Source: a virus. Taken from it: a stretch of DNA of 47,601 nt. Numbering within the stretch: the first letter of the stretch is position 1; the number at the start of each line of letters is the position of its first letter. This document shows, one piece after another, positions 1 to 47,601 of this stretch. The stretch lies in the IMG/VR virus record IMGVR_UViG_3300046373_000116, positions 1 through 47,601 of that record; one strand, 5' to 3'. The notes below the pieces were generated by a model. It worked only from the letters and a program-made list of their open reading frames with translations, had not been told where the DNA came from and did not search any database. The position numbers and the translations under genes were made by a program.

Positions 1-181
1 CGTCGAGTAACCGTAGCTCCTTGCCGACTTCGAATTTTAACGCCTGCTTACGCCCGTCCGTTGTATTACGTATACTAACACTCAATTGGCGATAGGCCTG
101 CGTAATATCACCGGACCATCTTACGGACGTTACAATAGGATCGATATAGACGTCGTTATTGTAGATTACCGATATACTCAC
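1..181 (-). CDS. XkdQ-like baseplate hub protein, N-terminal part (cut by window edge)
   Basis: Only the first 60 codons are inside the window. The reading frame starts at a GTG that shares GTGA with the stop of the LysM gene. The visible protein contains SVRWSGDITQAYRQLSVSIRNT, the N-terminal signature of XkdQ/YqbQ-type late-control or gp27-like hub proteins of PBSX-like tails. These proteins form the ring at the tail tip that links tube to spike. Position directly after a LysM baseplate gene fits. The C-terminus lies off the left edge. Confidence 0.8.
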   Translation of the reverse strand, partial: MSISVIYNNDVYIDPIVTSVRWSGDITQAYRQLSVSIRNTTDGRKQALKFEVGKELRLLD

Positions 182-852
182 GCGATCACCAACGTCTGCC
201 CGACTTTAAGCGCGTTCGGATTTCCGCCGATTAGCGTTTTATTCGCGTTGTATATATCGCGCCATTTATCAACGTCACCGTAGACGGTCGCTTTAGCCGC
301 GATTTTAGTTAGCGTGTCGCCGGATTTAACCGTATACGACGTAACCTTGACGCTAGGATTCGCGCGCTTCTTACTCGCGGATATTACCGTAACGGTTCCG
401 GCTTTACTCGATGATACGCGTTTAAATTCGATAAAACGGTATTCCTTCAGCGACAAATCGAACCATACGTCGCCAACGTGGCCTGCGCGTTCCTCGTACG
501 TAAATGAGCGGATAGTGACGGGTATATTGATGATTCCGGTTACCGTCAAGCGGATAGGACGCCTAGATACGATCCAACTTTCAATTAGCGCCACAGATTC
601 GTAGGGTAACGCGATGTCTTCGTATTCGCAGTAACTTCCGTTATAATCGCGCGGGAAAAATGACGATATCGAATATTCGTGCAGCATCTCGTTTCCGATG
701 ACGGTGTACTCGCCGAGTTGCGCTATCGTGACGTCATCATAACCGCGAGTAGTGGTAACGCGAATAGTCTCCGGATTGACAGGCAGGCGGAGGCGCTGCT
801 CTCCGTTGTTGAACGTTAGCCAGAACTGAAAATCGTTAGCTGCGTTAGCCAA
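178..852 (-). CDS. LysM-domain baseplate protein (XkdP-like)
   Basis: This 224-residue protein has a C-terminal LysM domain at about residues 172-223 (YTVKSGDTLTKIAAK, then WRDIYNANK and LKVGQTLVI). The N-terminal part (FWLTFNNGEQRLRLPVNPE) matches the XkdP/gp53-like layout in which a baseplate wedge domain precedes LysM. LysM binds peptidoglycan, so the protein probably anchors the baseplate on the wall or stabilises the hub. The start is TTG at 852, about nine bases after GGGGG. It overlaps the tape measure end by 8 bases and the next gene by 4, so translation is probably coupled. Confidence 0.88.
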   Translation of the reverse strand: MANAANDFQFWLTFNNGEQRLRLPVNPETIRVTTTRGYDDVTIAQLGEYTVIGNEMLHEYSISSFFPRDYNGSYCEYEDIALPYESVALIESWIVSRRPIRLTVTGIINIPVTIRSFTYEERAGHVGDVWFDLSLKEYRFIEFKRVSSSKAGTVTVISASKKRANPSVKVTSYTVKSGDTLTKIAAKATVYGDVDKWRDIYNANKTLIGGNPNALKVGQTLVIA

Positions 853-2779
853 TAGAACGCGCCCCCTTTGCTGTACTGATCATATCCGCTAATTCCGAAG
901 CGATAGCGTGAATATCAGATTCTTTCCGTACATGGAACGTATTACCGGAAATCGTAACGCCGCCACTAGCTCCGCGATTATCACGGCGTGCATCCGCCTC
1001 GGTCTTCGTCAATACCGTTTCATCCTTATGAAGACGCGCAGAATATCCGTTATACGGAACGCGGTCAAGTCCGCCGGCGTGTCCAGACGATGGACTGCTT
1101 GTAATATGAGTCTTATTAGGATCTACAAGATCGCCGCCGCCAAATACAGGCACTCCCGCAGGCGCTGCGTCTAACCTTTTTATGAAATCATATTGACTAT
1201 CAATCCTCTGTTGTTGTTTGATATCATGACCTTCAATAACACCAACCGCTCCCGCCGCGAGTGCTGCCGCTGCCCTGACTTGAGGTGTTCCAGGTGTGAC
1301 GATAAACGCGGTTATCGCGGCTAGTAACGGATTACTCGCTGCGAACTGTTTCATCCCTTCGAGCATACCGCCGCCAATTGCCTTACCCATATCAACTCCA
1401 ATTGAAGTAAGCGCGGGAGCTGCCGTTGAGAACGCACTTCCGGCATAAGCTACTAAGCCATTAACTGCGTCGGAAATCTGCTTATCACCGCCCGCAAGGT
1501 ACCACGCGTCAAATGTTTTCTGAAAATCCTCAATGACGAATTTAAACTTTGCCATATTGTCCGGTAACTTCGTGAAATCTTTGTTTTCGGTAAAATGCGT
1601 CTTTATATAGCTACTGACGTTCTTCGTCATACGTTTAACCGCCGCTTCAATCTCCGGAGTCTTAGCGTTGACGTAATCGCCTAGTCCGTTAAACGCCGCT
1701 TTAATCGCAGGTAGTAGCGGTTTTATCGCTTTAATCTGCAACGTTTCTAGTGCGCCCTTAAATTGCTCGATTGCGCCCCTACCGTTGTTCATCTTCTCCG
1801 TTGCTACTTGTAGCGCGGATACATTGCCCATCTCGTTATAGAACTTCTTAACGCCGTCAGCGCCTTCGTTATAAAGTATCGTACCCGCGCGGACAGCGTC
1901 CGTACCGAACATCACTTCTAACGCAGCCTGCCGTTGCATATCGTTAAGGTTTTTGAGCGAGTCGTGTAAAACGCCCGTTACTTTATCGAGCGACTGTAAT
2001 TTACCCTGTGCGGTAAAGAAGCGATTCGCGGTCCCTTTCGTTGTTATGCCGAGGCGGTTAAACAGCGTGATTTGGTCCTTCGTAGTTGGCTGTAAATTCT
2101 GCAACATCGTCTTCAGCGAAGTCCCTGCGTCGCTACCCTTTACTCCGTTATTCGCGAATAGCCCGAGCGCCGCGTTCGTATCTTTAAACGTCATACCGAT
2201 GCCGGCCGCTACTGCGGATACGCTCGCTAACGATTGACGCAAGTCTTCGACGCCAGTCGCCGACGCATTCGCTGTTCCCGCCAATATATCGGAAGCAGTC
2301 GCCGCTGACATTCCGTCCTTCTTATACGCGTTTAGTGCCGTCGACATAATTTCAGCTGCGGAGGCCAATTCGAGTCCACCCGCAGTAGCGAGATTCAGCG
2401 CGGCTTCGAGTGCGCCTGACTGTACCGCGGCTGGCGTTATTCCGGCTTTCAGTAGTTCTTCGATACCGGCCGCCGCTTGTAACGCGGAATACTTCGTCTT
2501 ACTACCCATCGTCAGCGCTAGTTCGTCCATTTTCGCCATTTGCGCTGTGGTAGCGCCTGTTAGCGCCTTGATCGAAGACATTTGCGCTTCGAAGTCTAGC
2601 GCTTTACTAAACGAAGACGTCGCCACTTTCGCCGCGCCTAATCCCGCCGCCAATCCCGCAACTGCCGAGCCTACTCCGGTGAGCTTCGTTGCGAACGAAC
2701 TAGCTGTACCCATAGCTCTACGCATTGGCGCGGACAGGTTATCGATCATCCGCAACCGCGCAATTAAATCTAACGCCAT
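845..2779 (-). CDS. Tail tape measure protein
   Basis: The 644-residue protein starts after a strong AAAGGAGTG site. It carries the TP901-type tape-measure core at about residues 65-330: AQMSSIKALTGATTAQM, YSALQAAAGIEELLKAGI and GVEDLRQSLASVSAVAAGIGMTF. It is rich in Ala and Gly with long helices, and a hydrophobic stretch follows near residues 485-515. The C-terminal third contains GGLDRVPYNGYSARLHKDE, a common tail-tip segment. The protein sets tail length; at about 1.5 angstrom per residue it predicts a tail near 95 nm (inference). It lies directly downstream of the frameshifted chaperone, the conserved order in tailed phages. Confidence 0.93.
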   Translation of the reverse strand: MALDLIARLRMIDNLSAPMRRAMGTASSFATKLTGVGSAVAGLAAGLGAAKVATSSFSKALDFEAQMSSIKALTGATTAQMAKMDELALTMGSKTKYSALQAAAGIEELLKAGITPAAVQSGALEAALNLATAGGLELASAAEIMSTALNAYKKDGMSAATASDILAGTANASATGVEDLRQSLASVSAVAAGIGMTFKDTNAALGLFANNGVKGSDAGTSLKTMLQNLQPTTKDQITLFNRLGITTKGTANRFFTAQGKLQSLDKVTGVLHDSLKNLNDMQRQAALEVMFGTDAVRAGTILYNEGADGVKKFYNEMGNVSALQVATEKMNNGRGAIEQFKGALETLQIKAIKPLLPAIKAAFNGLGDYVNAKTPEIEAAVKRMTKNVSSYIKTHFTENKDFTKLPDNMAKFKFVIEDFQKTFDAWYLAGGDKQISDAVNGLVAYAGSAFSTAAPALTSIGVDMGKAIGGGMLEGMKQFAASNPLLAAITAFIVTPGTPQVRAAAALAAGAVGVIEGHDIKQQQRIDSQYDFIKRLDAAPAGVPVFGGGDLVDPNKTHITSSPSSGHAGGLDRVPYNGYSARLHKDETVLTKTEADARRDNRGASGGVTISGNTFHVRKESDIHAIASELADMISTAKGARSIG

Positions 2780-2815
2780 AGTTTCACTCCTTTCTGCGCT
2801 TTGAGCACGTTTTGA

Positions 2816-2977
2816 TTACGTTTTATTCCGCGCAATTTCGTCCTCTAATTCGATTGATTCGGATACGAGCATAAATCGCCGAGTCCGGATATCCTTCGCG
2901 TAAAACTCATCCGGCGGTATATTGTGGCGTTGGAATATCCGATGTACGAGATACGGAACGCCACCACCGCTAATTAG
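2816..2977 (-). CDS. Tail assembly chaperone, -1 frameshift extension
   Basis: No start codon opens this 53-codon frame. It is entered from the end of the upstream chaperone by a -1 slip on A AAA AAC. The read-through adds LISGGGVPYLVHRI, then PPDEFYAKDIRTRRFMLVSE, and ends at TAA 2816-2818. The PPDEF...R.FM motif is typical of the T part of G/GT-type chaperone pairs, including XkdN-type systems. The frame is open exactly from the slippery site to just before the tape measure start. The fusion would be 188 residues and is expected to bring tube subunits to the tape measure during tail assembly. Confidence 0.88.
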   Translation of the reverse strand, partial: LISGGGVPYLVHRIFQRHNIPPDEFYAKDIRTRRFMLVSESIELEDEIARNKT

Positions 2978-3381
2978 TTTTTTATTTCGTTAATTTCGTC
3001 CCCGTCTTCGCCGTATCCGGACAGATCCATTCCCGCCGCAACTATGCGCACAATCTCGCCTGGGAGAAGCGCCTTACCTACGCACTCGACCGCGTTAGTC
3101 ACGCCGTATTTCGCCAGTAAAGCCGCGTCCCCGAAGTTTGGCGTTACGCAGAATTTAGCGACTAATATAGCGTTTAAGCGTTCCGCGTTTACGGTGGAGG
3201 CACGTTTACTTCCGCTGCCGCTCGTCTGAATAGCTTGTTCGCGGGCCTTTTCGAGTGTCGATGTATCTACCGCTTTAATGCGGAAACTCGCGCCTAGTCG
3301 TTTTACGAACACGTCCGTTTCAATTTCGAGATTTGCGGATAAAAGCGCTTGTAGTGCGTCAACTTGTGTGATTTGCGTCAT
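2974..3381 (-). CDS. Tail assembly chaperone, short form (XkdN-like)
   Basis: The protein is 135 residues from the ATG at 3381, preceded by AACGGAGGAATTATAT; a longer frame upstream lacks an SD site and was rejected. MTQITQVDALQALLSANLE, then VFVKRLGASFRIKAVD and the acidic C-terminus fit XkdN/YqbN-type chaperones. It lies between the tube gene and the tape measure and ends on a slippery heptamer that yields a longer fusion. By analogy with lambda gpG/gpGT, the short and long forms together load tube protein on the tape measure. Confidence 0.85.
   Translation of the reverse strand: MTQITQVDALQALLSANLEIETDVFVKRLGASFRIKAVDTSTLEKAREQAIQTSGSGSKRASTVNAERLNAILVAKFCVTPNFGDAALLAKYGVTNAVECVGKALLPGEIVRIVAAGMDLSGYGEDGDEINEIKN
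2977..2983 (-). other. Programmed -1 ribosomal frameshift site (A AAA AAC)
   Basis: On the minus strand the last sense codons of the chaperone read ATA AAA AAC TAA. They contain the canonical X XXY YYZ heptamer A AAA AAC one codon before the stop. A -1 slip enters a frame of 53 sense codons with a recognisable tail-chaperone extension. No obvious strong stem was worked out downstream. Confidence 0.88.
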
Positions 3382-3464
3382 ATATAATTCCTCCGTTAAG
3401 GTTAGTTTTCGTAATAAATACGGAGCGCTACGTCGGTTAACGTAAGGCTCCGTGAAATTGCGCT

Positions 3465-3896
3465 TTAGTCGGTGATAGCGTCTAGCCATTCAACACCGTC
3501 GTAAACGAACGGCCACTCCTGCTCAACTATCGCGCCGTGTTCGAATTTGATGATGTCGATTTTCGTAAACTGTACGCCCTTTAAGCGGACGCGTTCAAAA
3601 CCGTATGCTCCCGGGTCAGCCAACTTCAGAATCAATTCGCTAACGAAAGCACCCTTACTGTTATCGAGAATCTGCGATACCTTACGCGCTAACTCCGACG
3701 TGACTTTATATCCCGAAATGCTTCCGGTAAGGTCGACTGTGCCGGCTTTATTGCCGCTGACGCGGGAGCCTGCGCGTTTAATCTTTTCATACGAGATATC
3801 GGCCATTGCTTCGGCGGTATGGAAATTAGATAACCATTCGCCGTCAGACCAAATTTCACCAAACTCGCCATTAATCGTACGTGTGGAATCTAGCAT
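3465..3896 (-). CDS. Tail tube protein (XkdM-like)
   Basis: This 143-residue protein follows AAGGAGGCGGACTATAA. Its length and sequence (TINGEFGEIWSDGEWLSNF, EIKRAGSRVSGNKAGTVDL-like segment, then KLADPGAYGFERVRLKGVQF) match the XkdM/YqbM core-tube family of contractile tails. Tube proteins stack as hexameric rings inside the sheath and form the DNA channel. Its position directly after the sheath gene is the standard order. Confidence 0.9.
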   Translation of the reverse strand: MLDSTRTINGEFGEIWSDGEWLSNFHTAEAMADISYEKIKRAGSRVSGNKAGTVDLTGSISGYKVTSELARKVSQILDNSKGAFVSELILKLADPGAYGFERVRLKGVQFTKIDIIKFEHGAIVEQEWPFVYDGVEWLDAITD

Positions 3897-3911
3897 TTAT
3901 AGTCCGCCTCC

Positions 3912-4955
3912 TTATACGTTAATTGTGAAGAATATACGTTCCATCGAATCGACTTCAACGTAGCTAATTACGAGGTACACTTTGTCGCCGACTGACGCGT
4001 ATTGCGGATCTAGCGCCACTACAATACCCGATAGTACGTTCGAAGTTTGCAACGTTTCGAGATACAGTTTAACCGCGCTAATTAACGCAGCTTGTCCATC
4101 AGCGTTATTATCGATCTTGCCGATATAGGCGTCCGATGCCGTTTTAGTAACGTCTGTAGATACCGCCTGTCTAGCGCGAATAGCACGGATTTTCTTAACG
4201 GAAGTCGTCAGTCCTTGCTCGACTTTCACCTTTTCGCCGTCATTCGTTAACACTAGCGATCCTGCCGCTAACGCCGTAGTAATTTCCGCGTTAGTTAAGC
4301 GCTTCGTTACGTCAGTTACCGGTACAACCGCATACGTAATCGAACGGTTAATCGGAGTGCCTGCGATAAGTCCTGCGATATACGGCGCGTATTTACCAGA
4401 AGAGTAAGACGTCCCGTTGATAGTTACGCCCGTTACGAGATTTACCGCATAGTCGTCGAGTAAACGCGCCGAGCGTGCATTACCGGTTGCCGGCGTCTGA
4501 TCGTCCGCTGTCGCAACGCATCCGAATACTACCGTAAAATGCTTGCCGGCCGCCTTATTCGCCTTCATCCACGTAAGCGTTAAGTCTTGTTCCGCTAACG
4601 TTACCTCTCCGTCGAAAACGAAGACGTTAAAAGGACGCGTATCGAAAGCTAAGCGAGCCGCTGCGAAATCCGCTGTGACTGCGCCGACTGGTAGCGTCCA
4701 TACGAGAACCTCTTTTGCACCGCCTTGTAGCGCGAATTTAATCGAATCGATATTCGCTACTCCGAACAACGCTGCCGCGTCCGTTTCGTTACGCACCGTA
4801 TAGAACGTCGACGCCGCTGCTGTTCCGCCGACGAACGCTTTTAGTTGGATAGCGACTATTCCGCGCGCTCCGCCTTTAATCTGCGATGCTGCCGCGTTAG
4901 TAAAATTAATATATAAACCTGGTCGCGTTGGTAATGCGGATGGGTCCCATGCCAT
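3912..4955 (-). CDS. Tail sheath protein (XkdK-like)
   Basis: The 347-residue product starts at ATG after AAGGAGTGACGTAA. The N-terminus (RPGLYINFTNAAASQIKGGARGIVAIQLK) and C-terminus (VALDPQYASVGDKVYLVISYVEVDSMERIFFTINV) are those of the PBSX/Listeria A118-type sheath family. The length is shorter than T4-like sheaths, as is usual for this group. Sheath subunits form the contractile outer cylinder, so this gene is the main evidence for myovirus morphology. Confidence 0.94.
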   Translation of the reverse strand: MAWDPSALPTRPGLYINFTNAAASQIKGGARGIVAIQLKAFVGGTAAASTFYTVRNETDAAALFGVANIDSIKFALQGGAKEVLVWTLPVGAVTADFAAARLAFDTRPFNVFVFDGEVTLAEQDLTLTWMKANKAAGKHFTVVFGCVATADDQTPATGNARSARLLDDYAVNLVTGVTINGTSYSSGKYAPYIAGLIAGTPINRSITYAVVPVTDVTKRLTNAEITTALAAGSLVLTNDGEKVKVEQGLTTSVKKIRAIRARQAVSTDVTKTASDAYIGKIDNNADGQAALISAVKLYLETLQTSNVLSGIVVALDPQYASVGDKVYLVISYVEVDSMERIFFTINV

Positions 4956-4974
4956 TTACGTCACTCCTTCGTAT

Positions 4975-5418
4975 TTAAACGTTAATTTTCGCATTAACTT
5001 GCGCCATTTTCGCGTAAGCTTCCTGCGTTCTTGCCTGCCGTACCTCCGTAGAAACTACGAGTATTGCCGCGTATAAATCGTTGTCCGTCTTAAACGGCAT
5101 CGATACGGAGATTGCGCCCACGCGAATATAACGGAGCGATCCGTTTATCGGAATCACTCGCGTCTGTTCTAGCGCAGTAGTTAGCGTATCGAGTTTCGTT
5201 AACACGTCGAGCGCCGTATCGCCGTAATAGACGATTTGATACTCGCGATCGTTACGGAAATGGTACGCGGTTTCAGATTCGGAGGAGGACGATTGTAGAC
5301 GGATGACGAACGTATTCGCTGCCGGCTTTAGTGGCACCGTCTGTTTAACCGTAGTCGACGTAGTGAAGCGAGCCTTAACGAACGCTTCTACCGATACGAT
5401 GTCGTTAATTAACGTCAC
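4975..5418 (-). CDS. Probable tail terminator / neck protein
   Basis: This 147-residue protein starts at GTG, seven bases after GGGGG, just downstream of the gp10-like gene. It shows no strong motif, but its size, its place between the gp10-like protein and the sheath, and a segment like YQIVYYGDTALDVLTKLDTLTTAL resemble the tail terminator group of PBSX-like elements. Such proteins cap the tail tube for joining to the head. The functional call rests mostly on order. Confidence 0.6.
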   Translation of the reverse strand: MTLINDIVSVEAFVKARFTTSTTVKQTVPLKPAANTFVIRLQSSSSESETAYHFRNDREYQIVYYGDTALDVLTKLDTLTTALEQTRVIPINGSLRYIRVGAISVSMPFKTDNDLYAAILVVSTEVRQARTQEAYAKMAQVNAKINV

Positions 5419-5419
5419 G

Positions 5420-5884
5420 CTAAAACCCCCTACGCCGCATTTCGGCCCTTATTTCGTCTTCTATATCGCGTTTCCAACGTTCGGCGTTCTGCTCTAGCGG
5501 TTTATCGAGAAACTTCGGAATCGTTCCGGCCGTTGTCGGATTAGCGAAAGACTGCTTCGGAAATACGTCGTGAATGTACGTCGCATAGTCGAAGTTGCGT
5601 CCGCCGTTTCTCTCGACCGCCGTTACCGAAATCGCTCCGGTCATCTTACCGGTTTCCGCGTCAACTTCCGTATGAATACCGCGGCGGAGGGTGCCTTTAT
5701 CTAGCGGAGCTAAGTCCGCAGATAGGCGCTTCCATTCGTCCATGACGTCACCAAGTCCGTTGCGCGTTCCTTGTTCGGCCGCTTCCGTTAATCGCCGTCC
5801 GTATCCGCGGAAAAAACGTCCGATAAGATTCTGCGCAAACGAGCCTGGGCGCGCTGTATCGATTTCAATGCGATTACTCGCCAC
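5420..5884 (-). CDS. HK97 gp10-like head-tail joining protein (XkdI-like)
   Basis: The protein is 154 residues and starts at GTG 5884, eight bases after GGAGGTG. Features such as LRRGIHTEVDAETGKMTGAISVTA, the nearby Tyr/Asp-rich YATYIHDVFPKQSF and the C-terminal helix with basic RRRGF fit the gp10/minor-tail U-like group. It overlaps the previous gene by one base. It probably takes part in head-tail completion. Confidence 0.7.
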   Translation of the reverse strand: MASNRIEIDTARPGSFAQNLIGRFFRGYGRRLTEAAEQGTRNGLGDVMDEWKRLSADLAPLDKGTLRRGIHTEVDAETGKMTGAISVTAVERNGGRNFDYATYIHDVFPKQSFANPTTAGTIPKFLDKPLEQNAERWKRDIEDEIRAEMRRRGF

Positions 5885-6201
5885 TATACGAACACCTCCG
5901 TTAATATCGCTTTACCGTTCAGACCGCGTTTTACCGTGATCTTCAGCGGAGTTCGCGCTACTGTGAGGCTTAACTCGTTCGTGTACGTAATTACGTCGTC
6001 ATACGATATGTCCGCCAATTTATCGAATAAGATGCGGAGACTAGCCGTAGCTTCCTCTCCGGTCCGATTCGTGACGATGGCGGTTTCTTCCGTTACGCGC
6101 GCCTTTAGCGTAATAACTGCGCCCGGCAACGGATCTCCCCAACCGTCAACCGCGGATGCCTTCGTAATCGTCACCGTTTGTTTCATCGGAACTAGCGCCA
6201 C
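5884..6201 (-). CDS. Head closure / head-tail adaptor protein (XkdH-like)
   Basis: At 105 residues this is a compact beta-rich protein with MKQTVTITKASAVDGWGDPL followed by ITLKARVTEETAIVTNRTGEE. This is the pattern of phage head-tail joining stoppers of the XkdH/SPP1 gp16 group. The annotated start is GTG at 6201; the ATG five codons later is equally plausible because the SD region AGGGTGG precedes both. It lies between the gp6-like connector and the gp10-like protein, as in PBSX. Confidence 0.7.
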   Translation of the reverse strand: MALVPMKQTVTITKASAVDGWGDPLPGAVITLKARVTEETAIVTNRTGEEATASLRILFDKLADISYDDVITYTNELSLTVARTPLKITVKRGLNGKAILTEVFV

Positions 6202-6202
6202 C

Positions 6203-6604
6203 CTACATCACCGTCCAAGCTACGCCGCGTTTCGAAAGTTTAACTCCGCCATTTGCCGCGCCGATTAGATCGAGCGCCGATTGCGGTATAAACTTCGTTA
6301 TGTCAGCGCCGGTTCCGTTAACATTCGCATCTTTAAAGCTAAACGAAGCAACTCCGGTTAATGCGAAGTTAACTACGCCTTGCTGCGCTAGTCTATTCGT
6401 ATCGTTAAACACCGTAGCGAGTACGTTAGTAAACTCATATACCGCGTTATCCGGTATCGTATATGCGGGGTATTTCGTAGACAACGTGCGATTCGCGACT
6501 GTTACTATCCGTAGTTTTTTCGCGTCGTCACTGTCTACGTAATCTTCGATATCGATACAATTTTCGCTAATATATTCGTCTGCGTCCGTTACATTTGCGG
6601 CCAT
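6203..6604 (-). CDS. Head-tail connector protein (gp6-like adaptor)
   Basis: This 133-residue product starts after AACGGAGGTGTTTT. It opens with MAANVTDADEYISENCIDIEDY, typical of adaptor proteins (YqbG/XkdG-adjacent group) that bind under the portal. The helix-rich middle and the C-terminal WTVM end agree. It is tightly linked to the next three connector genes. Confidence 0.65.
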   Translation of the reverse strand: MAANVTDADEYISENCIDIEDYVDSDDAKKLRIVTVANRTLSTKYPAYTIPDNAVYEFTNVLATVFNDTNRLAQQGVVNFALTGVASFSFKDANVNGTGADITKFIPQSALDLIGAANGGVKLSKRGVAWTVM

Positions 6605-6619
6605 AAAACACCTCCGTTA

Positions 6620-6820
6620 TTATTTCGCGGAGGCGGCTGCTTTCTTAACCTCCGGTATTGCTGCGTTGATTTTCACTACGTCCGTTATTTTATCGAGCAC
6701 CGCGATTTCCGCAGCATCTTCGGTAGAGTATTGACCTCCGCTAAATCGGCGGAAATGACCGTCAACGTAGAATCCGAGTTGTTTGTAGCGCGGTGATTCG
6801 TAAACTGTCTTCGTTGACAT
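6620..6820 (-). CDS. YqbF-like small virion-region protein
   Basis: The protein has 66 residues with YKQLGFYVDGHFRRFSGGQYSTEDAAEIAVLDKI, which resembles the YqbF N-terminal fold found next to capsid genes in skin/PBSX-type elements. A good SD (CGGAGGTTTTACGAT) supports the start. Its function is not established; position between capsid and connector suggests a head or neck accessory role. Confidence 0.65.
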   Translation of the reverse strand: MSTKTVYESPRYKQLGFYVDGHFRRFSGGQYSTEDAAEIAVLDKITDVVKINAAIPEVKKAAASAK

Positions 6821-6841
6821 ATCGTAAAACCTCCGATAATT

Positions 6842-6870
6842 AAGACGCGCAACTATTACGCTACGCGTCC
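6842..6870 (-). terminator. Possible weak terminator or mRNA hairpin after capsid gene
   Basis: The minus strand reads GACGCG, a loop of about 15 bases, CGCGTC and then TTAATTATC. The 6-bp stem is perfect but the U tract is poor. It could trim capsid mRNA or lower read-through into the connector genes. Confidence 0.3.
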
Positions 6871-6886
6871 GTTAAATTACGTTAAC

Positions 6887-7969
6887 TTACGACAAACCTT
6901 TTAGGCGGCCGTGAGCTTTTTCTTGCTCAACTTTCAGCGTATACTCGCCGACGATTTGACCCGTTTGCGCGTCACCTTTAAGGCCCAAGTACGTGTGTCC
7001 GAACTCGCGCGTAACTAGCGGATGGACGGAAACGCGGTTAGCATCGACAAGGAACAATTCGTCAGAAGCTAAGTTTTGATTAAGGACGATCTCGAACTCG
7101 CCAAAGTCCGTTACGATGAAGTCTACAACTTGACCGCGCTTGTTTTCGCCGCGAGTAAGTGTGATTTTATTAGCGTCAGTACCGGAAAGAGCAATCTTTT
7201 GCTTGGCCGCTACCATGATTTTGTACATACCGCCAGTAGCGAAGCCGCCCGCATCGTAAACGCTCTGCGCAAGCGTGTTAATTGAGCCTAGAGTCAACGC
7301 ACCGCCTACGTTAGTGACGTTAGTGTTAATCCATTGACGGATACCTTTCATTTGGCGGACTTGTCCGGACTCGTAAGCAACGCCGTTGATTAGCGCTTTT
7401 TCAAGTTGCAACGCTAATTCCAGTTGTTTCTTTTGTTTCTCGTATTCGTAAAGATCAGAGATTCCGTATTGCGCTACTGCCTGCGCTGTGCCGGAGATAT
7501 CGATGCTGTCTGTAAAGATTTGTGTAAGGTTGGACTTACGTACACGCGGTTTGCTACGAGCCGCGCGAGCGTCTGCGCCTTCAGTACCTTCGTCGAACAA
7601 GAACTGCACCTTAGCTCCAGAATCAATTGCTGCAGCAGTAGTCGATGCGTATCCGCGCGTTACAGTTAATGTTAACCCTGCGATTCCGGAAACGTAAAGT
7701 AATTCGTCTACGACTTTAACTACGCTACCTACGCGGAATGGTGATGCGTCAGCTACAACAATCGTAGTCGCGCCGATTAACGCGGCAGCAGTAGTTACGG
7801 ATTCATCCGGAAACATTTCGTCTTCAAACCAAATGTGTTCAACGGCGGTAACTGCTTCGCTGAAACCTAGCGCGTTAAGAAGCGGAGTTTGGTGCGGATT
7901 GAGCAAAAGAATTTCGTCTACGATTGATTCTCTCTTACCAACAAGTGCTGCATTGTAAATTTTAGCCAT
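6887..7969 (-). CDS. Major capsid protein
   Basis: From the ATG at 7969, preceded by GGGGGAAACAATAAA, the protein is 360 residues. Upstream codons exist but lack an SD. The fold signature includes LVGKRESIVDEILLLNPHQTPLL at the start, TEGADARAARSKPRVRKSNLTQIF in the first half, YEYEKQKKQLELALQLEKALI, and a C-terminal domain ending with GQIVGEYTLKVEQEKAHGRL. This matches the SPO1/Listeria-type HK97-fold major head proteins. It follows the scaffold gene directly. No N-terminal propeptide cleavage site can be assigned. Confidence 0.9.
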   Translation of the reverse strand: MAKIYNAALVGKRESIVDEILLLNPHQTPLLNALGFSEAVTAVEHIWFEDEMFPDESVTTAAALIGATTIVVADASPFRVGSVVKVVDELLYVSGIAGLTLTVTRGYASTTAAAIDSGAKVQFLFDEGTEGADARAARSKPRVRKSNLTQIFTDSIDISGTAQAVAQYGISDLYEYEKQKKQLELALQLEKALINGVAYESGQVRQMKGIRQWINTNVTNVGGALTLGSINTLAQSVYDAGGFATGGMYKIMVAAKQKIALSGTDANKITLTRGENKRGQVVDFIVTDFGEFEIVLNQNLASDELFLVDANRVSVHPLVTREFGHTYLGLKGDAQTGQIVGEYTLKVEQEKAHGRLKGLS

Positions 7970-8066
7970 TTTATTGTTTCCCCCTGAGTGTGTGCTACGG
8001 CTGTCCGGCGTAAGCCTATTTCCGCGCAATAAAATAAGCCGCTAGAGTTACGCGACTTTATTTCCG

Positions 8067-8783
8067 TTATTTGTTTAGTTCGTCTTTCAGCGCCGCGTAA
8101 GCCGCTCTGTCTTCGATACGACCGCTCTTGCGCGCTTTTTCCGCTGCATCCGCTAATAACTGTTCTTTCGTTTTTTGCGGTGCCTTGTCGTCAATGTGCG
8201 TCGGACCGCCGATCTGTTTCGGCTTAATTACCGGCGTTTCCGCCAGGAACGGCTTCGCAACTAACAGCGCATCGATCGCTTCTTTGATACCGATTACGAT
8301 ACCTTCGTCGTCAACGGAAACTCCCGTCTTATCGGAAAGTGTGAACGCATCGTCTAGCGCGTCTACTCTTACGCCTAATTCGCGAGCCATCGCTTTAAAC
8401 TCCGATTTAATAATCCGCTCGTTGGCTTTCGTCAGCTGATCGCTGGCGCTAGTCCTCGCGTCTTCCGCTTCTTTGACCGCGGCGTCTTTCTCCGCCTGCA
8501 AGCGCTCTGTTTCGGATAGTGCCGCCAATCTACGCGCTTCTTCTGCGGATTCAAATGTAGATAGCTTCGTTTTTAACTCTTCGTAGTCAACGTATTTCTT
8601 ACGTTCACGTGCGATTCGTTCCGCAATTTTAGCGTCAAACTCTTCCTGCGTCAGTTCGAGTTTCTTCGGCGGATCTGCGGGCGGATCTAATAGCGGATCT
8701 GCCGGTGGATCGGTCGGAAGAGGCTCCGCGAACAATTGTAGATTGAGTTTATGCGAAAAATTGCGTTTAATTTCGTTATTCAT
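8067..8783 (-). CDS. Capsid scaffold protein (DUF4355-like)
   Basis: The start at ATG 8783 follows GGGAGGAAATAT and gives 238 residues. KLNLQLFAE at the N-terminus is a hallmark of scaffold and capsid-region proteins of Bacillota phages. After a Pro/Asp-rich stretch with repeated PPADP, residues about 45-150 are a long charged coiled coil (AERIARERKKYVDYEELKTKL). The C-terminal part is again helical and lysine-rich, as needed to bind capsid subunits. Scaffolds direct prohead assembly and leave before DNA packaging. Confidence 0.85.
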   Translation of the reverse strand: MNNEIKRNFSHKLNLQLFAEPLPTDPPADPLLDPPADPPKKLELTQEEFDAKIAERIARERKKYVDYEELKTKLSTFESAEEARRLAALSETERLQAEKDAAVKEAEDARTSASDQLTKANERIIKSEFKAMARELGVRVDALDDAFTLSDKTGVSVDDEGIVIGIKEAIDALLVAKPFLAETPVIKPKQIGGPTHIDDKAPQKTKEQLLADAAEKARKSGRIEDRAAYAALKDELNK

Positions 8784-8871
8784 ATATTTCCTCCCGCGTT
8801 TATCCGCCGCGTAGCGCATAGATTCCGTTTCAGTTTAATGTCGTGAACGTTCGGACAACGCAAATAAGCCG

Positions 8872-9681
8872 CTATAATTTTTCCGGCTTTCTTATCGGTG
8901 AGATTGTATGCCGACAATTCGGATGAAAAATCTCGCGCCGCGGTAAATCGCCAATATACGGATAATCACCTGGCGCATCCGGTACTAATTTAACAACGCG
9001 CCCTTCCCACTTAGCGCAAGCATCCGTAGCTCCGTGCCGCGAGATAACGCCGTATTGAACACCGCGACTGAGTGCTTCGTTAATCGTAGCGTCCATGTGC
9101 GCCCGCATAAGCTTCGTACGCGTCACCATATCAACGTATGTTTCGACTTTCCAACGTCTGCCTGCCGAATCTATAATCGCGTTATCGACCGCTTCGCCGA
9201 GTTCACGCCGTATGCGCGCTGCCGTATCCGCGTTAATAGTACGCCGTCCGTTTATATCGGCTTCCATACTAGCGCGCATTGTGTCCGCGACAGCCTTACG
9301 TATGGCCGCTTTCGTCCGGCGGTCGATGTTCTGCGTGACGACGAGTAAATCCGCGTAAGTATCATCGGTAGCTGCCGTAACAACTTCGCTATTCGCTTTG
9401 TTGAGCGGCGGTTCTTGATCGCGGTTGCGTATAACACCGAGCGCATCCAACGCCCGCACTACACCATCGCGCGCAGCTTTCGGAATCATACGGCTAAGCC
9501 ACGATCCGGCCTTATCGCGGAGATTTCCAAATATGCCGCCGATCTTCTTGACGGTTTCGTTAGCACCAGCATTCGTAAGCGGCATTTTCTCAACTTCGCG
9601 CTTGATGTCGCTAACAGCACCGTTAAATGACTGCGTGATTTCCGTTATATCCGCTTCGTAATCCGGTCGCTTATCCGCCAT
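8872..9681 (-). CDS. MuF-like minor head protein
   Basis: The 269-residue protein has the Mu gpF-type C-terminal domain at about residues 165-265. Key residues are TKLMRAHMDATINEALSRGV, ACAKWEGRVV and IFHPNCRHTISP. MuF proteins bind the portal and are injected or needed for early head assembly. The gene overlaps the portal end by 11 bases with no good SD of its own, so it is probably translationally coupled. There is no fused toxin domain in the N-terminal part. Confidence 0.88.
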   Translation of the reverse strand: MADKRPDYEADITEITQSFNGAVSDIKREVEKMPLTNAGANETVKKIGGIFGNLRDKAGSWLSRMIPKAARDGVVRALDALGVIRNRDQEPPLNKANSEVVTAATDDTYADLLVVTQNIDRRTKAAIRKAVADTMRASMEADINGRRTINADTAARIRRELGEAVDNAIIDSAGRRWKVETYVDMVTRTKLMRAHMDATINEALSRGVQYGVISRHGATDACAKWEGRVVKLVPDAPGDYPYIGDLPRREIFHPNCRHTISPIRKPEKL

Positions 9682-11188
9682 TGTTAAATACCGAGCTATC
9701 GACCGTACCGTTTACGCGTACTTCGTCAGCGTCAATTCGCGTAATTATTTCCGCAGCTTTCATATCATCGGCGCCATCCATCCGTTTAATCGCAGACATT
9801 ACGTCGATAGTCGACTTTCCACCGGTCCGTATCGCGTATATCTCGGCTTCCGCTTTATCGTCCGTTGGTATACCGTCGCGCCAATTGATAACGGGATATA
9901 CCGCTTCATACGGCTTGTAGCCGTCGACGCCTCTATTTGCGAAGTTCTCCAATAACATCGCCATCCACAGTGAATCGCGAATAGCTCGGTCAACGTGGTT
10001 TCGTATCCGCTTAACCTTCGAAAGAATCGGCATGAACCGCGCTTTGATTGCTCCGCCGTCCGTATGTGACGTGCCGGTCCCGCCTTTATCGGAAGCTAAT
10101 GTAGTACCGAAAAGCCACTGCGGAGTTTCCGACATTTGAAAGACGATACCGATAAGAATATCGAGCTCCTTAAATGCACCCTCTAATTGCGAGTTCCAAA
10201 CCATGTAACCAGGCGTCGCATCGTCCTTACTTACGGGAATATATTTACCGCCGAACCGTACGCTTCCGTCCGTCCCTACGTCTATATCCGGACCATACGC
10301 GGTAGGATCGCTGTGCTTCCACAATACGAAATCTATCTGTACGAGGCGGTCGTTAATCGCCGCTAATACGGACTCGAGTTTTTGAATTCCGCCGATTCCC
10401 TGCCAGGCGTCGTCGACCGTTTTATACGGAATGTGGCTGACTAATATCCGCGGCACGCCCGTCTCTATTACGTCCTCATCGCGTCCAGTCGCTACTTGAT
10501 CGCCGATTGTATAAACGGAAATTGGCGTTAAATACGTATTGTCTACGTCGCTAACACTTAAACGAAAACGCTCGTAGACGATAAGCCCCGCTAAGTGGCG
10601 TTCGACGTTAAGATACGGAATATCCTCGATTCCATTATCGATCCATTCGACAGAAGCAATATTTACCGCGTTGAACCGCTTATGAGATCCGCGCGTTAGC
10701 TCCGGAAATACATTAACAGCGCTGACGCCTTCGATAATCGGCTCGTTAGCGGATGTGTTCACGTACCCTAGCGCTTCAGCTTCGCTAGTATCGTGCCGTT
10801 GCGCGTAATATGTCTTAATCCACGCGTCGCCCCGTATTCCTGCGCCGATAACGACTTCGTGGACGAGCTGGTTCAAATCGTTCTCTTCGACGATACGGTT
10901 AAGCGCCACTTGCTCGGATGATGCGTCCGGCTTACCGGTTTCATACGAAGGCGGATCGCCCACCATTAAGTCCGCCGGCTTAGATACGAGGATATCGATC
11001 AAGTTAACCGCGATATATAACGTCCTCAACTGCGCGGCGTGTGGTGTATCTTTTAGAATATCGCTAGCACGTTCGTAAACTTCCGCTTGTTTGCCGTCGA
11101 AAATCTTCCGGTAGCGTTGATAATTCGCGATACGTTCGATATCGTTATGTGGCGGATACTGTGCGCCAGTAATAAATAACTTCGTCAA
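9671..11188 (-). CDS. Portal protein (SPP1 gp6-type)
   Basis: This 505-residue protein starts with TTG at 11188, seven bases after AGGAGG. YQRYRKIFDGKQAEVY, LRTLYIAVNLIDILVSKPADLMVGDPPSYE and the central GGIQKLESVLAAINDRLVQIDF are typical of SPP1-type portals. The portal forms the dodecameric ring at one capsid vertex for DNA entry and exit. It is flanked by large terminase and MuF, as expected. Confidence 0.93.
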   Translation of the reverse strand: MTKLFITGAQYPPHNDIERIANYQRYRKIFDGKQAEVYERASDILKDTPHAAQLRTLYIAVNLIDILVSKPADLMVGDPPSYETGKPDASSEQVALNRIVEENDLNQLVHEVVIGAGIRGDAWIKTYYAQRHDTSEAEALGYVNTSANEPIIEGVSAVNVFPELTRGSHKRFNAVNIASVEWIDNGIEDIPYLNVERHLAGLIVYERFRLSVSDVDNTYLTPISVYTIGDQVATGRDEDVIETGVPRILVSHIPYKTVDDAWQGIGGIQKLESVLAAINDRLVQIDFVLWKHSDPTAYGPDIDVGTDGSVRFGGKYIPVSKDDATPGYMVWNSQLEGAFKELDILIGIVFQMSETPQWLFGTTLASDKGGTGTSHTDGGAIKARFMPILSKVKRIRNHVDRAIRDSLWMAMLLENFANRGVDGYKPYEAVYPVINWRDGIPTDDKAEAEIYAIRTGGKSTIDVMSAIKRMDGADDMKAAEIITRIDADEVRVNGTVDSSVFNNGG

Positions 11189-11210
11189 TTAACGTCCTCC
11201 TTCCGTTTAA

Positions 11211-12965
11211 TTACATCCAACTCGGTTTATTACGCATAACGCGCTTCGCTTTCGCAACGTTCTCTACCGCGAGTTGTAGCGCATCGACCGAATCTACGTA
11301 ATCGCCGTGAGGATATTGCGCCATTTGATCGAGCAGCATCGTATGTGAACGGTTAAAAATCAGCGTTTTATTGTGCGCGTACGGCTCTAGCGATTCCATG
11401 CGCTCTTCCTTGCCGGATTTATGCGATTTAATATCGTTAATCCGCGTCCGTGTGGCGCCCTTCTTACGTAGCGCCTCCTGTAACTGGCGGTAAAATTCGT
11501 GCTGCGCGTTAATTGTCTCTACGCTGAATACGTGATGCTTAAATTCCGCGATTTTACCGCAGATCAAGTCGATATAAACGTGCGGCTGCTCTTTCGACGC
11601 GTACTCGTCTAATACGAATATGTGGCCGGTCTTTTCGTAGCGCCCGACCGTCAGTACCGCGTTATAGCAGGCGCGAGCATTTTTCCCCATCGATATGTCC
11701 CATGCGCCGCTTATCGTTAAGTCTTCGACGGGTATCCGTATGTCCTCGTAAACGACGAATCGCCGTCCGCCTACGTATTCATAACGGTAATAGCCGAAAT
11801 TCTCCGGAAAGAAGAACTGCTCGTCTTCGCTAAACGCGAGATTACGAAACTCCGAATTATATGCGCGCGTTCCCATGTTAAATTTTTCGTGCATTAGCGC
11901 GCGGTACGTCCAACGCCACGGCCACGCTAACTTTATACCGGCTTCGAGCGCGGTTTTATTCGCGTTGTAAAATTCGTCTACTTCCGCTAAGTCTTCAGTA
12001 CGTCCGTAGATTTCGAGATACTCGTCCCACAATTTCGGATTATCCGGCTCGCTAACTAACGCGCCATGGAACGACGACTTAAAATCCTTCCGCTTCAGTA
12101 CGTGATTTAGCAGTCCCGTTGCGCTTACCATCGTACCGACGAGAACTATCGCGGTCGACTGCGTACCGATCGGAACCACAACGGAATTAAACCAGTGGAC
12201 GAGCTTTTCCCGCGCCTCTTTCGTACCTTCGTTGTTTATCGATGACGGATCGTCGACAATAACGAGATCCGGTCGATAGCTTCCGTGACGTTTACCGCGG
12301 AGTTGTTTACCGGAAGATGACGCTTCAACTAGCGCGCCGGCTCCGGTAATGAACGCTTCTTCATTATCCTTCTCATTCTGCGTATTCCGCGGATCGAGCA
12401 GCGGTCCGAAGTCCTGGCGCAGCTTATCGTTAAATTTTAGCTGTTTGTTTACCCATCCGATAAGTTTCTTCGATAACGTATCCGTCTCGGAAATGACGAG
12501 AATGTAGCGCCGTTTGCGGAAAACTACTTGATGCAGCGGAAATGCATTCGAAAACATGCCGGATTTACTGTGGCCCCGCGCCGCTGCGATAGCTAACCGC
12601 GCATTACGCTCCGTATGATCTACGTAATCACATAAATCGAAAAACTCGCGGTGAATTGGCGCGATATCAGCGAGCGCGTCGTGCGGCGTTCCATCTTCGC
12701 CGTGGCGGACGATGTTGTCTTCGTTAGCGGCGTTATGCGCGTCCGATACGTACTCATACGTAAAATAAGCGACGTCTATTTCCGCGCGGTGAATACGTTT
12801 AAGGCGCGTGAGTTCCGCTATGTCTTCGCGTAAAGTGTCTACGTGGTATTCCGAAGCGCGTCCGCTATCATACAGCGCTTTTAATTTACGTGCGCGCTCC
12901 GTTATAAGTGTGATGCGTTCGGACCGCGCTTCTCTGTCTAACCATTGACCGTCTACGAGCGCGAT
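11211..12965 (-). CDS. terL: Large terminase subunit, probable AUC start
   Basis: The packaging motor has an N-terminal ATPase and C-terminal RNase H-like nuclease. Extending upstream of the first ATG (12557) restores a missing Walker A region, AIAAARGHSKSG at about residues 125-137, and no in-frame stop occurs. Walker B-like LVIVDD is near residue 235. Nuclease acidic residues are in AWDISMG, FVLDEYA and DYVDSVDAL. No in-frame ATG, GTG or TTG exists between the SD site AAGGAGG and residue 137. The best start is ATC at 12965, nine bases after AGGAGG, giving 584 residues, a usual TerL length. Starting at 12557 would delete the ATPase motif. Confidence 0.9.
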   Translation of the reverse strand: MALVDGQWLDREARSERITLITERARKLKALYDSGRASEYHVDTLREDIAELTRLKRIHRAEIDVAYFTYEYVSDAHNAANEDNIVRHGEDGTPHDALADIAPIHREFFDLCDYVDHTERNARLAIAAARGHSKSGMFSNAFPLHQVVFRKRRYILVISETDTLSKKLIGWVNKQLKFNDKLRQDFGPLLDPRNTQNEKDNEEAFITGAGALVEASSSGKQLRGKRHGSYRPDLVIVDDPSSINNEGTKEAREKLVHWFNSVVVPIGTQSTAIVLVGTMVSATGLLNHVLKRKDFKSSFHGALVSEPDNPKLWDEYLEIYGRTEDLAEVDEFYNANKTALEAGIKLAWPWRWTYRALMHEKFNMGTRAYNSEFRNLAFSEDEQFFFPENFGYYRYEYVGGRRFVVYEDIRIPVEDLTISGAWDISMGKNARACYNAVLTVGRYEKTGHIFVLDEYASKEQPHVYIDLICGKIAEFKHHVFSVETINAQHEFYRQLQEALRKKGATRTRINDIKSHKSGKEERMESLEPYAHNKTLIFNRSHTMLLDQMAQYPHGDYVDSVDALQLAVENVAKAKRVMRNKPSWM

Positions 12966-12983
12966 GTGAACGCACCTCCTTCG

Positions 12984-13169
12984 TTAATTTTCTACGAACT
13001 CTTCCGCGGTGGTAAATCCGCATCCATACGGACATTCGCCGTTTTGATTGCGGGAGTCGAATTTACTCTGCGCGAATACACCGTGAATTGGACAGCGATA
13101 CACGTTATACTTTGCGCGATCAACAAAATCGAGTATCATACGCTCCGTCTTCGTTATACGCTTACTCAT
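12984..13169 (-). CDS. Small zinc-finger-like protein between terminase genes
   Basis: The 61-residue protein contains CPIHGVFAQ and CPYGCGFTTAEE, a CxxH...CxxxC pattern that may bind one zinc ion. It overlaps the small terminase end by 8 bases, and its stop is followed at once by the terL SD. Similar small Cys/His proteins occur near terminase genes in Bacillota phages. A packaging or HNH-like accessory role is conceivable, but no catalytic motif is visible. Confidence 0.65.
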   Translation of the reverse strand: MSKRITKTERMILDFVDRAKYNVYRCPIHGVFAQSKFDSRNQNGECPYGCGFTTAEEFVEN

Positions 13170-13605
13170 CGTTACCGTCCGCTAAAAGTTCGCCCATTTC
13201 CGCGATTTCAGCTGCGATATCTTCGTTCGTGCGGGATGAGCCGGTATCTTTCGTTTCAACTATCTGGCGCTCCGTAATAAGACCGAACCGTTTGAAGTAG
13301 AGATCGATACCCTTTACGGACGGCTGCGCGCCGTTTATCGTTTTCATAAGCTGGCGGTAAACTAGCGGTCGATGCGATGATAGGAAGTCATCCGCGAGTA
13401 GATTTACGTATTCGATAAACGCCGCTTTCTGCGTCCGCCAGTTATATAGCGTTAAACGTGTCACTCCGACTTCTTCCGCGATAGCTTCGAGCGATTGGCG
13501 GCCCTCTTCGTCTACCGTAAAATCGCGTTCAACTAGCATTAAAGCTGCGCGGATCTGGCGGCCGTCTAACTTCGACTCTAGCGCTTTCTTTTTAGCGTTG
13601 TTCAT
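13162..13605 (-). CDS. terS: Small terminase subunit (phBC6A51-like)
   Basis: The protein has 147 residues and starts after AACGGAGGTGTAATGCG. A helix-turn-helix is seen at about residues 38-65 (QSLEAIAEEVGVTRLTLYNWRTQKAAFIEYVN), followed by a helical oligomerisation region. This is the layout of phBC6A51-type small terminases, which recognise the packaging site and load DNA on TerL. It is the first gene of the morphogenesis operon and borders a long non-coding region. Confidence 0.85.
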   Translation of the reverse strand: MNNAKKKALESKLDGRQIRAALMLVERDFTVDEEGRQSLEAIAEEVGVTRLTLYNWRTQKAAFIEYVNLLADDFLSSHRPLVYRQLMKTINGAQPSVKGIDLYFKRFGLITERQIVETKDTGSSRTNEDIAAEIAEMGELLADGNDE

Positions 13606-13863
13606 CGCATTACACCTCCGTTAAAATACGTTCACAATTCGTTGATTCTAGCGCGTTTATAGCGCGGACATACAAACACACCGCTGAAGCCCTAGCGCGC
13701 CTCTACGGTAGCAAAAACACGGTGAAAACGTTGCGTGGGCGCTGTGGATTCGGGAACGCTACGTAATTGGCGCGTGTTCCGTCCGAAAACGTACAGTTTC
13801 CGCTGCGACCCCGAGTTAGAAAAATAGTGCGCGGGTTCCGTACAGCAGTCGCAGCCACTCGGA

Positions 13864-13881
13864 GACCCCGCCTTGGGGGTC
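13864..13881. repeat. GC-rich hairpin GACCCC/GGGGTC
   Basis: A perfect 6-bp inverted repeat, GACCCC and GGGGTC, is separated by six bases. No U tract follows on either strand, so a classical terminator is unlikely. Confidence 0.5.
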
Positions 13882-13902
13882 ACGTTCATACCGCCGTCTA
13901 TT

Positions 13903-14265
13903 TGTCAAGCGTTAATTTTCGCCATCAATCCGCCGATCACGGTTGCGGCCGAATGTCAAGCGTTATCTTTTTATGCACCGTTTATGCAATAGAACATACG
14001 TTTGCGTCCGATAATACTCATTATGTAAACAAGCGTTAAACCGCGCCATTACGCCATTTAACGCCATATACACCGATATAACGCGATAAATACGCTTATA
14101 TCGTCAACAAAACGTTATGCATAAATAGTGCATACGCCTGTATGACGTAGATTGACGCTAATACACACTAATCAGCGCGTGTCAAGCGTTATTTTTATGC
14201 ATCCGTTATGCAATCGCTATCGGGCGCAATATGCGTTCACAACGTTAGCTGCGTGTCAAGCGTTA
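13903..14265 (+). repeat. Four direct repeats TGTCAAGCGTTA (iteron-like)
   Basis: Exact 12-bp copies occur at 13903-13914, 13954-13965, 14180-14191 and 14254-14265, all in one orientation. A degenerate copy (ACAAGCGTTAAA) lies near 14029. Copies two and four are longer: both continue into T-rich sequence, TATGCA, CCGTT and ATGCAAT, giving composite units of about 35 bp. On the minus strand each contains TTGACA, but no -10 box sits at the right distance in three of the four, so these do not look like promoters. Confidence 0.75.
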
Positions 14266-14614
14266 TTTACCCCGTGAGTCTCGGAAGGCTCTCCGGTGAG
14301 CGACGCCCAGCCCGTGATTAAGCGTAATTTACTCGCTATTAAGCGGTCGTTATACGTTATCACACGCTTATTCGTAGCCTATACGTTACCGTCCGCTAGT
14401 ACCTACGTTATTCCTACCGTACGGACTTCCTACGCATCAACGCTACCAATCGCCCCTACTCCGTACAATAACGGTTATAAGACGCTAATATAACGCTTCT
14501 ATATATGCGCGGTTAAATGATACGGAATAGTAGCGTTATACAGACGGTCGTTAACGAACCCTCTGCGCGTTGTAGATATCGTAGTAATAGCGGTGTATAA
14601 CGTATGCTCCCGTT

Positions 14615-14670
14615 GATTGTTGACAATCAGTGCGAGCCTAAGTGAAAGGCTTCGGACATAAACCGTGTCC
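14615..14670. repeat. Three tandem hairpins with 5-6 bp stems
   Basis: Perfect stems occur in series: GATTGT/ACAATC (14615-14628), AGCCT with a 7-base loop and AGGCT (14635-14651), and GGACA with a 7-base loop and TGTCC (14654-14670). The 5-bp stem plus 7-base loop geometry recalls tRNA arms, but loop bases and an acceptor stem do not fit a tRNA. It may be a structured RNA or a protein-binding DNA site. Confidence 0.5.
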
Positions 14671-14801
14671 TTGCCCCGCGCCGCTAACGCGTCACGGACG
14701 TATCAATTCAAATACCTTTATCGCGCGGTTTAATTTCTTACTTGTTCGCTAGGGCGTGTTTTTCGCCCGAAGCGTCGAGGCGCTCTTCCTCGAAATAGGC
14801 G

Positions 14802-15047
14802 TTACATTCCGATTAATACCGCTCCTCTAGCGAAGCTACTCATTAATACTTCGTGTTTCCATCTTCCGCCGTCATCCGTATAATTAGCGAAGATTACGTT
14901 AGGACGTTGTCCGCGGTAGTGTAATCCGCAGATTGACTCACCGTAGAATATCGCTTGCATTTTCATATCTGCGCTAGGTAACGGGAGTTTAGCATTTAGC
15001 TCATCCGCTTGTTCACGCGTTTGTACAACGATTAGAACGTATGTCAT
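14802..15047 (-). CDS. Hypothetical protein, 81 residues
   Basis: A clear SD (AACGGAGGCACCCG) precedes the ATG. The protein begins TYVLIVVQTREQADELNAKLPLP, a beta-alpha unit, and ends with FARGAVLIGM. I do not recognise the family. It is the last gene of the short operon containing the winged-helix protein, and two hairpins without U tracts follow it. Confidence 0.65.
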   Translation of the reverse strand: MTYVLIVVQTREQADELNAKLPLPSADMKMQAIFYGESICGLHYRGQRPNVIFANYTDDGGRWKHEVLMSSFARGAVLIGM

Positions 15048-15157
15048 CGGGTGCCTCCGTTATTCTTTTTGTATGATAAAGAATCAATCTCCGTAAATTT
15101 GCGCGATAAAAACCCGCGAAGCCACGCCCTGTATGGCCTCAAGGCACTTCGATTCGC

Positions 15158-15211
15158 GTGCAAAAAAGGGTACCTAATTCGCCTATATCGTGCAAAAAAG
15201 GGTACCTAATT
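15158..15211. repeat. Two exact direct repeats, core CAAAAAAGGGTACCTAATT
   Basis: A 22-23 bp sequence is repeated exactly at 15158-15179 and 15190-15211, 32 bp apart or about three helical turns. It contains the palindrome GGTACC next to an A6 tract. The second copy overlaps the last codons of the winged-helix protein gene. Spacing on one DNA face suggests a protein-binding site; no terminator stem is present. Confidence 0.8.
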
Positions 15212-16057
15212 TCTACGTTGGCTATTAAATAGCGCACGTAACATGCCGTCCGGCTCGCCAGGCTTACGGTAGAATACGTATGGATTCAGCGCGGTAAACT
15301 TCGCCCGCCGGTCCTCTACGTTAATCCATTCGCCAATGATGCGCGCCTTACGTAAACGTGCGAGAGACTCTTTCGTCTTAGTCTCCGTCATCCCCACGAT
15401 ATCGCCGATCTCGCTATCCGTTAGGAAGCGTATATCACTCGGATTAACGAATGGGTCTGCGCAGATAAGATTCGTATCATAGTGAACGTACGGCAGCAGC
15501 TTATATACGAAGCCGAGATCCGCCGCGGTCAAATTAAACGACTTCAGCGTAGTAAAGAACGTTTTAATTAGCGCATCGACGTCACCGCTCGCTTTCTTAC
15601 GAAAGTGGTAACGCTCGTTGATCGTAAAAACTCCGCTAGTCTCGAAGATAATACTGCGCGATTCCAGCTCGTCTACAATGGCGCGTGCTGTACGGTTGCT
15701 TACGTCCCATATACGCGCTAGATTCGATAATGTTAGCGGAGATCCTTCGCGGCCTTCCGTAACGAGTACGTTCGTTTTAAACTGTATGTACGGCTGTAGC
15801 ATTAACGTATAGCCGCAGTATTTATTCGATAAGCCGCGCGTTATACCGCGTATGTTGCGCATGTGGCCGAACGAGAAGTGACGCTTATCCCGTTCAAACT
15901 GCGCTGCCTTTTTGCCGGCTTCGTAGTGTTCAAGCGTTTTATATGTGTAAAGGCGGCCGGCTTCGTCTTTCGCCAACCGCTTACTTACTGGCGTTATACT
16001 ACCGATCGGAGCGCCGCTAATTAATCGCGCAATCTTACGTGCTGTATCGTTACTCAC
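15206..16057 (-). CDS. Winged-helix DNA-binding protein, possible replication initiator
   Basis: This 283-residue protein starts at GTG after AAGGTGGCTGCGC. It appears to have two winged-helix domains: one near residues 105-150 (SPLTLSNLARIWDVSNRTARAIVDELESRSIIFE) and one near 205-250 (FLTDSEIGDIVGMTETKTKESLARLRKARIIGEW). Two wHTH units are the plan of many plasmid and phage Rep initiators. Direct repeats lie at its 3' end, and iteron-like repeats lie about 1 kb further on. It could instead be a transcription regulator. The family was not identified with certainty. Confidence 0.6.
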   Translation of the reverse strand: MSNDTARKIARLISGAPIGSITPVSKRLAKDEAGRLYTYKTLEHYEAGKKAAQFERDKRHFSFGHMRNIRGITRGLSNKYCGYTLMLQPYIQFKTNVLVTEGREGSPLTLSNLARIWDVSNRTARAIVDELESRSIIFETSGVFTINERYHFRKKASGDVDALIKTFFTTLKSFNLTAADLGFVYKLLPYVHYDTNLICADPFVNPSDIRFLTDSEIGDIVGMTETKTKESLARLRKARIIGEWINVEDRRAKFTALNPYVFYRKPGEPDGMLRALFNSQRRN

Positions 16058-16403
16058 GCGCAGCCACCTTACCTACGCGATCCGCTATTGCGCTATATAA
16101 CGCTGGATCATTACTGACCGCGAATAAACGCGTCAGATCCGTAGATTTAACATAGCCTGCTTCGTCTGCGTGTCCGATAATCGGCGCTAAAACCGCATAC
16201 TCCACGTCAGCCGTGATGACATTATGCTCAGCGCCTTCCCACGTAATAACTTCGTTCTTACGGAATACACCGTTTGTTACCGCTTCTAATTCGCGAAGAT
16301 CCGCAGTCGCCCGCTTAGCCTCACGTTGTAGCGCCTTTAGTCCGCTGATTGCTTCCGATACGTCTACGTTAACCTTTACGTTTAATCCGCCATTTTCGAC
16401 CAT
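16050..16403 (-). CDS. Hypothetical protein, 117 residues
   Basis: The start follows CGGAGGCGTTGTAA. The N-terminal part (NVDVSEAISGLKALQREAKRATADLRELE) is an amphipathic coiled-coil segment seen in several phage small proteins. The C-terminal half (LAPIIGHADEAGYVKSTDLTRLFAVSND) has no known motif. The gene overlaps the winged-helix gene by 8 bases, so the two are probably co-expressed. Confidence 0.65.
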   Translation of the reverse strand: MVENGGLNVKVNVDVSEAISGLKALQREAKRATADLRELEAVTNGVFRKNEVITWEGAEHNVITADVEYAVLAPIIGHADEAGYVKSTDLTRLFAVSNDPALYSAIADRVGKVAARE

Positions 16404-16520
16404 TTACAACGCCTCCGATTCGAATAGTTACGTAGGTATGCACTCAATTGTGCGGGGAGCGAATCCCATGCGCCTACGCTCGCGATATGACGAGTTGTGA
16501 TTTCGAAACTAAGTCAACGC

Positions 16521-16550
16521 AAAAAAGACGCCCACTTATTTCACGGCGTC
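16521..16550 (-). terminator. Rho-independent terminator (minus strand)
   Basis: Read on the minus strand: GACGCC, a 12-base loop, GGCGTC, then TTTTTT. The stem and U6 tract are classical. It isolates the operon beginning at 16403 from transcription entering from above 16.5 kb. Confidence 0.85.
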
Positions 16551-16721
16551 CAATCTGCGTTATTTACCTGTCTATAACGTACTAGCGTGAGAACGCCTAA
16601 ATTATACGGTCGGAGTCCGAAATAATCCGAAATAATCCGTTAAATGTGGCGAAATTGTGACGTAAAAACACCAACCTCCCATTGATCGTGTATAAACTTA
16701 GCGTATAGTACAGCGACAAAT
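16551..16721. other. Intergenic stretch between two terminators
   Basis: No gene is supported. It contains two tandem TCCGAAATAA copies (16616-16635) and, on the minus strand, an isolated TATAAT at 16601-16606 without a good -35 box. Confidence 0.4.
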
Positions 16722-16740
16722 AAAAAAGCACCGTCAGGCT
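16722..16740 (-). terminator. Terminator of the low-CG two-gene cassette
   Basis: The minus strand reads AGCCTGACGGTGCT followed by TTTTTATTT. The stem is short with one bulged base. It lies 19 bases after the stop of the 55-residue gene, a natural end for that transcript. Confidence 0.55.
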
Positions 16741-16758
16741 CTTTCTGTAAGCTCTGTG

Positions 16759-16926
16759 TTATTTGTTAAGAAATTCTCTTCCTGGTTTAGTGATGTCTTT
16801 GTTGTATTGTTCAATTGATACGCAATAAGAACAACCTGCTCCATAGTGTCCGCATATCATGTTTGATTCTTTGTATCTGTGAATTTTGCAACATTTCTTG
16901 TTCGGGCACTCTTCATTTGTTTTCAT
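16759..16926 (-). CDS. Cys-rich small protein, 55 residues
   Basis: The ATG at 16926 follows GAGGTGATTAATGG and overlaps the upstream stop as ATGA. The protein has seven cysteines arranged as C-x5-CC, C and C-x2-C pairs (ECPNKKCCKIH, MICGHYGAGCSYC), suggesting one or two zinc sites. Codons are AAA/AAC-rich and poor in CG, unlike neighbouring genes, which points to separate acquisition. It is the second gene of a cassette driven by the divergent promoter at 17.23 kb. Function unknown. Confidence 0.75.
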   Translation of the reverse strand: MKTNEECPNKKCCKIHRYKESNMICGHYGAGCSYCVSIEQYNKDITKPGREFLNK

Positions 16927-17180
16927 CCATTAATCACCTCGATTTCCGCATTCAGCATTTCGATCATGTGTCCATGCGCTTGCTGTTCGTTTGTGATTTC
17001 ATTTTGCTTACGTTGCTTGTCCCAACCACGGCTATGCGCCATTTCCACGAAAAAGTCATTGTAATCGTTGGATGCGCTGAACTGCATCGTCACACATTCG
17101 CTTGTATCGAATTCGGGAGTTTCAGCTAATACTTTCTGAGCCATTTCTTTTAAAACTGTTTGGATTGTTTTCATATTCAT
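16923..17180 (-). CDS. Hypothetical acidic protein under divergent promoter, 85 residues
   Basis: A clear SD (AACGGAGGTAATGAAT) precedes the start; the ATG two codons later is also possible. The protein is charged and helical, with VLKEMAQKVLAETPEFDTSECVTMQF and FFVEMAHSRGW in the middle. There is no recognised family. Low CG content sets it apart from the flanking genes. It is the first gene expressed from the operator-covered minus promoter, opposite the Cro-like repressor, so it is a probable repressed early or lysogeny-linked product. Confidence 0.72.
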   Translation of the reverse strand: MNMKTIQTVLKEMAQKVLAETPEFDTSECVTMQFSASNDYNDFFVEMAHSRGWDKQRKQNEITNEQQAHGHMIEMLNAEIEVING

Positions 17181-17195
17181 TACCTCCGTTTTATC

Positions 17196-17281
17196 GACTC
17201 GTTTAACGTGTCGTTCTTATACATTTAATATACCACGACTCGTTTACAGTGTCAACAACTATTTGACACTTTTCCGGTGTC
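17196..17281. promoter_or_regulatory. Three 17-bp operators in a divergent promoter region
   Basis: Sites GACTCGTTTAACGTGTC (17196-17212), GACTCGTTTACAGTGTC (17237-17253) and GACACTTTTCCGGTGTC (17265-17281) share GAC-(T/A)-C at one end, TTT in the middle and GTGTC at the other. The second covers the -35 of the minus promoter; the third covers the -35 and spacer of the plus promoter; the first lies just downstream of the minus start. They are probably bound by the adjacent helix-turn-helix protein. Confidence 0.8.
17227..17255 (-). promoter_or_regulatory. Minus-strand sigma-A promoter for the low-CG cassette
   Basis: TTGACA (17250-17255), a 17-base spacer, then TATATT (17227-17232). It drives the 85- and 55-residue genes. 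Its -35 overlaps operator 2. Confidence 0.85.
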
Positions 17282-17291
17282 GACGTATAAT
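17263..17291 (+). promoter_or_regulatory. Plus-strand consensus sigma-A promoter for the repressor gene
   Basis: TTGACA (17263-17268), a 17-base spacer and TATAAT (17286-17291) form a perfect consensus. The repressor SD follows at about 17302. The -35 and spacer coincide with operator 3, so autoregulation is likely. Confidence 0.92.
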
Positions 17292-17314
17292 CGCTGTATA
17301 ACGGAGGTGTTCGA

Positions 17315-17521
17315 ATGTTAATCCGCTCCAACTTACGCGCCCTGGCCGAAGCTCGCGGCGTATCTATACGAGAAATCGCGCGTGATATCGATTACCGCTT
17401 CGAAAGTGTACGTATAATGTACAATGACGAAATGGAACGTTATCCGCGCGATTTATTGGCGAAACTGTGCGTTTACTTCGGCGTTACGGCGGCCGAGCTG
17501 CTGGTATTAAACGGAGAGTGA
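17315..17521 (+). CDS. Cro/CI-type helix-turn-helix repressor
   Basis: The 68-residue protein starts after ACGGAGGTGTTCGA. It is a single Xre-type HTH domain: RSNLRALAEARGVSIREIARDI, then LLAKLCVYFGVTAAELLVL. Small HTH proteins of this type bind as dimers and act as Cro- or YozG-like repressors. It is one of only three plausible plus-strand genes in the window, read from a consensus promoter covered by operators. Its 3' end overlaps the convergent gene by 15 bases. Confidence 0.88.
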   Translation: MLIRSNLRALAEARGVSIREIARDIDYRFESVRIMYNDEMERYPRDLLAKLCVYFGVTAAELLVLNGE

Positions 17522-18106
17522 GCGCGGATCTGCGGAGTATTTCGTAGCTACGTATCCGGTACTCTCCGCCCATGCCGCGCCTAATCCTACGCGATCGACG
17601 TATTCCGCCGTAAGCTCACCGCCTGTTTCGCGCAGATTGTATGTCACTAACGGACTAGCGGACGTATCGCGTTTATACTGCGCGCTTCTTCGGCGGTTAT
17701 TGCCGCGAGCTTCAGCGTCCATGAACGATTGTTCCGCCGGTGTTCTGCGCCGCTTGATCGGTTTAGCGTGATTAGTGCCGTCCGTGCCGTATTCCTCCGC
17801 GCCTTTTAGCGAAGTCTCGCGCCCTCTCCGTAAATCGAATTGCCATTCGGACATAAACGGATACTCGTTATGCTCGATTTTATACGGATCGAGGTCCGCC
17901 AACTCTTCGTTAAGTATCGCGTCAGATAGGCGCTCTAATTGGCGGCCCTCTGGCGTTTCTCCGATGTCGCGTACATATGCGTCGGTTAGCGCGCGGACGT
18001 CTGTAATGCGGTCAGAACGCGGCGAAATCATAGCGGATATCAACGCAGATACGGCGGTAGCAAATTGCGTTTTATAGTCGGCGGTGATATCGAAAATGTA
18101 CGTCAA
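17507..18106 (-). CDS. Hypothetical protein, 199 residues
   Basis: The start is TTG at 18106, six bases after GGGGGAGG and sharing TTGA with the upstream stop. LTYIFDITADYKTQFATAVSALISAMISPRSDR suggests a helical N-terminus. The middle is basic (KPIKRRRTPAEQSFMDAEARGNNRRR), which could bind nucleic acid. I do not recognise the family. It is likely co-transcribed with the sigma-region-4-like gene and the methyltransferase. Confidence 0.62.
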   Translation of the reverse strand: MTYIFDITADYKTQFATAVSALISAMISPRSDRITDVRALTDAYVRDIGETPEGRQLERLSDAILNEELADLDPYKIEHNEYPFMSEWQFDLRRGRETSLKGAEEYGTDGTNHAKPIKRRRTPAEQSFMDAEARGNNRRRSAQYKRDTSASPLVTYNLRETGGELTAEYVDRVGLGAAWAESTGYVATKYSADPRSLSV

Positions 18107-18453
18107 TTTAGCGCCTCCCCCTTCATAGCTGCTCCGTTGTTCCACCGTTTATAAACCGCCGCAATCCGCTGAGCCGCTACTTCTATATGCGCGCTAACAT
18201 TCTTCTGCGATATCCCCATAATGCGCGCCGCTGCCGTTTGGTCCGTTCCGACACCGTACACCCACGCTATAGCTTCCGTTTGGCGATCCGTAAGGCCGGC
18301 GGATTCGATCGCGCTGTGTAAATCGATAATCGTAGCGCCAGCGTCCGTACTGTGACCGCGCTCAGCGTTAATTTCGTGGCGAGCGGAGAGTAGCGCCTTG
18401 ACTCCGCGTGCGTCTTGTATAGCGTAAGATTTCGTTTCACTTTTGTCCGTCAT
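18103..18453 (-). CDS. Sigma-70 region 4-like / ArpU-type regulator
   Basis: The 116-residue protein begins after CCGGAGGTGAGCGCGAT. Residues about 50-100 read LTDRQTEAIAWVYGVGTDQTAAARIMGISQKNVSAHIEVAAQRIAAVY, a sigma region 4 HTH with the two-helix spacing of late-gene activators such as ArpU/RinA. No region 2 is present. It may control late transcription together with host RNA polymerase (inference). Confidence 0.75.
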   Translation of the reverse strand: MTDKSETKSYAIQDARGVKALLSARHEINAERGHSTDAGATIIDLHSAIESAGLTDRQTEAIAWVYGVGTDQTAAARIMGISQKNVSAHIEVAAQRIAAVYKRWNNGAAMKGEALN

Positions 18454-19676
18454 ATCGCGCTCACCTCCGGTTTATTTTCGTTATAATCCGCGACTATGCG
18501 GTCCTGCCAATCGAAGTCGAACGAAGATTCTCCGCTAGGCTCGATCTCATTTCCGCACCCTAACGTAAGTACGTTGTAATACGCGAGCATTCCGTTCTTT
18601 ACGCGCCATACCTCATGCGGCGGAGCGCTAACGTTAAACGCGTGAAACTCGCCTCTATTCGGCGCAATCGGATTGTAACTTGACCGCGTAATAGTATCCG
18701 TAAACGCTTCGACTAATTCGTCCAATTGCGTTAGTCCGTCGCCGTACTTATCCGTAGATTTACCGTCCTCATCGTAGCCAATATCGGTAATTATTACGTG
18801 GAATACCGGCATTTGCCCCTCGTACCAATACGTACTCGCTACGCTTTCGTCCGTCTGCGTTACGGTATCGAGCGGATATTTACCTCCGCTAGTTGCGTAC
18901 TTAATGAATACTTTCTGCGCATTCGGCGTAACCTTCCGTAATATATGAATGTCCGTCGATATCGTAGTTCCGACGTGTGCGAACGTAGTTCCAGGCAATT
19001 CGATCGACGCGATATGCCAGCACGTTTCCTTCGTTAGATCGCGGATCTTCTGCGCGCTAGAGCCAAAGCCGAGATTTTTCGGAAGCACGAACGCAATGTA
19101 GCCGCCAGGACGCGCCGCTTTGATCGCGAGTTCAATAAACGCAAACTCCGACTTGCCGCCGCAGCGGTCTTTCTTCTTCGTAAGTGTGACGTAATCGTCC
19201 GGTAGCTCGTCCGCAGCGATATCAATACTGACGCCATACGGCGGATTTCCGATAACATAATCGTAGTAATCGCGGCGGTCGTGGCGGAATGCGTCGCCGC
19301 GGATTACGTTAGTATCCGGATATAATAGCGACGCTACTTTCGCGCTAGTTTCGTCCAATTCTAGCGCGGTAACCTCGGCGCCCTCCGGTAAGTGTTCGAG
19401 GAATACGCCGCTGCCGCATGACGGCTCTAGCCAGCGTGATCCTGGCGCAAACCCACCGCTTAAACCGCGCAATGCTTCGACGATAAACCGCGCTACGTGT
19501 GTCGGAGTAAAGAACGCGCCGCCGCTGTATGCGTTCGGAAGAAGGCCGCCCGCTGACGTATAATTCTCGCGGAGAAACTTAACGTCATCTTCCGTTATAT
19601 TCGCGGGATCTTTCGCGATAATCGCCATTGAACGTACGTTACCGTCCCAACGCTTTCTGTCGGCTTTTCCGATGAT
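18450..19676 (-). CDS. DNA adenine N6-methyltransferase, probable AUC start
   Basis: The catalytic motifs are LEPSCGSGVF (AdoMet binding, about residue 83) and GNPPYG (catalytic, about residue 144), with GGAFFTPTHVARFIVEAL upstream and GGYIAFVLPKNLGFG downstream. This is the gamma-type N6-adenine methylase order. No restriction partner lies nearby, so it is an orphan that may protect phage DNA or tune expression. The best SD (AAGGGAG) is followed by ATC ATC; ATC at 19676 or 19673 is preferred. TTG at 19718 lacks an SD and lies inside the opposite promoter; ATG at 19628 is a weaker choice. Confidence 0.85.
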   Translation of the reverse strand: MIGKADRKRWDGNVRSMAIIAKDPANITEDDVKFLRENYTSAGGLLPNAYSGGAFFTPTHVARFIVEALRGLSGGFAPGSRWLEPSCGSGVFLEHLPEGAEVTALELDETSAKVASLLYPDTNVIRGDAFRHDRRDYYDYVIGNPPYGVSIDIAADELPDDYVTLTKKKDRCGGKSEFAFIELAIKAARPGGYIAFVLPKNLGFGSSAQKIRDLTKETCWHIASIELPGTTFAHVGTTISTDIHILRKVTPNAQKVFIKYATSGGKYPLDTVTQTDESVASTYWYEGQMPVFHVIITDIGYDEDGKSTDKYGDGLTQLDELVEAFTDTITRSSYNPIAPNRGEFHAFNVSAPPHEVWRVKNGMLAYYNVLTLGCGNEIEPSGESSFDFDWQDRIVADYNENKPEVSAI

Positions 19677-19701
19677 TACCGTCTCCCTTCGTTGACTATT
19701 G

Positions 19702-19730
19702 TTGCAATTGCGCCGCAACTGCTGTATAAT
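19702..19730 (+). promoter_or_regulatory. Plus-strand promoter with inverted repeat operator
   Basis: TTGCAA (19702-19707), 17 bases and TATAAT (19725-19730). The repeat GTTGC-N9-GCAAC (19701-19719) covers the -35 and spacer and could be an operator. The promoter serves the plus-strand gene at 19766. Confidence 0.75.
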
Positions 19731-19765
19731 TACGTTAAATTTACTATTGAAACGGAGGATTACGC

Positions 19766-20140
19766 GTGAAACCCGTTATTGACGTTTGGTCCGGCGGTCG
19801 TGCCGGCTTAGAATACGTAGCTACCGATAAATTCGGAAGGCTACGCTTGTCCGCCGCATTGTTAACGCGGTTGTCCGCTAAAGGAACGTTAACTAAACTG
19901 TATATCGGATATGACGCGGCGAACCACCGTATAGCGCTCGGCAAGCCGGACGTAGTTAAGCCGACCGACTCGAAGCCGGTTAACTTCGATAAGGCGCGCG
20001 GTGTAACGACAGCTGCGGCGTTCTACAAGAAGCATCAGATACCGTACGAGGCCGCCCGATACGTATTCGACGGCACATACGAAGGTTGGTTAATGTTTAA
20101 GGCGGAGTCGTTCGCAGCTACGGACGGTCGCGGTAGTTAG
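19766..20140 (+). CDS. Hypothetical plus-strand protein, possible regulator (124 residues)
   Basis: GTG start after AACGGAGGATTACGC. The N-terminal half has DKFGRLRLSAALLTRLS and KLYIGYDAANHRIALGKP, a beta pattern like swapped-hairpin AbrB/SpoVT folds, though similarity is only by eye. The C-terminal half has GVTTAAAFYKKHQIPYEAARYVFDGTYEGWLMFK. It stands alone on the plus strand behind its own promoter with a palindrome, as a regulator would. It overlaps the convergent gene by 4 bases. Confidence 0.65.
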   Translation: MKPVIDVWSGGRAGLEYVATDKFGRLRLSAALLTRLSAKGTLTKLYIGYDAANHRIALGKPDVVKPTDSKPVNFDKARGVTTAAAFYKKHQIPYEAARYVFDGTYEGWLMFKAESFAATDGRGS

Positions 20141-20337
20141 CGTAGAAATACGAATTCTTCCGCTACTTCGGGCGCTAGTGTCAACGCGCTTACACCGTCA
20201 GTTTCTACGATTTCTAGCGCCGTCTGCATCGGATCGTCAGCGCTCCTTGTACGATAGGGAGCGTTATTTAGCGCGTCCATACGGCCATTCCAGTAGCCTA
20301 CGTTCCAACCTGCGATAAAGTCGGCGTGTTTACTCAT
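20137..20337 (-). CDS. Hypothetical protein, 66 residues
   Basis: The start follows CAGGAGGCGCCCGCCA. FIAGWNVGYWNGRMDALNN is a short conserved-looking N-terminal helix common in small Bacillota phage proteins of unknown role. It ends against the convergent plus-strand gene. Confidence 0.6.
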   Translation of the reverse strand: MSKHADFIAGWNVGYWNGRMDALNNAPYRTRSADDPMQTALEIVETDGVSALTLAPEVAEEFVFLR

Positions 20338-20512
20338 TGGCGGGCGCCTCCTGAATGACCGGATCGAGTTCGTACAATACTGCGGTCATTTTACGGAAAC
20401 CTCGCGTCGGTGACGTTTTATAATTGCTGCGTGGGTCGCGTTTGTCTTGTCCTTGATACCGTTTAATAACGCTACCGTTCGTCCACACTGTAAGGCGTTT
20501 GACTCCGCTCAT
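20330..20512 (-). CDS. Hypothetical protein, 60 residues
   Basis: SD GGAGGTGG lies four bases before ATG 20512. The product is basic (RYQGQDKRDPRSNYKTSPTRGFRK) and overlaps both neighbours by a few bases, so it belongs to the nucleotide-metabolism operon. No family recognised. Confidence 0.55.
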   Translation of the reverse strand: MSGVKRLTVWTNGSVIKRYQGQDKRDPRSNYKTSPTRGFRKMTAVLYELDPVIQEAPANE

Positions 20513-21105
20513 TCCACCACCTCCGTTATCCCCGTAGAAAGAGGCGCGTCTAGCAACTCTATTATCGCGTCAACCTTCGCATATAACTCGTCCAGCGTCG
20601 CATTATTATCAATCTCGTAATCTACCGCAAATCCGGTGACGTGCGATTCCGTATCATGTAAAAGCGTAGCGCTATCGAATACGTCGCCTGCCGAAATCGC
20701 ACGTTGAATCCGCGTTTCTTCCGGACAATTGACGCGTATAATTACGTAACCGCGATCACGTAGCGCGGCGTACTCGTTCGGCTGGCGGCAATCTGTTACG
20801 ACGGCGCTAAACTCCCACCGCTTAGTTAACGGATGGCTGCGCAAGCTTCGTTCGGCTTTCGTAATTGCCGCGAACATCTTCCGCACCCACACGTTAGGAT
20901 CACGTTCGCGCATCGTCTGACCGAACCACTGATACGGCTCACGCTGCTTAGCGCCAGTATCAAGGTCGAATAATTCGTGAGCATAACGCTTCAGCTCGTC
21001 GCCGAACGCAAAGCGCGTGTATCCGTAATTCGCTACGAGGTGCGCGGCGACAGCGTCTTTGCCGGCACGAAGCGCTCCGCATAGCGCGATGTTAACGTTA
21101 GTCAT
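20509..21105 (-). CDS. Deoxynucleoside monophosphate kinase
   Basis: The 198-residue P-loop protein has the Walker A segment CGALRAGKDAVAAHL at about residues 9-23. Then come FAFGDELKRYAHELF and the kinase segment VVTDCRQPNEYAALRDRGYVIIRVNCP. It resembles T4 gp1-type and AAA_28 phage dNMP kinases, which phosphorylate dNMPs for DNA synthesis. Linkage with ThyX, dUTPase and ribonucleotide reductase supports that role. Confidence 0.8.
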   Translation of the reverse strand: MTNVNIALCGALRAGKDAVAAHLVANYGYTRFAFGDELKRYAHELFDLDTGAKQREPYQWFGQTMRERDPNVWVRKMFAAITKAERSLRSHPLTKRWEFSAVVTDCRQPNEYAALRDRGYVIIRVNCPEETRIQRAISAGDVFDSATLLHDTESHVTGFAVDYEIDNNATLDELYAKVDAIIELLDAPLSTGITEVVE

Positions 21106-21293
21106 ACTGCGCCACCTACTTCCACAACGTTAACCGCGCTGAACTCACCGATCGTAATAACCGAACCTTTTCGCCAGCGCGCGAGATCCATCGCGGATTT
21201 ATTAGCGGATATAACCGTCTTATACGTTCGGATCGCGCTGTCGTTCCTATGCGGTCGTCCATTTACGAGGATTACGTATATTACTTCACTCAT
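21102..21293 (-). CDS. Hypothetical protein, 63 residues
   Basis: Starts with MSEVIYVILVNGRPHRNDSAIRTY and shows a compact beta-alpha pattern. It overlaps both thyX and the kinase gene by four bases and so is translated in the same operon. Function unknown. Confidence 0.6.
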   Translation of the reverse strand: MSEVIYVILVNGRPHRNDSAIRTYKTVISANKSAMDLARWRKGSVITIGEFSAVNVVEVGGAV

Positions 21294-22099
21294 TCCGCCA
21301 CCCCTTCCGTTTTATCTCCGAAAAATGCGTCCGCCCACGGTTCGACCTCCGCTACCTTTTCACGTAACAATTCCGCTAATTCCGCAATCTCCCACTGCGC
21401 TCCGTTGCCTTGTTTACGTTTCTCGTAGAAATCGAGCAGCGAGCGCAGATTAGCGGTCATAACGAGATTCGTCGTAGCTGCGTTCGGTAGTACGTAGCGC
21501 GCGTCTTCAGCGGGAACACCGGCGCGACGTAAGCGATCATATACCGCTTGGATATCGCGCATTGCTTCATCGAATATATCCGTTGCTGATACGTCAGTGA
21601 ATATAGACCGCGATCCTTCCGGAGCGTCCTCGTCGAAGCCCGTTAGGCGCCGCGTATCCGTAGTTTTTCCGTCCAGTGACGGAGGCGTTACGTAATCGAA
21701 TCCGCCGCTCTTATCCCCGCTGCCGAATTTAACGTAGCGCTGCGATTGAACGGAGAAGCTGAATCCGACGCGGTGGCGTGTTAGTTGCGCTAATAGTGAG
21801 CGCGATACACCTTCGATGGCGAACGTAAAGTTTAGCGATTCCAGCGTTGAGAGGTGCTTACTGCGGACGATGTGGCGGATTAAGCGGTCAGCTTCCGTAC
21901 CCTCACCGCCGTCTGACGCAGCCGAACCGAAATACTTCGCGCCTTCCGTAGCAACGATGGCGGACGGTTTCAGCGGCGAGTAGCACGTTCTGATCGCGGT
22001 TAATGCGACGGCGGCTCCGTCAGTAGCATCCGCGGTAAGAGCGTTAGCCGCGCTAAACTCCGCTGATAATTGCGTATGTGCGATTAATACCACGTTCAC
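21290..22099 (-). CDS. thyX: Flavin-dependent thymidylate synthase ThyX
   Basis: At 269 residues it carries the ThyX signature RHRVGFSFSVQSQRYV near residues 108-123, and SRSLLAQLT just before it. The loop is one residue longer than the RHR-x7-S textbook motif, as in some phage forms. ThyX makes dTMP from dUMP with FAD, NADPH and methylene-tetrahydrofolate. The GTG start follows GGAGGTGG by seven bases. It shares a base with the repeat-protein gene and overlaps the next small gene by 4 bases. Confidence 0.92.
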   Translation of the reverse strand: MNVVLIAHTQLSAEFSAANALTADATDGAAVALTAIRTCYSPLKPSAIVATEGAKYFGSAASDGGEGTEADRLIRHIVRSKHLSTLESLNFTFAIEGVSRSLLAQLTRHRVGFSFSVQSQRYVKFGSGDKSGGFDYVTPPSLDGKTTDTRRLTGFDEDAPEGSRSIFTDVSATDIFDEAMRDIQAVYDRLRRAGVPAEDARYVLPNAATTNLVMTANLRSLLDFYEKRKQGNGAQWEIAELAELLREKVAEVEPWADAFFGDKTEGVAE

Positions 22100-23316
22100 T
22101 AGGCGGCCACCTCCGTTAAGCGGGAGTCGTCGACAATTCGATACGTCTGCCTACGTAAAAATCCGATACTAACTGTAGGCGTCTCGGCATGTGCATCTGT
22201 CGTATCGGTCACTAACAGCCGCGGAAACATATCCGAATAGTAAACGATATCGCCCGCCTGTACTTTCGTCGGTTGCGGCGCGTTCGTGTAAACATCCGGA
22301 ACCGTTAATCCCAGCGCGCGGCGAACCGCAATTGCTTTTCCGATGTGAACGTTAAATACGTCATCGGCGGAACAGCGAGATTTGCCGCGACCACGAACGT
22401 TACGTTCCAGTGTTCCTGCGTATGCTAAGCGTAGAATTGCGACGACCGTACGCTTCTCGGAGTTAACGATAAACTCGACTTTATTGTGACCGGAATATCC
22501 GTCAATAACGAGAAAACCATCACCGTAATCTTCGAAACGATCCGCCACGTCCGCCTTCGCACGGTCGATAACGTCCTGGCGCGTAAGAGACGGAGCTGTC
22601 GGCGTTGCTCCGCTCGTTGTCCGCTTTAGTGCGTCCGCGAGTTTACGTGCGATCTCGCCGATTCCGTTTGGTGCAGTTACCGTTACTTTCGCGCCAATTT
22701 GCTGTTCGTGTCCGGCAACGTTCGCTTCTAACGAGGTGACGCGCTTATCCAACGCTACGTTCTGCGCCGCGAGTTTCGATACTAACGTAACGAGTTCGTC
22801 TGTCAACGATTTAGGAGTAGGCGCAGTTGATACGGAAGCGACCGGCTCTAGTACGACGTAAATACCGCCATCCATGCCGTATTCCCCGTTCGCGTAATTT
22901 ACATGTCCTGACGAGAATGTCTCCGCATCTTCATGTAACGTAAACGATTCGCCGACTGCGTACCACTTCGTAGATTTCGTAATTAAAACGCGCTCGCCCC
23001 TACGTACATTGCGCATAACCGTCTTATACCGCTGACCGTCAACTACAACGATACCCGTCGGCTCTAGTACGACGTACTCACGGAGAAAAGCAGTATTACT
23101 CTCGCCAACGTTATCCGTAAAATTGACCCTACCGGTAGCGTTGATTCCTTCGGTAATGAAAGTATCTCCGTTTGTATAATCCACGGCCATCGTCGCTGCT
23201 ACGATCATTATCCGCTCCCCGACCGCAGCCTTCCGCATAACTTGCCGATACTCGCGTTGTATTCCGTTCTCGTCCGCTAAAACTACGTTCTTTGACTCCG
23301 TCGTTACTCCGTTCAT
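22099..23316 (-). CDS. Multi-repeat beta-barrel protein A (405 residues)
   Basis: The N-terminal half has two copies of a unit of about 65-75 residues: YRQVMRKAAVGERIMIVAA... ending REYVVLEP, and YKTVMRNVRRGERVLITKS... ending IYVVLEP. A coiled coil follows at about 170-210, then a separate C-terminal region (VIDGYSGHNKVEFIVNSEKRTVVAI) and a terminal unit (VQAGDIVYYSDMFPRLLVTD). The units look like small SH3-like barrels. Two related proteins are at 23804 and 37414. The role is unknown; virion, DNA-binding and anti-host functions are all open. Confidence 0.75.
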   Translation of the reverse strand: MNGVTTESKNVVLADENGIQREYRQVMRKAAVGERIMIVAATMAVDYTNGDTFITEGINATGRVNFTDNVGESNTAFLREYVVLEPTGIVVVDGQRYKTVMRNVRRGERVLITKSTKWYAVGESFTLHEDAETFSSGHVNYANGEYGMDGGIYVVLEPVASVSTAPTPKSLTDELVTLVSKLAAQNVALDKRVTSLEANVAGHEQQIGAKVTVTAPNGIGEIARKLADALKRTTSGATPTAPSLTRQDVIDRAKADVADRFEDYGDGFLVIDGYSGHNKVEFIVNSEKRTVVAILRLAYAGTLERNVRGRGKSRCSADDVFNVHIGKAIAVRRALGLTVPDVYTNAPQPTKVQAGDIVYYSDMFPRLLVTDTTDAHAETPTVSIGFLRRQTYRIVDDSRLTEVAA

Positions 23317-23807
23317 TTAACATCGCTCCCTATTTTCGTTATTGTTACCGCTAATCGTTTTCGTCCGAATTTCTGCGCGTCACTCAATCGCGCTATATAA
23401 ACGTCGATCCTCCGGCCTTTTATCGCGCCGCCTCTATCCGTACACGTCCGCCGCCCGACGCCTTCTATCGTTAGTTGCGTACCGAACGGTAGAGAGTGCG
23501 GACAAGCTACGGTTACGCCGCTCTTAACGCGCGAACCTGACGCCGTGACTCCGTAAAGTGCGTCACCGCTGTGCTTGCCGGTCGATTCGTAACCGGCTGT
23601 ATATGCGGTAACTTCGTATAGGACGGCGCGTTTAGCGGGTGGCTTCGGTGGTGGCGGTGGGTTCTGCGCCTTCTGTAACGTTGGGAGAACGAATGTGTAC
23701 GGTGGTACGTAAGGCGGTGCGCTTACTGTCGACGGTGCGAACGCTAGTAACGCTAGCACCGCCACCAACACCGCCGCTAATACCGCTATTACGTTGCGTA
23801 ACGTCAA
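23313..23807 (-). CDS. Membrane-anchored 3D-domain cell-wall protein
   Basis: The 164-residue protein has an N-terminal hydrophobic segment (VIAVLAAVLVAVLALLAFA, residues 6-24), a Pro-rich linker (QNPPPPPKPPAKR) and a C-terminal 3D double-psi beta-barrel: VTAYTAGYES, GVTASGSRVKSGVTVAC, CTDRGGAIKGRRIDVY. The Asp residues of TDRGG and RIDVY match the 3D family of lytic-transglycosylase-like proteins such as YocH/YorM. It probably acts outside the membrane on peptidoglycan. The TTG start shares TTGA with the upstream stop. Confidence 0.85.
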   Translation of the reverse strand: MTLRNVIAVLAAVLVAVLALLAFAPSTVSAPPYVPPYTFVLPTLQKAQNPPPPPKPPAKRAVLYEVTAYTAGYESTGKHSGDALYGVTASGSRVKSGVTVACPHSLPFGTQLTIEGVGRRTCTDRGGAIKGRRIDVYIARLSDAQKFGRKRLAVTITKIGSDVK

Positions 23808-25159
23808 ACCGCTTTACCGTCCAGGCGGGATTCGGCGGTAGCGATAAGCGTTGTATTCGATTTATTGTAAACGGTGAAATTTCCGCTAAAATCGCGTATT
23901 CCTACGAGCAAACCGCCGTTGTCTTCGATATAGCCGACCGTCGAGCGTGCCTTGACGATGTCTCCTACGTGGAACTCGTCCACCTTACGTCCGAGCTTCG
24001 TCCATAGCGCGCTACGTAATGCTGCGTCAATCTCCGCTTGCGTGGCGCGTCTGACTTCGTGAATGTACGCAGCTCCGATTTCTACGCCATCTACGGTTGA
24101 TACGATGAATGGTGCGTCAATACCGTTAGTACCGTCGTCCTCCGTAATCTGCGTAACCTTACCGACACACCCTTTGATAAAACCCGTCGCGCCTTCGTTG
24201 ACGACCGCATATTCTCCGACTTTTAGGCGCGCAGGTTTCGTAGGCGGCGCAGATTCTAGCGGTTCGAGTACGACGTATTCGCGGTCAAGGATCGGTCTTG
24301 TAAACTCCGCTACCTTAACGTGAGGAGTACCATTGTCGGATACCGTTTCCTTAACGATAAACTCAGCGCCATTAGCGTATCTCCCTCCTGTCAATTCCGC
24401 AGCTACGATGCGAATACGTTCGCCTACGTTAGCTTTACGTTTAACTTCGCGATAGAGAGGCGCAGCGGCGGTAACGACTTCGTAAGCGCCGTGACTCGCG
24501 TATTTCATATCGCCATCTCCGCCATATGAATATCGGATGCGCTCGTCTGTACGCTCTATTACGGTGCCGACCGTTCCTTCAGGCGCTCCGTATTCATAAC
24601 GTGTGATGCGGATTTTATCGCCAACCACGGTGCGCTTCGGTAAGGCCGGTTCGATCGGTTCCAATACGGAGTAATTACCGTTGATAACGAAAGTATCGTC
24701 GCCGTCGTTATCGATAATATTCGGATCGCCGTCGCTGTTAATTCTGGTAACCGCGTATATGCGCCCGACCGTCTTCCACTTGTAGCGGGATTCCGTAACT
24801 ACGATGAAGCGGTCGCCATCGCGCACATTACGTCTCACTACGTTATAGGTAGTTCCTTCGTGAGTGATCGTGTTAGCGGTAGTTTCGGCGGAAATTGACG
24901 CGCGTTTGAATACCACGAACGTGTCCCCGATAGTATCGAAGTCATCTCCGTCGTCACCGTCGACATGCGCGTCACCGCAACTATCTACATCCGTTACGAC
25001 GTAATAACCACCATCCGTAATAACCGTGTAATCATCGTCTAGGCCGAACTCGTAGCGGATAATATCGCCCACTTCCGCCTTCTCCGTCGACTCAACGTAA
25101 CTCACACCGCCCACCGTAATACTCGAAACTACTACCGTTACTCCGTTTAACTTTGCCAT
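23804..25159 (-). CDS. Multi-repeat beta-barrel protein B (451 residues)
   Basis: Good SD (ACGGAGGTTTTCGCTA). It starts MAKLNGVTVVVSSI, almost the same as protein C at 37414. At least five or six barrel-like units follow, for example YNVVRRNVRDGDRFIVVTES, VVGDKIRITRYEYGAPEGTVG, YREVKRKANVGERIRIVAAE (ending REYVVLEP) and FHVGDIVKARSTVGYIEDNGG. Several acidic DGDD loops occur in the first 90 residues. No signal peptide or catalytic motif is visible. Confidence 0.75.
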   Translation of the reverse strand: MAKLNGVTVVVSSITVGGVSYVESTEKAEVGDIIRYEFGLDDDYTVITDGGYYVVTDVDSCGDAHVDGDDGDDFDTIGDTFVVFKRASISAETTANTITHEGTTYNVVRRNVRDGDRFIVVTESRYKWKTVGRIYAVTRINSDGDPNIIDNDGDDTFVINGNYSVLEPIEPALPKRTVVGDKIRITRYEYGAPEGTVGTVIERTDERIRYSYGGDGDMKYASHGAYEVVTAAAPLYREVKRKANVGERIRIVAAELTGGRYANGAEFIVKETVSDNGTPHVKVAEFTRPILDREYVVLEPLESAPPTKPARLKVGEYAVVNEGATGFIKGCVGKVTQITEDDGTNGIDAPFIVSTVDGVEIGAAYIHEVRRATQAEIDAALRSALWTKLGRKVDEFHVGDIVKARSTVGYIEDNGGLLVGIRDFSGNFTVYNKSNTTLIATAESRLDGKAV

Positions 25160-25206
25160 TAGCGAAAACCTCCGTTAATTTTTTATAGTCGTACGTTGAT
25201 ACCGTG

Positions 25207-25713
25207 CTATACCGTTCCTGTACTTCCGAACCCACCGTCGCCGCGTTCTGTTTCGGACAACTCCGCAGACTCGACGAAATTGACGCGCGGTAACGGTTGA
25301 ATGAACGCTTGGGCGACGCGATCTCCTTTGCGGATGATGTATGCACCGTCGCTCTGATACGTATCCGTTTCGATAATGTCGCCATTTAACGTCATAAGAT
25401 AACGGTCGCCACCGTGATATCCGTCCAGTATGTTATCGAACATCATCGCCACCTCGCCTCGATAGTCCGAATCGATAACGCCGATTCCGTTCGGCTGGCG
25501 CAGCTTCGTCTTCAGCGCGATACCCGACCGCATGGCGACGATCATAACGTAGCCGACCGGAATTTCGAACGCGAGTCCCGTAGGAACCTTCGCCGTTTCG
25601 CCTGGTGCGATAATGACGTCCTCTACCGCTACTAGATCGAAGCCGGCCGCCCCGTCCGTTGCGTACTGCGGAATTACGGCGTCTGCGTGTAATTTGCGTA
25701 TGTTTACGTTAAT
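25207..25713 (-). CDS. dut: dUTPase (trimeric type), probable AUU start
   Basis: All five dUTPase motifs are visible: AGFDLVA (motif 1), MRSGIALK (2), NGIGVIDSDYRGEV (3), RVAQAFIQP (4) and RGDGGFGSTG (5). Taking the ATG at 25545 would remove motif 1. In-frame extension gives NIRKLHADAVIPQYATDGAAGFDL. No ATG, GTG or TTG lies upstream, but ATT at 25713 sits six bases after the strong SD GGAGGTGA, giving 168 residues. The enzyme hydrolyses dUTP to dUMP, feeding ThyX and keeping uracil out of DNA. It overlaps the previous gene by 10 bases. Confidence 0.9.
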   Translation of the reverse strand: MNVNIRKLHADAVIPQYATDGAAGFDLVAVEDVIIAPGETAKVPTGLAFEIPVGYVMIVAMRSGIALKTKLRQPNGIGVIDSDYRGEVAMMFDNILDGYHGGDRYLMTLNGDIIETDTYQSDGAYIIRKGDRVAQAFIQPLPRVNFVESAELSETERGDGGFGSTGTV

Positions 25714-26129
25714 GGCGCGTCACCTCCGCCGAGATATTCGTTGGACGGCGTGACTTCAATGTCAGAATCCGCGATCACAGCCGCAAGTACTTCGAGTCTT
25801 TCGTCGCTGATTCCGATAGTCTCGAAATCTACCGACACACCATCGTCGTCGCTGACGTCCAACAATACCGCGACTTTGTCCGCGAGTTCGATTACCGCGC
25901 CGTCATCGTACGTTAACGCTACCCTTGCGAGTTTCGCGGGACCGCTATCTAGGCGGAACCAAGTAGCGTAACTAGCTCCGTCTTCGTCCGGCTCCTTCGT
26001 AAATCCATTAAGCTCACCGTTATCATCGTCGACCCAATACATATCGTCGCTCTCGTCAACGATTAAATAACGCTCACCTTCCGTAAACTCATCGTCTGAT
26101 TGCGCAAAATGTACGAGATACTTATTCAT
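25704..26129 (-). CDS. Acidic hypothetical protein, 141 residues
   Basis: SD AACGGAGGTGGCAACGT. The protein is strongly acidic. Its first unit (FTEGERYLIVDESDDMYWVDDDNGELNGF) resembles a single barrel of the multi-repeat family, and the rest includes DLARVALTYDD-like and VLLDVSDDDGVSVDFETIGISDERLEVL segments. High negative charge could mimic DNA, but this is inference only. Confidence 0.62.
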   Translation of the reverse strand: MNKYLVHFAQSDDEFTEGERYLIVDESDDMYWVDDDNGELNGFTKEPDEDGASYATWFRLDSGPAKLARVALTYDDGAVIELADKVAVLLDVSDDDGVSVDFETIGISDERLEVLAAVIADSDIEVTPSNEYLGGGDAPLT

Positions 26130-26163
26130 ACGTTGCCACCTCCGTTTAATTTTAACTGCGTTT

Positions 26164-26814
26164 CTACCACGTTAATGCGTCCGCATGTTGCGCCAATTCA
26201 CCGCGAAAATTACGCGTTAACTCACATACCGCTACATACGGCTCATTACGGAAATGTTCGATGTACGGTGCGAATCCGGACTTGCGTGCGTCAGCGAGAT
26301 CGCATTGTCCGTGGTGACCGATCATTACTACGCGGCAGTCATCGTGTATCCGCGTTAATACTTTCTTCAGCTCACCGCGCGTAAAATTCTGCGATTCGTC
26401 GATGATTACCGTACGCCCCTTCGTATTGGAGCCGCGGACGAATACGTGAGATTTCGGATAAACCCACGCATACTGATTCTCGCGGTCCGTCCGCTTCTTA
26501 TCGTAAATAGCCTGCGTAGGATCTTCGTTGATTTCCTCCAAGGCGTCCGTCAGCGCGGTTAGATACTTCGATTCCTTCTCGCGTTCGTCGCCTGGCGTAA
26601 AGCCGAGCTTCTTTTCCTCAACGGGGCTGAATACGTAGACTAGCGGCTTGCCGATGAGTTTGGCGGCAGCGACCGCAAGCGTCGTCTTACCGGTACCGCT
26701 CATCGCGTCAGTTATCGTAAGCTGACGGTCAAATATCGAATCTACGTAAAGGCGCTGTTCAGCGGTTAGCTTCGGTTCAAATCCGAAAAATAACGTATTC
26801 TGCGGTAATGGCAT
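26164..26814 (-). CDS. phoH: PhoH-family ATPase
   Basis: The 216-residue protein has TITDAMSGTGKTTLAVAAA (Walker A, near residue 40), VYVFSPVEEKKLGFTPGD and GRTVIIDESQNFT (Walker B, near residue 135), plus C-terminal ELTRNFRGELAQ. These are PhoH/PhoL features, a P-loop ATPase related to RNA helicases and frequent in phages. An RNA or phosphate-stress role is proposed in the literature but not settled. The start follows AAGGGAG by ten bases. Confidence 0.9.
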   Translation of the reverse strand: MPLPQNTLFFGFEPKLTAEQRLYVDSIFDRQLTITDAMSGTGKTTLAVAAAKLIGKPLVYVFSPVEEKKLGFTPGDEREKESKYLTALTDALEEINEDPTQAIYDKKRTDRENQYAWVYPKSHVFVRGSNTKGRTVIIDESQNFTRGELKKVLTRIHDDCRVVMIGHHGQCDLADARKSGFAPYIEHFRNEPYVAVCELTRNFRGELAQHADALTW

Positions 26815-26835
26815 AGATGGCGCGCTCCCTTCGTC

Positions 26836-27846
26836 TTATAACTGTATATACACGCGAGAATCGATAATTGGGACATCCGTAGAAAAATTAGTTAGCGAGG
26901 CGCGCCATAAATCACGCGAGTCGACGATATAACCGTAAGCTGCATTGTCTGAACGTATCTGCGCAATCGAACGGCGGTTATCGTAGCACCAATTAACGAA
27001 CGTCGTGTACTCGGTTACGCTCATTCCGTTTAAATCCGCGAGACACGCTACGACATGGCGCAGACGTTTCCGAATACTAGCGCTTTTGGACTGCGCCCAT
27101 ACGAACGGATTGCGGTCGCTCTTCGCTATATTTAGATCAGCGCGGATAGGTACTAAGTTTCCGAAGTAACTTCCGCCGTGACCGGTATTTAAAGCTACGA
27201 AATGGTCCAGGTGGATCTTGTTGGTGCTTCCCGTTAAGCAACAGGCGTGTAGAAATGTTTCGTTTATAGCTACTAACTCAGACTCCGTTATAGTTGCTAT
27301 TAAATTTTTACCTATTGCCAAACGATTGTGTCGGACGGCTTTCTTTGCTTCCGGATTATTCCTCATCCATTTAGAGACGTAACCTGCCGCGCAGCTTTTA
27401 CAATTCCACGCCAATCCGTAAGGCATTCGTGGATGTCTACTGTATGATAACAGCGGTTTTGGTACGCGACATTCACCGCAAGTTTTATACACTTGCTCTA
27501 GCAATGGTCGGACGCCTTTTCGCAGGAAACACTCGAAGATTCCTCCGTATTTACTAACGATATATCTGCGGTAGCTGGCGTCCTTCTGGCTTAAATCTAA
27601 GCGGCCGCCATTCCACAGGGTTTCGATATCTCTGTCGATCGCATCTTCGTAATCTAAGAAATCAACCTCCGCAGAAGTTTCCGCTAGCCCTTCGTCGAAC
27701 GCGACGTACGTCTCTATTCCGCGTGATTTAATAATTCGGTTGACAACTTCGTGGTTTAAACGTAATATACGCGCGACTCTATTTCGCGTCATTCCCGCGT
27801 CCAGTAGTTCCTGAATCGATTCCGCTAATTGCACTTTGGTACGCAG
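26836..27846 (-). CDS. HNH homing endonuclease with N-terminal HTH, probable CTG start
   Basis: A resolvase-like HTH comes first (QELLDAGMTRNRVARILRLNHEVVNRIIKSRG), then a treble-clef zinc site (CGECRVPK and CKSCAAGY) and an HNH-type segment CCLTGSTNKIHLDHFVALNTGHGGSYFGNLVPI. The reading frame upstream runs into the nrdJ terminator and is not genic. After AAAGGAG, the only near in-frame start is CTG at 27846 (nine bases); GTG at 27834 is too far from the SD. The gene lies between nrdJ and phoH as a free-standing insertion. Confidence 0.82.
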   Translation of the reverse strand: MRTKVQLAESIQELLDAGMTRNRVARILRLNHEVVNRIIKSRGIETYVAFDEGLAETSAEVDFLDYEDAIDRDIETLWNGGRLDLSQKDASYRRYIVSKYGGIFECFLRKGVRPLLEQVYKTCGECRVPKPLLSYSRHPRMPYGLAWNCKSCAAGYVSKWMRNNPEAKKAVRHNRLAIGKNLIATITESELVAINETFLHACCLTGSTNKIHLDHFVALNTGHGGSYFGNLVPIRADLNIAKSDRNPFVWAQSKSASIRKRLRHVVACLADLNGMSVTEYTTFVNWCYDNRRSIAQIRSDNAAYGYIVDSRDLWRASLTNFSTDVPIIDSRVYIQL

Positions 27847-27862
27847 ATAGCATCGCTCCTTT

Positions 27863-27909
27863 AAAAATAAAAAACGGAGCCGCAACGTCATCCCACCGCC
27901 ACGACTCCG
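27863..27909 (-). terminator. Rho-independent terminator after ribonucleotide reductase
   Basis: Minus strand: CGGAGTCG, a 19-base loop, CGGCTCCG and TTTTTTATTTTT. The stem is 8 bp with one G-U pair. It begins 12 bases after the nrdJ stop and precedes the HNH gene. Confidence 0.9.
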
Positions 27910-27920
27910 CTCCACTTCCG

Positions 27921-30242
27921 CTATCTAATCGGACACACTCCGCCTTCGCATCCGTCCGCTCCGTCTAAATCGCTATCGCCCGTTGTTTCGTATAGACGCA
28001 GCGTATCGGGATCGAACGGAGCCATCGACGCCTTCAGCGCGCTATATTCCGCTTCCGTACACGCCTCATACGGAGCCAGCGCGTAACTGCCGCCATCTAG
28101 CGCGAGAAAAGATACCGCCGTAAACTCGTCCCACTTCGTATATACGATTTCCTCAACTTCCGCCCACTCGTCCGGCCGCACCGTTATCGTATTCGACGAG
28201 TTGTGTTCCGTGTAGTAGCGTTGGAATGCGAAGTAGGTATCGAGTTGGCGCGCTGCCGATACGTCGTCCTTCGTTTCCTTCGCGGATGACTTAACGGGGA
28301 AATCGATAACTAGCGTACGCGCATTCGCCAGGCGCTCTTCGTGTGTCGCCCCAGCCGTCCCCACTTCGGGATTAACCGTCCAGCCGAGCGCTTGTACCGC
28401 TTTGGCTAGCGGATCAGCCGCGTTAATGCGTATGCGGCGAATATAGTATGGTGAGTGTGACCAATGGAGTCCGCTAGAAACTCCGCCGGCTACTTGCGAT
28501 ATCGTACCCTCCGGCTTAACCGTTGTGACGAGTAGTGGCGATGATACGCGGAGGACTTTAGCGTAGGCGTCCGCTTCCTCGCGAGCCGCTATTCTTAATC
28601 TGCTGAGTAGCGCTTTTTCTAAAATTACCGTTATGTCACTCGCAGCGATCGCATCTTTAACGCCAGTTAGCGAAGTTCCGAGTAGTCTATCGCGTTGTTG
28701 GATAGCGTTCCAATGCGGTATCTCTAACTCTGCGAGAGTCATACGCAGACCGGCGCGAGCGGATAGACGCTGTGCTTCGTACAATTTATCGATATCTAAG
28801 CGGAGGACTTCGCCTTCGCTTCCGTACATCGTCCGTGAGAATCCCGTCATGTTAACGGTCGTCAGATTACATACGCCGTAGCTATCGAGTAATATTTCCG
28901 CGCAAGGGTTTAACCCCTCCGCATTCGGCCGCCGTCTGCGCGCTTCTTCGAGATTAACGAAGCCTGGCTCGCCCTCCGCCTGCATCATCTCGAACACGAG
29001 GTTCAACTGTTCGCGCGATGGCTTCGTTTCAAACGCGATCGAGTTATTCGACATGCGGCGATGATGTAGCGGTCGCGCGTTCGGATCGTTTAGCGGTAAT
29101 GACGCTAGGAAATCCGCTTCCTTTCCGAGTCCGAGAGCGCGCGTCTTCGCAATTACCTTCGCATGTTTCTCCGCGTCCCATATTCCGTTGAGTCCATACT
29201 TTGCGAAGATGCATTCGTAATCGTCCGCGTCCATTAGGAAAATTTCCGCTGTCCGACGAACGCCCCCGACAACTACGTTATTTCCGATTAGATTTCCGAT
29301 ATCGAGTATATGAATCGGACGGATGCGGCTATAGATAACGGGTGGATAAAATTCCGTCACTCCGTCTTCGGTTAGTGCCGAATACTTTGCGATTTCCTGT
29401 TCGAGCGGAGCTAACGACGGATCGATTTCGTTCTTCAGTACCGCGTTGATCCCGTCAAACATTTCGAGCAACGGCGCGTGTCCCGAAGCTGTCCCGCCGA
29501 ACGTATTCAAGCGCTCCCCGTTCGGACGGACGCTATTATACGAAATCTTAACGGTGTGGATATGCTCGAATGCCGGCTCCGTTAAGATGCGGAGGTATGT
29601 GCGCAGGCTATCGACCCAACCTTCCTTCGAGTCGCCAACGTATATCTTCGCGTATCCGTTATCCATATCGCGGAGGACCGTCGATTCATAGCGCGCGGCT
29701 TTCGGGACCGGTATATATTCCGAGTGGAGTAGCGTCGTATTCGTTCGAATTGGCGCGAGATTAGCCGCGTCTTCGAATGTGCAGCGAAATCCGACGCCTG
29801 TACCTACGAGCAGCAAGTAGAATAAGTCGCCCATGTCCGCCCATGAGCGGATCTTAACGAAGCTGCAGTTAAAATTCGCCAACGGATACTTGTCCGCTAC
29901 TCCGTTCTCCGCACCGCCGACCCACAGCGTACGCCCGCTGAGAAACTGGCGCAGATTAAACATTCCGTCGAACAGCGCCTCCGCTTCCTTACGGTGCCAT
30001 TCGATATCCGCGCCGTATCCGATTTTGTCCATATGCTTAACGCCGAGCTGTACGTTATATTCCGTAGCGCGCCGACACGTTTCTTTCCACGTCTCACGGC
30101 GCCCCTCTGACGGTAGATAACGTGAGTACGTGCGGTAGTAAACGAATTGCCCAAGAGCGTTCATGTGCGCGGGAAATTCCGGATAAGCTGCGATAAAATC
30201 GTTCGTAAGTAGCTGCGTAGTATTTGCGTTAGTCTGCGTCAC
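27921..30242 (-). CDS. nrdJ: Class II (B12-dependent) ribonucleotide reductase
   Basis: The single-chain enzyme of 773 residues begins [29 protein letters not shown], as in Lactobacillus-type NrdJ. Key cysteines are in [11 protein letters not shown] (redox), LNPCAEILL (thiyl radical), [11 protein letters not shown] (redox) and the C-terminal CEGGVCPIR shuttle pair. It reduces ribonucleotides with adenosylcobalamin and needs no small subunit. The GTG start follows AAAGGAGCGATTAA. It gives dNTP precursors for the ThyX/dUTPase/kinase set. Confidence 0.93.
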
Positions 30243-30393
30243 TTAATCGCTCCTTTAATTTGCATATATTTCGTTCCAACTCCGCCCGTTGAGCGCTGAG
30301 TTTATCGATGTCTTCCGTCTTAATCGCAATCGCGTAATCTATCCGCTCTAAATCGAAGTAGTACGCCGCTAGCAACCGTTCCGCGGTAATCAC
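30229..30393 (-). CDS. Small coiled-coil protein, 54 residues
   Basis: The GTG at 30393 overlaps the resolvase stop as GTGA. The product is one long helix: [34 protein letters not shown]. It is probably coupled to the resolvase and overlaps nrdJ by 14 bases. Function unknown. Confidence 0.6.
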
Positions 30394-30923
30394 GCTACCG
30401 CACCGTCTATAACGTTTTCGCGGATAAGATACGCCAGCACTACGGCACACGCATCGCTGTCGTCATAGCCCGTTCGCCAGGCGTAATCGTCCGCTAATCG
30501 TAAAATCCGCGTAACTGCCGCTGCGACTTCTGGCTTCTCCGCCTTACCGCTGCCGGCTACGAGTTTCTTAACGGACGTCGGCGCTAGGACCGGTTTCACG
30601 TCCGCCACCGCGTAACCGTACGAATGGAGCGCTCTGTCTGCGGCTGACCATGCGCTGAATATCGTTTGAGTGGCGCGCTTGTTGCGGCCGGCGGTAAAGT
30701 CCTCGCGGAGTACGAGCGTAAACGGACGGTAAGCGTAAACTTTATCCGCGATGAACGATTCGACCGTTAGGCTGCGGATGGCATCGTTATCGGCGGGCGA
30801 CGTGGCGACCGAACCGGCGTAAATTAGCGTCGGTATTCGGTCGCGTACGTCGATAACGGCGAGTCCTGGCGATAGCGATAAATCCAAGCCGAGGAAACGT
30901 TTAATCTCCGGTTTCTTCGTCAA
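30390..30923 (-). CDS. RuvC-like Holliday junction resolvase
   Basis: The 177-residue protein has the RNase H-fold acidic set of RuvC: FLGLDLSLSPGLAVID (Asp, near residue 14), VLREDFTAG (Glu, near 82) and GYDDSDACAVVLAYLI (two Asp, near 155). RuvC-like nucleases cut branched DNA before packaging or during recombination. Its place beside the Cas4-like nuclease and clamp agrees. Confidence 0.85.
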   Translation of the reverse strand: MTKKPEIKRFLGLDLSLSPGLAVIDVRDRIPTLIYAGSVATSPADNDAIRSLTVESFIADKVYAYRPFTLVLREDFTAGRNKRATQTIFSAWSAADRALHSYGYAVADVKPVLAPTSVKKLVAGSGKAEKPEVAAAVTRILRLADDYAWRTGYDDSDACAVVLAYLIRENVIDGAVA

Positions 30924-31158
30924 TTAGCGGCACCTCCGAAAGTAAACGGCCGACGGATTCGCGAATTAACTGCTTCGCCAACTCGATACTTATTGCGGTT
31001 CTTAATTCGCCCGCGTCCGGCAAAGCGCGAACTACTGCACGTAAGCGTTCAACTTGATCCGTCGTTAGGAAATCCTCTAAGCGGACGCCTTCGTCCTTTA
31101 AAAACAATCCGTAGACAGCTAACGCTAATATATCGCGTTGTCTTTGATCGTCAGTCAT
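30901..31158 (-). CDS. Hypothetical helical protein, 85 residues
   Basis: Start ATG 31158 after AAGGAGTTGGGCGA; an earlier in-frame start has no SD. The product is helical and acidic (ILALAVYGLFLKDEGVRLEDFLTTDQVERL). It overlaps the resolvase start by 23 bases. Confidence 0.6.
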   Translation of the reverse strand: MTDDQRQRDILALAVYGLFLKDEGVRLEDFLTTDQVERLRAVVRALPDAGELRTAISIELAKQLIRESVGRLLSEVPLIDEETGD

Positions 31159-31904
31159 TCGCCCAACTCCTTTTCTCCTGCGTACCATGGTTCGTTATAA
31201 ACTGTAATGAAGAACTTAAAACTCTCCGCGTCTGCATCGTTATGGCGGATATTACGATGGTACTCTCTATGACAAGGCACGCATAACGTAGCGCCATTGT
31301 TAATATCCGTACGGCTTTCAGGAACCCTCGCGTATGACTCTAAATGATGAGCATTGACCTTACCGCCTTTACTACCGCAAGCGACACAAGTAAAACCGTC
31401 TCGCTCAAATACGCTCATACGCCATTTATCGTATCCAGGAATGGTTCTCTCTTTTATCCTGTCTTCGTCGGTTAAGTCGTCGCGCCAACTCGGATTATTC
31501 GGTCCTGTTAGTTTCTCCGATATCTTCCGACATTTGCAGTTACCGCAACGCTGACCGGCCTTAAACTTAGAGAACGCGATAGATGAGATGGTTCCGCAAT
31601 TGCACCGATATTCAAGCTTCTGTTTATTGTCCGAATACGCGGAGCTGAGTAAATCGCATCCTTGCTCCGAGAACATTATCCGTACGCTATCGATAGAATG
31701 CCGTAATTTACCCGAACCGCGTTCCCACCGACAGCCGCCGCATAGCTGGCCGGATCTAAACTTGTCATACGATATCTGCGCTGTCCTTCCGCAAGTACAT
31801 ATGAAAGCTAGCAGCTCCCTTACGTTATTTATCCGCTTAGACAACAACGTACATCCGCGCTCTGCAAATAGTAGCCGCGCCGTATCGATCGTTACTTTGC
31901 GCAA
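31155..31904 (-). CDS. HNH homing endonuclease with two N-terminal zinc-ribbon repeats
   Basis: The first 130 residues hold two copies of one unit: TARLLFAERGCTLLSKR...CTCGRTAQISYDKFRSGQLCGGC and SVRIMFSEQGCDLLSSA...CNCGTISSIAFSKFKAGQRCGNC. These zinc units presumably read DNA. The C-terminal HNH domain has CVACGSKGGKVNAHHLESYA, NNGATLCVPCHREYH. TTG start seven bases after GGAGG. It sits inside the replication operon with overlaps to both neighbours, which implies a precise insertion or long adaptation. Confidence 0.88.
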   Translation of the reverse strand: MRKVTIDTARLLFAERGCTLLSKRINNVRELLAFICTCGRTAQISYDKFRSGQLCGGCRWERGSGKLRHSIDSVRIMFSEQGCDLLSSAYSDNKQKLEYRCNCGTISSIAFSKFKAGQRCGNCKCRKISEKLTGPNNPSWRDDLTDEDRIKERTIPGYDKWRMSVFERDGFTCVACGSKGGKVNAHHLESYARVPESRTDINNGATLCVPCHREYHRNIRHNDADAESFKFFITVYNEPWYAGEKELGE

Positions 31905-33010
31905 GTAACAGCCTCCGCTAAGTACGCCTTCACGTTGCGATGCTCCGCCTTACCCGCCATTTGCGACGACTCCATCGCAGTTTCAACGCGCCGTAACCGC
32001 TCTAAGTTGTCCGGCGTAATCGTCTTACGGCAATGTTCGCTGAACTGACAGAATCCGCAATGACCGACGCTCTCTGTTGTAACGTCCGGAACCGCACCAT
32101 CCGATCGCTGTTCATAAACTAACGCTGCCTGACGTGCTAAGTCGGAGAGTAGCGCGTTCTTCATTTCCTCCGTAATCTTCACGTAGAATGCCCGTAAGTC
32201 TGACCGTGGCTGACCGTCGTCCCACGTTTTCTGACCCTTCGTAACTGACGTAGACTGCGCGTCATCGAACCACGCCGGCTTCTGCGTTGATTCATATACG
32301 ATAAGCGTTTCGTCAATTCCGAATACTAGCGCCTCCGCCGTAACCTGTCGCTTATGTTCATCCTGCGCGCCTTTAAAGTCGAGCTTACCGTTCATAGCGC
32401 GAAGTCCGGACGCCTTCGTTTTATATTCGAAGATGATGCGCGATCCGTCCGGTTCATATACGAATTTACCGTCAGGCTTAGCGGTTATAGCGAATTTAAC
32501 GAGTTCACCGGTTTCTGGATTAGGCCATTCGAATATACGGCGCTCCTGCGCTGCGTCTTCGAAGTCCCACTCGGAAATTCCGCCTTCGAACCGCTCAGCC
32601 ATCGTAAGTTTAGCGGTCGAACCGAGCCTCTTCCGCATATGAACGATATCGAGCTGTACGAAGTCCACAATCGCCGTACCTTGGCGCCGTTGCCGTCCAC
32701 GAAACGGGATATCATCGGATTTCTCCGCTTTGATGCCGCGTGCGTTCTTGAATACGAGTTGCCGATCGCACATCGCCGTACCCGAAGCGCCGAACGTTAT
32801 AAGTCCGTCGTTTGGATATGGAGTGTAACCGAGATGGCGGAGTTTTTGCTCGTAGAATCTGCGTGATAATGCGTCGTCATAGAACGAAGATGACGGTGAT
32901 GCATAGTACGCGTCCATTTGCGTTAAAAAAGCGTCTACTAACGTTTGCCCGCGCTCTTGTTCGGTCGATGCTGCGAATATCTCCGCGCCTATTTTACTGA
33001 ACATTCCGAT
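31892..33010 (-). CDS. Cas4/AddB-like Fe-S PD-(D/E)XK nuclease
   Basis: Nuclease residues are in FAITAKPDGKFV and RIIFEYKTKASG (D...EYK). Cysteines MCDRQLVF (about residue 80) and CGFCQFSEHC (about 335-345) form the Cas4/AddB-type Fe-S site. The enzyme is expected to trim DNA ends or act in phage recombination. The start is either ATG 33004, 14 bases from AGGGAGG, or ATC 33010 at the normal 8-base distance; ATC is preferred. Confidence 0.85.
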   Translation of the reverse strand: MGMFSKIGAEIFAASTEQERGQTLVDAFLTQMDAYYASPSSSFYDDALSRRFYEQKLRHLGYTPYPNDGLITFGASGTAMCDRQLVFKNARGIKAEKSDDIPFRGRQRRQGTAIVDFVQLDIVHMRKRLGSTAKLTMAERFEGGISEWDFEDAAQERRIFEWPNPETGELVKFAITAKPDGKFVYEPDGSRIIFEYKTKASGLRAMNGKLDFKGAQDEHKRQVTAEALVFGIDETLIVYESTQKPAWFDDAQSTSVTKGQKTWDDGQPRSDLRAFYVKITEEMKNALLSDLARQAALVYEQRSDGAVPDVTTESVGHCGFCQFSEHCRKTITPDNLERLRRVETAMESSQMAGKAEHRNVKAYLAEAVTCAK

Positions 33011-33259
33011 TTACAACGCCTCCCTAATTTGCGCTAATCGCGCGTTAACTCGATCCCTAACGTCCTGCGGAATTGGCGTATCTGCTCCGAATTGTTCCGC
33101 CCACAAGCGCTCAAACGTTCTGACGAAACTGCGGATAGATCCGGAGCTACTCGTCATGTTAACGCGCCGATCTAGCCATCCGATAAGCGACCGTTCGTGA
33201 TCCGCATCCGTCCATTGTTCATACGGAGGCCACCCGTCCCATTCGTTAACAGCGCTCAT
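33011..33259 (-). CDS. Hypothetical protein, 82 residues
   Basis: Start after GAAGGAGTGGACGCGAA. Trp-rich N-terminus (NEWDGWPPYEQWTDADHERSLIGWLDRR) and a helical C-terminus. No family recognised. It ends directly against the nuclease start. Confidence 0.6.
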   Translation of the reverse strand: MSAVNEWDGWPPYEQWTDADHERSLIGWLDRRVNMTSSSGSIRSFVRTFERLWAEQFGADTPIPQDVRDRVNARLAQIREAL

Positions 33260-33650
33260 TTCGCGTCCACTCCTTCGTTAACAGCGCGTTTATTAGCGCT
33301 CCAGGGACGTAGCCATATTTCGCACGGTATGTCGTAGAAAACGCAAACGCGTCCGGAGCCGATTCAGTATGTCGGCAATAATTAACGTAATCGCGTATAT
33401 CGGCTGGATTGACGTACATTTTCGCAATCAGCGCCTCTACCGCCGTACCGCCTTCGCCTCCGTAGTCAATCCGTTCCATCACGCAGAATACGTAGCCGGA
33501 CGGTTCGATCGCGTTCTCTACGCAGTCATTGACGTAATCGCGGACGTCGGCGACAAAGCGGTCGTGTGCGTCAATCTCCGCCTGGATTTCGGACGGCGGG
33601 TAATACTCGTTGTGGCGTTCGCTGAACGTTATTCGCGGTTTATTGCGCAT
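33246..33650 (-). CDS. Hypothetical protein with internal duplication, 134 residues
   Basis: Two related halves are visible: VADVRDYVNDCVENAIEPSGYVFCVMERIDYGG...AVEALIAKMYV, and PADIRDYVNYCRHTESAPDAFAFSTTYRAKYG...LINALLTKEW. The repeat unit is about 45 residues and helical. Function unknown; it is located between the clamp-like gene and the nuclease. Confidence 0.62.
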   Translation of the reverse strand: MRNKPRITFSERHNEYYPPSEIQAEIDAHDRFVADVRDYVNDCVENAIEPSGYVFCVMERIDYGGEGGTAVEALIAKMYVNPADIRDYVNYCRHTESAPDAFAFSTTYRAKYGYVPGALINALLTKEWTRNERC

Positions 33651-33651
33651 A

Positions 33652-34305
33652 TTAGTTCACCGCCCGAAACGGTGTGATTAGCGCGTCAATTCCGTTTGCT
33701 TCGTCCGATAGTGCAATCGGATTCAAAGCGCCGCTGAATTTAACGGTAACTACCGCCGATCCCGCGTCTTTAAATACGTTCATCGCGTCAAGTAAATAGC
33801 CGGAATTTAACGTAATCTTAAACGGCAACTCTCCGGAAGCAGTTCCGATATGCGCGCTGAACGATACGCCTTCGTTGCTATCCGTTACGCTTAACGTGAC
33901 TGCGCCGTCTTCCGCGAAAGTAATTACCGCTAAATGGCGATCCCTGTCCGTTTGGTGCGCGATGTCGTACGCTAATTTAACGCGATCAACCATGCGTTGG
34001 ATTTCGTTAACTTTCGTATTCTTTAGTAGAACGAAGTCTACCGTGAAATTCACCGGAAATATTTTCTCCGTTGGCGGATACGTACCGTCGATCGTTTCGC
34101 CCGTCTTAGCGTGAGACGTTAGCGGTTCGGCGTAATTATGCGCGTCTTTAATCCGAAGTAAGCGATGGCGGTCGCAGATAACGGCGCTCCCGTCCGCAGC
34201 GTAGTGGATACCTTCGAGGACCGGCGTTGCGCTTCCGGACTTTGCCGCGAATTTCTTAGCGTGCTTCGTAATTAATTCGGACTTCTTCGGCATTGATAAC
34301 GCCAT
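33652..34305 (-). CDS. Sliding-clamp-like (DnaN-type) protein
   Basis: The 217-residue product starts after AAAAGGGAGCGTGATTAA. The C-terminal 70 residues (GELPFKITLNSGYLLDAMNVFKDAGSAVVTVKFSG...NGIDALITPFRAVN) have the pattern of clamp domain 3, including the YL.DAM and final P.R segment. The N-terminal part has GIHYAADGSAVICDRHRLLRIK. It is shorter than bacterial DnaN (about 370), so it would be a two-domain clamp. It lies directly downstream of the polymerase fragments. Confidence 0.72.
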   Translation of the reverse strand: MALSMPKKSELITKHAKKFAAKSGSATPVLEGIHYAADGSAVICDRHRLLRIKDAHNYAEPLTSHAKTGETIDGTYPPTEKIFPVNFTVDFVLLKNTKVNEIQRMVDRVKLAYDIAHQTDRDRHLAVITFAEDGAVTLSVTDSNEGVSFSAHIGTASGELPFKITLNSGYLLDAMNVFKDAGSAVVTVKFSGALNPIALSDEANGIDALITPFRAVN

Positions 34306-34309
34306 TTAA

Positions 34310-35425
34310 TCACGCTCCCTTTTCGTTATTTAACGGACAACAATTAACGTAATCCCATTCGGACGGCTTTGTTTCGTCCATCCAGCGCCTTTCGATAACT
34401 ATATCGCTGACTAACGGAACACTTAACGTTGCTGTCTGCGTCATGATGTCGTTAACGAGCGCTACCGTCTCCGGAGTTAAGTCCGCGTTGGGTACGCTGA
34501 TTTTAATCTCATCGTGAATTGACGCGTTAAGCTCCCAGCCGCGTTCCTTACACGTACGAGCCGCGCGATTACCGATCATCTTCAATATATCTGCGCCGCT
34601 ACCCTGGATTACCGCGTTAAACGCCGCACGCTCCCAGTATCCGATCATGCCGCGTTTCTCCGCTAATACGTCGATTTCGTCCTGTACCGTAAGTAAGCGT
34701 TGGTTATCGCGGGCAGACGGCGCGGTCTTGTTCCGCAATTGCTTACGCTCCGTATATAAGCGGATTAACCGTTGCTCGTTCGCTGAAGCTGCGGCCGCTA
34801 CCGCTTTATAATCCGGAAACCGGCGCTTTCGTCCGTACAGCGTTTCGACGTAACCGTTAACGCGCATGAACTGGCGGATGTCGGCGACCATCGTTTTAAA
34901 CGACGGGAATGTACGGTCGAAGTTTTCGAAAAACATCGCGGCGACTTCGGCGGTAACGTTCATTTTCTTCGCGAAGGATGACGGCGACTGATCGTAGGCT
35001 ACCGCTAATACGCCGGTCTTCATCAGCGAGCGCGGCTTGAACGCAGTCGACGGTATATCACCGCCGTAGCCACCTTCGCCCGATTTCGGATCAAACCACG
35101 CTTTATCAACGCAGTAGCCTTCCGCGAGTCCGAATGTCATCATCGCCATCGTCGTATAAAGATCAACGCCGTCAACGAAAATCTGACGCATTGAGTTATC
35201 GCCATATACCGTATACATGATATGGGCAAAAACGCGCGGCTCAATTTGTCCGAGATCGGCGCCGACGAACGTAAAGCCAGCGCGCGGTACGAAACAATTA
35301 CGGACGCGGTTACCGGCGCCTTTTGACGGGAGGTTTTGAGCATTGAAGCCTCGCGGAACTTTGCGGTCGTCTGCGATAAGAGTACGGACGATATCGTGAT
35401 AATTAGCGTCAGTTATTGTCAGCAT
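34310..35425 (-). CDS. DNA polymerase family A, C-terminal palm and fingers fragment
   Basis: This 371-residue gene holds polymerase motifs after the TGR segment: GFNAQNLPSKG (residues 26-36), motif A VGADLGQIEPRVFAHI, motif B RSLMKTGVLAVAYDQSP and motif C ASIHDEIKISVP. It starts with ATG 35425 inside the end of the 72-residue gene; SD AGGA lies ten bases upstream. Alone it lacks exonuclease, thumb and the TGRYSSS motif, which are encoded upstream in another frame. It must work with the N-terminal fragment if active. Confidence 0.9.
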   Translation of the reverse strand: MLTITDANYHDIVRTLIADDRKVPRGFNAQNLPSKGAGNRVRNCFVPRAGFTFVGADLGQIEPRVFAHIMYTVYGDNSMRQIFVDGVDLYTTMAMMTFGLAEGYCVDKAWFDPKSGEGGYGGDIPSTAFKPRSLMKTGVLAVAYDQSPSSFAKKMNVTAEVAAMFFENFDRTFPSFKTMVADIRQFMRVNGYVETLYGRKRRFPDYKAVAAAASANEQRLIRLYTERKQLRNKTAPSARDNQRLLTVQDEIDVLAEKRGMIGYWERAAFNAVIQGSGADILKMIGNRAARTCKERGWELNASIHDEIKISVPNADLTPETVALVNDIMTQTATLSVPLVSDIVIERRWMDETKPSEWDYVNCCPLNNEKGA

Positions 35426-35627
35426 CTAAAATACGTCCTATATTTGCGTATATTTGGTAGAATGGAGTAGGGCCTAGTATTAAGACTCTCTTCCTCGATG
35501 CTTCCACGGATCTGTCTGCGTGGTTCGTAATACCCATCGCTATATTAATCGAACGTAACTCTGTTTCCGATAGTTCAAGCGTAAACACTCGCTCAACTTT
35601 AGGCGTAATCTCCGTAATTTTAGCCAT
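35409..35627 (-). CDS. 72-residue protein inserted between polymerase fragments
   Basis: Start ATG 35627, seven bases after GGAGGAA. The protein (ITEITPKVERVFTLELSETELRSINIAMG, PTPFYQIYANIGRILDADNN) looks like a normal folded small protein and not like the polymerase. It begins 5 bases after the stop of the N-terminal fragment and overlaps the C-terminal fragment by 17 bases. There are no HNH, GIY-YIG or intein motifs. Function unknown. Confidence 0.7.
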   Translation of the reverse strand: MAKITEITPKVERVFTLELSETELRSINIAMGITNHADRSVEASRKRVLILGPTPFYQIYANIGRILDADNN

Positions 35628-35631
35628 CCGC

Positions 35632-37401
35632 TCATTCCTCCGTTTCGAATTTGCGCAATATATCAATCGGTCTCCCCGAATACCCACTCGAACTATAGCG
35701 CCCTGTTGACGTTCCACCCGCCTTATACTCCGTGTGAATCCGCCCGTCCGCCTCCAAAGCCTCCGGTATCTTCGTCACATACGTATTCAGCAGCTTCTCG
35801 TACGCCGCAACGGTCGCCAACGGCTTCAGCGCGTCCTCCTCTTCGTAATATGCGTCCAGTACGTCAGCCGCCGTTGATCGCGTCTTGCCGCGTTTAAATT
35901 GCGCTGTACGGTCGCGAACGCCGAGGTGATCGTAGATGAGATACGCGAGGTGATTTCCGTTAGTGATCGAAAACTCCGCTATTTCTACCGGCGCGTTATC
36001 TTCGGTCGCTGCCGCTAGTGGATTCGCCAGTAACTCCGCGAGCTTAGCGGTCGCTTCCGTATAACGTTTTAGCGCGGTCTTACCGGCCGCCTCACACTCC
36101 GTAATAATGGCGCGGTGCTTAGCGACGCTCTCCGTATACCGCGCAATCCTAGCGCTCTGCTTACTGCACCAATCCGCGATTTTCCCCGCGTTAATCGTCC
36201 GATCCATCTTCCGTACAAACTCCGCGTCGATTCCGTAGGATAAAACTACGTCAGCCTTCGCTTTATCGAGTAGCGGCGTAAACTCCGCTTCCAACGCCCG
36301 CAAGCCGTCCGTATCAATTTCGAAGCCACAGCGCCCCATGAATACGTCCGTTTCCGGTAGCTTCGAATCTATCTCCGCGTAACATTCGAGTAAGCGTCCT
36401 GGCGCGTTTTTCATCGCCGCGTACTGCCACTCGAATAGTCGCCATCCGTAGTAAACGTCGTTGATCGCATAAATTCCGACGATCTCCGTGTTGAATGGCG
36501 CTGGACTCCGCTTACCGAACATATCCTCGAACGTGTAGACTGCGCCATTGATACCGAAGCTCGGTCCGTATTTCGCAATCAGCGGTTTAAGTCCGTACGA
36601 CGCTTCGTGTTCGTTCATTAGGCGCATCGCGTCCAACGTATCCCAAACGCAGCCGCCGATTTCGTAGCCGTCCTTTATCGCGACGTGTAAATCGTAACGC
36701 GCGCTTCCCATATGGAACGTTTTACCGTGATTCGGACGCGACAAGTACGGTGTAATGGCGGCGAGGACCGCTGACCGCGTGAGCTGCGGATCGCCGGATT
36801 TAAATGCGCTGTCGTCCGTTAGAAATTCGAAGCCGACGGTGTTTCTCATATCGACGTGACCGTACGCTAAGTAGTAACCTTCGCCTAATAGCGGTAGCCA
36901 AACGCTGAATCCGATCGATATGTCGATATACGTATCAATGCCGGTTCCCTCGAAATCGCCCGCCATCATTGTATCGACGCCTAGTATGCGAAAGCGGTCG
37001 GTCCATTCCGTAACCTGGCGTTGACACTCCGTTCGTAGGCGGTCGATGAACGCGGGCAATTCGGAGTCGCGCGTTAGTACGAAATAGTTCGGCGGTTTCG
37101 TTGCGATCACTTCCGCCATACGTGCGCTGCGGTTTTCCGTTTCACGTTCGAGTAAGATGCGGGCGCCTGCGTTAATGACGGTAGCTTTCGTAATCTTCGC
37201 GCCCTTTAATCCGTTGAGTTCTCCGCGATGAAACGCAGCGACCGCGGCTTCGTATTGCGTCCGTTCTTTCTCCGATAGCTTCAGCGTACCAATGCGCTGT
37301 AACGCTTCCTCCACCGTTTCAAGGGCGGAGGATTTGCGCTTAGCGGCTTCACGTAGCGGCGTTGAGTCGCGTTGATTGAGCGTAAGTTTAACGTTGAGAA
37401 T
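35632..37401 (-). CDS. DNA polymerase family A, N-terminal exonuclease and thumb fragment, probable AUU start
   Basis: The 589-residue protein carries a DEDD 3'-5' exonuclease: AGDFEGTGI (motif I), GSARYDLHVAIKDG (II) and YAINDVYYG (III), at about residues 145-325. The thumb follows, and it ends at TSTGRYSSSGYSGRPIDILRKFETEE. In intact enzymes the QNLP segment follows soon after TGR, so the protein is cut within the active-site region. Upstream of GTG 37314 the frame stays open to ATT 37401, eight bases after AGGAGG; GTG has no close standard SD. The ATT start is preferred. Confidence 0.88.
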   Translation of the reverse strand: MLNVKLTLNQRDSTPLREAAKRKSSALETVEEALQRIGTLKLSEKERTQYEAAVAAFHRGELNGLKGAKITKATVINAGARILLERETENRSARMAEVIATKPPNYFVLTRDSELPAFIDRLRTECQRQVTEWTDRFRILGVDTMMAGDFEGTGIDTYIDISIGFSVWLPLLGEGYYLAYGHVDMRNTVGFEFLTDDSAFKSGDPQLTRSAVLAAITPYLSRPNHGKTFHMGSARYDLHVAIKDGYEIGGCVWDTLDAMRLMNEHEASYGLKPLIAKYGPSFGINGAVYTFEDMFGKRSPAPFNTEIVGIYAINDVYYGWRLFEWQYAAMKNAPGRLLECYAEIDSKLPETDVFMGRCGFEIDTDGLRALEAEFTPLLDKAKADVVLSYGIDAEFVRKMDRTINAGKIADWCSKQSARIARYTESVAKHRAIITECEAAGKTALKRYTEATAKLAELLANPLAAATEDNAPVEIAEFSITNGNHLAYLIYDHLGVRDRTAQFKRGKTRSTAADVLDAYYEEEDALKPLATVAAYEKLLNTYVTKIPEALEADGRIHTEYKAGGTSTGRYSSSGYSGRPIDILRKFETEE

Positions 37402-37413
37402 AAGTACCGCCTC

Positions 37414-39255
37414 CTACGCTGAAGCTGTAAATACGGATTCGACCGGGGTAACGAGCTCGCTGACTACGCGCCAGTCTCCGTCAATAGCCGTTGAAATGGT
37501 TATACCGTCATACATCGCAGTGTAATAACTTCCGTTAGTTACGGGCGCGCTGCAATTACGAACGACTCGAACGATATCGCCCGCCTTGATTTCGCCAACT
37601 TTGCGTCCAATCGCCGCCCATTTAGCGGTTTCAGCGGCGGCTTTAATGTCGACTTCCGTTGCTAACGTAACCTCCGATAGTAATCCGTACCAACGGCGAT
37701 GTTTCGGGAAATCTACGCGGATATCTCCGTTGCTAGCAAGTAGCGTTATGACTCCGATATCACCGTTCTCAACTCTTCCGAAACCGCGTCTCGGAGCCTT
37801 ACCGTCAGCGATCGTTAATCTCACGGTGTCGCCGACTTTGATAGCGGGCGCTTTCGGCTTAGTTGCGGCGTCGATTTCCGCTTGTGTCGCGGCGACAACG
37901 TTGTCTTTGTTCTTTCGACCGCGGATTGGATTGTCGCCTAAATCGCTGATACCGTAACCAAGCGAATCTACATCCGTGAGTTTAACGATATCGCCGATGT
38001 TAACGTGTGGATTCGGACCGCCGATAACCTTCGCATAGTCTCCGACCGCTAAGCGCGCGGGCTTCGGCTTTTCGGGAGCTGGCGCTGATGTAACGGACGT
38101 TAGTGGCTCGAGTACCGTAAAGTCCGAGAAATGCGCCATCCACCAATCGGTTCCGTCAAGGTACGACGCCCGTATATCCTTCCCTGATACCGTATCCACC
38201 CTTACGATTTCACCGTTAGCGAAGTCATGGCTTGTCGTATTACCGATAATTATAGCTAGATCGCCCTCAACCGCTTTACGCATTACCTTACGATACGCCT
38301 TACCATCATGTACGACCGCGCCATCAAATGGCGTTAGCACAACGGTGTAATCGTCACGCAATGTATCTCCATCGGTAGTTACCAGTAATCCGAAGGCACC
38401 TATACGCTGGATCGTATGAACGGTACCTATACGGTGACTTACGGTGCATGAACCGTCTTTTACGACTAATACCATATCACCTACGTTAGCAGGACGCTTA
38501 TGCTTCGTATAAACGGTCGATCCGACGGTGTGATACACGGGCGATATCGGCGTTTGTGTTGGCGTAACTAACTCGATTTGCTGTTCTCCGGACCAACCGC
38601 CATTAGTCGTCCTCCATGCATTGCCGTGCCCACGACTGTCTAGCGAAGGATCGCGCTGCGCTAGTGTATACGTTTGACCGGTAGCTTTGCTTTTTACGAC
38701 GTCGCCCGCTTGGTACGTGTGTGATAGACGAGGCGGTTGCGGTGCGGAAACTGGCGCGGATTGCGGTTCGAGTACGACGTAGCTCTCATAGGCGCAATCG
38801 ATGAAACCGTCTGTATTACCGCGGAAAGTTACGTCGATTGAATCGTCCAAAAACTCACCGCTTTTCGTGCAAGTCGCCACAATTCCGCTACCGTACGATG
38901 ACTTCGTAATTAATACAGTATCACCTACCGCAGCCTTACGCTTAACTTCGGTATATGTCGGTGAGACCGGCGCTACCGCTGAAGATAGCGGTTTGTATAC
39001 GGACCAGCCCTTACCTTTCGCAAGCTCCGCCCAACGAAAGTCTCCGTCATTGTCGACGATTGACAGTATGCCAGGATTACCGTACTCCGCGCCATCTACG
39101 ATTTCGAAATATGATCCGCTCGGTGCGCCCACGTACCCACCTTTCGTAATCTTCACGATATCGCCGTCCGCCGCCTTCCCCGTACTCGCCGCATATTGTA
39201 CGCCGTCTAACGCGATTACCTCACTTAATACCGTAACTCCGTTTAATTTCGCCAT
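37414..39255 (-). CDS. Multi-repeat beta-barrel protein C (613 residues)
   Basis: SD ATAGGAGGCACGTAATAG. About eight barrel-like units are seen. Examples are YTEVKRKAAVGDTVLITKSS (ending YVVLEP), LSHTYQAGDVVKSKATGQTYTL, YTKHKRPANVGDMVLVVKDG, YRKVMRKAVEGDLAIIIGNT (ending FTVLEPL), LAVGDYAKVIGGPNPHVNIGD and EIKAGDIVRVVRNCSAP. Linkers are Pro/Ala-rich. The first 15 residues match protein B. It is the longest member of the family, placed just before the polymerase genes. Function unknown. Confidence 0.75.
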   Translation of the reverse strand: MAKLNGVTVLSEVIALDGVQYAASTGKAADGDIVKITKGGYVGAPSGSYFEIVDGAEYGNPGILSIVDNDGDFRWAELAKGKGWSVYKPLSSAVAPVSPTYTEVKRKAAVGDTVLITKSSYGSGIVATCTKSGEFLDDSIDVTFRGNTDGFIDCAYESYVVLEPQSAPVSAPQPPRLSHTYQAGDVVKSKATGQTYTLAQRDPSLDSRGHGNAWRTTNGGWSGEQQIELVTPTQTPISPVYHTVGSTVYTKHKRPANVGDMVLVVKDGSCTVSHRIGTVHTIQRIGAFGLLVTTDGDTLRDDYTVVLTPFDGAVVHDGKAYRKVMRKAVEGDLAIIIGNTTSHDFANGEIVRVDTVSGKDIRASYLDGTDWWMAHFSDFTVLEPLTSVTSAPAPEKPKPARLAVGDYAKVIGGPNPHVNIGDIVKLTDVDSLGYGISDLGDNPIRGRKNKDNVVAATQAEIDAATKPKAPAIKVGDTVRLTIADGKAPRRGFGRVENGDIGVITLLASNGDIRVDFPKHRRWYGLLSEVTLATEVDIKAAAETAKWAAIGRKVGEIKAGDIVRVVRNCSAPVTNGSYYTAMYDGITISTAIDGDWRVVSELVTPVESVFTASA

Positions 39256-39293
39256 CTATTACGTGCCTCCTATGCGGTCGTTGCCGCGGTTTA

Positions 39294-39527
39294 TTATTCG
39301 ATATCTCCGTCTACTCCGATTACACCGGTTGCGTCAAATATACGTTCGATTGCGTAATCCATCGCGCACCATTCGTGTACGAAACCGCCGCTACCCGCGA
39401 AGCTATCGTCTATCCGTGCTACTTCGGTTCCTACGGTGATCTCCGTTTTACAGAACTCACACGTAGCGACAACGAATGACTCCGGATTGTCTTCGTCGAA
39501 ACGCGCCATATCTACTAAACGGGACAT
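39294..39527 (-). CDS. Small treble-clef-like protein, 77 residues
   Basis: Start after TAGGTGTACT. It contains ATCEFCKTEITVGTEVARI and FVHEWCAMDYA: CxxC followed by H-x2-C, a probable zinc knuckle. The ends are acidic. No enzyme motif. It overlaps the PD-(D/E)XK-like gene by 13 bases. Confidence 0.65.
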   Translation of the reverse strand: MSRLVDMARFDEDNPESFVVATCEFCKTEITVGTEVARIDDSFAGSGGFVHEWCAMDYAIERIFDATGVIGVDGDIE

Positions 39528-39946
39528 AGTACACCTAGCGCGCCGTACATTTCGCGGTTAACGCTTAGCGGAATCTCGACCCACCGCTTAGACGCGCTCG
39601 CTTCCGTCGCCCAATATTCGGAGAGTCCGCTATTCTCGAACATGAATACGCGCGGCGATTCCGCTTCCTTCGCGCCCAATACGCCGATGAAATAGTCAGC
39701 TTCGGGCTGCGTATATGGCTCGCCGTTACCTTTCCGCGCATAGACGACCATTTCGTTACGGCGGTCGCTGCGCAGCTTTATCGTCTTTACTTGAAACGTT
39801 GACCAGGCGCTATTGACGGGATCGCGCGCTACGATATCGAAACTCTCGCCCGTTTCCGGCTTAGCTACGATCCAGCCTGCGCACATTAGCGCTGTTCTTG
39901 CGGTCATTTCCGAAACCTGGCCGATAATCTCCGTTATATGTGCGAT
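39515..39946 (-). CDS. PD-(D/E)XK-type nuclease-like protein, probable AUC start
   Basis: ESFDIVARD (Asp) and STFQVKTIKLR (QVK) form a PDDEXK core like small endonuclease or resolvase-type proteins. From ATG 39907 the N-terminal helix is missing. In-frame extension adds AHITEIIGQVSE, expected for the family, up to ATC 39946, nine bases after AGGAGG. No ATG, GTG or TTG is available in that interval. The length is then 143 residues. Branched-DNA cutting or anti-host use are both possible. Confidence 0.75.
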   Translation of the reverse strand: MAHITEIIGQVSEMTARTALMCAGWIVAKPETGESFDIVARDPVNSAWSTFQVKTIKLRSDRRNEMVVYARKGNGEPYTQPEADYFIGVLGAKEAESPRVFMFENSGLSEYWATEASASKRWVEIPLSVNREMYGALGVLCPV

Positions 39947-39947
39947 G

Positions 39948-40238
39948 CTAAACGCCCTCCTCTTCGAAGCCTTCGTCGTCTCCGCTTTCGTCCGGAACGA
40001 ATACGATTTCGATCGTATCGCCGCTATTACCGCGTGACGATAAGTCTACGAAATGTTCCGGCTTCAGCGGATTAACGCTAACTACGATGTCTATTTCGAA
40101 CGGTCCGTGATCGTGGTCGACGGATTTTAGGAACGCCGCCATTTGACGGCCGGCTTTCGGTAAATCCGCGACGTTTTCTACGTTGATGCCTAGCGTCATG
40201 TGGCGCGGGATTCTGTTATCTCCGTTAGTACCGCTCAT
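39948..40238 (-). CDS. Acidic hypothetical protein, 96 residues
   Basis: SD GAAGGGGAGGCGCTAGG. Contains HMTLGINVENVADLPKAGRQMAAFL and a strongly acidic C-terminus (VPDESGDDEGFEEEGV). The end of the gene carries the SD for the following nuclease-like gene. Confidence 0.62.
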   Translation of the reverse strand: MSGTNGDNRIPRHMTLGINVENVADLPKAGRQMAAFLKSVDHDHGPFEIDIVVSVNPLKPEHFVDLSSRGNSGDTIEIVFVPDESGDDEGFEEEGV

Positions 40239-40257
40239 CCTAGCGCCTCCCCTTCGT

Positions 40258-40446
40258 TTAGTCCGCTATAGTTCCGCCCACTACGAGAATTACCGCGATG
40301 ATAAAAATCGCTAACCCAACGGAGATACTTAAGCCAAATACCCCCGATATCGCCCACACTAAGCCGAGCGCAGCTATCAATACGAATCCGAATATAAACG
40401 TCGCAGCGAAAATACCCGCGCATATTCCGAGTATTACGCTTTTCAT
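40258..40446 (-). CDS. Small membrane protein with two transmembrane helices
   Basis: The start overlaps the upstream stop as ATGA. The 62-residue sequence is almost wholly hydrophobic: GICAGIFAATFIFGFVLIAALGLVWAISGVF and LSISVGLAIFIIAVILVVGG. A different frame over the same bases is discarded because this one has coherent hydrophobic composition and coupling. It may act on the host membrane, possibly in exclusion or lysis (inference). Confidence 0.68.
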   Translation of the reverse strand: MKSVILGICAGIFAATFIFGFVLIAALGLVWAISGVFGLSISVGLAIFIIAVILVVGGTIAD

Positions 40447-40679
40447 ACGGAGTCACCGCCGATTATCTGCGCGATACGTCCGATGATGCCGGCGTTCTGT
40501 TGGCGCCCCTTTTCCGCGGATATACGTAATTCCGTTAAGCGGATGATCTCGTCGTTGATTTCCGTAATAGTTCCGCTAAACTTAGCGTTCTGTTTCGTTA
40601 ATAAGCGTTCGACTTTCGTAAACTGCGAGATGGAACGGTTACTTGCGCGGTGGATTCCGTTAATACGATACTTAAACAA
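40443..40679 (-). CDS. Hypothetical helical protein, 78 residues
   Basis: The TTG at 40679, eight bases after AAGGAGG, is the best start. The product is basic then helical (KVERLLTKQNAKFSGTITEINDEIIRLTELRISAEKGRQQ) and may form a coiled coil. An 8-bp hairpin (CGCTGCTC/GGGCAGCG) lies just upstream in the mRNA leader, near 40700, without a U tract. Confidence 0.6.
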   Translation of the reverse strand: MFKYRINGIHRASNRSISQFTKVERLLTKQNAKFSGTITEINDEIIRLTELRISAEKGRQQNAGIIGRIAQIIGGDSV

Positions 40680-40752
40680 TAGCGTCGCCTCCTTATATTT
40701 ACGCTGCCCCGTCGCAGAGCAGCGCTTGTTCCGCTGAAACACTGCGCGTCAT

Positions 40753-41541
40753 TTAGAAGTTAACCGCGGGGGCTTCTCCGGTAATTGGCGGTGCGTCCGT
40801 TGTTGGAGCGCTAGTGGACGTTGTTGATCCGATCGTTAAGCCGAGACGTCCGATATCAAAACCGGCGATAACGAGATTCCGCGTCTGCTCCACTTCGTCC
40901 GCTACGTACAGGCAGTCTTCGAATAGCTCGAAGTCGAACGGGTTCTCGCCGCACTTAGCGAAGTTAGCGCGCTCTTCCGGCGTTAAGTCTTCGTCCATAT
41001 CGATGATCGGCGACAACGTAACGACGGTATTCGTAGAGCTTCCGGACTTCGACAACTCGAACGCCATCGTAGCGAGCTTCTTTTCGTACTTAGCGATAGT
41101 CGCGAAGATACCGGCGGCTTGCTTCGGCGTTAAATCTACGACGATATCGGTTCCGTCCGCTAAATTGCCGAGGCCGACGAGGTACTTCGCTTTACCCTTT
41201 AGCTGATACGCTACGTTACGGATTTTCTCCGCGCCAGCTTCGTCGCCGCTGTCCTTCGCCGCTTTAGCGTCAGCGTAGATCAAGTCCGCCGCTTTGTCCC
41301 ATACCGTAGGATTCGCGGTAATGTAACCTTTCGCGTTACGCTCGGCGGGTTCTTTCGGTACGAACGTATTCACCTTGCCGAAAACGGAATACGCGTAATA
41401 CTCAACGGAATCCAACTTCGACTTGACGCGCACCTTTAACGTAGTACCGCTGCTAAACGGTGCGATGACGCTCGACTTCGTATCCTTTTCGGCTTGCGCT
41501 GACTCTACCGCTTCTGCTCCGCGTTTCGTAAACATACTCAA
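40753..41541 (-). CDS. Single-stranded DNA-binding-like protein
   Basis: 262 residues from TTG 41541 (eight bases after GAGGAG); the ATG two codons later is possible. TTLKVRVKSKLDSVEYYAYSVFGKVNTFVPKEPAERNAKGYITANPTVWDKAADL fits the OB-fold SSB-like proteins of large Bacillota phages, and the C-terminus is low-complexity (STTSTSAPTTDAPPITGEAPAVNF) like SSB tails. It belongs to the replication block. Its leader carries a long inverted repeat, which may control expression. The SSB call is by pattern and context. Confidence 0.68.
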   Translation of the reverse strand: MSMFTKRGAEAVESAQAEKDTKSSVIAPFSSGTTLKVRVKSKLDSVEYYAYSVFGKVNTFVPKEPAERNAKGYITANPTVWDKAADLIYADAKAAKDSGDEAGAEKIRNVAYQLKGKAKYLVGLGNLADGTDIVVDLTPKQAAGIFATIAKYEKKLATMAFELSKSGSSTNTVVTLSPIIDMDEDLTPEERANFAKCGENPFDFELFEDCLYVADEVEQTRNLVIAGFDIGRLGLTIGSTTSTSAPTTDAPPITGEAPAVNF

Positions 41542-41581
41542 ATCGCAACACTCCTCGTTTATATTCGGACTTCTTACGCCC

Positions 41582-41705
41582 GCTGACGGATATTAACGGT
41601 ACTTTCCGCAGTCCTATTCGACGCACTACTGAAACGTTCGCTTCGAAATTATCGGAGTTACGGCGACCAGGAATCCCCCGATCCTTCACGTTAATATCCG
41701 TCAGC
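41582..41705 (-). ncRNA. Candidate structured leader RNA closed by a perfect 17-bp stem
   Basis: Arms GCTGACGGATATTAACG and its exact complement occur at 41582-41598 and 41689-41705, 90 bases apart. In the minus transcript they close a large stem. Inside, AUCGGGG/CUCCGAU (7 bp) and UUCGA/UCGAA (5 bp) can form two branches, giving a three-way-junction plan. The element ends 41 bases before the SSB-like start. No gene with an SD fills it. It could be an autoregulatory operator, an attenuator or a riboswitch-like RNA. Confidence 0.6.
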
Positions 41706-41717
41706 CGACGTAGAAAT

Positions 41718-41840
41718 CTACGCGGCGTAAAACTTCGTTACTACTATAAACAGCGCGATCACTACGACTATAAACGCGAGCATGACCGCCTCCCATCCGC
41801 TGACCTTTTCGCCGTCACCGTCGCCTCCGTTCTCATACAT
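41718..41840 (-). CDS. Single-pass small membrane protein, 40 residues
   Basis: MYENGGDGDGEKVSGWEAV is followed by a transmembrane helix, MLAFIVVVIALFIVVTKFYAA. The ATG overlaps the stop of the preceding gene (ATGTATGA), with AAGGGT about ten bases upstream. The acidic short N-terminus and one helix resemble small phage membrane peptides. Role unknown. Confidence 0.65.
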   Translation of the reverse strand: MYENGGDGDGEKVSGWEAVMLAFIVVVIALFIVVTKFYAA

Positions 41841-42402
41841 AGGCTACGATACCCTTCGCCAGATTCGATTTCTCGCGGCGGACTTCGTATAATTCCTGCG
41901 CATAGTTACGGAGCGCTGCGTCTATCTCCGCTATACGTACGTCCATTACTGCGCAAACTTTCCGCGATGATGACTTCGCTTTCCGCAGCGAACATTGCGC
42001 CCGTTCGATGCCGAGCTGCGCTATTTCTACGTTAATCCGTTTAATTTCGCGGGCTTCTTTCCGTTTAGCAGCGGTTAGAGCGCGGTATAACACTTTTTCG
42101 ATCGGATCGCGTATCGCTGAGGATGGGACGTGGCGCGGATAAACGGTAATGACGGTCGGTACATCCGGCGCAACTACGATCGCCATCCGTTGGTATCCGA
42201 ATAGGCGTCCAGGATTGCCGTCGTCTCCGATAACGTTATCGATAAACGTCGCCTTACGTAATTGCGCCATAACGAATTGCGGAGCGCGGTCGCGGCTAAC
42301 TCCGAAATCCTTAGCGGCTTCATCGCAAGCGTGCGGAGTGACGAAAATCTTATCCGCGGAGAAATGGGTGCCGGCGGCTTTATCTATAGCGGATACTTTC
42401 AT
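41833..42402 (-). CDS. Hypothetical protein with C-terminal coiled coil, 189 residues
   Basis: SD GGTGATCGC before ATG. The N-terminal half (TPHACDEAAKDFGVSRDRAPQFVMAQLRKATF...AIVVAPDVPTVITVYPR) resembles small RelE/PD-like folds by eye only. The C-terminal half is a basic coiled coil (RKEAREIKRINVEIAQLGIERAQCSLRKAKSSS). No confident family. Confidence 0.62.
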   Translation of the reverse strand: MKVSAIDKAAGTHFSADKIFVTPHACDEAAKDFGVSRDRAPQFVMAQLRKATFIDNVIGDDGNPGRLFGYQRMAIVVAPDVPTVITVYPRHVPSSAIRDPIEKVLYRALTAAKRKEAREIKRINVEIAQLGIERAQCSLRKAKSSSRKVCAVMDVRIAEIDAALRNYAQELYEVRREKSNLAKGIVAYV

Positions 42403-42584
42403 GCGATCACCGTACAGCGTCCGAAGCCGCGCGGTAAATAGTCAGCGGCGTCTTCGTATTCAGCGGCGGCTCCGTTATATAGAAGCGTCGGAGCGGATAC
42501 GCCAGCTACTTCGTAAAATTGCGATGAAACTTCGTCAAAAAGTGAAACCGTTACGCGGGACTTGCGTATATATAGTGTAGACAT
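42399..42584 (-). CDS. Hypothetical protein, 61 residues
   Basis: Strong SD (AACGGAGGTTTTCGCA). Sequence TLYIRKSRVTVSLFDEVSSQFYEVAG suggests a small beta protein. It overlaps the following gene as ATGA and may be the first gene of the transcript that begins at the intergenic region 42.6-42.7 kb. Confidence 0.6.
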   Translation of the reverse strand: MSTLYIRKSRVTVSLFDEVSSQFYEVAGVSAPTLLYNGAAAEYEDAADYLPRGFGRCTVIA

Positions 42585-42636
42585 TGCGAAAACCTCCGTT
42601 AAGTTGGTGTAGTTAGCGGCCGCGGCGAAAGAAACG

Positions 42637-42666
42637 TTGACAATCGCATAATTAATGGAATATAAT
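42637..42666 (+). promoter_or_regulatory. Plus-strand sigma-A-like promoter pointing into the sigma-like gene
   Basis: TTGACA (42637-42642), 18 bases and TATAAT (42661-42666). No plus-strand gene follows nearby; the transcript would run antisense to the gene at 42834. On the minus strand an overlapping pair TTTCCA/TATATT could serve the 61-residue gene. Confidence 0.6.
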
Positions 42667-42761
42667 TACAAACGTAGATAATGGAAATATTTACGAGTGT
42701 TTCAACCGCGCATAATTGGGTATACTTATACTAGCGGACATTTTTCGTCGCGTTCCGTAAG

Positions 42762-42790
42762 TTTACCGGACATAAGCAGTGTGCTATAAT
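42762..42790 (+). promoter_or_regulatory. Plus-strand extended -10 promoter
   Basis: TTTACC (42762-42767), 17 bases and TGCTATAAT with the -10 at 42785-42790. It also points toward the 3' end of the sigma-like gene, where no plus-strand coding region is seen. A short regulatory or antisense RNA is possible. Confidence 0.6.
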
Positions 42791-42833
42791 CGAATACGGG
42801 AAATCCGGTGTAATACCGCGATATTCCAAACAG

Positions 42834-43427
42834 TCAGTTGGCTTTCGAAAGGGTCTGCTGGCAGTGGGTTCTAAATCGCGTAATGAATTTACGGTGAGAT
42901 TCGGTATTTCCTCCGTGTCGTTCCGCCAAGAACGATGCAGTCTCCGAATCATTAAAGTAACCGTCTTTCCAAGCGTTTAGAATCGAAAGTTTCCGAATGT
43001 CGTCTCCCGCCAAGGAGGCGACTTTTTCATTTGCTAAGAAGTCCGCGTCGATGATCGCCAAATCATCTTGTAATTCATACCTTCGTGAACTTCCTTCATA
43101 ACCAGTATCTTCTTCGGAGAGAGCGTCAAGCGATAACATTCGCCGCCTATTCTTCCCCCTAACTATATGCACCTTCGCTAGTTCGAAAAACCAAAACCTG
43201 ACATACCTTATGAAACTGCCGCGGCTTGGCTCGAACTTCCTAACTGCTAATTCAATTCTCGAATAGCAATTATTTTCAAAAGATGACTGACTTACAATAA
43301 GACTAGCGTACCGTTCGGACAATTCACTAATGTCCTTCCAAAAGTAGGATTTAATCTCCCACATTGACTCAGTACATCCACCTTTAGCCTTCAGCATTAA
43401 CGTATTTAGTTTTCTACTATCTGTCAT
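42834..43427 (-). CDS. Sigma-factor-like protein, 197 residues
   Basis: The ATG 43427 follows GGTGATTGG; the longer frame starts lack an SD. TLMLKAKGGCTESMWEIKSYFWKDI, then AVRKFEPSRGSFIRYVRFWFFELAKVHIVRGKNRRRMLSLDAL resembles region 2 of phage or TcdR/UviA-type sigma factors, followed by a helical C-terminal region (LSILNAWKDGYFNDSETASFLAERHGG) with a possible region 4. Codons are less CG-rich than those of neighbouring genes. It could redirect host RNA polymerase; the assignment is moderate. Confidence 0.6.
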   Translation of the reverse strand: MTDSRKLNTLMLKAKGGCTESMWEIKSYFWKDISELSERYASLIVSQSSFENNCYSRIELAVRKFEPSRGSFIRYVRFWFFELAKVHIVRGKNRRRMLSLDALSEEDTGYEGSSRRYELQDDLAIIDADFLANEKVASLAGDDIRKLSILNAWKDGYFNDSETASFLAERHGGNTESHRKFITRFRTHCQQTLSKAN

Positions 43428-43517
43428 CCAATCACCATTCCCTTCATAACTATATATACACAAGACATTTGAAAATTGGGACATGTTAATATAAAACTTT
43501 TTTTCGCAGCTCCGCTT

Positions 43518-43526
43518 TGTTATAAT
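43518..43526 (+). promoter_or_regulatory. Extended -10 promoter for the plus-strand HTH gene
   Basis: TGTTATAAT gives TGn plus a perfect -10 (43521-43526). The -35 is only T-rich, as allowed for extended -10 promoters. The HTH start lies 38 bases downstream. Confidence 0.65.
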
Positions 43527-43563
43527 TACGTAGAATATTATGTAAATTTACGGAGGTTCGGCG

Positions 43564-43818
43564 ATGCCACGGTATAAAACCGGAGGCTGCCGCTTATCTC
43601 ATTTCCTCTACGTTATCGATAAGACAGCGCAGGATTGCGCTAACGGTACTGGCGTTCGTAAGAACACTATCTCGCAGTATATTAGCGGTAAACGCGGAAT
43701 GTCGCTAATGATTGCGGTATCAATCGTCGAGTGGTTGAACAAATATCTCGACGTTCCCATCACTGAGCGCGACTTATACGAATTGATACCGTTAGAGGAC
43801 GGCGGCAGCAAAAAGTAG
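43564..43818 (+). CDS. Helix-turn-helix regulator, 84 residues
   Basis: SD ACGGAGGTTCGGCG. RLSHFLYVIDKTAQDCANGTGVRKNTISQYISGKRGMSLMIAVSIVEWLNKYLDVPI is an Xre-type HTH. It is one of the lone plus-strand genes and is divergent from the sigma-like gene, so the two likely form a control point. Target sites were not found by eye. Confidence 0.8.
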   Translation: MPRYKTGGCRLSHFLYVIDKTAQDCANGTGVRKNTISQYISGKRGMSLMIAVSIVEWLNKYLDVPITERDLYELIPLEDGGSKK

Positions 43819-43901
43819 ATCATTACGGTCTGCTTCCGGCCAACAAGTTCTCGTTTGTGAACTCCGTTCCGTCAATAGTACGCCCGTTCCCCTCCGCTTG
43901 T
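43819..43901. other. Convergent gap between HTH gene and primase
   Basis: The 83 bases between the convergent genes show no clear terminator or other signal. Confidence 0.4.
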
Positions 43902-44927
43902 CTACGTATACATTTCGACAAATTTCGATAATAGTCCGCCTGTCCTAGTTCTCCGCGCCCTCCTTACGTAAGCCGCGATATCCGCCCCGTTCATATGCGC
44001 TTCGTTGACGTCCTTATACCGCCCGCTCACCGTAGCCACCTTTACGCGCAGATATGGCGCCAACTCCGCTATCACTTTCCGCTGCCAAGCACGACCCGCC
44101 GCGTCATTATCGCGGATTACTACGATCTCCTCTAACGGTGAGCGGACTATTATGTCACGTTTAACCGCGTTAAAGTTAGATCCTCCGGTCGCCACCGCCG
44201 GTATGCCCACGCTCATTAGCGTCATTGCGTCGACCTCTGCTTCTACGATGACGGCGCGTTTAATGGCGCGGTTATACACTACGTTAATTCCGTATATTAG
44301 CGATCCGATCGGCCGCCCACCTTTCGCGTACCAAAACGCCTTACTATCGACGCGGCGGTACTTAACGTTAGCGAGCGATCCGTCCGCGTTGAACCACGGT
44401 ATGGTAACAGCGCGGCGTTTACGGTCGTAGCCGACTTCGCACAGGCGCTGGACCGCTTCGGAGATTCCACGCGTTTCCAAATATGGCGACCTATAACTGT
44501 ATTCGGCGAGAATCGAACGCTTTATGTCCGTGACTTTCGGCGCATTTATACGGAGTCGCGGCACAGTCAACGTAATTGTGTCCCGTAGGTATTCCGCGCT
44601 ATACTTGGCGAGTAAATATTCCGCAGCTTCTTCCGTCGTTGTGCGGTCGAGGAACGCGATCAGCCGTACGAATCCACCGCGACTATGATCCGTATCCGCT
44701 GCGCCAGCGTCGCCCCAATCGCCGGCCCGCGCTGAAGCCGTATCTTCCGTGTAGACGTAGAAGGACGGCGTTTTATCGTAGCGGAACGGTGAGACGGCGA
44801 CTAGGCGGTCGGACGTCCAGCGCGCTTTTTCCCAATCGTAGCGCATGAGTTCCGCGGTGATATCGACGGCGACGGGGATCGCGTTTCCGTCGGGTCCGCG
44901 TATATGGAGCGTAGTGTTAGCGGTCAT
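43902..44927 (-). CDS. TOPRIM DNA primase (DnaG-type, zinc-less)
   Basis: 341 residues after AGAGGGAGCCGCTGA. The TOPRIM core has VIVEAEVDAMTLMSVG (Glu, near residue 225) and EEIVVIRDNDAAGRAW (D-x-D, near 270). The N-terminal part (SPFRYDKTPSFYVYTED...AGDWGDAG...RGGFVRLIAFLDRTTTEEAAEYLL) follows the CHC2 zinc-domain plan, but its Cys/His ligands are missing. It makes RNA primers next to the DnaB-like helicase. Start overlaps the Xre gene by four bases. Confidence 0.85.
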   Translation of the reverse strand: MTANTTLHIRGPDGNAIPVAVDITAELMRYDWEKARWTSDRLVAVSPFRYDKTPSFYVYTEDTASARAGDWGDAGAADTDHSRGGFVRLIAFLDRTTTEEAAEYLLAKYSAEYLRDTITLTVPRLRINAPKVTDIKRSILAEYSYRSPYLETRGISEAVQRLCEVGYDRKRRAVTIPWFNADGSLANVKYRRVDSKAFWYAKGGRPIGSLIYGINVVYNRAIKRAVIVEAEVDAMTLMSVGIPAVATGGSNFNAVKRDIIVRSPLEEIVVIRDNDAAGRAWQRKVIAELAPYLRVKVATVSGRYKDVNEAHMNGADIAAYVRRARRTRTGGLLSKFVEMYT

Positions 44928-45151
44928 TCAGCGGCTCCCTCTAGCGGAGCTAACGTAATTATTTCGCGGATATCCGTGATATTCAACGCGTTCGCTATCC
45001 GTTCAATATGGTCTATCGCCAGGCGTTCGGGTAATCCGCGGTAAATGTTGCTAATAGCGTTAGGACGGAGGCCGGTCATTTCCGCCAATTGCTTCTGATT
45101 TATTCCGCGTTTCTTTAATAGCGCTCCTATGCGTAGTTCAATCCGATGCAT
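44924..45151 (-). CDS. Xre-type HTH regulator, 75 residues
   Basis: IGALLKKRGINQKQLAEMTGLRPNAISNIYRGLPERLAIDHIERIANALNI is a full Cro/CI-type HTH. SD GAAAGGAGCCAATTT. A promoter lies directly upstream and it is the first gene of the transcript into primase, so it may autoregulate early replication genes. Confidence 0.88.
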   Translation of the reverse strand: MHRIELRIGALLKKRGINQKQLAEMTGLRPNAISNIYRGLPERLAIDHIERIANALNITDIREIITLAPLEGAAE

Positions 45152-45173
45152 AAATTGGCTCCTTTCGTAATCT

Positions 45174-45202
45174 ACTATAGAACAGACTTCCTAGCGTTTC
45201 AA
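45174..45202 (-). promoter_or_regulatory. Minus-strand sigma-A promoter for Xre regulator and primase
   Basis: TTGAAA (45197-45202), 17 bases and TATAGT (45174-45179), with the SD of the Xre gene close downstream. Confidence 0.8.
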
Positions 45203-45219
45203 TACCCTACTTTTCACTT

Positions 45220-46566
45220 TTAGAAAACCCCCGTAAACTGCGCAGGATTAGCGCCATCCGTTATCTCCCGTACGATTCCGTAATTCGGCAGATACAGCAG
45301 CTCTATTTGCGTATCCTCGCCGCCGTTGCGCCCTTTGCCGATTTTTATAATTCCGCGCCCTTCGTGAGCGAGCGTATCTATTCCGATAAGGTTCGTAGCG
45401 TCTTCAAGTAACTGCGCTGTCTTTTTTACGTCACCGCGTCTAGGCGGACTTAGCTCGCGTACTCCGTCCGTCTTTTCTCCGTCATCTTCATCGGCCTGTG
45501 TAATTACATGTACTACCGCTTTCGTACGGCCGCCGATCAAGCGCAGTTTCTTCGATGTATTAGCGGCATCTCCACCGGTAGTTCTCGAAGTATTACGTTC
45601 ATATTCGAGATAATAGAACGGATCTACTACGACGACATCCGCTTTAGTTTCGATGATATCTGCTTCTAGTTGACGGAGGTTCCTTTCGCGGAAATCAGGA
45701 TCATCGACCGCGCGGAGTATAACACGTCCAGGAATCGTATCGTTTAGCGTTGATATGAACGTAGCTAAGGCATCTTCGTATTCTGCGGATAATGACGCCA
45801 TGAGCATCGCCTTCGTATCAAATCCCGCGTCGTAATCAATACCGCCTATTCGCGCGTTTACTAGTCCGAATCGCCCACTGATCGATGAGAATGCACGCGC
45901 CATCCATTCGTAGCTTCCCATTTCCAACGTCCATACGAGTACAGTTGCGCCTTGAAACGCAGCTTCGAGCGCTTCTTCCATTACGATGACGGATTTACCG
46001 CGCCCCGAACGCGCATACCACGTATACATATTGCCGCTGAAATAGCCGCCGATCGCCGCGTTGATTGCCGCGAATTTACTGCTCCATATGCGGAAGCTAG
46101 TGCCGGCTTTACGAGCGCGATATTCCGCTAAAAAGTCAGCCGCAGCGGATTTAACATCCGTACCTATAGGAACGCTTGTTCGTATTCCTATTCTAATCTT
46201 TTCCATATCGGATTGCAATAGCTCGATGAACGCAGCCGCACCGTTATTTTCGAACATCGGCTGTAGGTTTCCGCTGAAATACTCCGAAATCCTCCGCTTT
46301 CCTGCGCCATCCTTTATTTTTTCGACGAGGAACGTATAGCTGTCGGTAACTTGCGGTATGTACGTAAACTCGTCCGCTTCCGCTACAACGGTCGCATATG
46401 ACGGCGCAGCGCCTCCGTTCGTGTTCGCATAGTTACGGATGGAATCGTAGGCCGCGCGCTCTCCCTCCGTTACGAAGTGTCCGCGTTCAATTCCGTATTT
46501 ATCGAGCGCAGCTACGTTGTTCTCGTCGATGATTTTGCTGAGTAATTGCTGTCCCTCTGCGCTCAT
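45220..46566 (-). CDS. Replicative DNA helicase (DnaB-like)
   Basis: 448 residues. RecA-type motifs: WYARSGRGKSVIVMEEAL (Walker A, near residue 185), VLVWTLEMGSYEW (H1a), DVVVVDPFYYLEYERN (H2/Walker B, near 320) and VVHVITQADEDDGEKTDG (H3). The N-terminal domain (QLLSKIIDENNVAALDKYGIERGHFVTEGERAAYD) is helical like DnaB NTD. It unwinds the fork 5'-3' with the upstream loader and downstream primase. Confidence 0.9.
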   Translation of the reverse strand: MSAEGQQLLSKIIDENNVAALDKYGIERGHFVTEGERAAYDSIRNYANTNGGAAPSYATVVAEADEFTYIPQVTDSYTFLVEKIKDGAGKRRISEYFSGNLQPMFENNGAAAFIELLQSDMEKIRIGIRTSVPIGTDVKSAAADFLAEYRARKAGTSFRIWSSKFAAINAAIGGYFSGNMYTWYARSGRGKSVIVMEEALEAAFQGATVLVWTLEMGSYEWMARAFSSISGRFGLVNARIGGIDYDAGFDTKAMLMASLSAEYEDALATFISTLNDTIPGRVILRAVDDPDFRERNLRQLEADIIETKADVVVVDPFYYLEYERNTSRTTGGDAANTSKKLRLIGGRTKAVVHVITQADEDDGEKTDGVRELSPPRRGDVKKTAQLLEDATNLIGIDTLAHEGRGIIKIGKGRNGGEDTQIELLYLPNYGIVREITDGANPAQFTGVF

Positions 46567-46820
46567 TAATGCGCCCCCTCCGCCTTTTTGCGTAGATTAG
46601 CCGTAATGTATCTGTGAACTTTTCGTGCTTGCGGCTCGCTTCCGTGATAGATAGCGCGTAACCACACGCCGCGACTAACGCCGTTCCATTCCCATATAAA
46701 CGTCTCGTACGTCTCTACTTGGCGTCCGTATGCGCTGATAAATGTCGGATGCATCGCGGTCGATACGTAACGATCGCCTATTATATCCGTAGCGATATTG
46801 TACGGTTTGATTTCGTCCAT
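46566..46820 (-). CDS. Hypothetical protein between helicase and loader, 84 residues
   Basis: SD AAAAGGGGGATGCGTTA. IGDRYVSTAMHPTFISAYGRQVETYETFIWEWNG, then RAIYHGSEPQARKVHRYI. Position between loader and helicase with one-base junctions suggests a replication-linked role. No family recognised. Confidence 0.62.
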   Translation of the reverse strand: MDEIKPYNIATDIIGDRYVSTAMHPTFISAYGRQVETYETFIWEWNGVSRGVWLRAIYHGSEPQARKVHRYITANLRKKAEGAH

Positions 46821-47590
46821 TAACGCATCCCCCTTTTCGATTCTCCCGTAAACGCGATACTAACGCACATATCCCGAACGCGGTCCGCTAGTCGCGCGTC
46901 AAATATCGTAGACAGCTCCGTTATCGGAACGTTACTCGTATATACCGTTGCGAGTCCGTTAGCGGCGCGGTAATTAATCACCGTATGGAAATCGGACCGG
47001 AACGCATCACTCGCGGATCTGACGCCGACATCGTCGAGTACGGTAAAGGGCGCTAACTTGGCGCGCTGTTCCTGCGCATAATACTCCGCGGCTAACGGTT
47101 CCGCTACGGACTGCGGCGAATGGCTACGATTAAATCCGAGGTATAGCGTCTGCCATGCGTTAACGTCAAGAAAATACGCCGGACGCTCTAGCGGTGTAAT
47201 TCCGCGCTTTAATGATCCGACGTAATTAACGTTAATATATTCGTTTAGTATCGCGGCGGCCGTCGTAGTCTTACCGGTGCCTGGCGCGAGTGAGTGAAGA
47301 TACAGCGATTTTATGCGCGGGCTATCTGCTTCAAATTGGCGCTTCAACTTTGCTACGTAATTATCTACTAATGCGTAGGCGTCCGTTTGTTCCGATCGGA
47401 CCGGTGAATCGGCGACCGTTATATTCCGATATTCGTCCGGTACGTTTGCCGCGCCAACTCGACCGCCGACTCCGTTAAATCCGTGGAGCGCTACGAATGA
47501 CGGACATACCGGCGCGCATTTGTCGCCGCCCGCTAACGTGCATATAGCGCGCAGATTACAACGTGAGTAATGCGTGTTCTTGTCCGTCAT
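46820..47590 (-). CDS. DnaC/DnaI-like helicase loader ATPase
   Basis: 256 residues. P-loop SLAPGTGKTTTAAAILNEY near residue 105 and Walker B FTVLDDVGVRS near 185; TVYTSNVPITEL and DARLADRVRDM are AAA+ sensor-like. N-terminal cysteines CNLRAICTLAGGDKCAPVC may bind zinc, as in loader N-domains. It loads the helicase encoded downstream. Eleven bases remain before the right edge, so the SD is not fully assessable. Confidence 0.88.
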   Translation of the reverse strand: MTDKNTHYSRCNLRAICTLAGGDKCAPVCPSFVALHGFNGVGGRVGAANVPDEYRNITVADSPVRSEQTDAYALVDNYVAKLKRQFEADSPRIKSLYLHSLAPGTGKTTTAAAILNEYINVNYVGSLKRGITPLERPAYFLDVNAWQTLYLGFNRSHSPQSVAEPLAAEYYAQEQRAKLAPFTVLDDVGVRSASDAFRSDFHTVINYRAANGLATVYTSNVPITELSTIFDARLADRVRDMCVSIAFTGESKRGMR

Positions 47591-47601
47591 ATTACGTTAA
47601 C

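Follow-up and report, generated by a model that had tools for sequence, protein, structure and literature searches.

Predicted translation starts at near-cognate codons in tailed phages infecting Paenibacillaceae and certain Bacillaceae

Where does translation begin in a gene whose Shine-Dalgarno (SD) sequence is followed, at the proper distance, by ATC or ATT and by no standard start codon? The question is raised by a 47.6 kb virus contig (the window, meaning the whole stretch of DNA analysed), in which a preliminary description had pointed to six such genes. All identified genes of the window lie on the minus strand. Among their products are a tail sheath and a tail tube, a ribonucleotide reductase of class II and a family-A DNA polymerase that is split. 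Isolated cases of near-cognate starts are already known: infC, pcnB and Staphylococcus aureus ccpN. The reading that we favour, with a probability of roughly 0.7, is that the codons are real translation starts, that the weak codon keeps minor or enzymatic proteins low, and that this is a clade-wide habit of the phages, host initiation being unchanged.

Start codons in the window

Every stop-to-stop frame of the window was listed together with the SD-like sites, and the six ATT or ATC codons were found where the preliminary description had placed them (Table 1), although the phenomenon turned out to be larger than it had stated. SD complementarity was 5 to 9 nt in five of the six genes, of the GGAGGTGA or AAGGAGGTG types. 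Five of the six starts are placed from 10 nt inside to 18 nt past an upstream stop codon (−10 to +18 nt).

Table 1. Features of the window with a predicted near-cognate start (window coordinates).
Feature	Coordinates	Strand	Start codon	Length	Supporting match
Terminase large subunit (TerL)	11211..12965	-	ATC 12965	584 aa	phrog_38 terminase large subunit, residues 12-581, E 3e-76
SD AAGGAGGTG before the TerL ATC, aligned spacing 9	12973..12982 (approximate)	-			
DNA methyltransferase	18450..19673	-	ATC 19673 (more likely than 19676)		PF02384, E 4e-16
dUTPase	25207..25713	-	ATT 25713	168 aa	PF00692, E 3e-24; phrog_135, residues 5-167
Fe-S (Cas4-like) nuclease	31892..33010	-	ATC 33010	372 aa	phrog_1706, E 7e-18
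Family-A DNA polymerase, N-terminal fragment	35632..37401	-	ATT 37401	589 aa	phrog_12241, E 3e-182
PD-(D/E)XK-like protein (label of the preliminary description)	39515..39946	-	ATC 39946	143 aa	phrog_5018, residues 3-133

Four starts are unambiguous, those of TerL, dUTPase, the polymerase fragment and the phrog_5018 protein. Each has a 6 to 9 nt anti-SD match at a spacing of 8 to 9, and ATG, GTG and TTG are absent from the upstream in-frame stop to well inside the conserved protein. In TerL, 136 codons pass without a standard start, and the first ATG (12557) is residue 137, past the Walker A motif GHSKS (residue 131). The dUTPase ATT overlaps the end of the upstream ORF and lies behind GGAGGTGA at a spacing of 9; no ATG occurs before residue 57, which is beyond motif 1 (GAAGFDL). 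The loss of Walker A or motif 1 from the first standard start, which had been put forward for these two proteins, was thus confirmed. The polymerase fragment has AGGAGG at a spacing of 8, and its next standard codon is a GTG 29 codons downstream. In the phrog_5018 gene, AGGAGG is spaced by 9, the ATC is 1 nt past the upstream stop, and the next ATG comes 13 codons later.

The two other genes are less simple. The Fe-S nuclease ATC follows GGAGG at a spacing of 8, with the upstream TAA immediately before it, but an ATG (33004) occurs two codons downstream. The distance of this ATG from the SD is too large; its proximity nevertheless meant that homologues were needed to place the start, and these have ATC, ATT, ATA or TTG at the position aligned with the window ATC. 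Thus the absence of a well-placed standard codon, claimed for all six genes, is clear-cut in four, and in the nuclease the choice of ATC is backed by relatives. Nor is the SD strong in all six, as had been claimed: that of the methyltransferase is weak (GGGAG), and its homologues begin, with TTG, ATG or ATC, at the position aligned with window position 19673, one codon downstream of the codon first proposed. A non-standard start is no more than moderately supported in this gene.

Two further observations concern gene structure in the window. The family-A DNA polymerase is apparently carried by two ORFs that a small one separates (34310-37401), like TRIPP_65 to 67 of Paenibacillus phage Tripp. 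The major capsid ORF (6887-8041) has a TTG at 8029 without SD, and similarity to phrog_1328 starts from residue 20, near ATG 7969.

Start columns of homologues and a pooled scan

The window on its own supplies just six genes. TerL was compared across 37 IMG/VR loci and a further nine taken from bacterial genomes with a name (Paenibacillus, Chengkuizengella, Bacillus and Thermoactinomyces). Conservation begins at the column of the window ATC, and the SD is nearly always present at the conserved spacing. In the 40 distinct homologues, this column held ATG 13 times, ATC 11, TTG 9, GTG 4, and ATA, ACG and CTG once each, so that the start is standard in 26 and near-cognate in 14. Three of the loci use an ATG one codon further on. 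The SD duplex was slightly stronger at near-cognate than at standard TerL starts, with a p value of only 0.04. Orthologues with a standard codon at the same position were found for the portal, Fe-S nuclease, PD-(D/E)XK and polymerase families as well. The portal column is occupied by TTG, ATG, GTG, ATT, ATC, ACG or CTG. In the polymerase relatives, the start is shifted downstream by one codon and reads ATG, ATA (L207) or ACG (phage Tripp); dUTPase homologues begin no more than a few codons away from the window ATT column. A further ATA start is possible in the portal gene of Alicyclobacillus phage MMB025 (L172 23309), behind GGAGGTGA at a spacing of 9 and 77 codons upstream of the annotated one.

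The phrog_5018 family calls for more caution. ATC or ACG occupies the start column in 16 of 32 relatives; only four of these (the window, L181, L102 and L084) are certain, having no standard codon nearby, and in most of the ACG and ATC relatives a GTG lies within the SD, three codons before the column. ACG as a general start in this family, which initially looked clear, was weakened by that GTG and by Sporosarcina phage Lietuvens. The latter has TCG at the column (L168 41915-41924), and its gene is annotated from the upstream GTG, located just 1 nt after GGAG.

Cultured isolates share the pattern. Two Bacillus subtilis phages, 268TH002 from the USA and phi18-2 from China, have in common a TerL ATC after AAGGAGG. 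In 268TH002 (ON210835; L169 1753), the annotated start is 105 codons downstream and leaves the protein short; the portal gene likewise has ATC (L169 3524). In phi18-2 (L281 439), TerL is annotated 25 codons too long, from an upstream TTG that lacks an SD and has no counterpart in 268TH002. The polymerase of Paenibacillus larvae phage Tripp has ACG at position 38627 of its record (L166 15532) and is annotated at 38756. The N-termini of TerL and portal in the two B. subtilis phages, and of the Tripp polymerase, thus appear to be misannotated on account of near-cognate starts.

Such annotations are what would be expected if the proteins began at downstream standard codons, or upstream in some other way, the SD-ATC and SD-ATT pairs being coincidence or sequencing error. 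We regard this as highly improbable. Homologues have ATG, GTG or TTG at exactly the same column behind the same SD. Downstream starts would delete conserved motifs, and upstream ones are blocked by in-frame stops within a few codons. Sequencing error is countered by the identity of the codons in independent assemblies and isolates.

How common such starts are was measured on the window together with 20 related phage contigs (1.14 Mb), taking ORFs of 110 codons or more that have a 6-nt SD spaced by 7 to 9, and deriving the expectation from local codon use. A standard codon started 362 ORFs, GTG and TTG together accounting for 120 of them. Among ORFs without a standard start, the SD-placed codon was near-cognate in 44 of 74 cases, versus 11.0 expected (p = 1.6e-18), and with an SD of at least 7 nt in 30 of 37, versus 4.6 expected (p = 2.9e-21). 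The raw rate is therefore near 11%, about one in ten strong-SD genes. The near-cognates found were ATC, ATA, ATT, ACG and CTG; AAG and AGG, also one-base neighbours of AUG, never appeared among them in this pooled scan. The same five codons made up the SD-placed non-standard starts when these were mapped by homology in well-supported families of the scanned genomes. Hence ATT and ATC, the set first described, are both used, but relatives add ATA, ACG and CTG. With homologues beginning at these codons, the SD conserved and only near-cognates of AUG appearing, the comparisons support the view that they act as start codons.

Four low-GC contigs of the clade had no near-cognate start (0/106 versus 49/383, p = 5e-6), which indicates that the habit is lineage-bound. 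In seven other phages, the rate was 2.4%, and two of the three matches were youA (ATT, L174 45295) and yomF (CTG, L174 26974) of Bacillus phage SPbeta (NC_001884). Both have strong SDs and are so annotated, so that near-cognate starts occur outside this clade too. SPbeta differs in that there are two such genes in the 50 kb examined, that its record gives no evidence for them, and that it belongs to an unrelated phage group.

Host initiation and IF3

The starts could also have reflected a globally altered initiation system, as suggested in the preliminary description. The host chromosomes speak against it. Over 1.6 Mb of sequence from Paenibacillus and Bacillaceae, the scan returned noise only, with 11 weak candidates, mostly at poor sites, against 296 standard starts (11/307, 3.6%); compared with 44 versus 362 in the phages, the difference is significant (p = 3e-4). 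Relaxed initiation throughout the host was thus rejected. Moreover, infC has ATT at its usual position behind GGAGGTGG in all six Paenibacillus examined, and IF3 autoregulation is therefore probably intact.

IF3 represses such non-canonical starts in E. coli and Streptomyces (PMC5472188). In E. coli, re-initiation still depends on IF2 and on the formylated initiator tRNA, and an excess of IF3 lowers it (PMC2268962). The phage genes might then be responsive to IF3, rising as its activity falls during infection, or a divergent second IF3 of the host might relax discrimination. Of 100 Paenibacillaceae genomes, 88 have a second, divergent IF3-like gene (about 165 to 180 aa), and the P. terrigena copy is without the canonical RFRGRE and EGRSM motifs. 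In addition, TerL starts with ATC, ATC, ATC, CTG and TTG in five hosts with two IF3 genes, and with a standard codon in all four hosts with one. However, this correlation in nine hosts is broken by 268TH002 and phi18-2, which use ATC although Bacillaceae carry one IF3 each (41 of 41 genomes, the second gene being found in 0 of 41). Chengkuizengella, with one IF3, also has an ATA-started gene. No phage inhibitor of IF3 was identified, and the lack of a near-cognate excess in host chromosomes is again unfavourable. We therefore take the second IF3 as a lead and not as an explanation, and consider an IF3-responsive switch improbable. It is equally doubtful that the clade-wide starts, if IF3-sensitive, form a coordinated layer of dosage or timing control over packaging and replication genes, through lower IF3 or the second IF3.

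Gene classes, dosage and relaxed constraint

At least 15 gene families of the clade have near-cognate starts. They include TerL, TerS, portal, helicase loader, primase, RuvC (in five phages), PhoH and integrase, the large subunit of ribonucleotide reductase, endonuclease VII, the Cas4-like nuclease, polymerase and dUTPase, and also a sigma factor, endolysin, Dit and the tape measure. These are mostly catalytic or low-copy, minor proteins; tape measure and portal are also structural. The tail sheath and tube were started by ATG only (10/10 and 9/9), a difference from TerL plus portal that is significant on these 19 sequences (Fisher p = 0.009).

Low-dosage tuning is probably the best explanation of this distribution. 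The ordinary initiator fMet-tRNA would read the near-cognate codon, presumably decoding it as Met. The long, well-spaced SD, together with the close upstream stop in five of the six window genes, would hold the 30S subunit on the codon, and coupling to that stop may help initiation, because these starts are so close to it. The weak codon would then give a steady low yield of minor and enzymatic phage proteins and be maintained by selection for it, abundant virion proteins keeping ATG. In S. aureus, cvfC1 (AUU) and ccpN, infC and citZ (all AUA) have extended SDs, were confirmed by retapamulin profiling and are expressed at about 10% of the AUG level (PMC13009471). The low expression proposed in the preliminary description is consistent with this analogy and with the gene classes, and the low yield itself would follow from them.

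Start codons have changed often. At least eight changes of start-codon label are needed on the TerL tree, four of them forced by strongly supported branches, and close relatives differ (ATC in L016, ACG in L034). Such frequent switching could equally reflect relaxed selection: given a very strong SD and tight upstream coupling, for which the close stop in five of the six window genes speaks, the start would drift among AUG and its near-cognates with no regulatory purpose, and the large share of GTG and TTG among SD-driven starts points the same way. Overall, we find this reading rather unlikely. Near-cognates avoid the abundant tail proteins and are missing from the low-GC contigs of the clade, and an expression loss of about 90%, as in S. 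aureus, is unlikely to be neutral in essential genes. Low-dosage tuning accordingly remains our preferred interpretation.

Known systems resemble the phage genes in part. In infC and pcnB of E. coli (both AUU) and infC of Paenibacillus (ATT), a near-cognate AUH codon likewise follows a strong SD, and initiation is low and IF3-limited, but these are single host genes, one of them autoregulatory. In the phages, by contrast, many genes are concerned, ACG is included and no feedback is evident. The S. aureus set shares Firmicute ribosomes and an extended SD with an AUH start; it comprises four cellular genes of one species, against at least 15 gene families in a phage clade. In Streptomyces, the GTC start of sigR limits SigR and is repressed by IF3 (PMC5472188). 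There too, a non-canonical start holds a protein below a threshold, but GTC differs from AUG by more than one base and a single regulator gene is involved. In the open-access literature, we found no description of systematic near-cognate starts, ACG included, in a phage clade. An evolutionary reconstruction counted one AUG-to-AUU switch among 61,358 ancestral AUG starts (PMC5622118).

Near-cognate starts have mostly been overlooked by gene callers, which allow only ATG, GTG and TTG, with the result that TerL, portal, DNA polymerase and other important marker genes come out shortened. A bacterial genome is credited with only one or two such starts, whereas here about one in ten strong-SD genes would use them, essential packaging and replication genes included. 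The clade thus offers a natural experiment for asking what fixes a start codon, and the cultured B. subtilis phages make it possible to test it.

Follow-up and report, generated by a model that had tools for sequence, protein, structure and literature searches.

A rightward gene for a predicted single-domain repressor of 68 residues and a leftward pair of small genes, hereafter the cargo, diverge from an intergenic region of 134 bp (17181-17314). As shown in Table 1, this region holds two promoters and three putative operators. The window, i.e., the whole 47.6-kb stretch of DNA analyzed here, is an IMG/VR phage record with genes for a tail sheath, a portal, a terminase, PolA, a ribonucleotide reductase and a thymidylate synthase, and nearly all of its genes are oriented leftward.

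Table 1. Features of the divergent locus and its borders, in window positions
Feature	Position	Strand	Remarks
g16050	16050..16403	-	backbone gene; conserved left border of slot
hairpin GACGCC...GGCGTC-T6, stronger-looking candidate terminator	16522..16551	-	folding: -11.9 kcal/mol, z -1.8; upstream of g16050
weak hairpin and U run, candidate terminator	16722..16745	-	folding: -6.7 kcal/mol, z -1.9
cargo gene 2, 55 aa, Cys-rich	16759..16926	-	orphan; 4-base overlap with gene 1
cargo gene 1, 85 aa	16923..17180	-	orphan; 83 aa from better-spaced ATG at 17174
putative operator O1 GACTCGTTTAACGTGTC	17196..17212		cargo leader, about +8 to +24; 41 bp from O2
cargo promoter TTGACA-17-TATATT (11/12 consensus)	17227..17255	-	promoter scan; TG upstream of -10
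putative operator O2 GACTCGTTTACAGTGTC	17237..17253		overlaps -35 of cargo promoter; 28 bp from O3
repressor promoter TTGACA-17-TATAAT (12/12 consensus)	17263..17291	+	promoter scan
putative operator O3 GACACTTTTCCGGTGTC	17265..17281		overlaps -35 of repressor promoter
repressor SD GGAGGTG	about 17303-17309	+	upstream of repressor gene
predicted repressor, 68 aa, HTH_26 (Cro/C1-type), single domain	17315..17521	+	PF13443 match
g17507 (phrog_13088)	17507..18145	-	backbone gene; conserved right border of slot
sigma-factor-like gene (phrog_3512)	18103..18453	-	conserved backbone

The locus and its cargo genes

The repressor matched the PF13443 profile over residues 6-66 with 42.1 bits (cut-off 22), which places it in HTH_26 and agrees with the 68-residue repressor gene that a first-pass annotation had read from the sequence. 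The protein has neither a sensor nor a cleavage domain. The same annotation had described a 134-base spacer with two near-consensus promoters of 17-base spacing, which the promoter scan bore out, and three 17-bp sites on both -35 regions and the cassette start; O3 and O2 indeed lie on the -35 boxes, and O1 lies in the leader. Its wording that the repressor gene and the cassette face each other was mistaken, as the two diverge. When the whole window was scanned, exact matches to GACNC-N7-GNGTC (17 bp) were found only at 17196, 17237 and 17265; random Markov sequence of the same size yielded 0.9 scattered sites, with any two of them within 100 bp in 2/300 runs. Each -35 box of the switch doubles as an operator half-site (TTGACNC), and 7 bp separate the two boxes.

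ORFs and base composition confirmed a low-CpG cargo of two genes, for 85 and 55 residues, the latter Cys-rich. This cargo is foreign in composition: its GC content is 0.386 vs. 0.509, and its observed/expected CpG ratio falls in the lowest 0.2% of windows, the low-CpG stretch extending over about 16404-17180. The SD spacing of cargo gene 1 favors the second ATG, and the Cys-rich protein may be metal-binding. Elsewhere, a second low-GC, low-CpG island (42834-43484) holds a gene of 216 aa without a Pfam match, whose codon use is the most atypical in the window, and a third low-CpG stretch (27150-27700) lies within an endonuclease VII-like gene.

A search for the cargo pair in other genomes, suggested by the first-pass annotation, gave no relative of either protein in IMG/VR or the phage collection. 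This absence weighs little, because tblastn is blind to such short sequences: a membrane-peptide query gave no match in annotated phages by tblastn, yet phage Neutron encodes a homologue. Neither protein matched a family in Pfam, PHROGs or NCBIfam; a BglII match to a cargo protein (E 0.045) was below threshold and was rejected. Single-sequence fold predictions of the two proteins reached pLDDT values of 51 and 66, too poor for fold searches.

The cassette had also been said to end in a terminator. A modest hairpin with a U run does stand beside the 55-aa gene (z -1.9), but a strict terminator scan misses it and found none at all; the stronger-looking hairpin lies about 200 bp beyond. These features bear on the idea that the switch times the expression of the replication and packaging genes downstream, the leftward promoter driving rep, terS and the genes that follow, with the cargo simply placed in its leader. 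Such a role would fit the genes beyond the cargo, all of which run leftward, but it is made very unlikely by the two candidate terminators, by a 355-bp gap ahead of g16050 and by the Halcyonevirus phages, which keep the same backbone without the switch.

Operators, recognition helix and spread of the switch family

We found at least 27 distinct copies of the switch in phages, prophages and related elements of Paenibacillus and the related genera Cohnella, Brevibacillus, Fictibacillus and Pseudalkalibacillus. Relatives of the window's repressor are 54-85% identical to it. The window's switch conforms to the definition of the family, i.e., at least two GACNC-N7-GNGTC sites upstream and an O2-O3 distance of 28 bp. 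Protein searches alone recovered 14 viral relatives; in 12 of these the 28-bp operator pair is exact, and in one more it has one mismatch. Conversely, searching IMG/VR with the operator pair only returned 21 viral stretches, 19 of which have a member of this repressor family beside the pair. L018 and L028, where high-GC palindromes match the operator pair and no repressor of this family is present, were set aside. In ten gene-carrying bacterial genomes of 4-7.5 Mb, the pair occurs 0-2 times each, only at the switch, and a reversed-pattern control gave no match in the same ten genomes; within one family, 10 of 394 genomes have the pair. In one of these 10, L067, the repressor was missed by the motif, yet a divergent homologue is present.

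The bacterial relatives of the repressor lie mostly on large chromosomal contigs, so these copies were taken as prophages; such integrated relatives also have other HTH_3 genes, and their tyrosine integrase lies a long way from the switch. A further copy, L073, is on the circular 68.8-kb P. amylolyticus plasmid pY5S7-2, with an O2-O3 spacing of 27 and a 149-aa orphan as the divergent gene. L040 (Brevibacillus sp. SYP-B805), the same phage as L026, has tandem switches about 1.3 kb apart that differ in both repressor and cargo.

The presence of the operators follows the recognition helix. Two or more sites lie upstream in 31 of the 33 loci whose helix reads YRF[ED][ST]VR or a near-variant, vs. 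0/6 loci with another helix (Fisher p = 9e-6, an optimistic value because the loci are related by descent and not independent). Two sites were found in 17/6,954 random windows of the same loci. The loci with the helix and without the sites are L013 and the truncated L044. In L043 (Brevibacillus, 5884-5967), the helix is YRLESVR and the outer half-sites read GTCTC instead of GACTC. A repressor clade from Paenibacillus tyrfis and relatives (L048, L050, L051, L052 and L054) shows just two sites, 36 bp apart, with no obvious cargo diverging nearby. YopB of Bacillus phage SPbeta, an HTH protein 52% identical to the repressor, was considered as sharing the operator and rejected, since its helix is DHEYPTVR and no GACNC operators lie upstream.

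The geometry of the switch is nearly invariant. The O2-O3 distance is 28 bp in the 26 measured switches; this spacing is required by the pattern search, and the protein-found set, which is free of that requirement, mostly agrees. The O1-O2 distance is mostly 37-42 bp and sometimes 30, and O1 is absent from some copies. A -35 box beginning with TTGAC, fused to an operator half-site, is present on the repressor side in 26/26 switches and on the cargo side in 25/26, and the boxes are always 7 bp apart. With its -35 boxes inside the operators, this fixed arrangement would represent a minimal natural divergent switch, testable and reusable, that comes in 27 natural variants and with a recognition helix that varies along with the sites. 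Based on this comparison with other phages, the compact divergent switch with three operators that the first-pass annotation had predicted receives strong support.

A slot with exchangeable cargo

The DNA similarity search of the window against phages gave no match; its PolA shares 66% identity with the PolA of the Paenibacillus larvae phages Scottie and Tripp. In phages like the window's, the backbone reads dNMP kinase, g19766, (methyltransferase), the sigma-like gene, g17507 and the repressor, followed, across the divergence, by the cargo, g16050, rep, terS and terL. The switch and its cargo thus occupy a fixed slot between g17507 and g16050 in which the cargo varies. In other phages, membrane micro-peptides are the cargo of 9 switches; they are 33-50 aa long, most have a basic tail, and a 28-aa membrane partner often accompanies them. 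Two switches have a Zn-ribbon protein of 93 aa and two a protein of 73 aa, and the remaining cargo comprises about ten orphans. A membrane peptide of 33-44 aa, mostly with a basic tail, together with a second one of 27-29 aa recurs as a pair (L002, L010, L016, L029, L032, L039 and L046), and the two may form a two-part small membrane system.

The cargo differs even among relatives whose repressors are about 80% identical. On the repressor tree, which is weakly resolved, the 9 members with the membrane-peptide label require 8 changes, a number not below that for shuffled labels, and well-supported branches force at least 3 changes. Scottie and Tripp share the backbone and have no such repressor; between the same border genes, Tripp carries a HicA-like gene (below the Pfam cut-off) and a HicB-like gene, and those of Scottie enclose a membrane peptide of 31 aa along with a small HTH gene. 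Because the content varies between the same borders, also in these two phages, the slot, as judged from gene order, is an accessory-gene site. The replacement of the cargo by unrelated genes in related phages, such as HicA/HicB in Tripp, likewise supports the view that the window's cargo is a foreign accessory module of the moron type; this pair would have been imported recently.

Small proteins next to a local repressor, with HicA/HicB in the slot of Tripp, could also point to a toxin-antitoxin system, with the HTH protein acting as antitoxin to the small cargo proteins. We consider this highly improbable, and the toxin-type reading of the first-pass annotation is treated here only as a rival. 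Type II pairs share one operon and are conserved together, whereas here the repressor and the cargo diverge; moreover, the conserved repressor goes with unrelated cargo in different phages, so it cannot be a specific protein antitoxin for all of it.

The cargo most likely has a host-facing accessory function wanted early or at low dose, for example in anti-defence, in exclusion or as a kind of toxin, although none of the cargo found has a proven function of these kinds. Not all of it need be host-facing, because a more distant repressor clade of four (L014/L031, L022, L027 and L034) is divergent to a XerC/D-like tyrosine recombinase, an arrangement that suggests self-limited expression of the recombinase.

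Proposed control mechanism and related systems

We favor the reading that the switch is probably a self-contained control module placed before exchangeable accessory cargo in a fixed slot of a Bacillales phage group. The 68-residue protein, presumably as a dimer, would bind the GACNC-N7-GNGTC palindromes. Because the -35 boxes coincide with operator half-sites, occupation of O2 by a dimer would silence the cargo promoter and occupation of O3 the repressor's own, and O1 in the leader would strengthen the repression of the cargo. Two polymerases probably could not occupy the -35 boxes together, as these are just 7 bp apart, and the promoters would compete. The switch would be open when a repressor-free genome enters the cell, giving a short burst of cargo and repressor, after which it would shut itself down and remain so in the lysogen; the absence of sensor and cleavage domains is what suggests this self-limiting logic.

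The switch would most likely control accessory genes in the manner of an anti-CRISPR/Aca unit, free of repression at entry and shut thereafter. In anti-CRISPR operons controlled by Aca1, Aca2 or Aca3, a small HTH protein is the predicted repressor of its own and the accessory genes via inverted repeats overlapping the -35; promoters are strong, and different accessory genes occur with a conserved repressor (PMC8434428). The likeness lies in the control logic and not in the gene order. Inverted repeats on the -35 or -10 of the accessory promoter, a feature of Aca units, are found in the switch, whereas its repressor is divergent and has its own promoter instead of residing in the accessory operon. 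Additionally, unlike those operons, the switch has three operators and no known anti-CRISPR as cargo, and Aca2 has a separate dimerization domain while the switch repressor is only 68 aa. If the cargo is host-facing, the operator pair could guide searches for new accessory genes of phages, much as aca genes have done for anti-CRISPRs; with 20 fixed bases, the pair has essentially no chance matches in a low-GC genome. A wider reading is tentative, and we would sooner doubt it than rely on it: the switch may be a standardized "socket", a mobile repressor/operator controller with back-to-back, mutually exclusive promoters and operator half-sites as their -35 boxes. Bacillales temperate phages would insert unrelated small genes for host takeover or anti-defence into this controller, and new genes of this kind could be predicted from the operator pair by itself.

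The main rival is a prophage-induction module. Silpe et al. described divergent modules of a transcription factor and a small protein (TF-smORF) in linear plasmid-like prophages (phages VP882, 72, 63, Apop and ARM81ld) that induce the prophage, the factor activating the small gene and some modules answering quorum signals (PMC10432266). By analogy, the HTH protein would control a divergent small protein that inactivates the master repressor. The layout is the same, with a divergent regulator and homologue-less small proteins apart from the main repressor, and XRE proteins take part there. Nevertheless, the factor activates in those modules, whereas in the switch the sites cover both consensus -35 boxes, a layout that predicts repression; the 68-aa protein has no sensor domain, and in some relatives the cargo is a recombinase. 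On this balance, an induction module is unlikely.

Lambda-type CI/Cro immunity regions combine divergent promoters, multiple operators and autoregulation. The divergent repressor, the three operators and the predicted autoregulation of the switch recall them, and the switch is conserved in temperate relatives and neither of the two Halcyonevirus phages checked has it, as might be expected of the phage's own lysogeny switch. We disfavor this explanation as improbable, since the switch is neither integrase-adjacent nor the sole candidate repressor: its place is in the middle of the genome, ahead of the packaging genes, and in relatives the integrase is tens of kb away; other HTH_3 matches occur in every relative searched, and the window itself has two, near 43.6 and 45.0 kb. 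Furthermore, the divergent partner is not conserved, and two switches of this kind, 1.3 kb from each other, coexist in one Brevibacillus prophage. A profile search of the 47.6-kb fragment for an integrase (PF00589, PF00239) gave no match. The small HTH genes near 43.6 and 45.0 kb of the window (43564-43818, +; 44924-45151, -) are candidates for the main lysogeny control of the phage.

The accessory-gene controller that we favor was not described in the open-licence papers covered by our literature search. A close counterpart among known phages is found in Paenibacillus larvae phages of the Fern type (Neutron_28 and others), whose repressor belongs to the same family (59% identity), with three operators at 28 and 39 bp and a small membrane peptide divergent from the HTH gene. 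That gene differs from the window's in lying between the lysis genes and the integrase of a different phage type, where it is annotated merely as a helix-turn-helix regulator.

What the first reader, a model, noticed from the sequence alone, without database searches (positions are those of the whole stretch)
34310..37401. Family-A DNA polymerase split inside the active site with a foreign frame inserted
Fragment 1 ends just after TGRYSSS; fragment 2 begins 25 residues before QNLP and motif A. A 72-codon gene with its own SD lies between them. The three frames are all different, so one base error cannot restore a single gene. Both halves keep their catalytic residues and the order is tight (5-base gap, 17-base overlap), suggesting co-translation and assembly of a split enzyme. 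Split family-B polymerases are known in some T4-like phages; a cut between TGR and QNLP with an inserted small gene is unusual.
Basis: partly seen in the sequence, partly recalled or inferred. Interest (0 to 1): 0.8.

Follow-up and report, generated by a model that had tools for sequence, protein, structure and literature searches.

The report
Split phage polymerase with gene slot
A large group of phages of Paenibacillus, Brevibacillus and related bacteria makes its DNA-copying enzyme as two separate proteins cut at one fixed point next to the active site, and the cut has become a slot that holds a different small gene, or none, in almost every phage.

Summary
On the minus strand a family-A DNA polymerase is encoded in two genes (37401-35632 and 35425-34310), cut between TGRYSSS (Taq 579) and QNLP (Taq 580-585), with a 72-codon gene between them (35627-35409). 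It is not an assembly error, intron, intein or frameshift. The cut is in the same place in every relative found: about 46 distinct loci, including cultured Paenibacillus larvae phages (Halcyonevirus) and prophages of Paenibacillus, Brevibacillus and Neobacillus. The split has one origin. Its closest unsplit relatives carry a lengthened loop at exactly this spot. Both new ends grew conserved extensions, and all exonuclease and polymerase catalytic residues are kept, so I infer an obligate two-chain replicase. The small gene is not part of it: the slot is empty (genes overlap by 1-14 nt) or holds genes of at least 22 unrelated families. HNH homing endonucleases occupy it in three distant lineages, which suggests how the gene broke. 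Nearest known kinds: split phage genes such as Aeh1 nrdA, T4 topoisomerase, 44RR/25 gene 43, and the separately cut polymerase of OM43 phages. A further oddity: about half the clade starts fragment 1 with ATT, ATC, ATA, ACG or CTG (here ATT).

The parts
35632..37401 (-). Polymerase fragment 1 (589 aa from an ATT start): N-terminal region, 3'-5' exonuclease (D149/E151, D237, D315), thumb, palm strands up to TGRYSSS, then new 17-residue tail GYSGRPIDILRKFETEE
   Evidence: phrog_12241 2e-179; invariant columns
37399..37401 (-). Proposed ATT start codon of fragment 1, 8 nt after AGGAGG
   Evidence: coding test
35635..35685 (-). Conserved C-terminal extension of fragment 1 (GYSGRPIDILRKFETEE), absent from ordinary unsplit polymerases; its last codons carry the SD GGAGG of the next gene
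35409..35627 (-). Slot gene: 72-aa orphan protein, no significant relatives; not part of the polymerase
34310..35425 (-). Polymerase fragment 2 (371 aa): new N-terminal helix, QNLP, motif A (D57), O-helix (R132, K136, L140, Y144), motif C HDE (D305, E306)
   Evidence: (phrog_10285 3.3e-87)
35342..35425 (-). Conserved N-terminal extension of fragment 2 (MLTITDANYHDIVRTLIADDRKVPRGFN), predicted helix at residues 6-18

Best explanation
The window encodes a two-chain family-A replicase. Fragment 1 brings the proofreading exonuclease, thumb and the TGR strand of the palm; fragment 2 brings the rest of the palm and the fingers with all polymerase catalytic residues. They associate non-covalently, helped by extra ends that both chains acquired at the cut. 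The gene broke once, in the common ancestor of this phage clade, inside a loop between TGR and QNLP that was already lengthened, most likely through insertion of an HNH homing endonuclease gene. The cut then stayed, and the junction became a tolerated slot in which small genes are gained, lost and swapped; the 72-codon gene is this phage's current occupant. Shown: the split, its single origin, its fixed position, conserved ends and catalytic residues, the variable slot, and HNH genes in the slot of three lineages. Inferred: assembly, activity, docking role of the ends, and the endonuclease as the original cause.
For: Split in all 49 loci of the first survey (IMG/VR, GTDB genomes, GenBank phages and the window; fragment 2 at least 49% identical) and in three deeper ones, L090, L096, L100. 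Tree: split clade is one side of a branch (100/100; SH-aLRT 100). Nearest unsplit sisters L102, L103, L105, L106 are 45-48% identical to fragment 2 in single 805-858 aa frames and carry TGRYSSSEYVSAKHSKTIGSDGKGIAKGTNLQNIPSKG or similar at the cut. Ordinary unsplit relatives have only about 3 residues there. Exonuclease residues D149, E151, D237, D315 and polymerase D57, R132, K136, Y144, D305, E306 are invariant. Fragment 2 is predicted to fold alone (pLDDT 88.9) onto Taq 577-832 (Z about 23). The last 35 or so residues of fragment 1, the palm strands, are disordered when predicted alone (pLDDT under 50). Slot: -14 to 2300 nt, 34 proteins in 22 families; 12 state changes on the tree; sisters L011/L012 with 91%/86% identical flanks hold unrelated genes. 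HNH in L031 and L045 and, frameshifted, in the deep-branching L096.
Against: No experiment shows assembly or activity. No tool here could model the two chains together. The HNH genes could be later arrivals in an already split gene, as the T4 review considers for phage 25 gene 43. The order of events (loop lengthening, then split) rests on one sister group. In this window the two halves are not directly coupled in translation.
Confidence: 0.87

Rival explanations
1. A self-splicing intron (or a spliced mRNA) restores one polymerase; the small ORF is intron-borne.
For: Group I introns in phage polymerase genes are well known, and the OM43 phage authors considered this for a similar case.
Against: No Rfam match at gathering or relaxed threshold; the junction RNA folds no better than shuffles (z +0.96); about 14 relatives have genes that overlap by 1-14 nt, leaving no room for an intron; the sequence at the cut is extra protein, conserved at residue level.
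Confidence: 0.03
2. Programmed frameshifting or ribosome bypassing joins the halves into one polypeptide.
For: In slot-empty relatives the two frames overlap.
Against: The frame relation differs between relatives (L013/L017 versus L014); many carry one or more complete genes, up to 2.3 kb, between the halves; fragment 2 has its own start codon in all.
Confidence: 0.03
3. The polymerase is a decayed gene and the phage uses the host enzyme.
For: One relative (L025) has an in-frame stop in fragment 1.
Against: Invariant catalytic residues and 66% mean column identity over a deep clade in both fragments; the genes sit in a full replication module with primase, DnaB helicase and a clamp-like gene.
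Confidence: 0.03
4. The two chains are not one enzyme: fragment 2 acts alone as polymerase and fragment 1 is a separate exonuclease.
For: Fragment 2 is predicted to fold alone.
Against: Fragment 1 keeps thumb and the TGR palm strand, which has no use without fragment 2, and that part is predicted disordered on its own; the pair is always adjacent apart from the slot.
Confidence: 0.06
5. Trans-splicing split intein.
For: Split inteins break phage polymerase genes elsewhere (MIJ3).
Against: Only 17 and about 25 extra residues at the ends, with no intein domain hit.
Confidence: 0.01

Closest known systems
Halcyonevirus phages (Tripp, Halcyone, Scottie, Heath, Unity, Ash, Ley, C7Cdelta)
   Same: The same enzyme with the same cut; fragment identities 66-68%. 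GenBank annotates two 'DNA polymerase' genes flanking a hypothetical gene.
   Different: Slot gene is an unrelated 105-110 aa family (phrog_4867). The 2018 comparative paper lists the two products without remarking on a split in the passages found.
OM43 phages MEP401/MEP402 (Zobellviridae)
   Same: Family-A polymerase in two ORFs (exonuclease plus N-terminal part; C-terminal part) around a small unknown ORF.
   Different: Cut lies about 20 residues further on, between QN and motif A, without added ends; polymerase only distantly related, so probably an independent event.
Genes-in-pieces nrdA of Aeromonas phage Aeh1 (mobE) and T4 topoisomerase genes 39/60 (mobA)
   Same: One phage enzyme gene split at a critical place, with an HNH homing endonuclease gene in the gap; the Aeh1 enzyme still works as assembled pieces (PMC2988022).
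   Different: Different enzymes; here most slots hold no endonuclease and the gap content turns over.
Split family-B gene 43 of Aeromonas phages 44RR and 25
   Same: Phage replicative polymerase made as two co-purifying, active chains; a seg endonuclease gene in the gap of phage 25.
   Different: Family B, unrelated cut site.
Klenow/Taq/Bst DNA polymerase I
   Same: Fold and catalytic residues.
   Different: One chain; here two chains with the cut at Taq 579/580 and Leu at the position of E. coli Phe762.

Membership tests
Family-A DNA polymerase with 3'-5' exonuclease | Palm/fingers motifs A, B, C with catalytic Asp, Arg, Lys, Tyr, Asp | tested here: met
   D57, R132, K136, Y144, D305, E306 invariant in 37 sequences; Pfam PF00476 2.7e-41
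Family-A DNA polymerase with 3'-5' exonuclease | Exonuclease DxE, Asp and YxxxD residues | tested here: met
   D149, E151, D237, Y311/D315 invariant in 36 sequences; the PF01612 hit itself is sub-threshold (0.003)
Family-A DNA polymerase with 3'-5' exonuclease | Polymerase activity | not testable with these tools
   needs purified proteins
Genes-in-pieces created by a free-standing homing endonuclease | Contiguous gene in close relatives, split here | tested here: met
   Unsplit sisters L102, L103, L105, L106
Genes-in-pieces created by a free-standing homing endonuclease | Homing endonuclease gene in the gap | tested here: inconclusive
   HNH genes in the gap of L031, L045 and, frameshifted, L096, but not in this window or most relatives
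Genes-in-pieces created by a free-standing homing endonuclease | Pieces assemble into active enzyme | not testable with these tools
   inferred only
Group I intron-interrupted polymerase | Catalytic intron RNA between exons | tested here: not met
   no Rfam match, no stable fold, no room in slot-empty relatives
Split intein | Intein halves at the cut ends | tested here: not met
   extensions of 17 and about 25 residues with no intein match

The most novel reading that the evidence does not exclude
The clade has turned its replicase gene into a regulated two-subunit operon: fragment 1 is started at near-cognate codons (ATT, ATC, ATA, ACG, CTG in about half the phages), which keeps it scarce or tied to initiation-factor levels, while the junction serves as a permissive cargo slot expressed from the Shine-Dalgarno site written into the last codons of fragment 1. 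Replicase supply and accessory-gene expression would then be linked by selection rather than by accident.
Probability: 0.3. Interest if true: 0.75.

Novelty: new variant of a known kind. Interest (0 to 1): 0.56.

Why it matters
A replicative family-A polymerase cut beside its active site, stable across a deep phage clade, gives a natural series (short loop, long loop, split, split with cargo) for how an enzyme becomes a two-subunit complex. It also gives a split point for PolA-type enzymes that evolution has tested, shows that a broken essential gene can become a landing slot for accessory genes, and adds an unusual case of near-cognate start codons on a phage replication gene.

Tried and rejected
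Intron: Rfam at both thresholds and folding of the junction RNA gave nothing. Promoter or terminator inside the junction: one weak promoter-like match on the other strand, as expected by chance. Identity of the 72-aa protein: no significant Pfam or PHROG match and no phage tblastn match; a weak resemblance to the slot protein of L018 (E 0.024 in a set of 34) is not significant. Conserved role of the middle gene in the enzyme: rejected, since it is absent or replaced in relatives. Paper searches for a published description of this split found only table entries for Halcyonevirus and the separate OM43 case; one search found none, and searches gave no relevant further case among the titles and abstracts listed.

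Full report
What is in the sequence. On the minus strand of the window three ORFs follow one another: polymerase fragment 1 (37401-35632), a 72-codon ORF (35627-35409) and polymerase fragment 2 (35425-34310). The frames are all different, the gap is 4 nt and the overlap 17 nt. Both pieces hit Pfam DNA_pol_A in complementary parts of the profile and two PHROG families that match just these halves, phrog_12241 and phrog_10285. A profile of fragment 1 ends at Taq residue 579 and a profile of fragment 2 begins at Taq 578-580, so nothing of the enzyme is missing at the cut.

It is not an artefact. The GenBank records of the Paenibacillus larvae phages Tripp, Halcyone and Scottie show the same split with a hypothetical gene in the gap. 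Scans of IMG/VR and of GTDB genomes gave many more, with prophages or phage-like contigs in Paenibacillus, Brevibacillus and Neobacillus. In the first survey 49 of 49 loci of the clade are split at the same place; a further scan added the deeper branches L090, L096 and L100, also split. After removing near-copies there are about 46 distinct cases. The split clade is monophyletic (bootstrap/SH-aLRT 100/100; SH-aLRT 100 with a wider outgroup).

How the cut arose. Ordinary unsplit relatives (Bacillus phage 268TH002, phage Dp-1, VD13) have about three residues between TGR-x-S-[S/A] and LQ; Sporosarcina phage Lietuvens has a somewhat longer loop. The closest unsplit sisters of the clade (L102, L103, L105, L106; 45-48% identical to fragment 2, one frame of 805-858 aa) have a loop of up to about 20 residues at exactly this place and share GTNLQNIPSKG with the split forms. 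The split forms have a conserved tail on fragment 1 (GY-GRPIDIL-EF) and a conserved head on fragment 2 (ITD-NYH-IVRKLI-D-RKV). This suggests that the loop was first lengthened, then cut, and that both new ends were kept under selection, probably as docking parts (inference). In the AlphaFold2 model fragment 2 folds by itself (mean pLDDT 88.9, head helix at residues 6-18) and aligns with Taq 577-832 and Bst (Z about 23). In the model of fragment 1 (mean pLDDT 70.6) residues 100-556 resemble Klenow 324-657 (Z about 12, large rmsd), while the last palm strands including TGR are below pLDDT 50. That is what one expects if they need fragment 2.

The slot. The distance from the stop of fragment 1 to the start of fragment 2 runs from -14 to +2300 nt. 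In twelve loci of the first survey the genes overlap by 4-14 nt; L090 (1 nt) and L100 are similar. Two have 5 nt. About 25 have one small gene. Larger inserts hold an HNH endonuclease (L031), an N6/N4 DNA methyltransferase (L032), a Mom-type protein plus a repeat protein (L038), KOW/SH3-like repeat proteins (L040, L042-L044), and an RNA ligase with an HNH-AP2 gene (L045). Thirty-four slot proteins fall into 22 families. On the tree the junction classes need 12 changes. L011 and L012 have 91% and 86% identical flanking DNA but unrelated slot genes; L017 has no slot gene while its close sister L055 has one. In most loci the last codons of fragment 1 spell GGAGG or close to it, which can serve as the Shine-Dalgarno site of whatever comes next: the slot gene if present, otherwise fragment 2. 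The 72-codon gene of the window has no detectable relatives.

Why an HNH endonuclease is the likeliest cause. Related HNH genes lie in the slot of L031, L045 and L096, three distant branches (36% and 45% identity). In L096, on the deepest split branch, the gene is frameshifted, as expected of an endonuclease decaying after fixation. The T4 literature gives direct precedent: mobE in nrdA of Aeh1 and mobA in the T4 topoisomerase gene, with functional enzymes from pieces, and the split gene 43 of Aeromonas phages 44RR and 25, whose chains co-purify and polymerise (PMC2988022). The same review notes that an endonuclease may invade an already split gene, so cause and consequence cannot be told apart here.

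Alternatives. No intron is detectable, and slot-empty relatives leave no room for one. Frameshifting is excluded as a general mechanism because frame relations differ and whole genes intervene. Intein halves are absent. Decay is unlikely given invariant catalytic residues: D149, E151, D237, D315 in the exonuclease and D57, R132, K136, Y144, D305, E306 in the polymerase (their roles are assigned from established knowledge of Pol I).

Translation. Short overlaps are the hallmark of coupled genes and are enriched among subunits of heteromeric complexes, and coupling is almost lost at about 20 nt (PMC10666635). Slot-empty phages therefore probably couple the two halves directly. Phages like this one cannot, except through the slot gene.

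A second oddity. The start of fragment 1 is often not ATG, GTG or TTG. Conserved protein (KLTLN and onwards) continues upstream of the first canonical start to a position 7-9 nt after a Shine-Dalgarno site, and the codon there is ACG, ATC, ATA, CTG or ATT in about 20 of 39 distinct phages; relatives have ATG, GTG or TTG in the same place. In the 19 non-canonical cases tested this region differs between pairs at 0.60 of third codon positions against 0.38 and 0.29 at first and second positions, as coding sequence does. My choice of start favoured near-cognate codons, and a few cases (L031, L052) are ambiguous, but in-frame stops just upstream leave few other candidates. For fragment 2 a canonical start could be placed in every locus (only canonical codons were searched). 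GenBank entries for Tripp and Halcyone start fragment 1 at the first ATG, probably too late.

Known versus new. The Halcyone-cluster paper lists 'DNA polymerase I with exonuclease domain' and 'DNA polymerase family A' as separate products without comment in the passages found (PMC6070908). The OM43 phages MEP401/402 have a similar but independent split, some 20 residues further on (PMC10580990). I found no description of the clade-wide fixed split, the exchangeable slot, the long-loop sister group or the near-cognate starts; the paper library covers open-licence PMC articles only. I call this a new variant of a known kind (split phage genes).

Noticed in passing
37399-37401 (-) and the same place in related loci: Fragment 1 starts at ATT here and at ACG, ATC, ATA or CTG in about 20 of 39 distinct relatives; ATG, GTG or TTG in the rest. 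Near-cognate starts on a replicase gene are unusual.
   Followed up: partly
33652-34305 (-): Gene directly after fragment 2 resembles a sliding clamp (phrog_947 processivity factor 4.4e-12; DNA_pol3_beta_3 just under cut-off).
   Followed up: no
37414-39255, 23804-25159 and 22099-23316 (-): Three large proteins in the window share repeat sequence of KOW/SH3-like type (seen by eye in the translations); similar repeat proteins occupy the polymerase slot in L038, L040, L042-L044.
   Followed up: partly
L025 4571-4576: Fragment 1 carries an in-frame stop in this relative (ORFs 3881-4573 and 4574-5677), either a dead copy or a sequence error.
   Followed up: no
34310-35425 (-), residue L140: Leu at the position of E. 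coli Pol I Phe762, invariant in the clade; in the literature Leu762 goes with slower, more accurate polymerases and temperate phages (PMC6302109).
   Followed up: partly
31155-31904 and 26836-27915 (-): Two HNH or endonuclease VII-like genes elsewhere in the window, one next to the ribonucleotide reductase gene.
   Followed up: no
L024 6111-8221 (MEP401): Independent split of a family-A polymerase between QN and motif A with a 77-codon ORF in the gap; a second natural split point a few residues away.
   Followed up: partly
L001-L003: GenBank annotation of Tripp and Halcyone starts polymerase fragment 1 about 43 residues too late because the likely start is ACG.
   Followed up: yes
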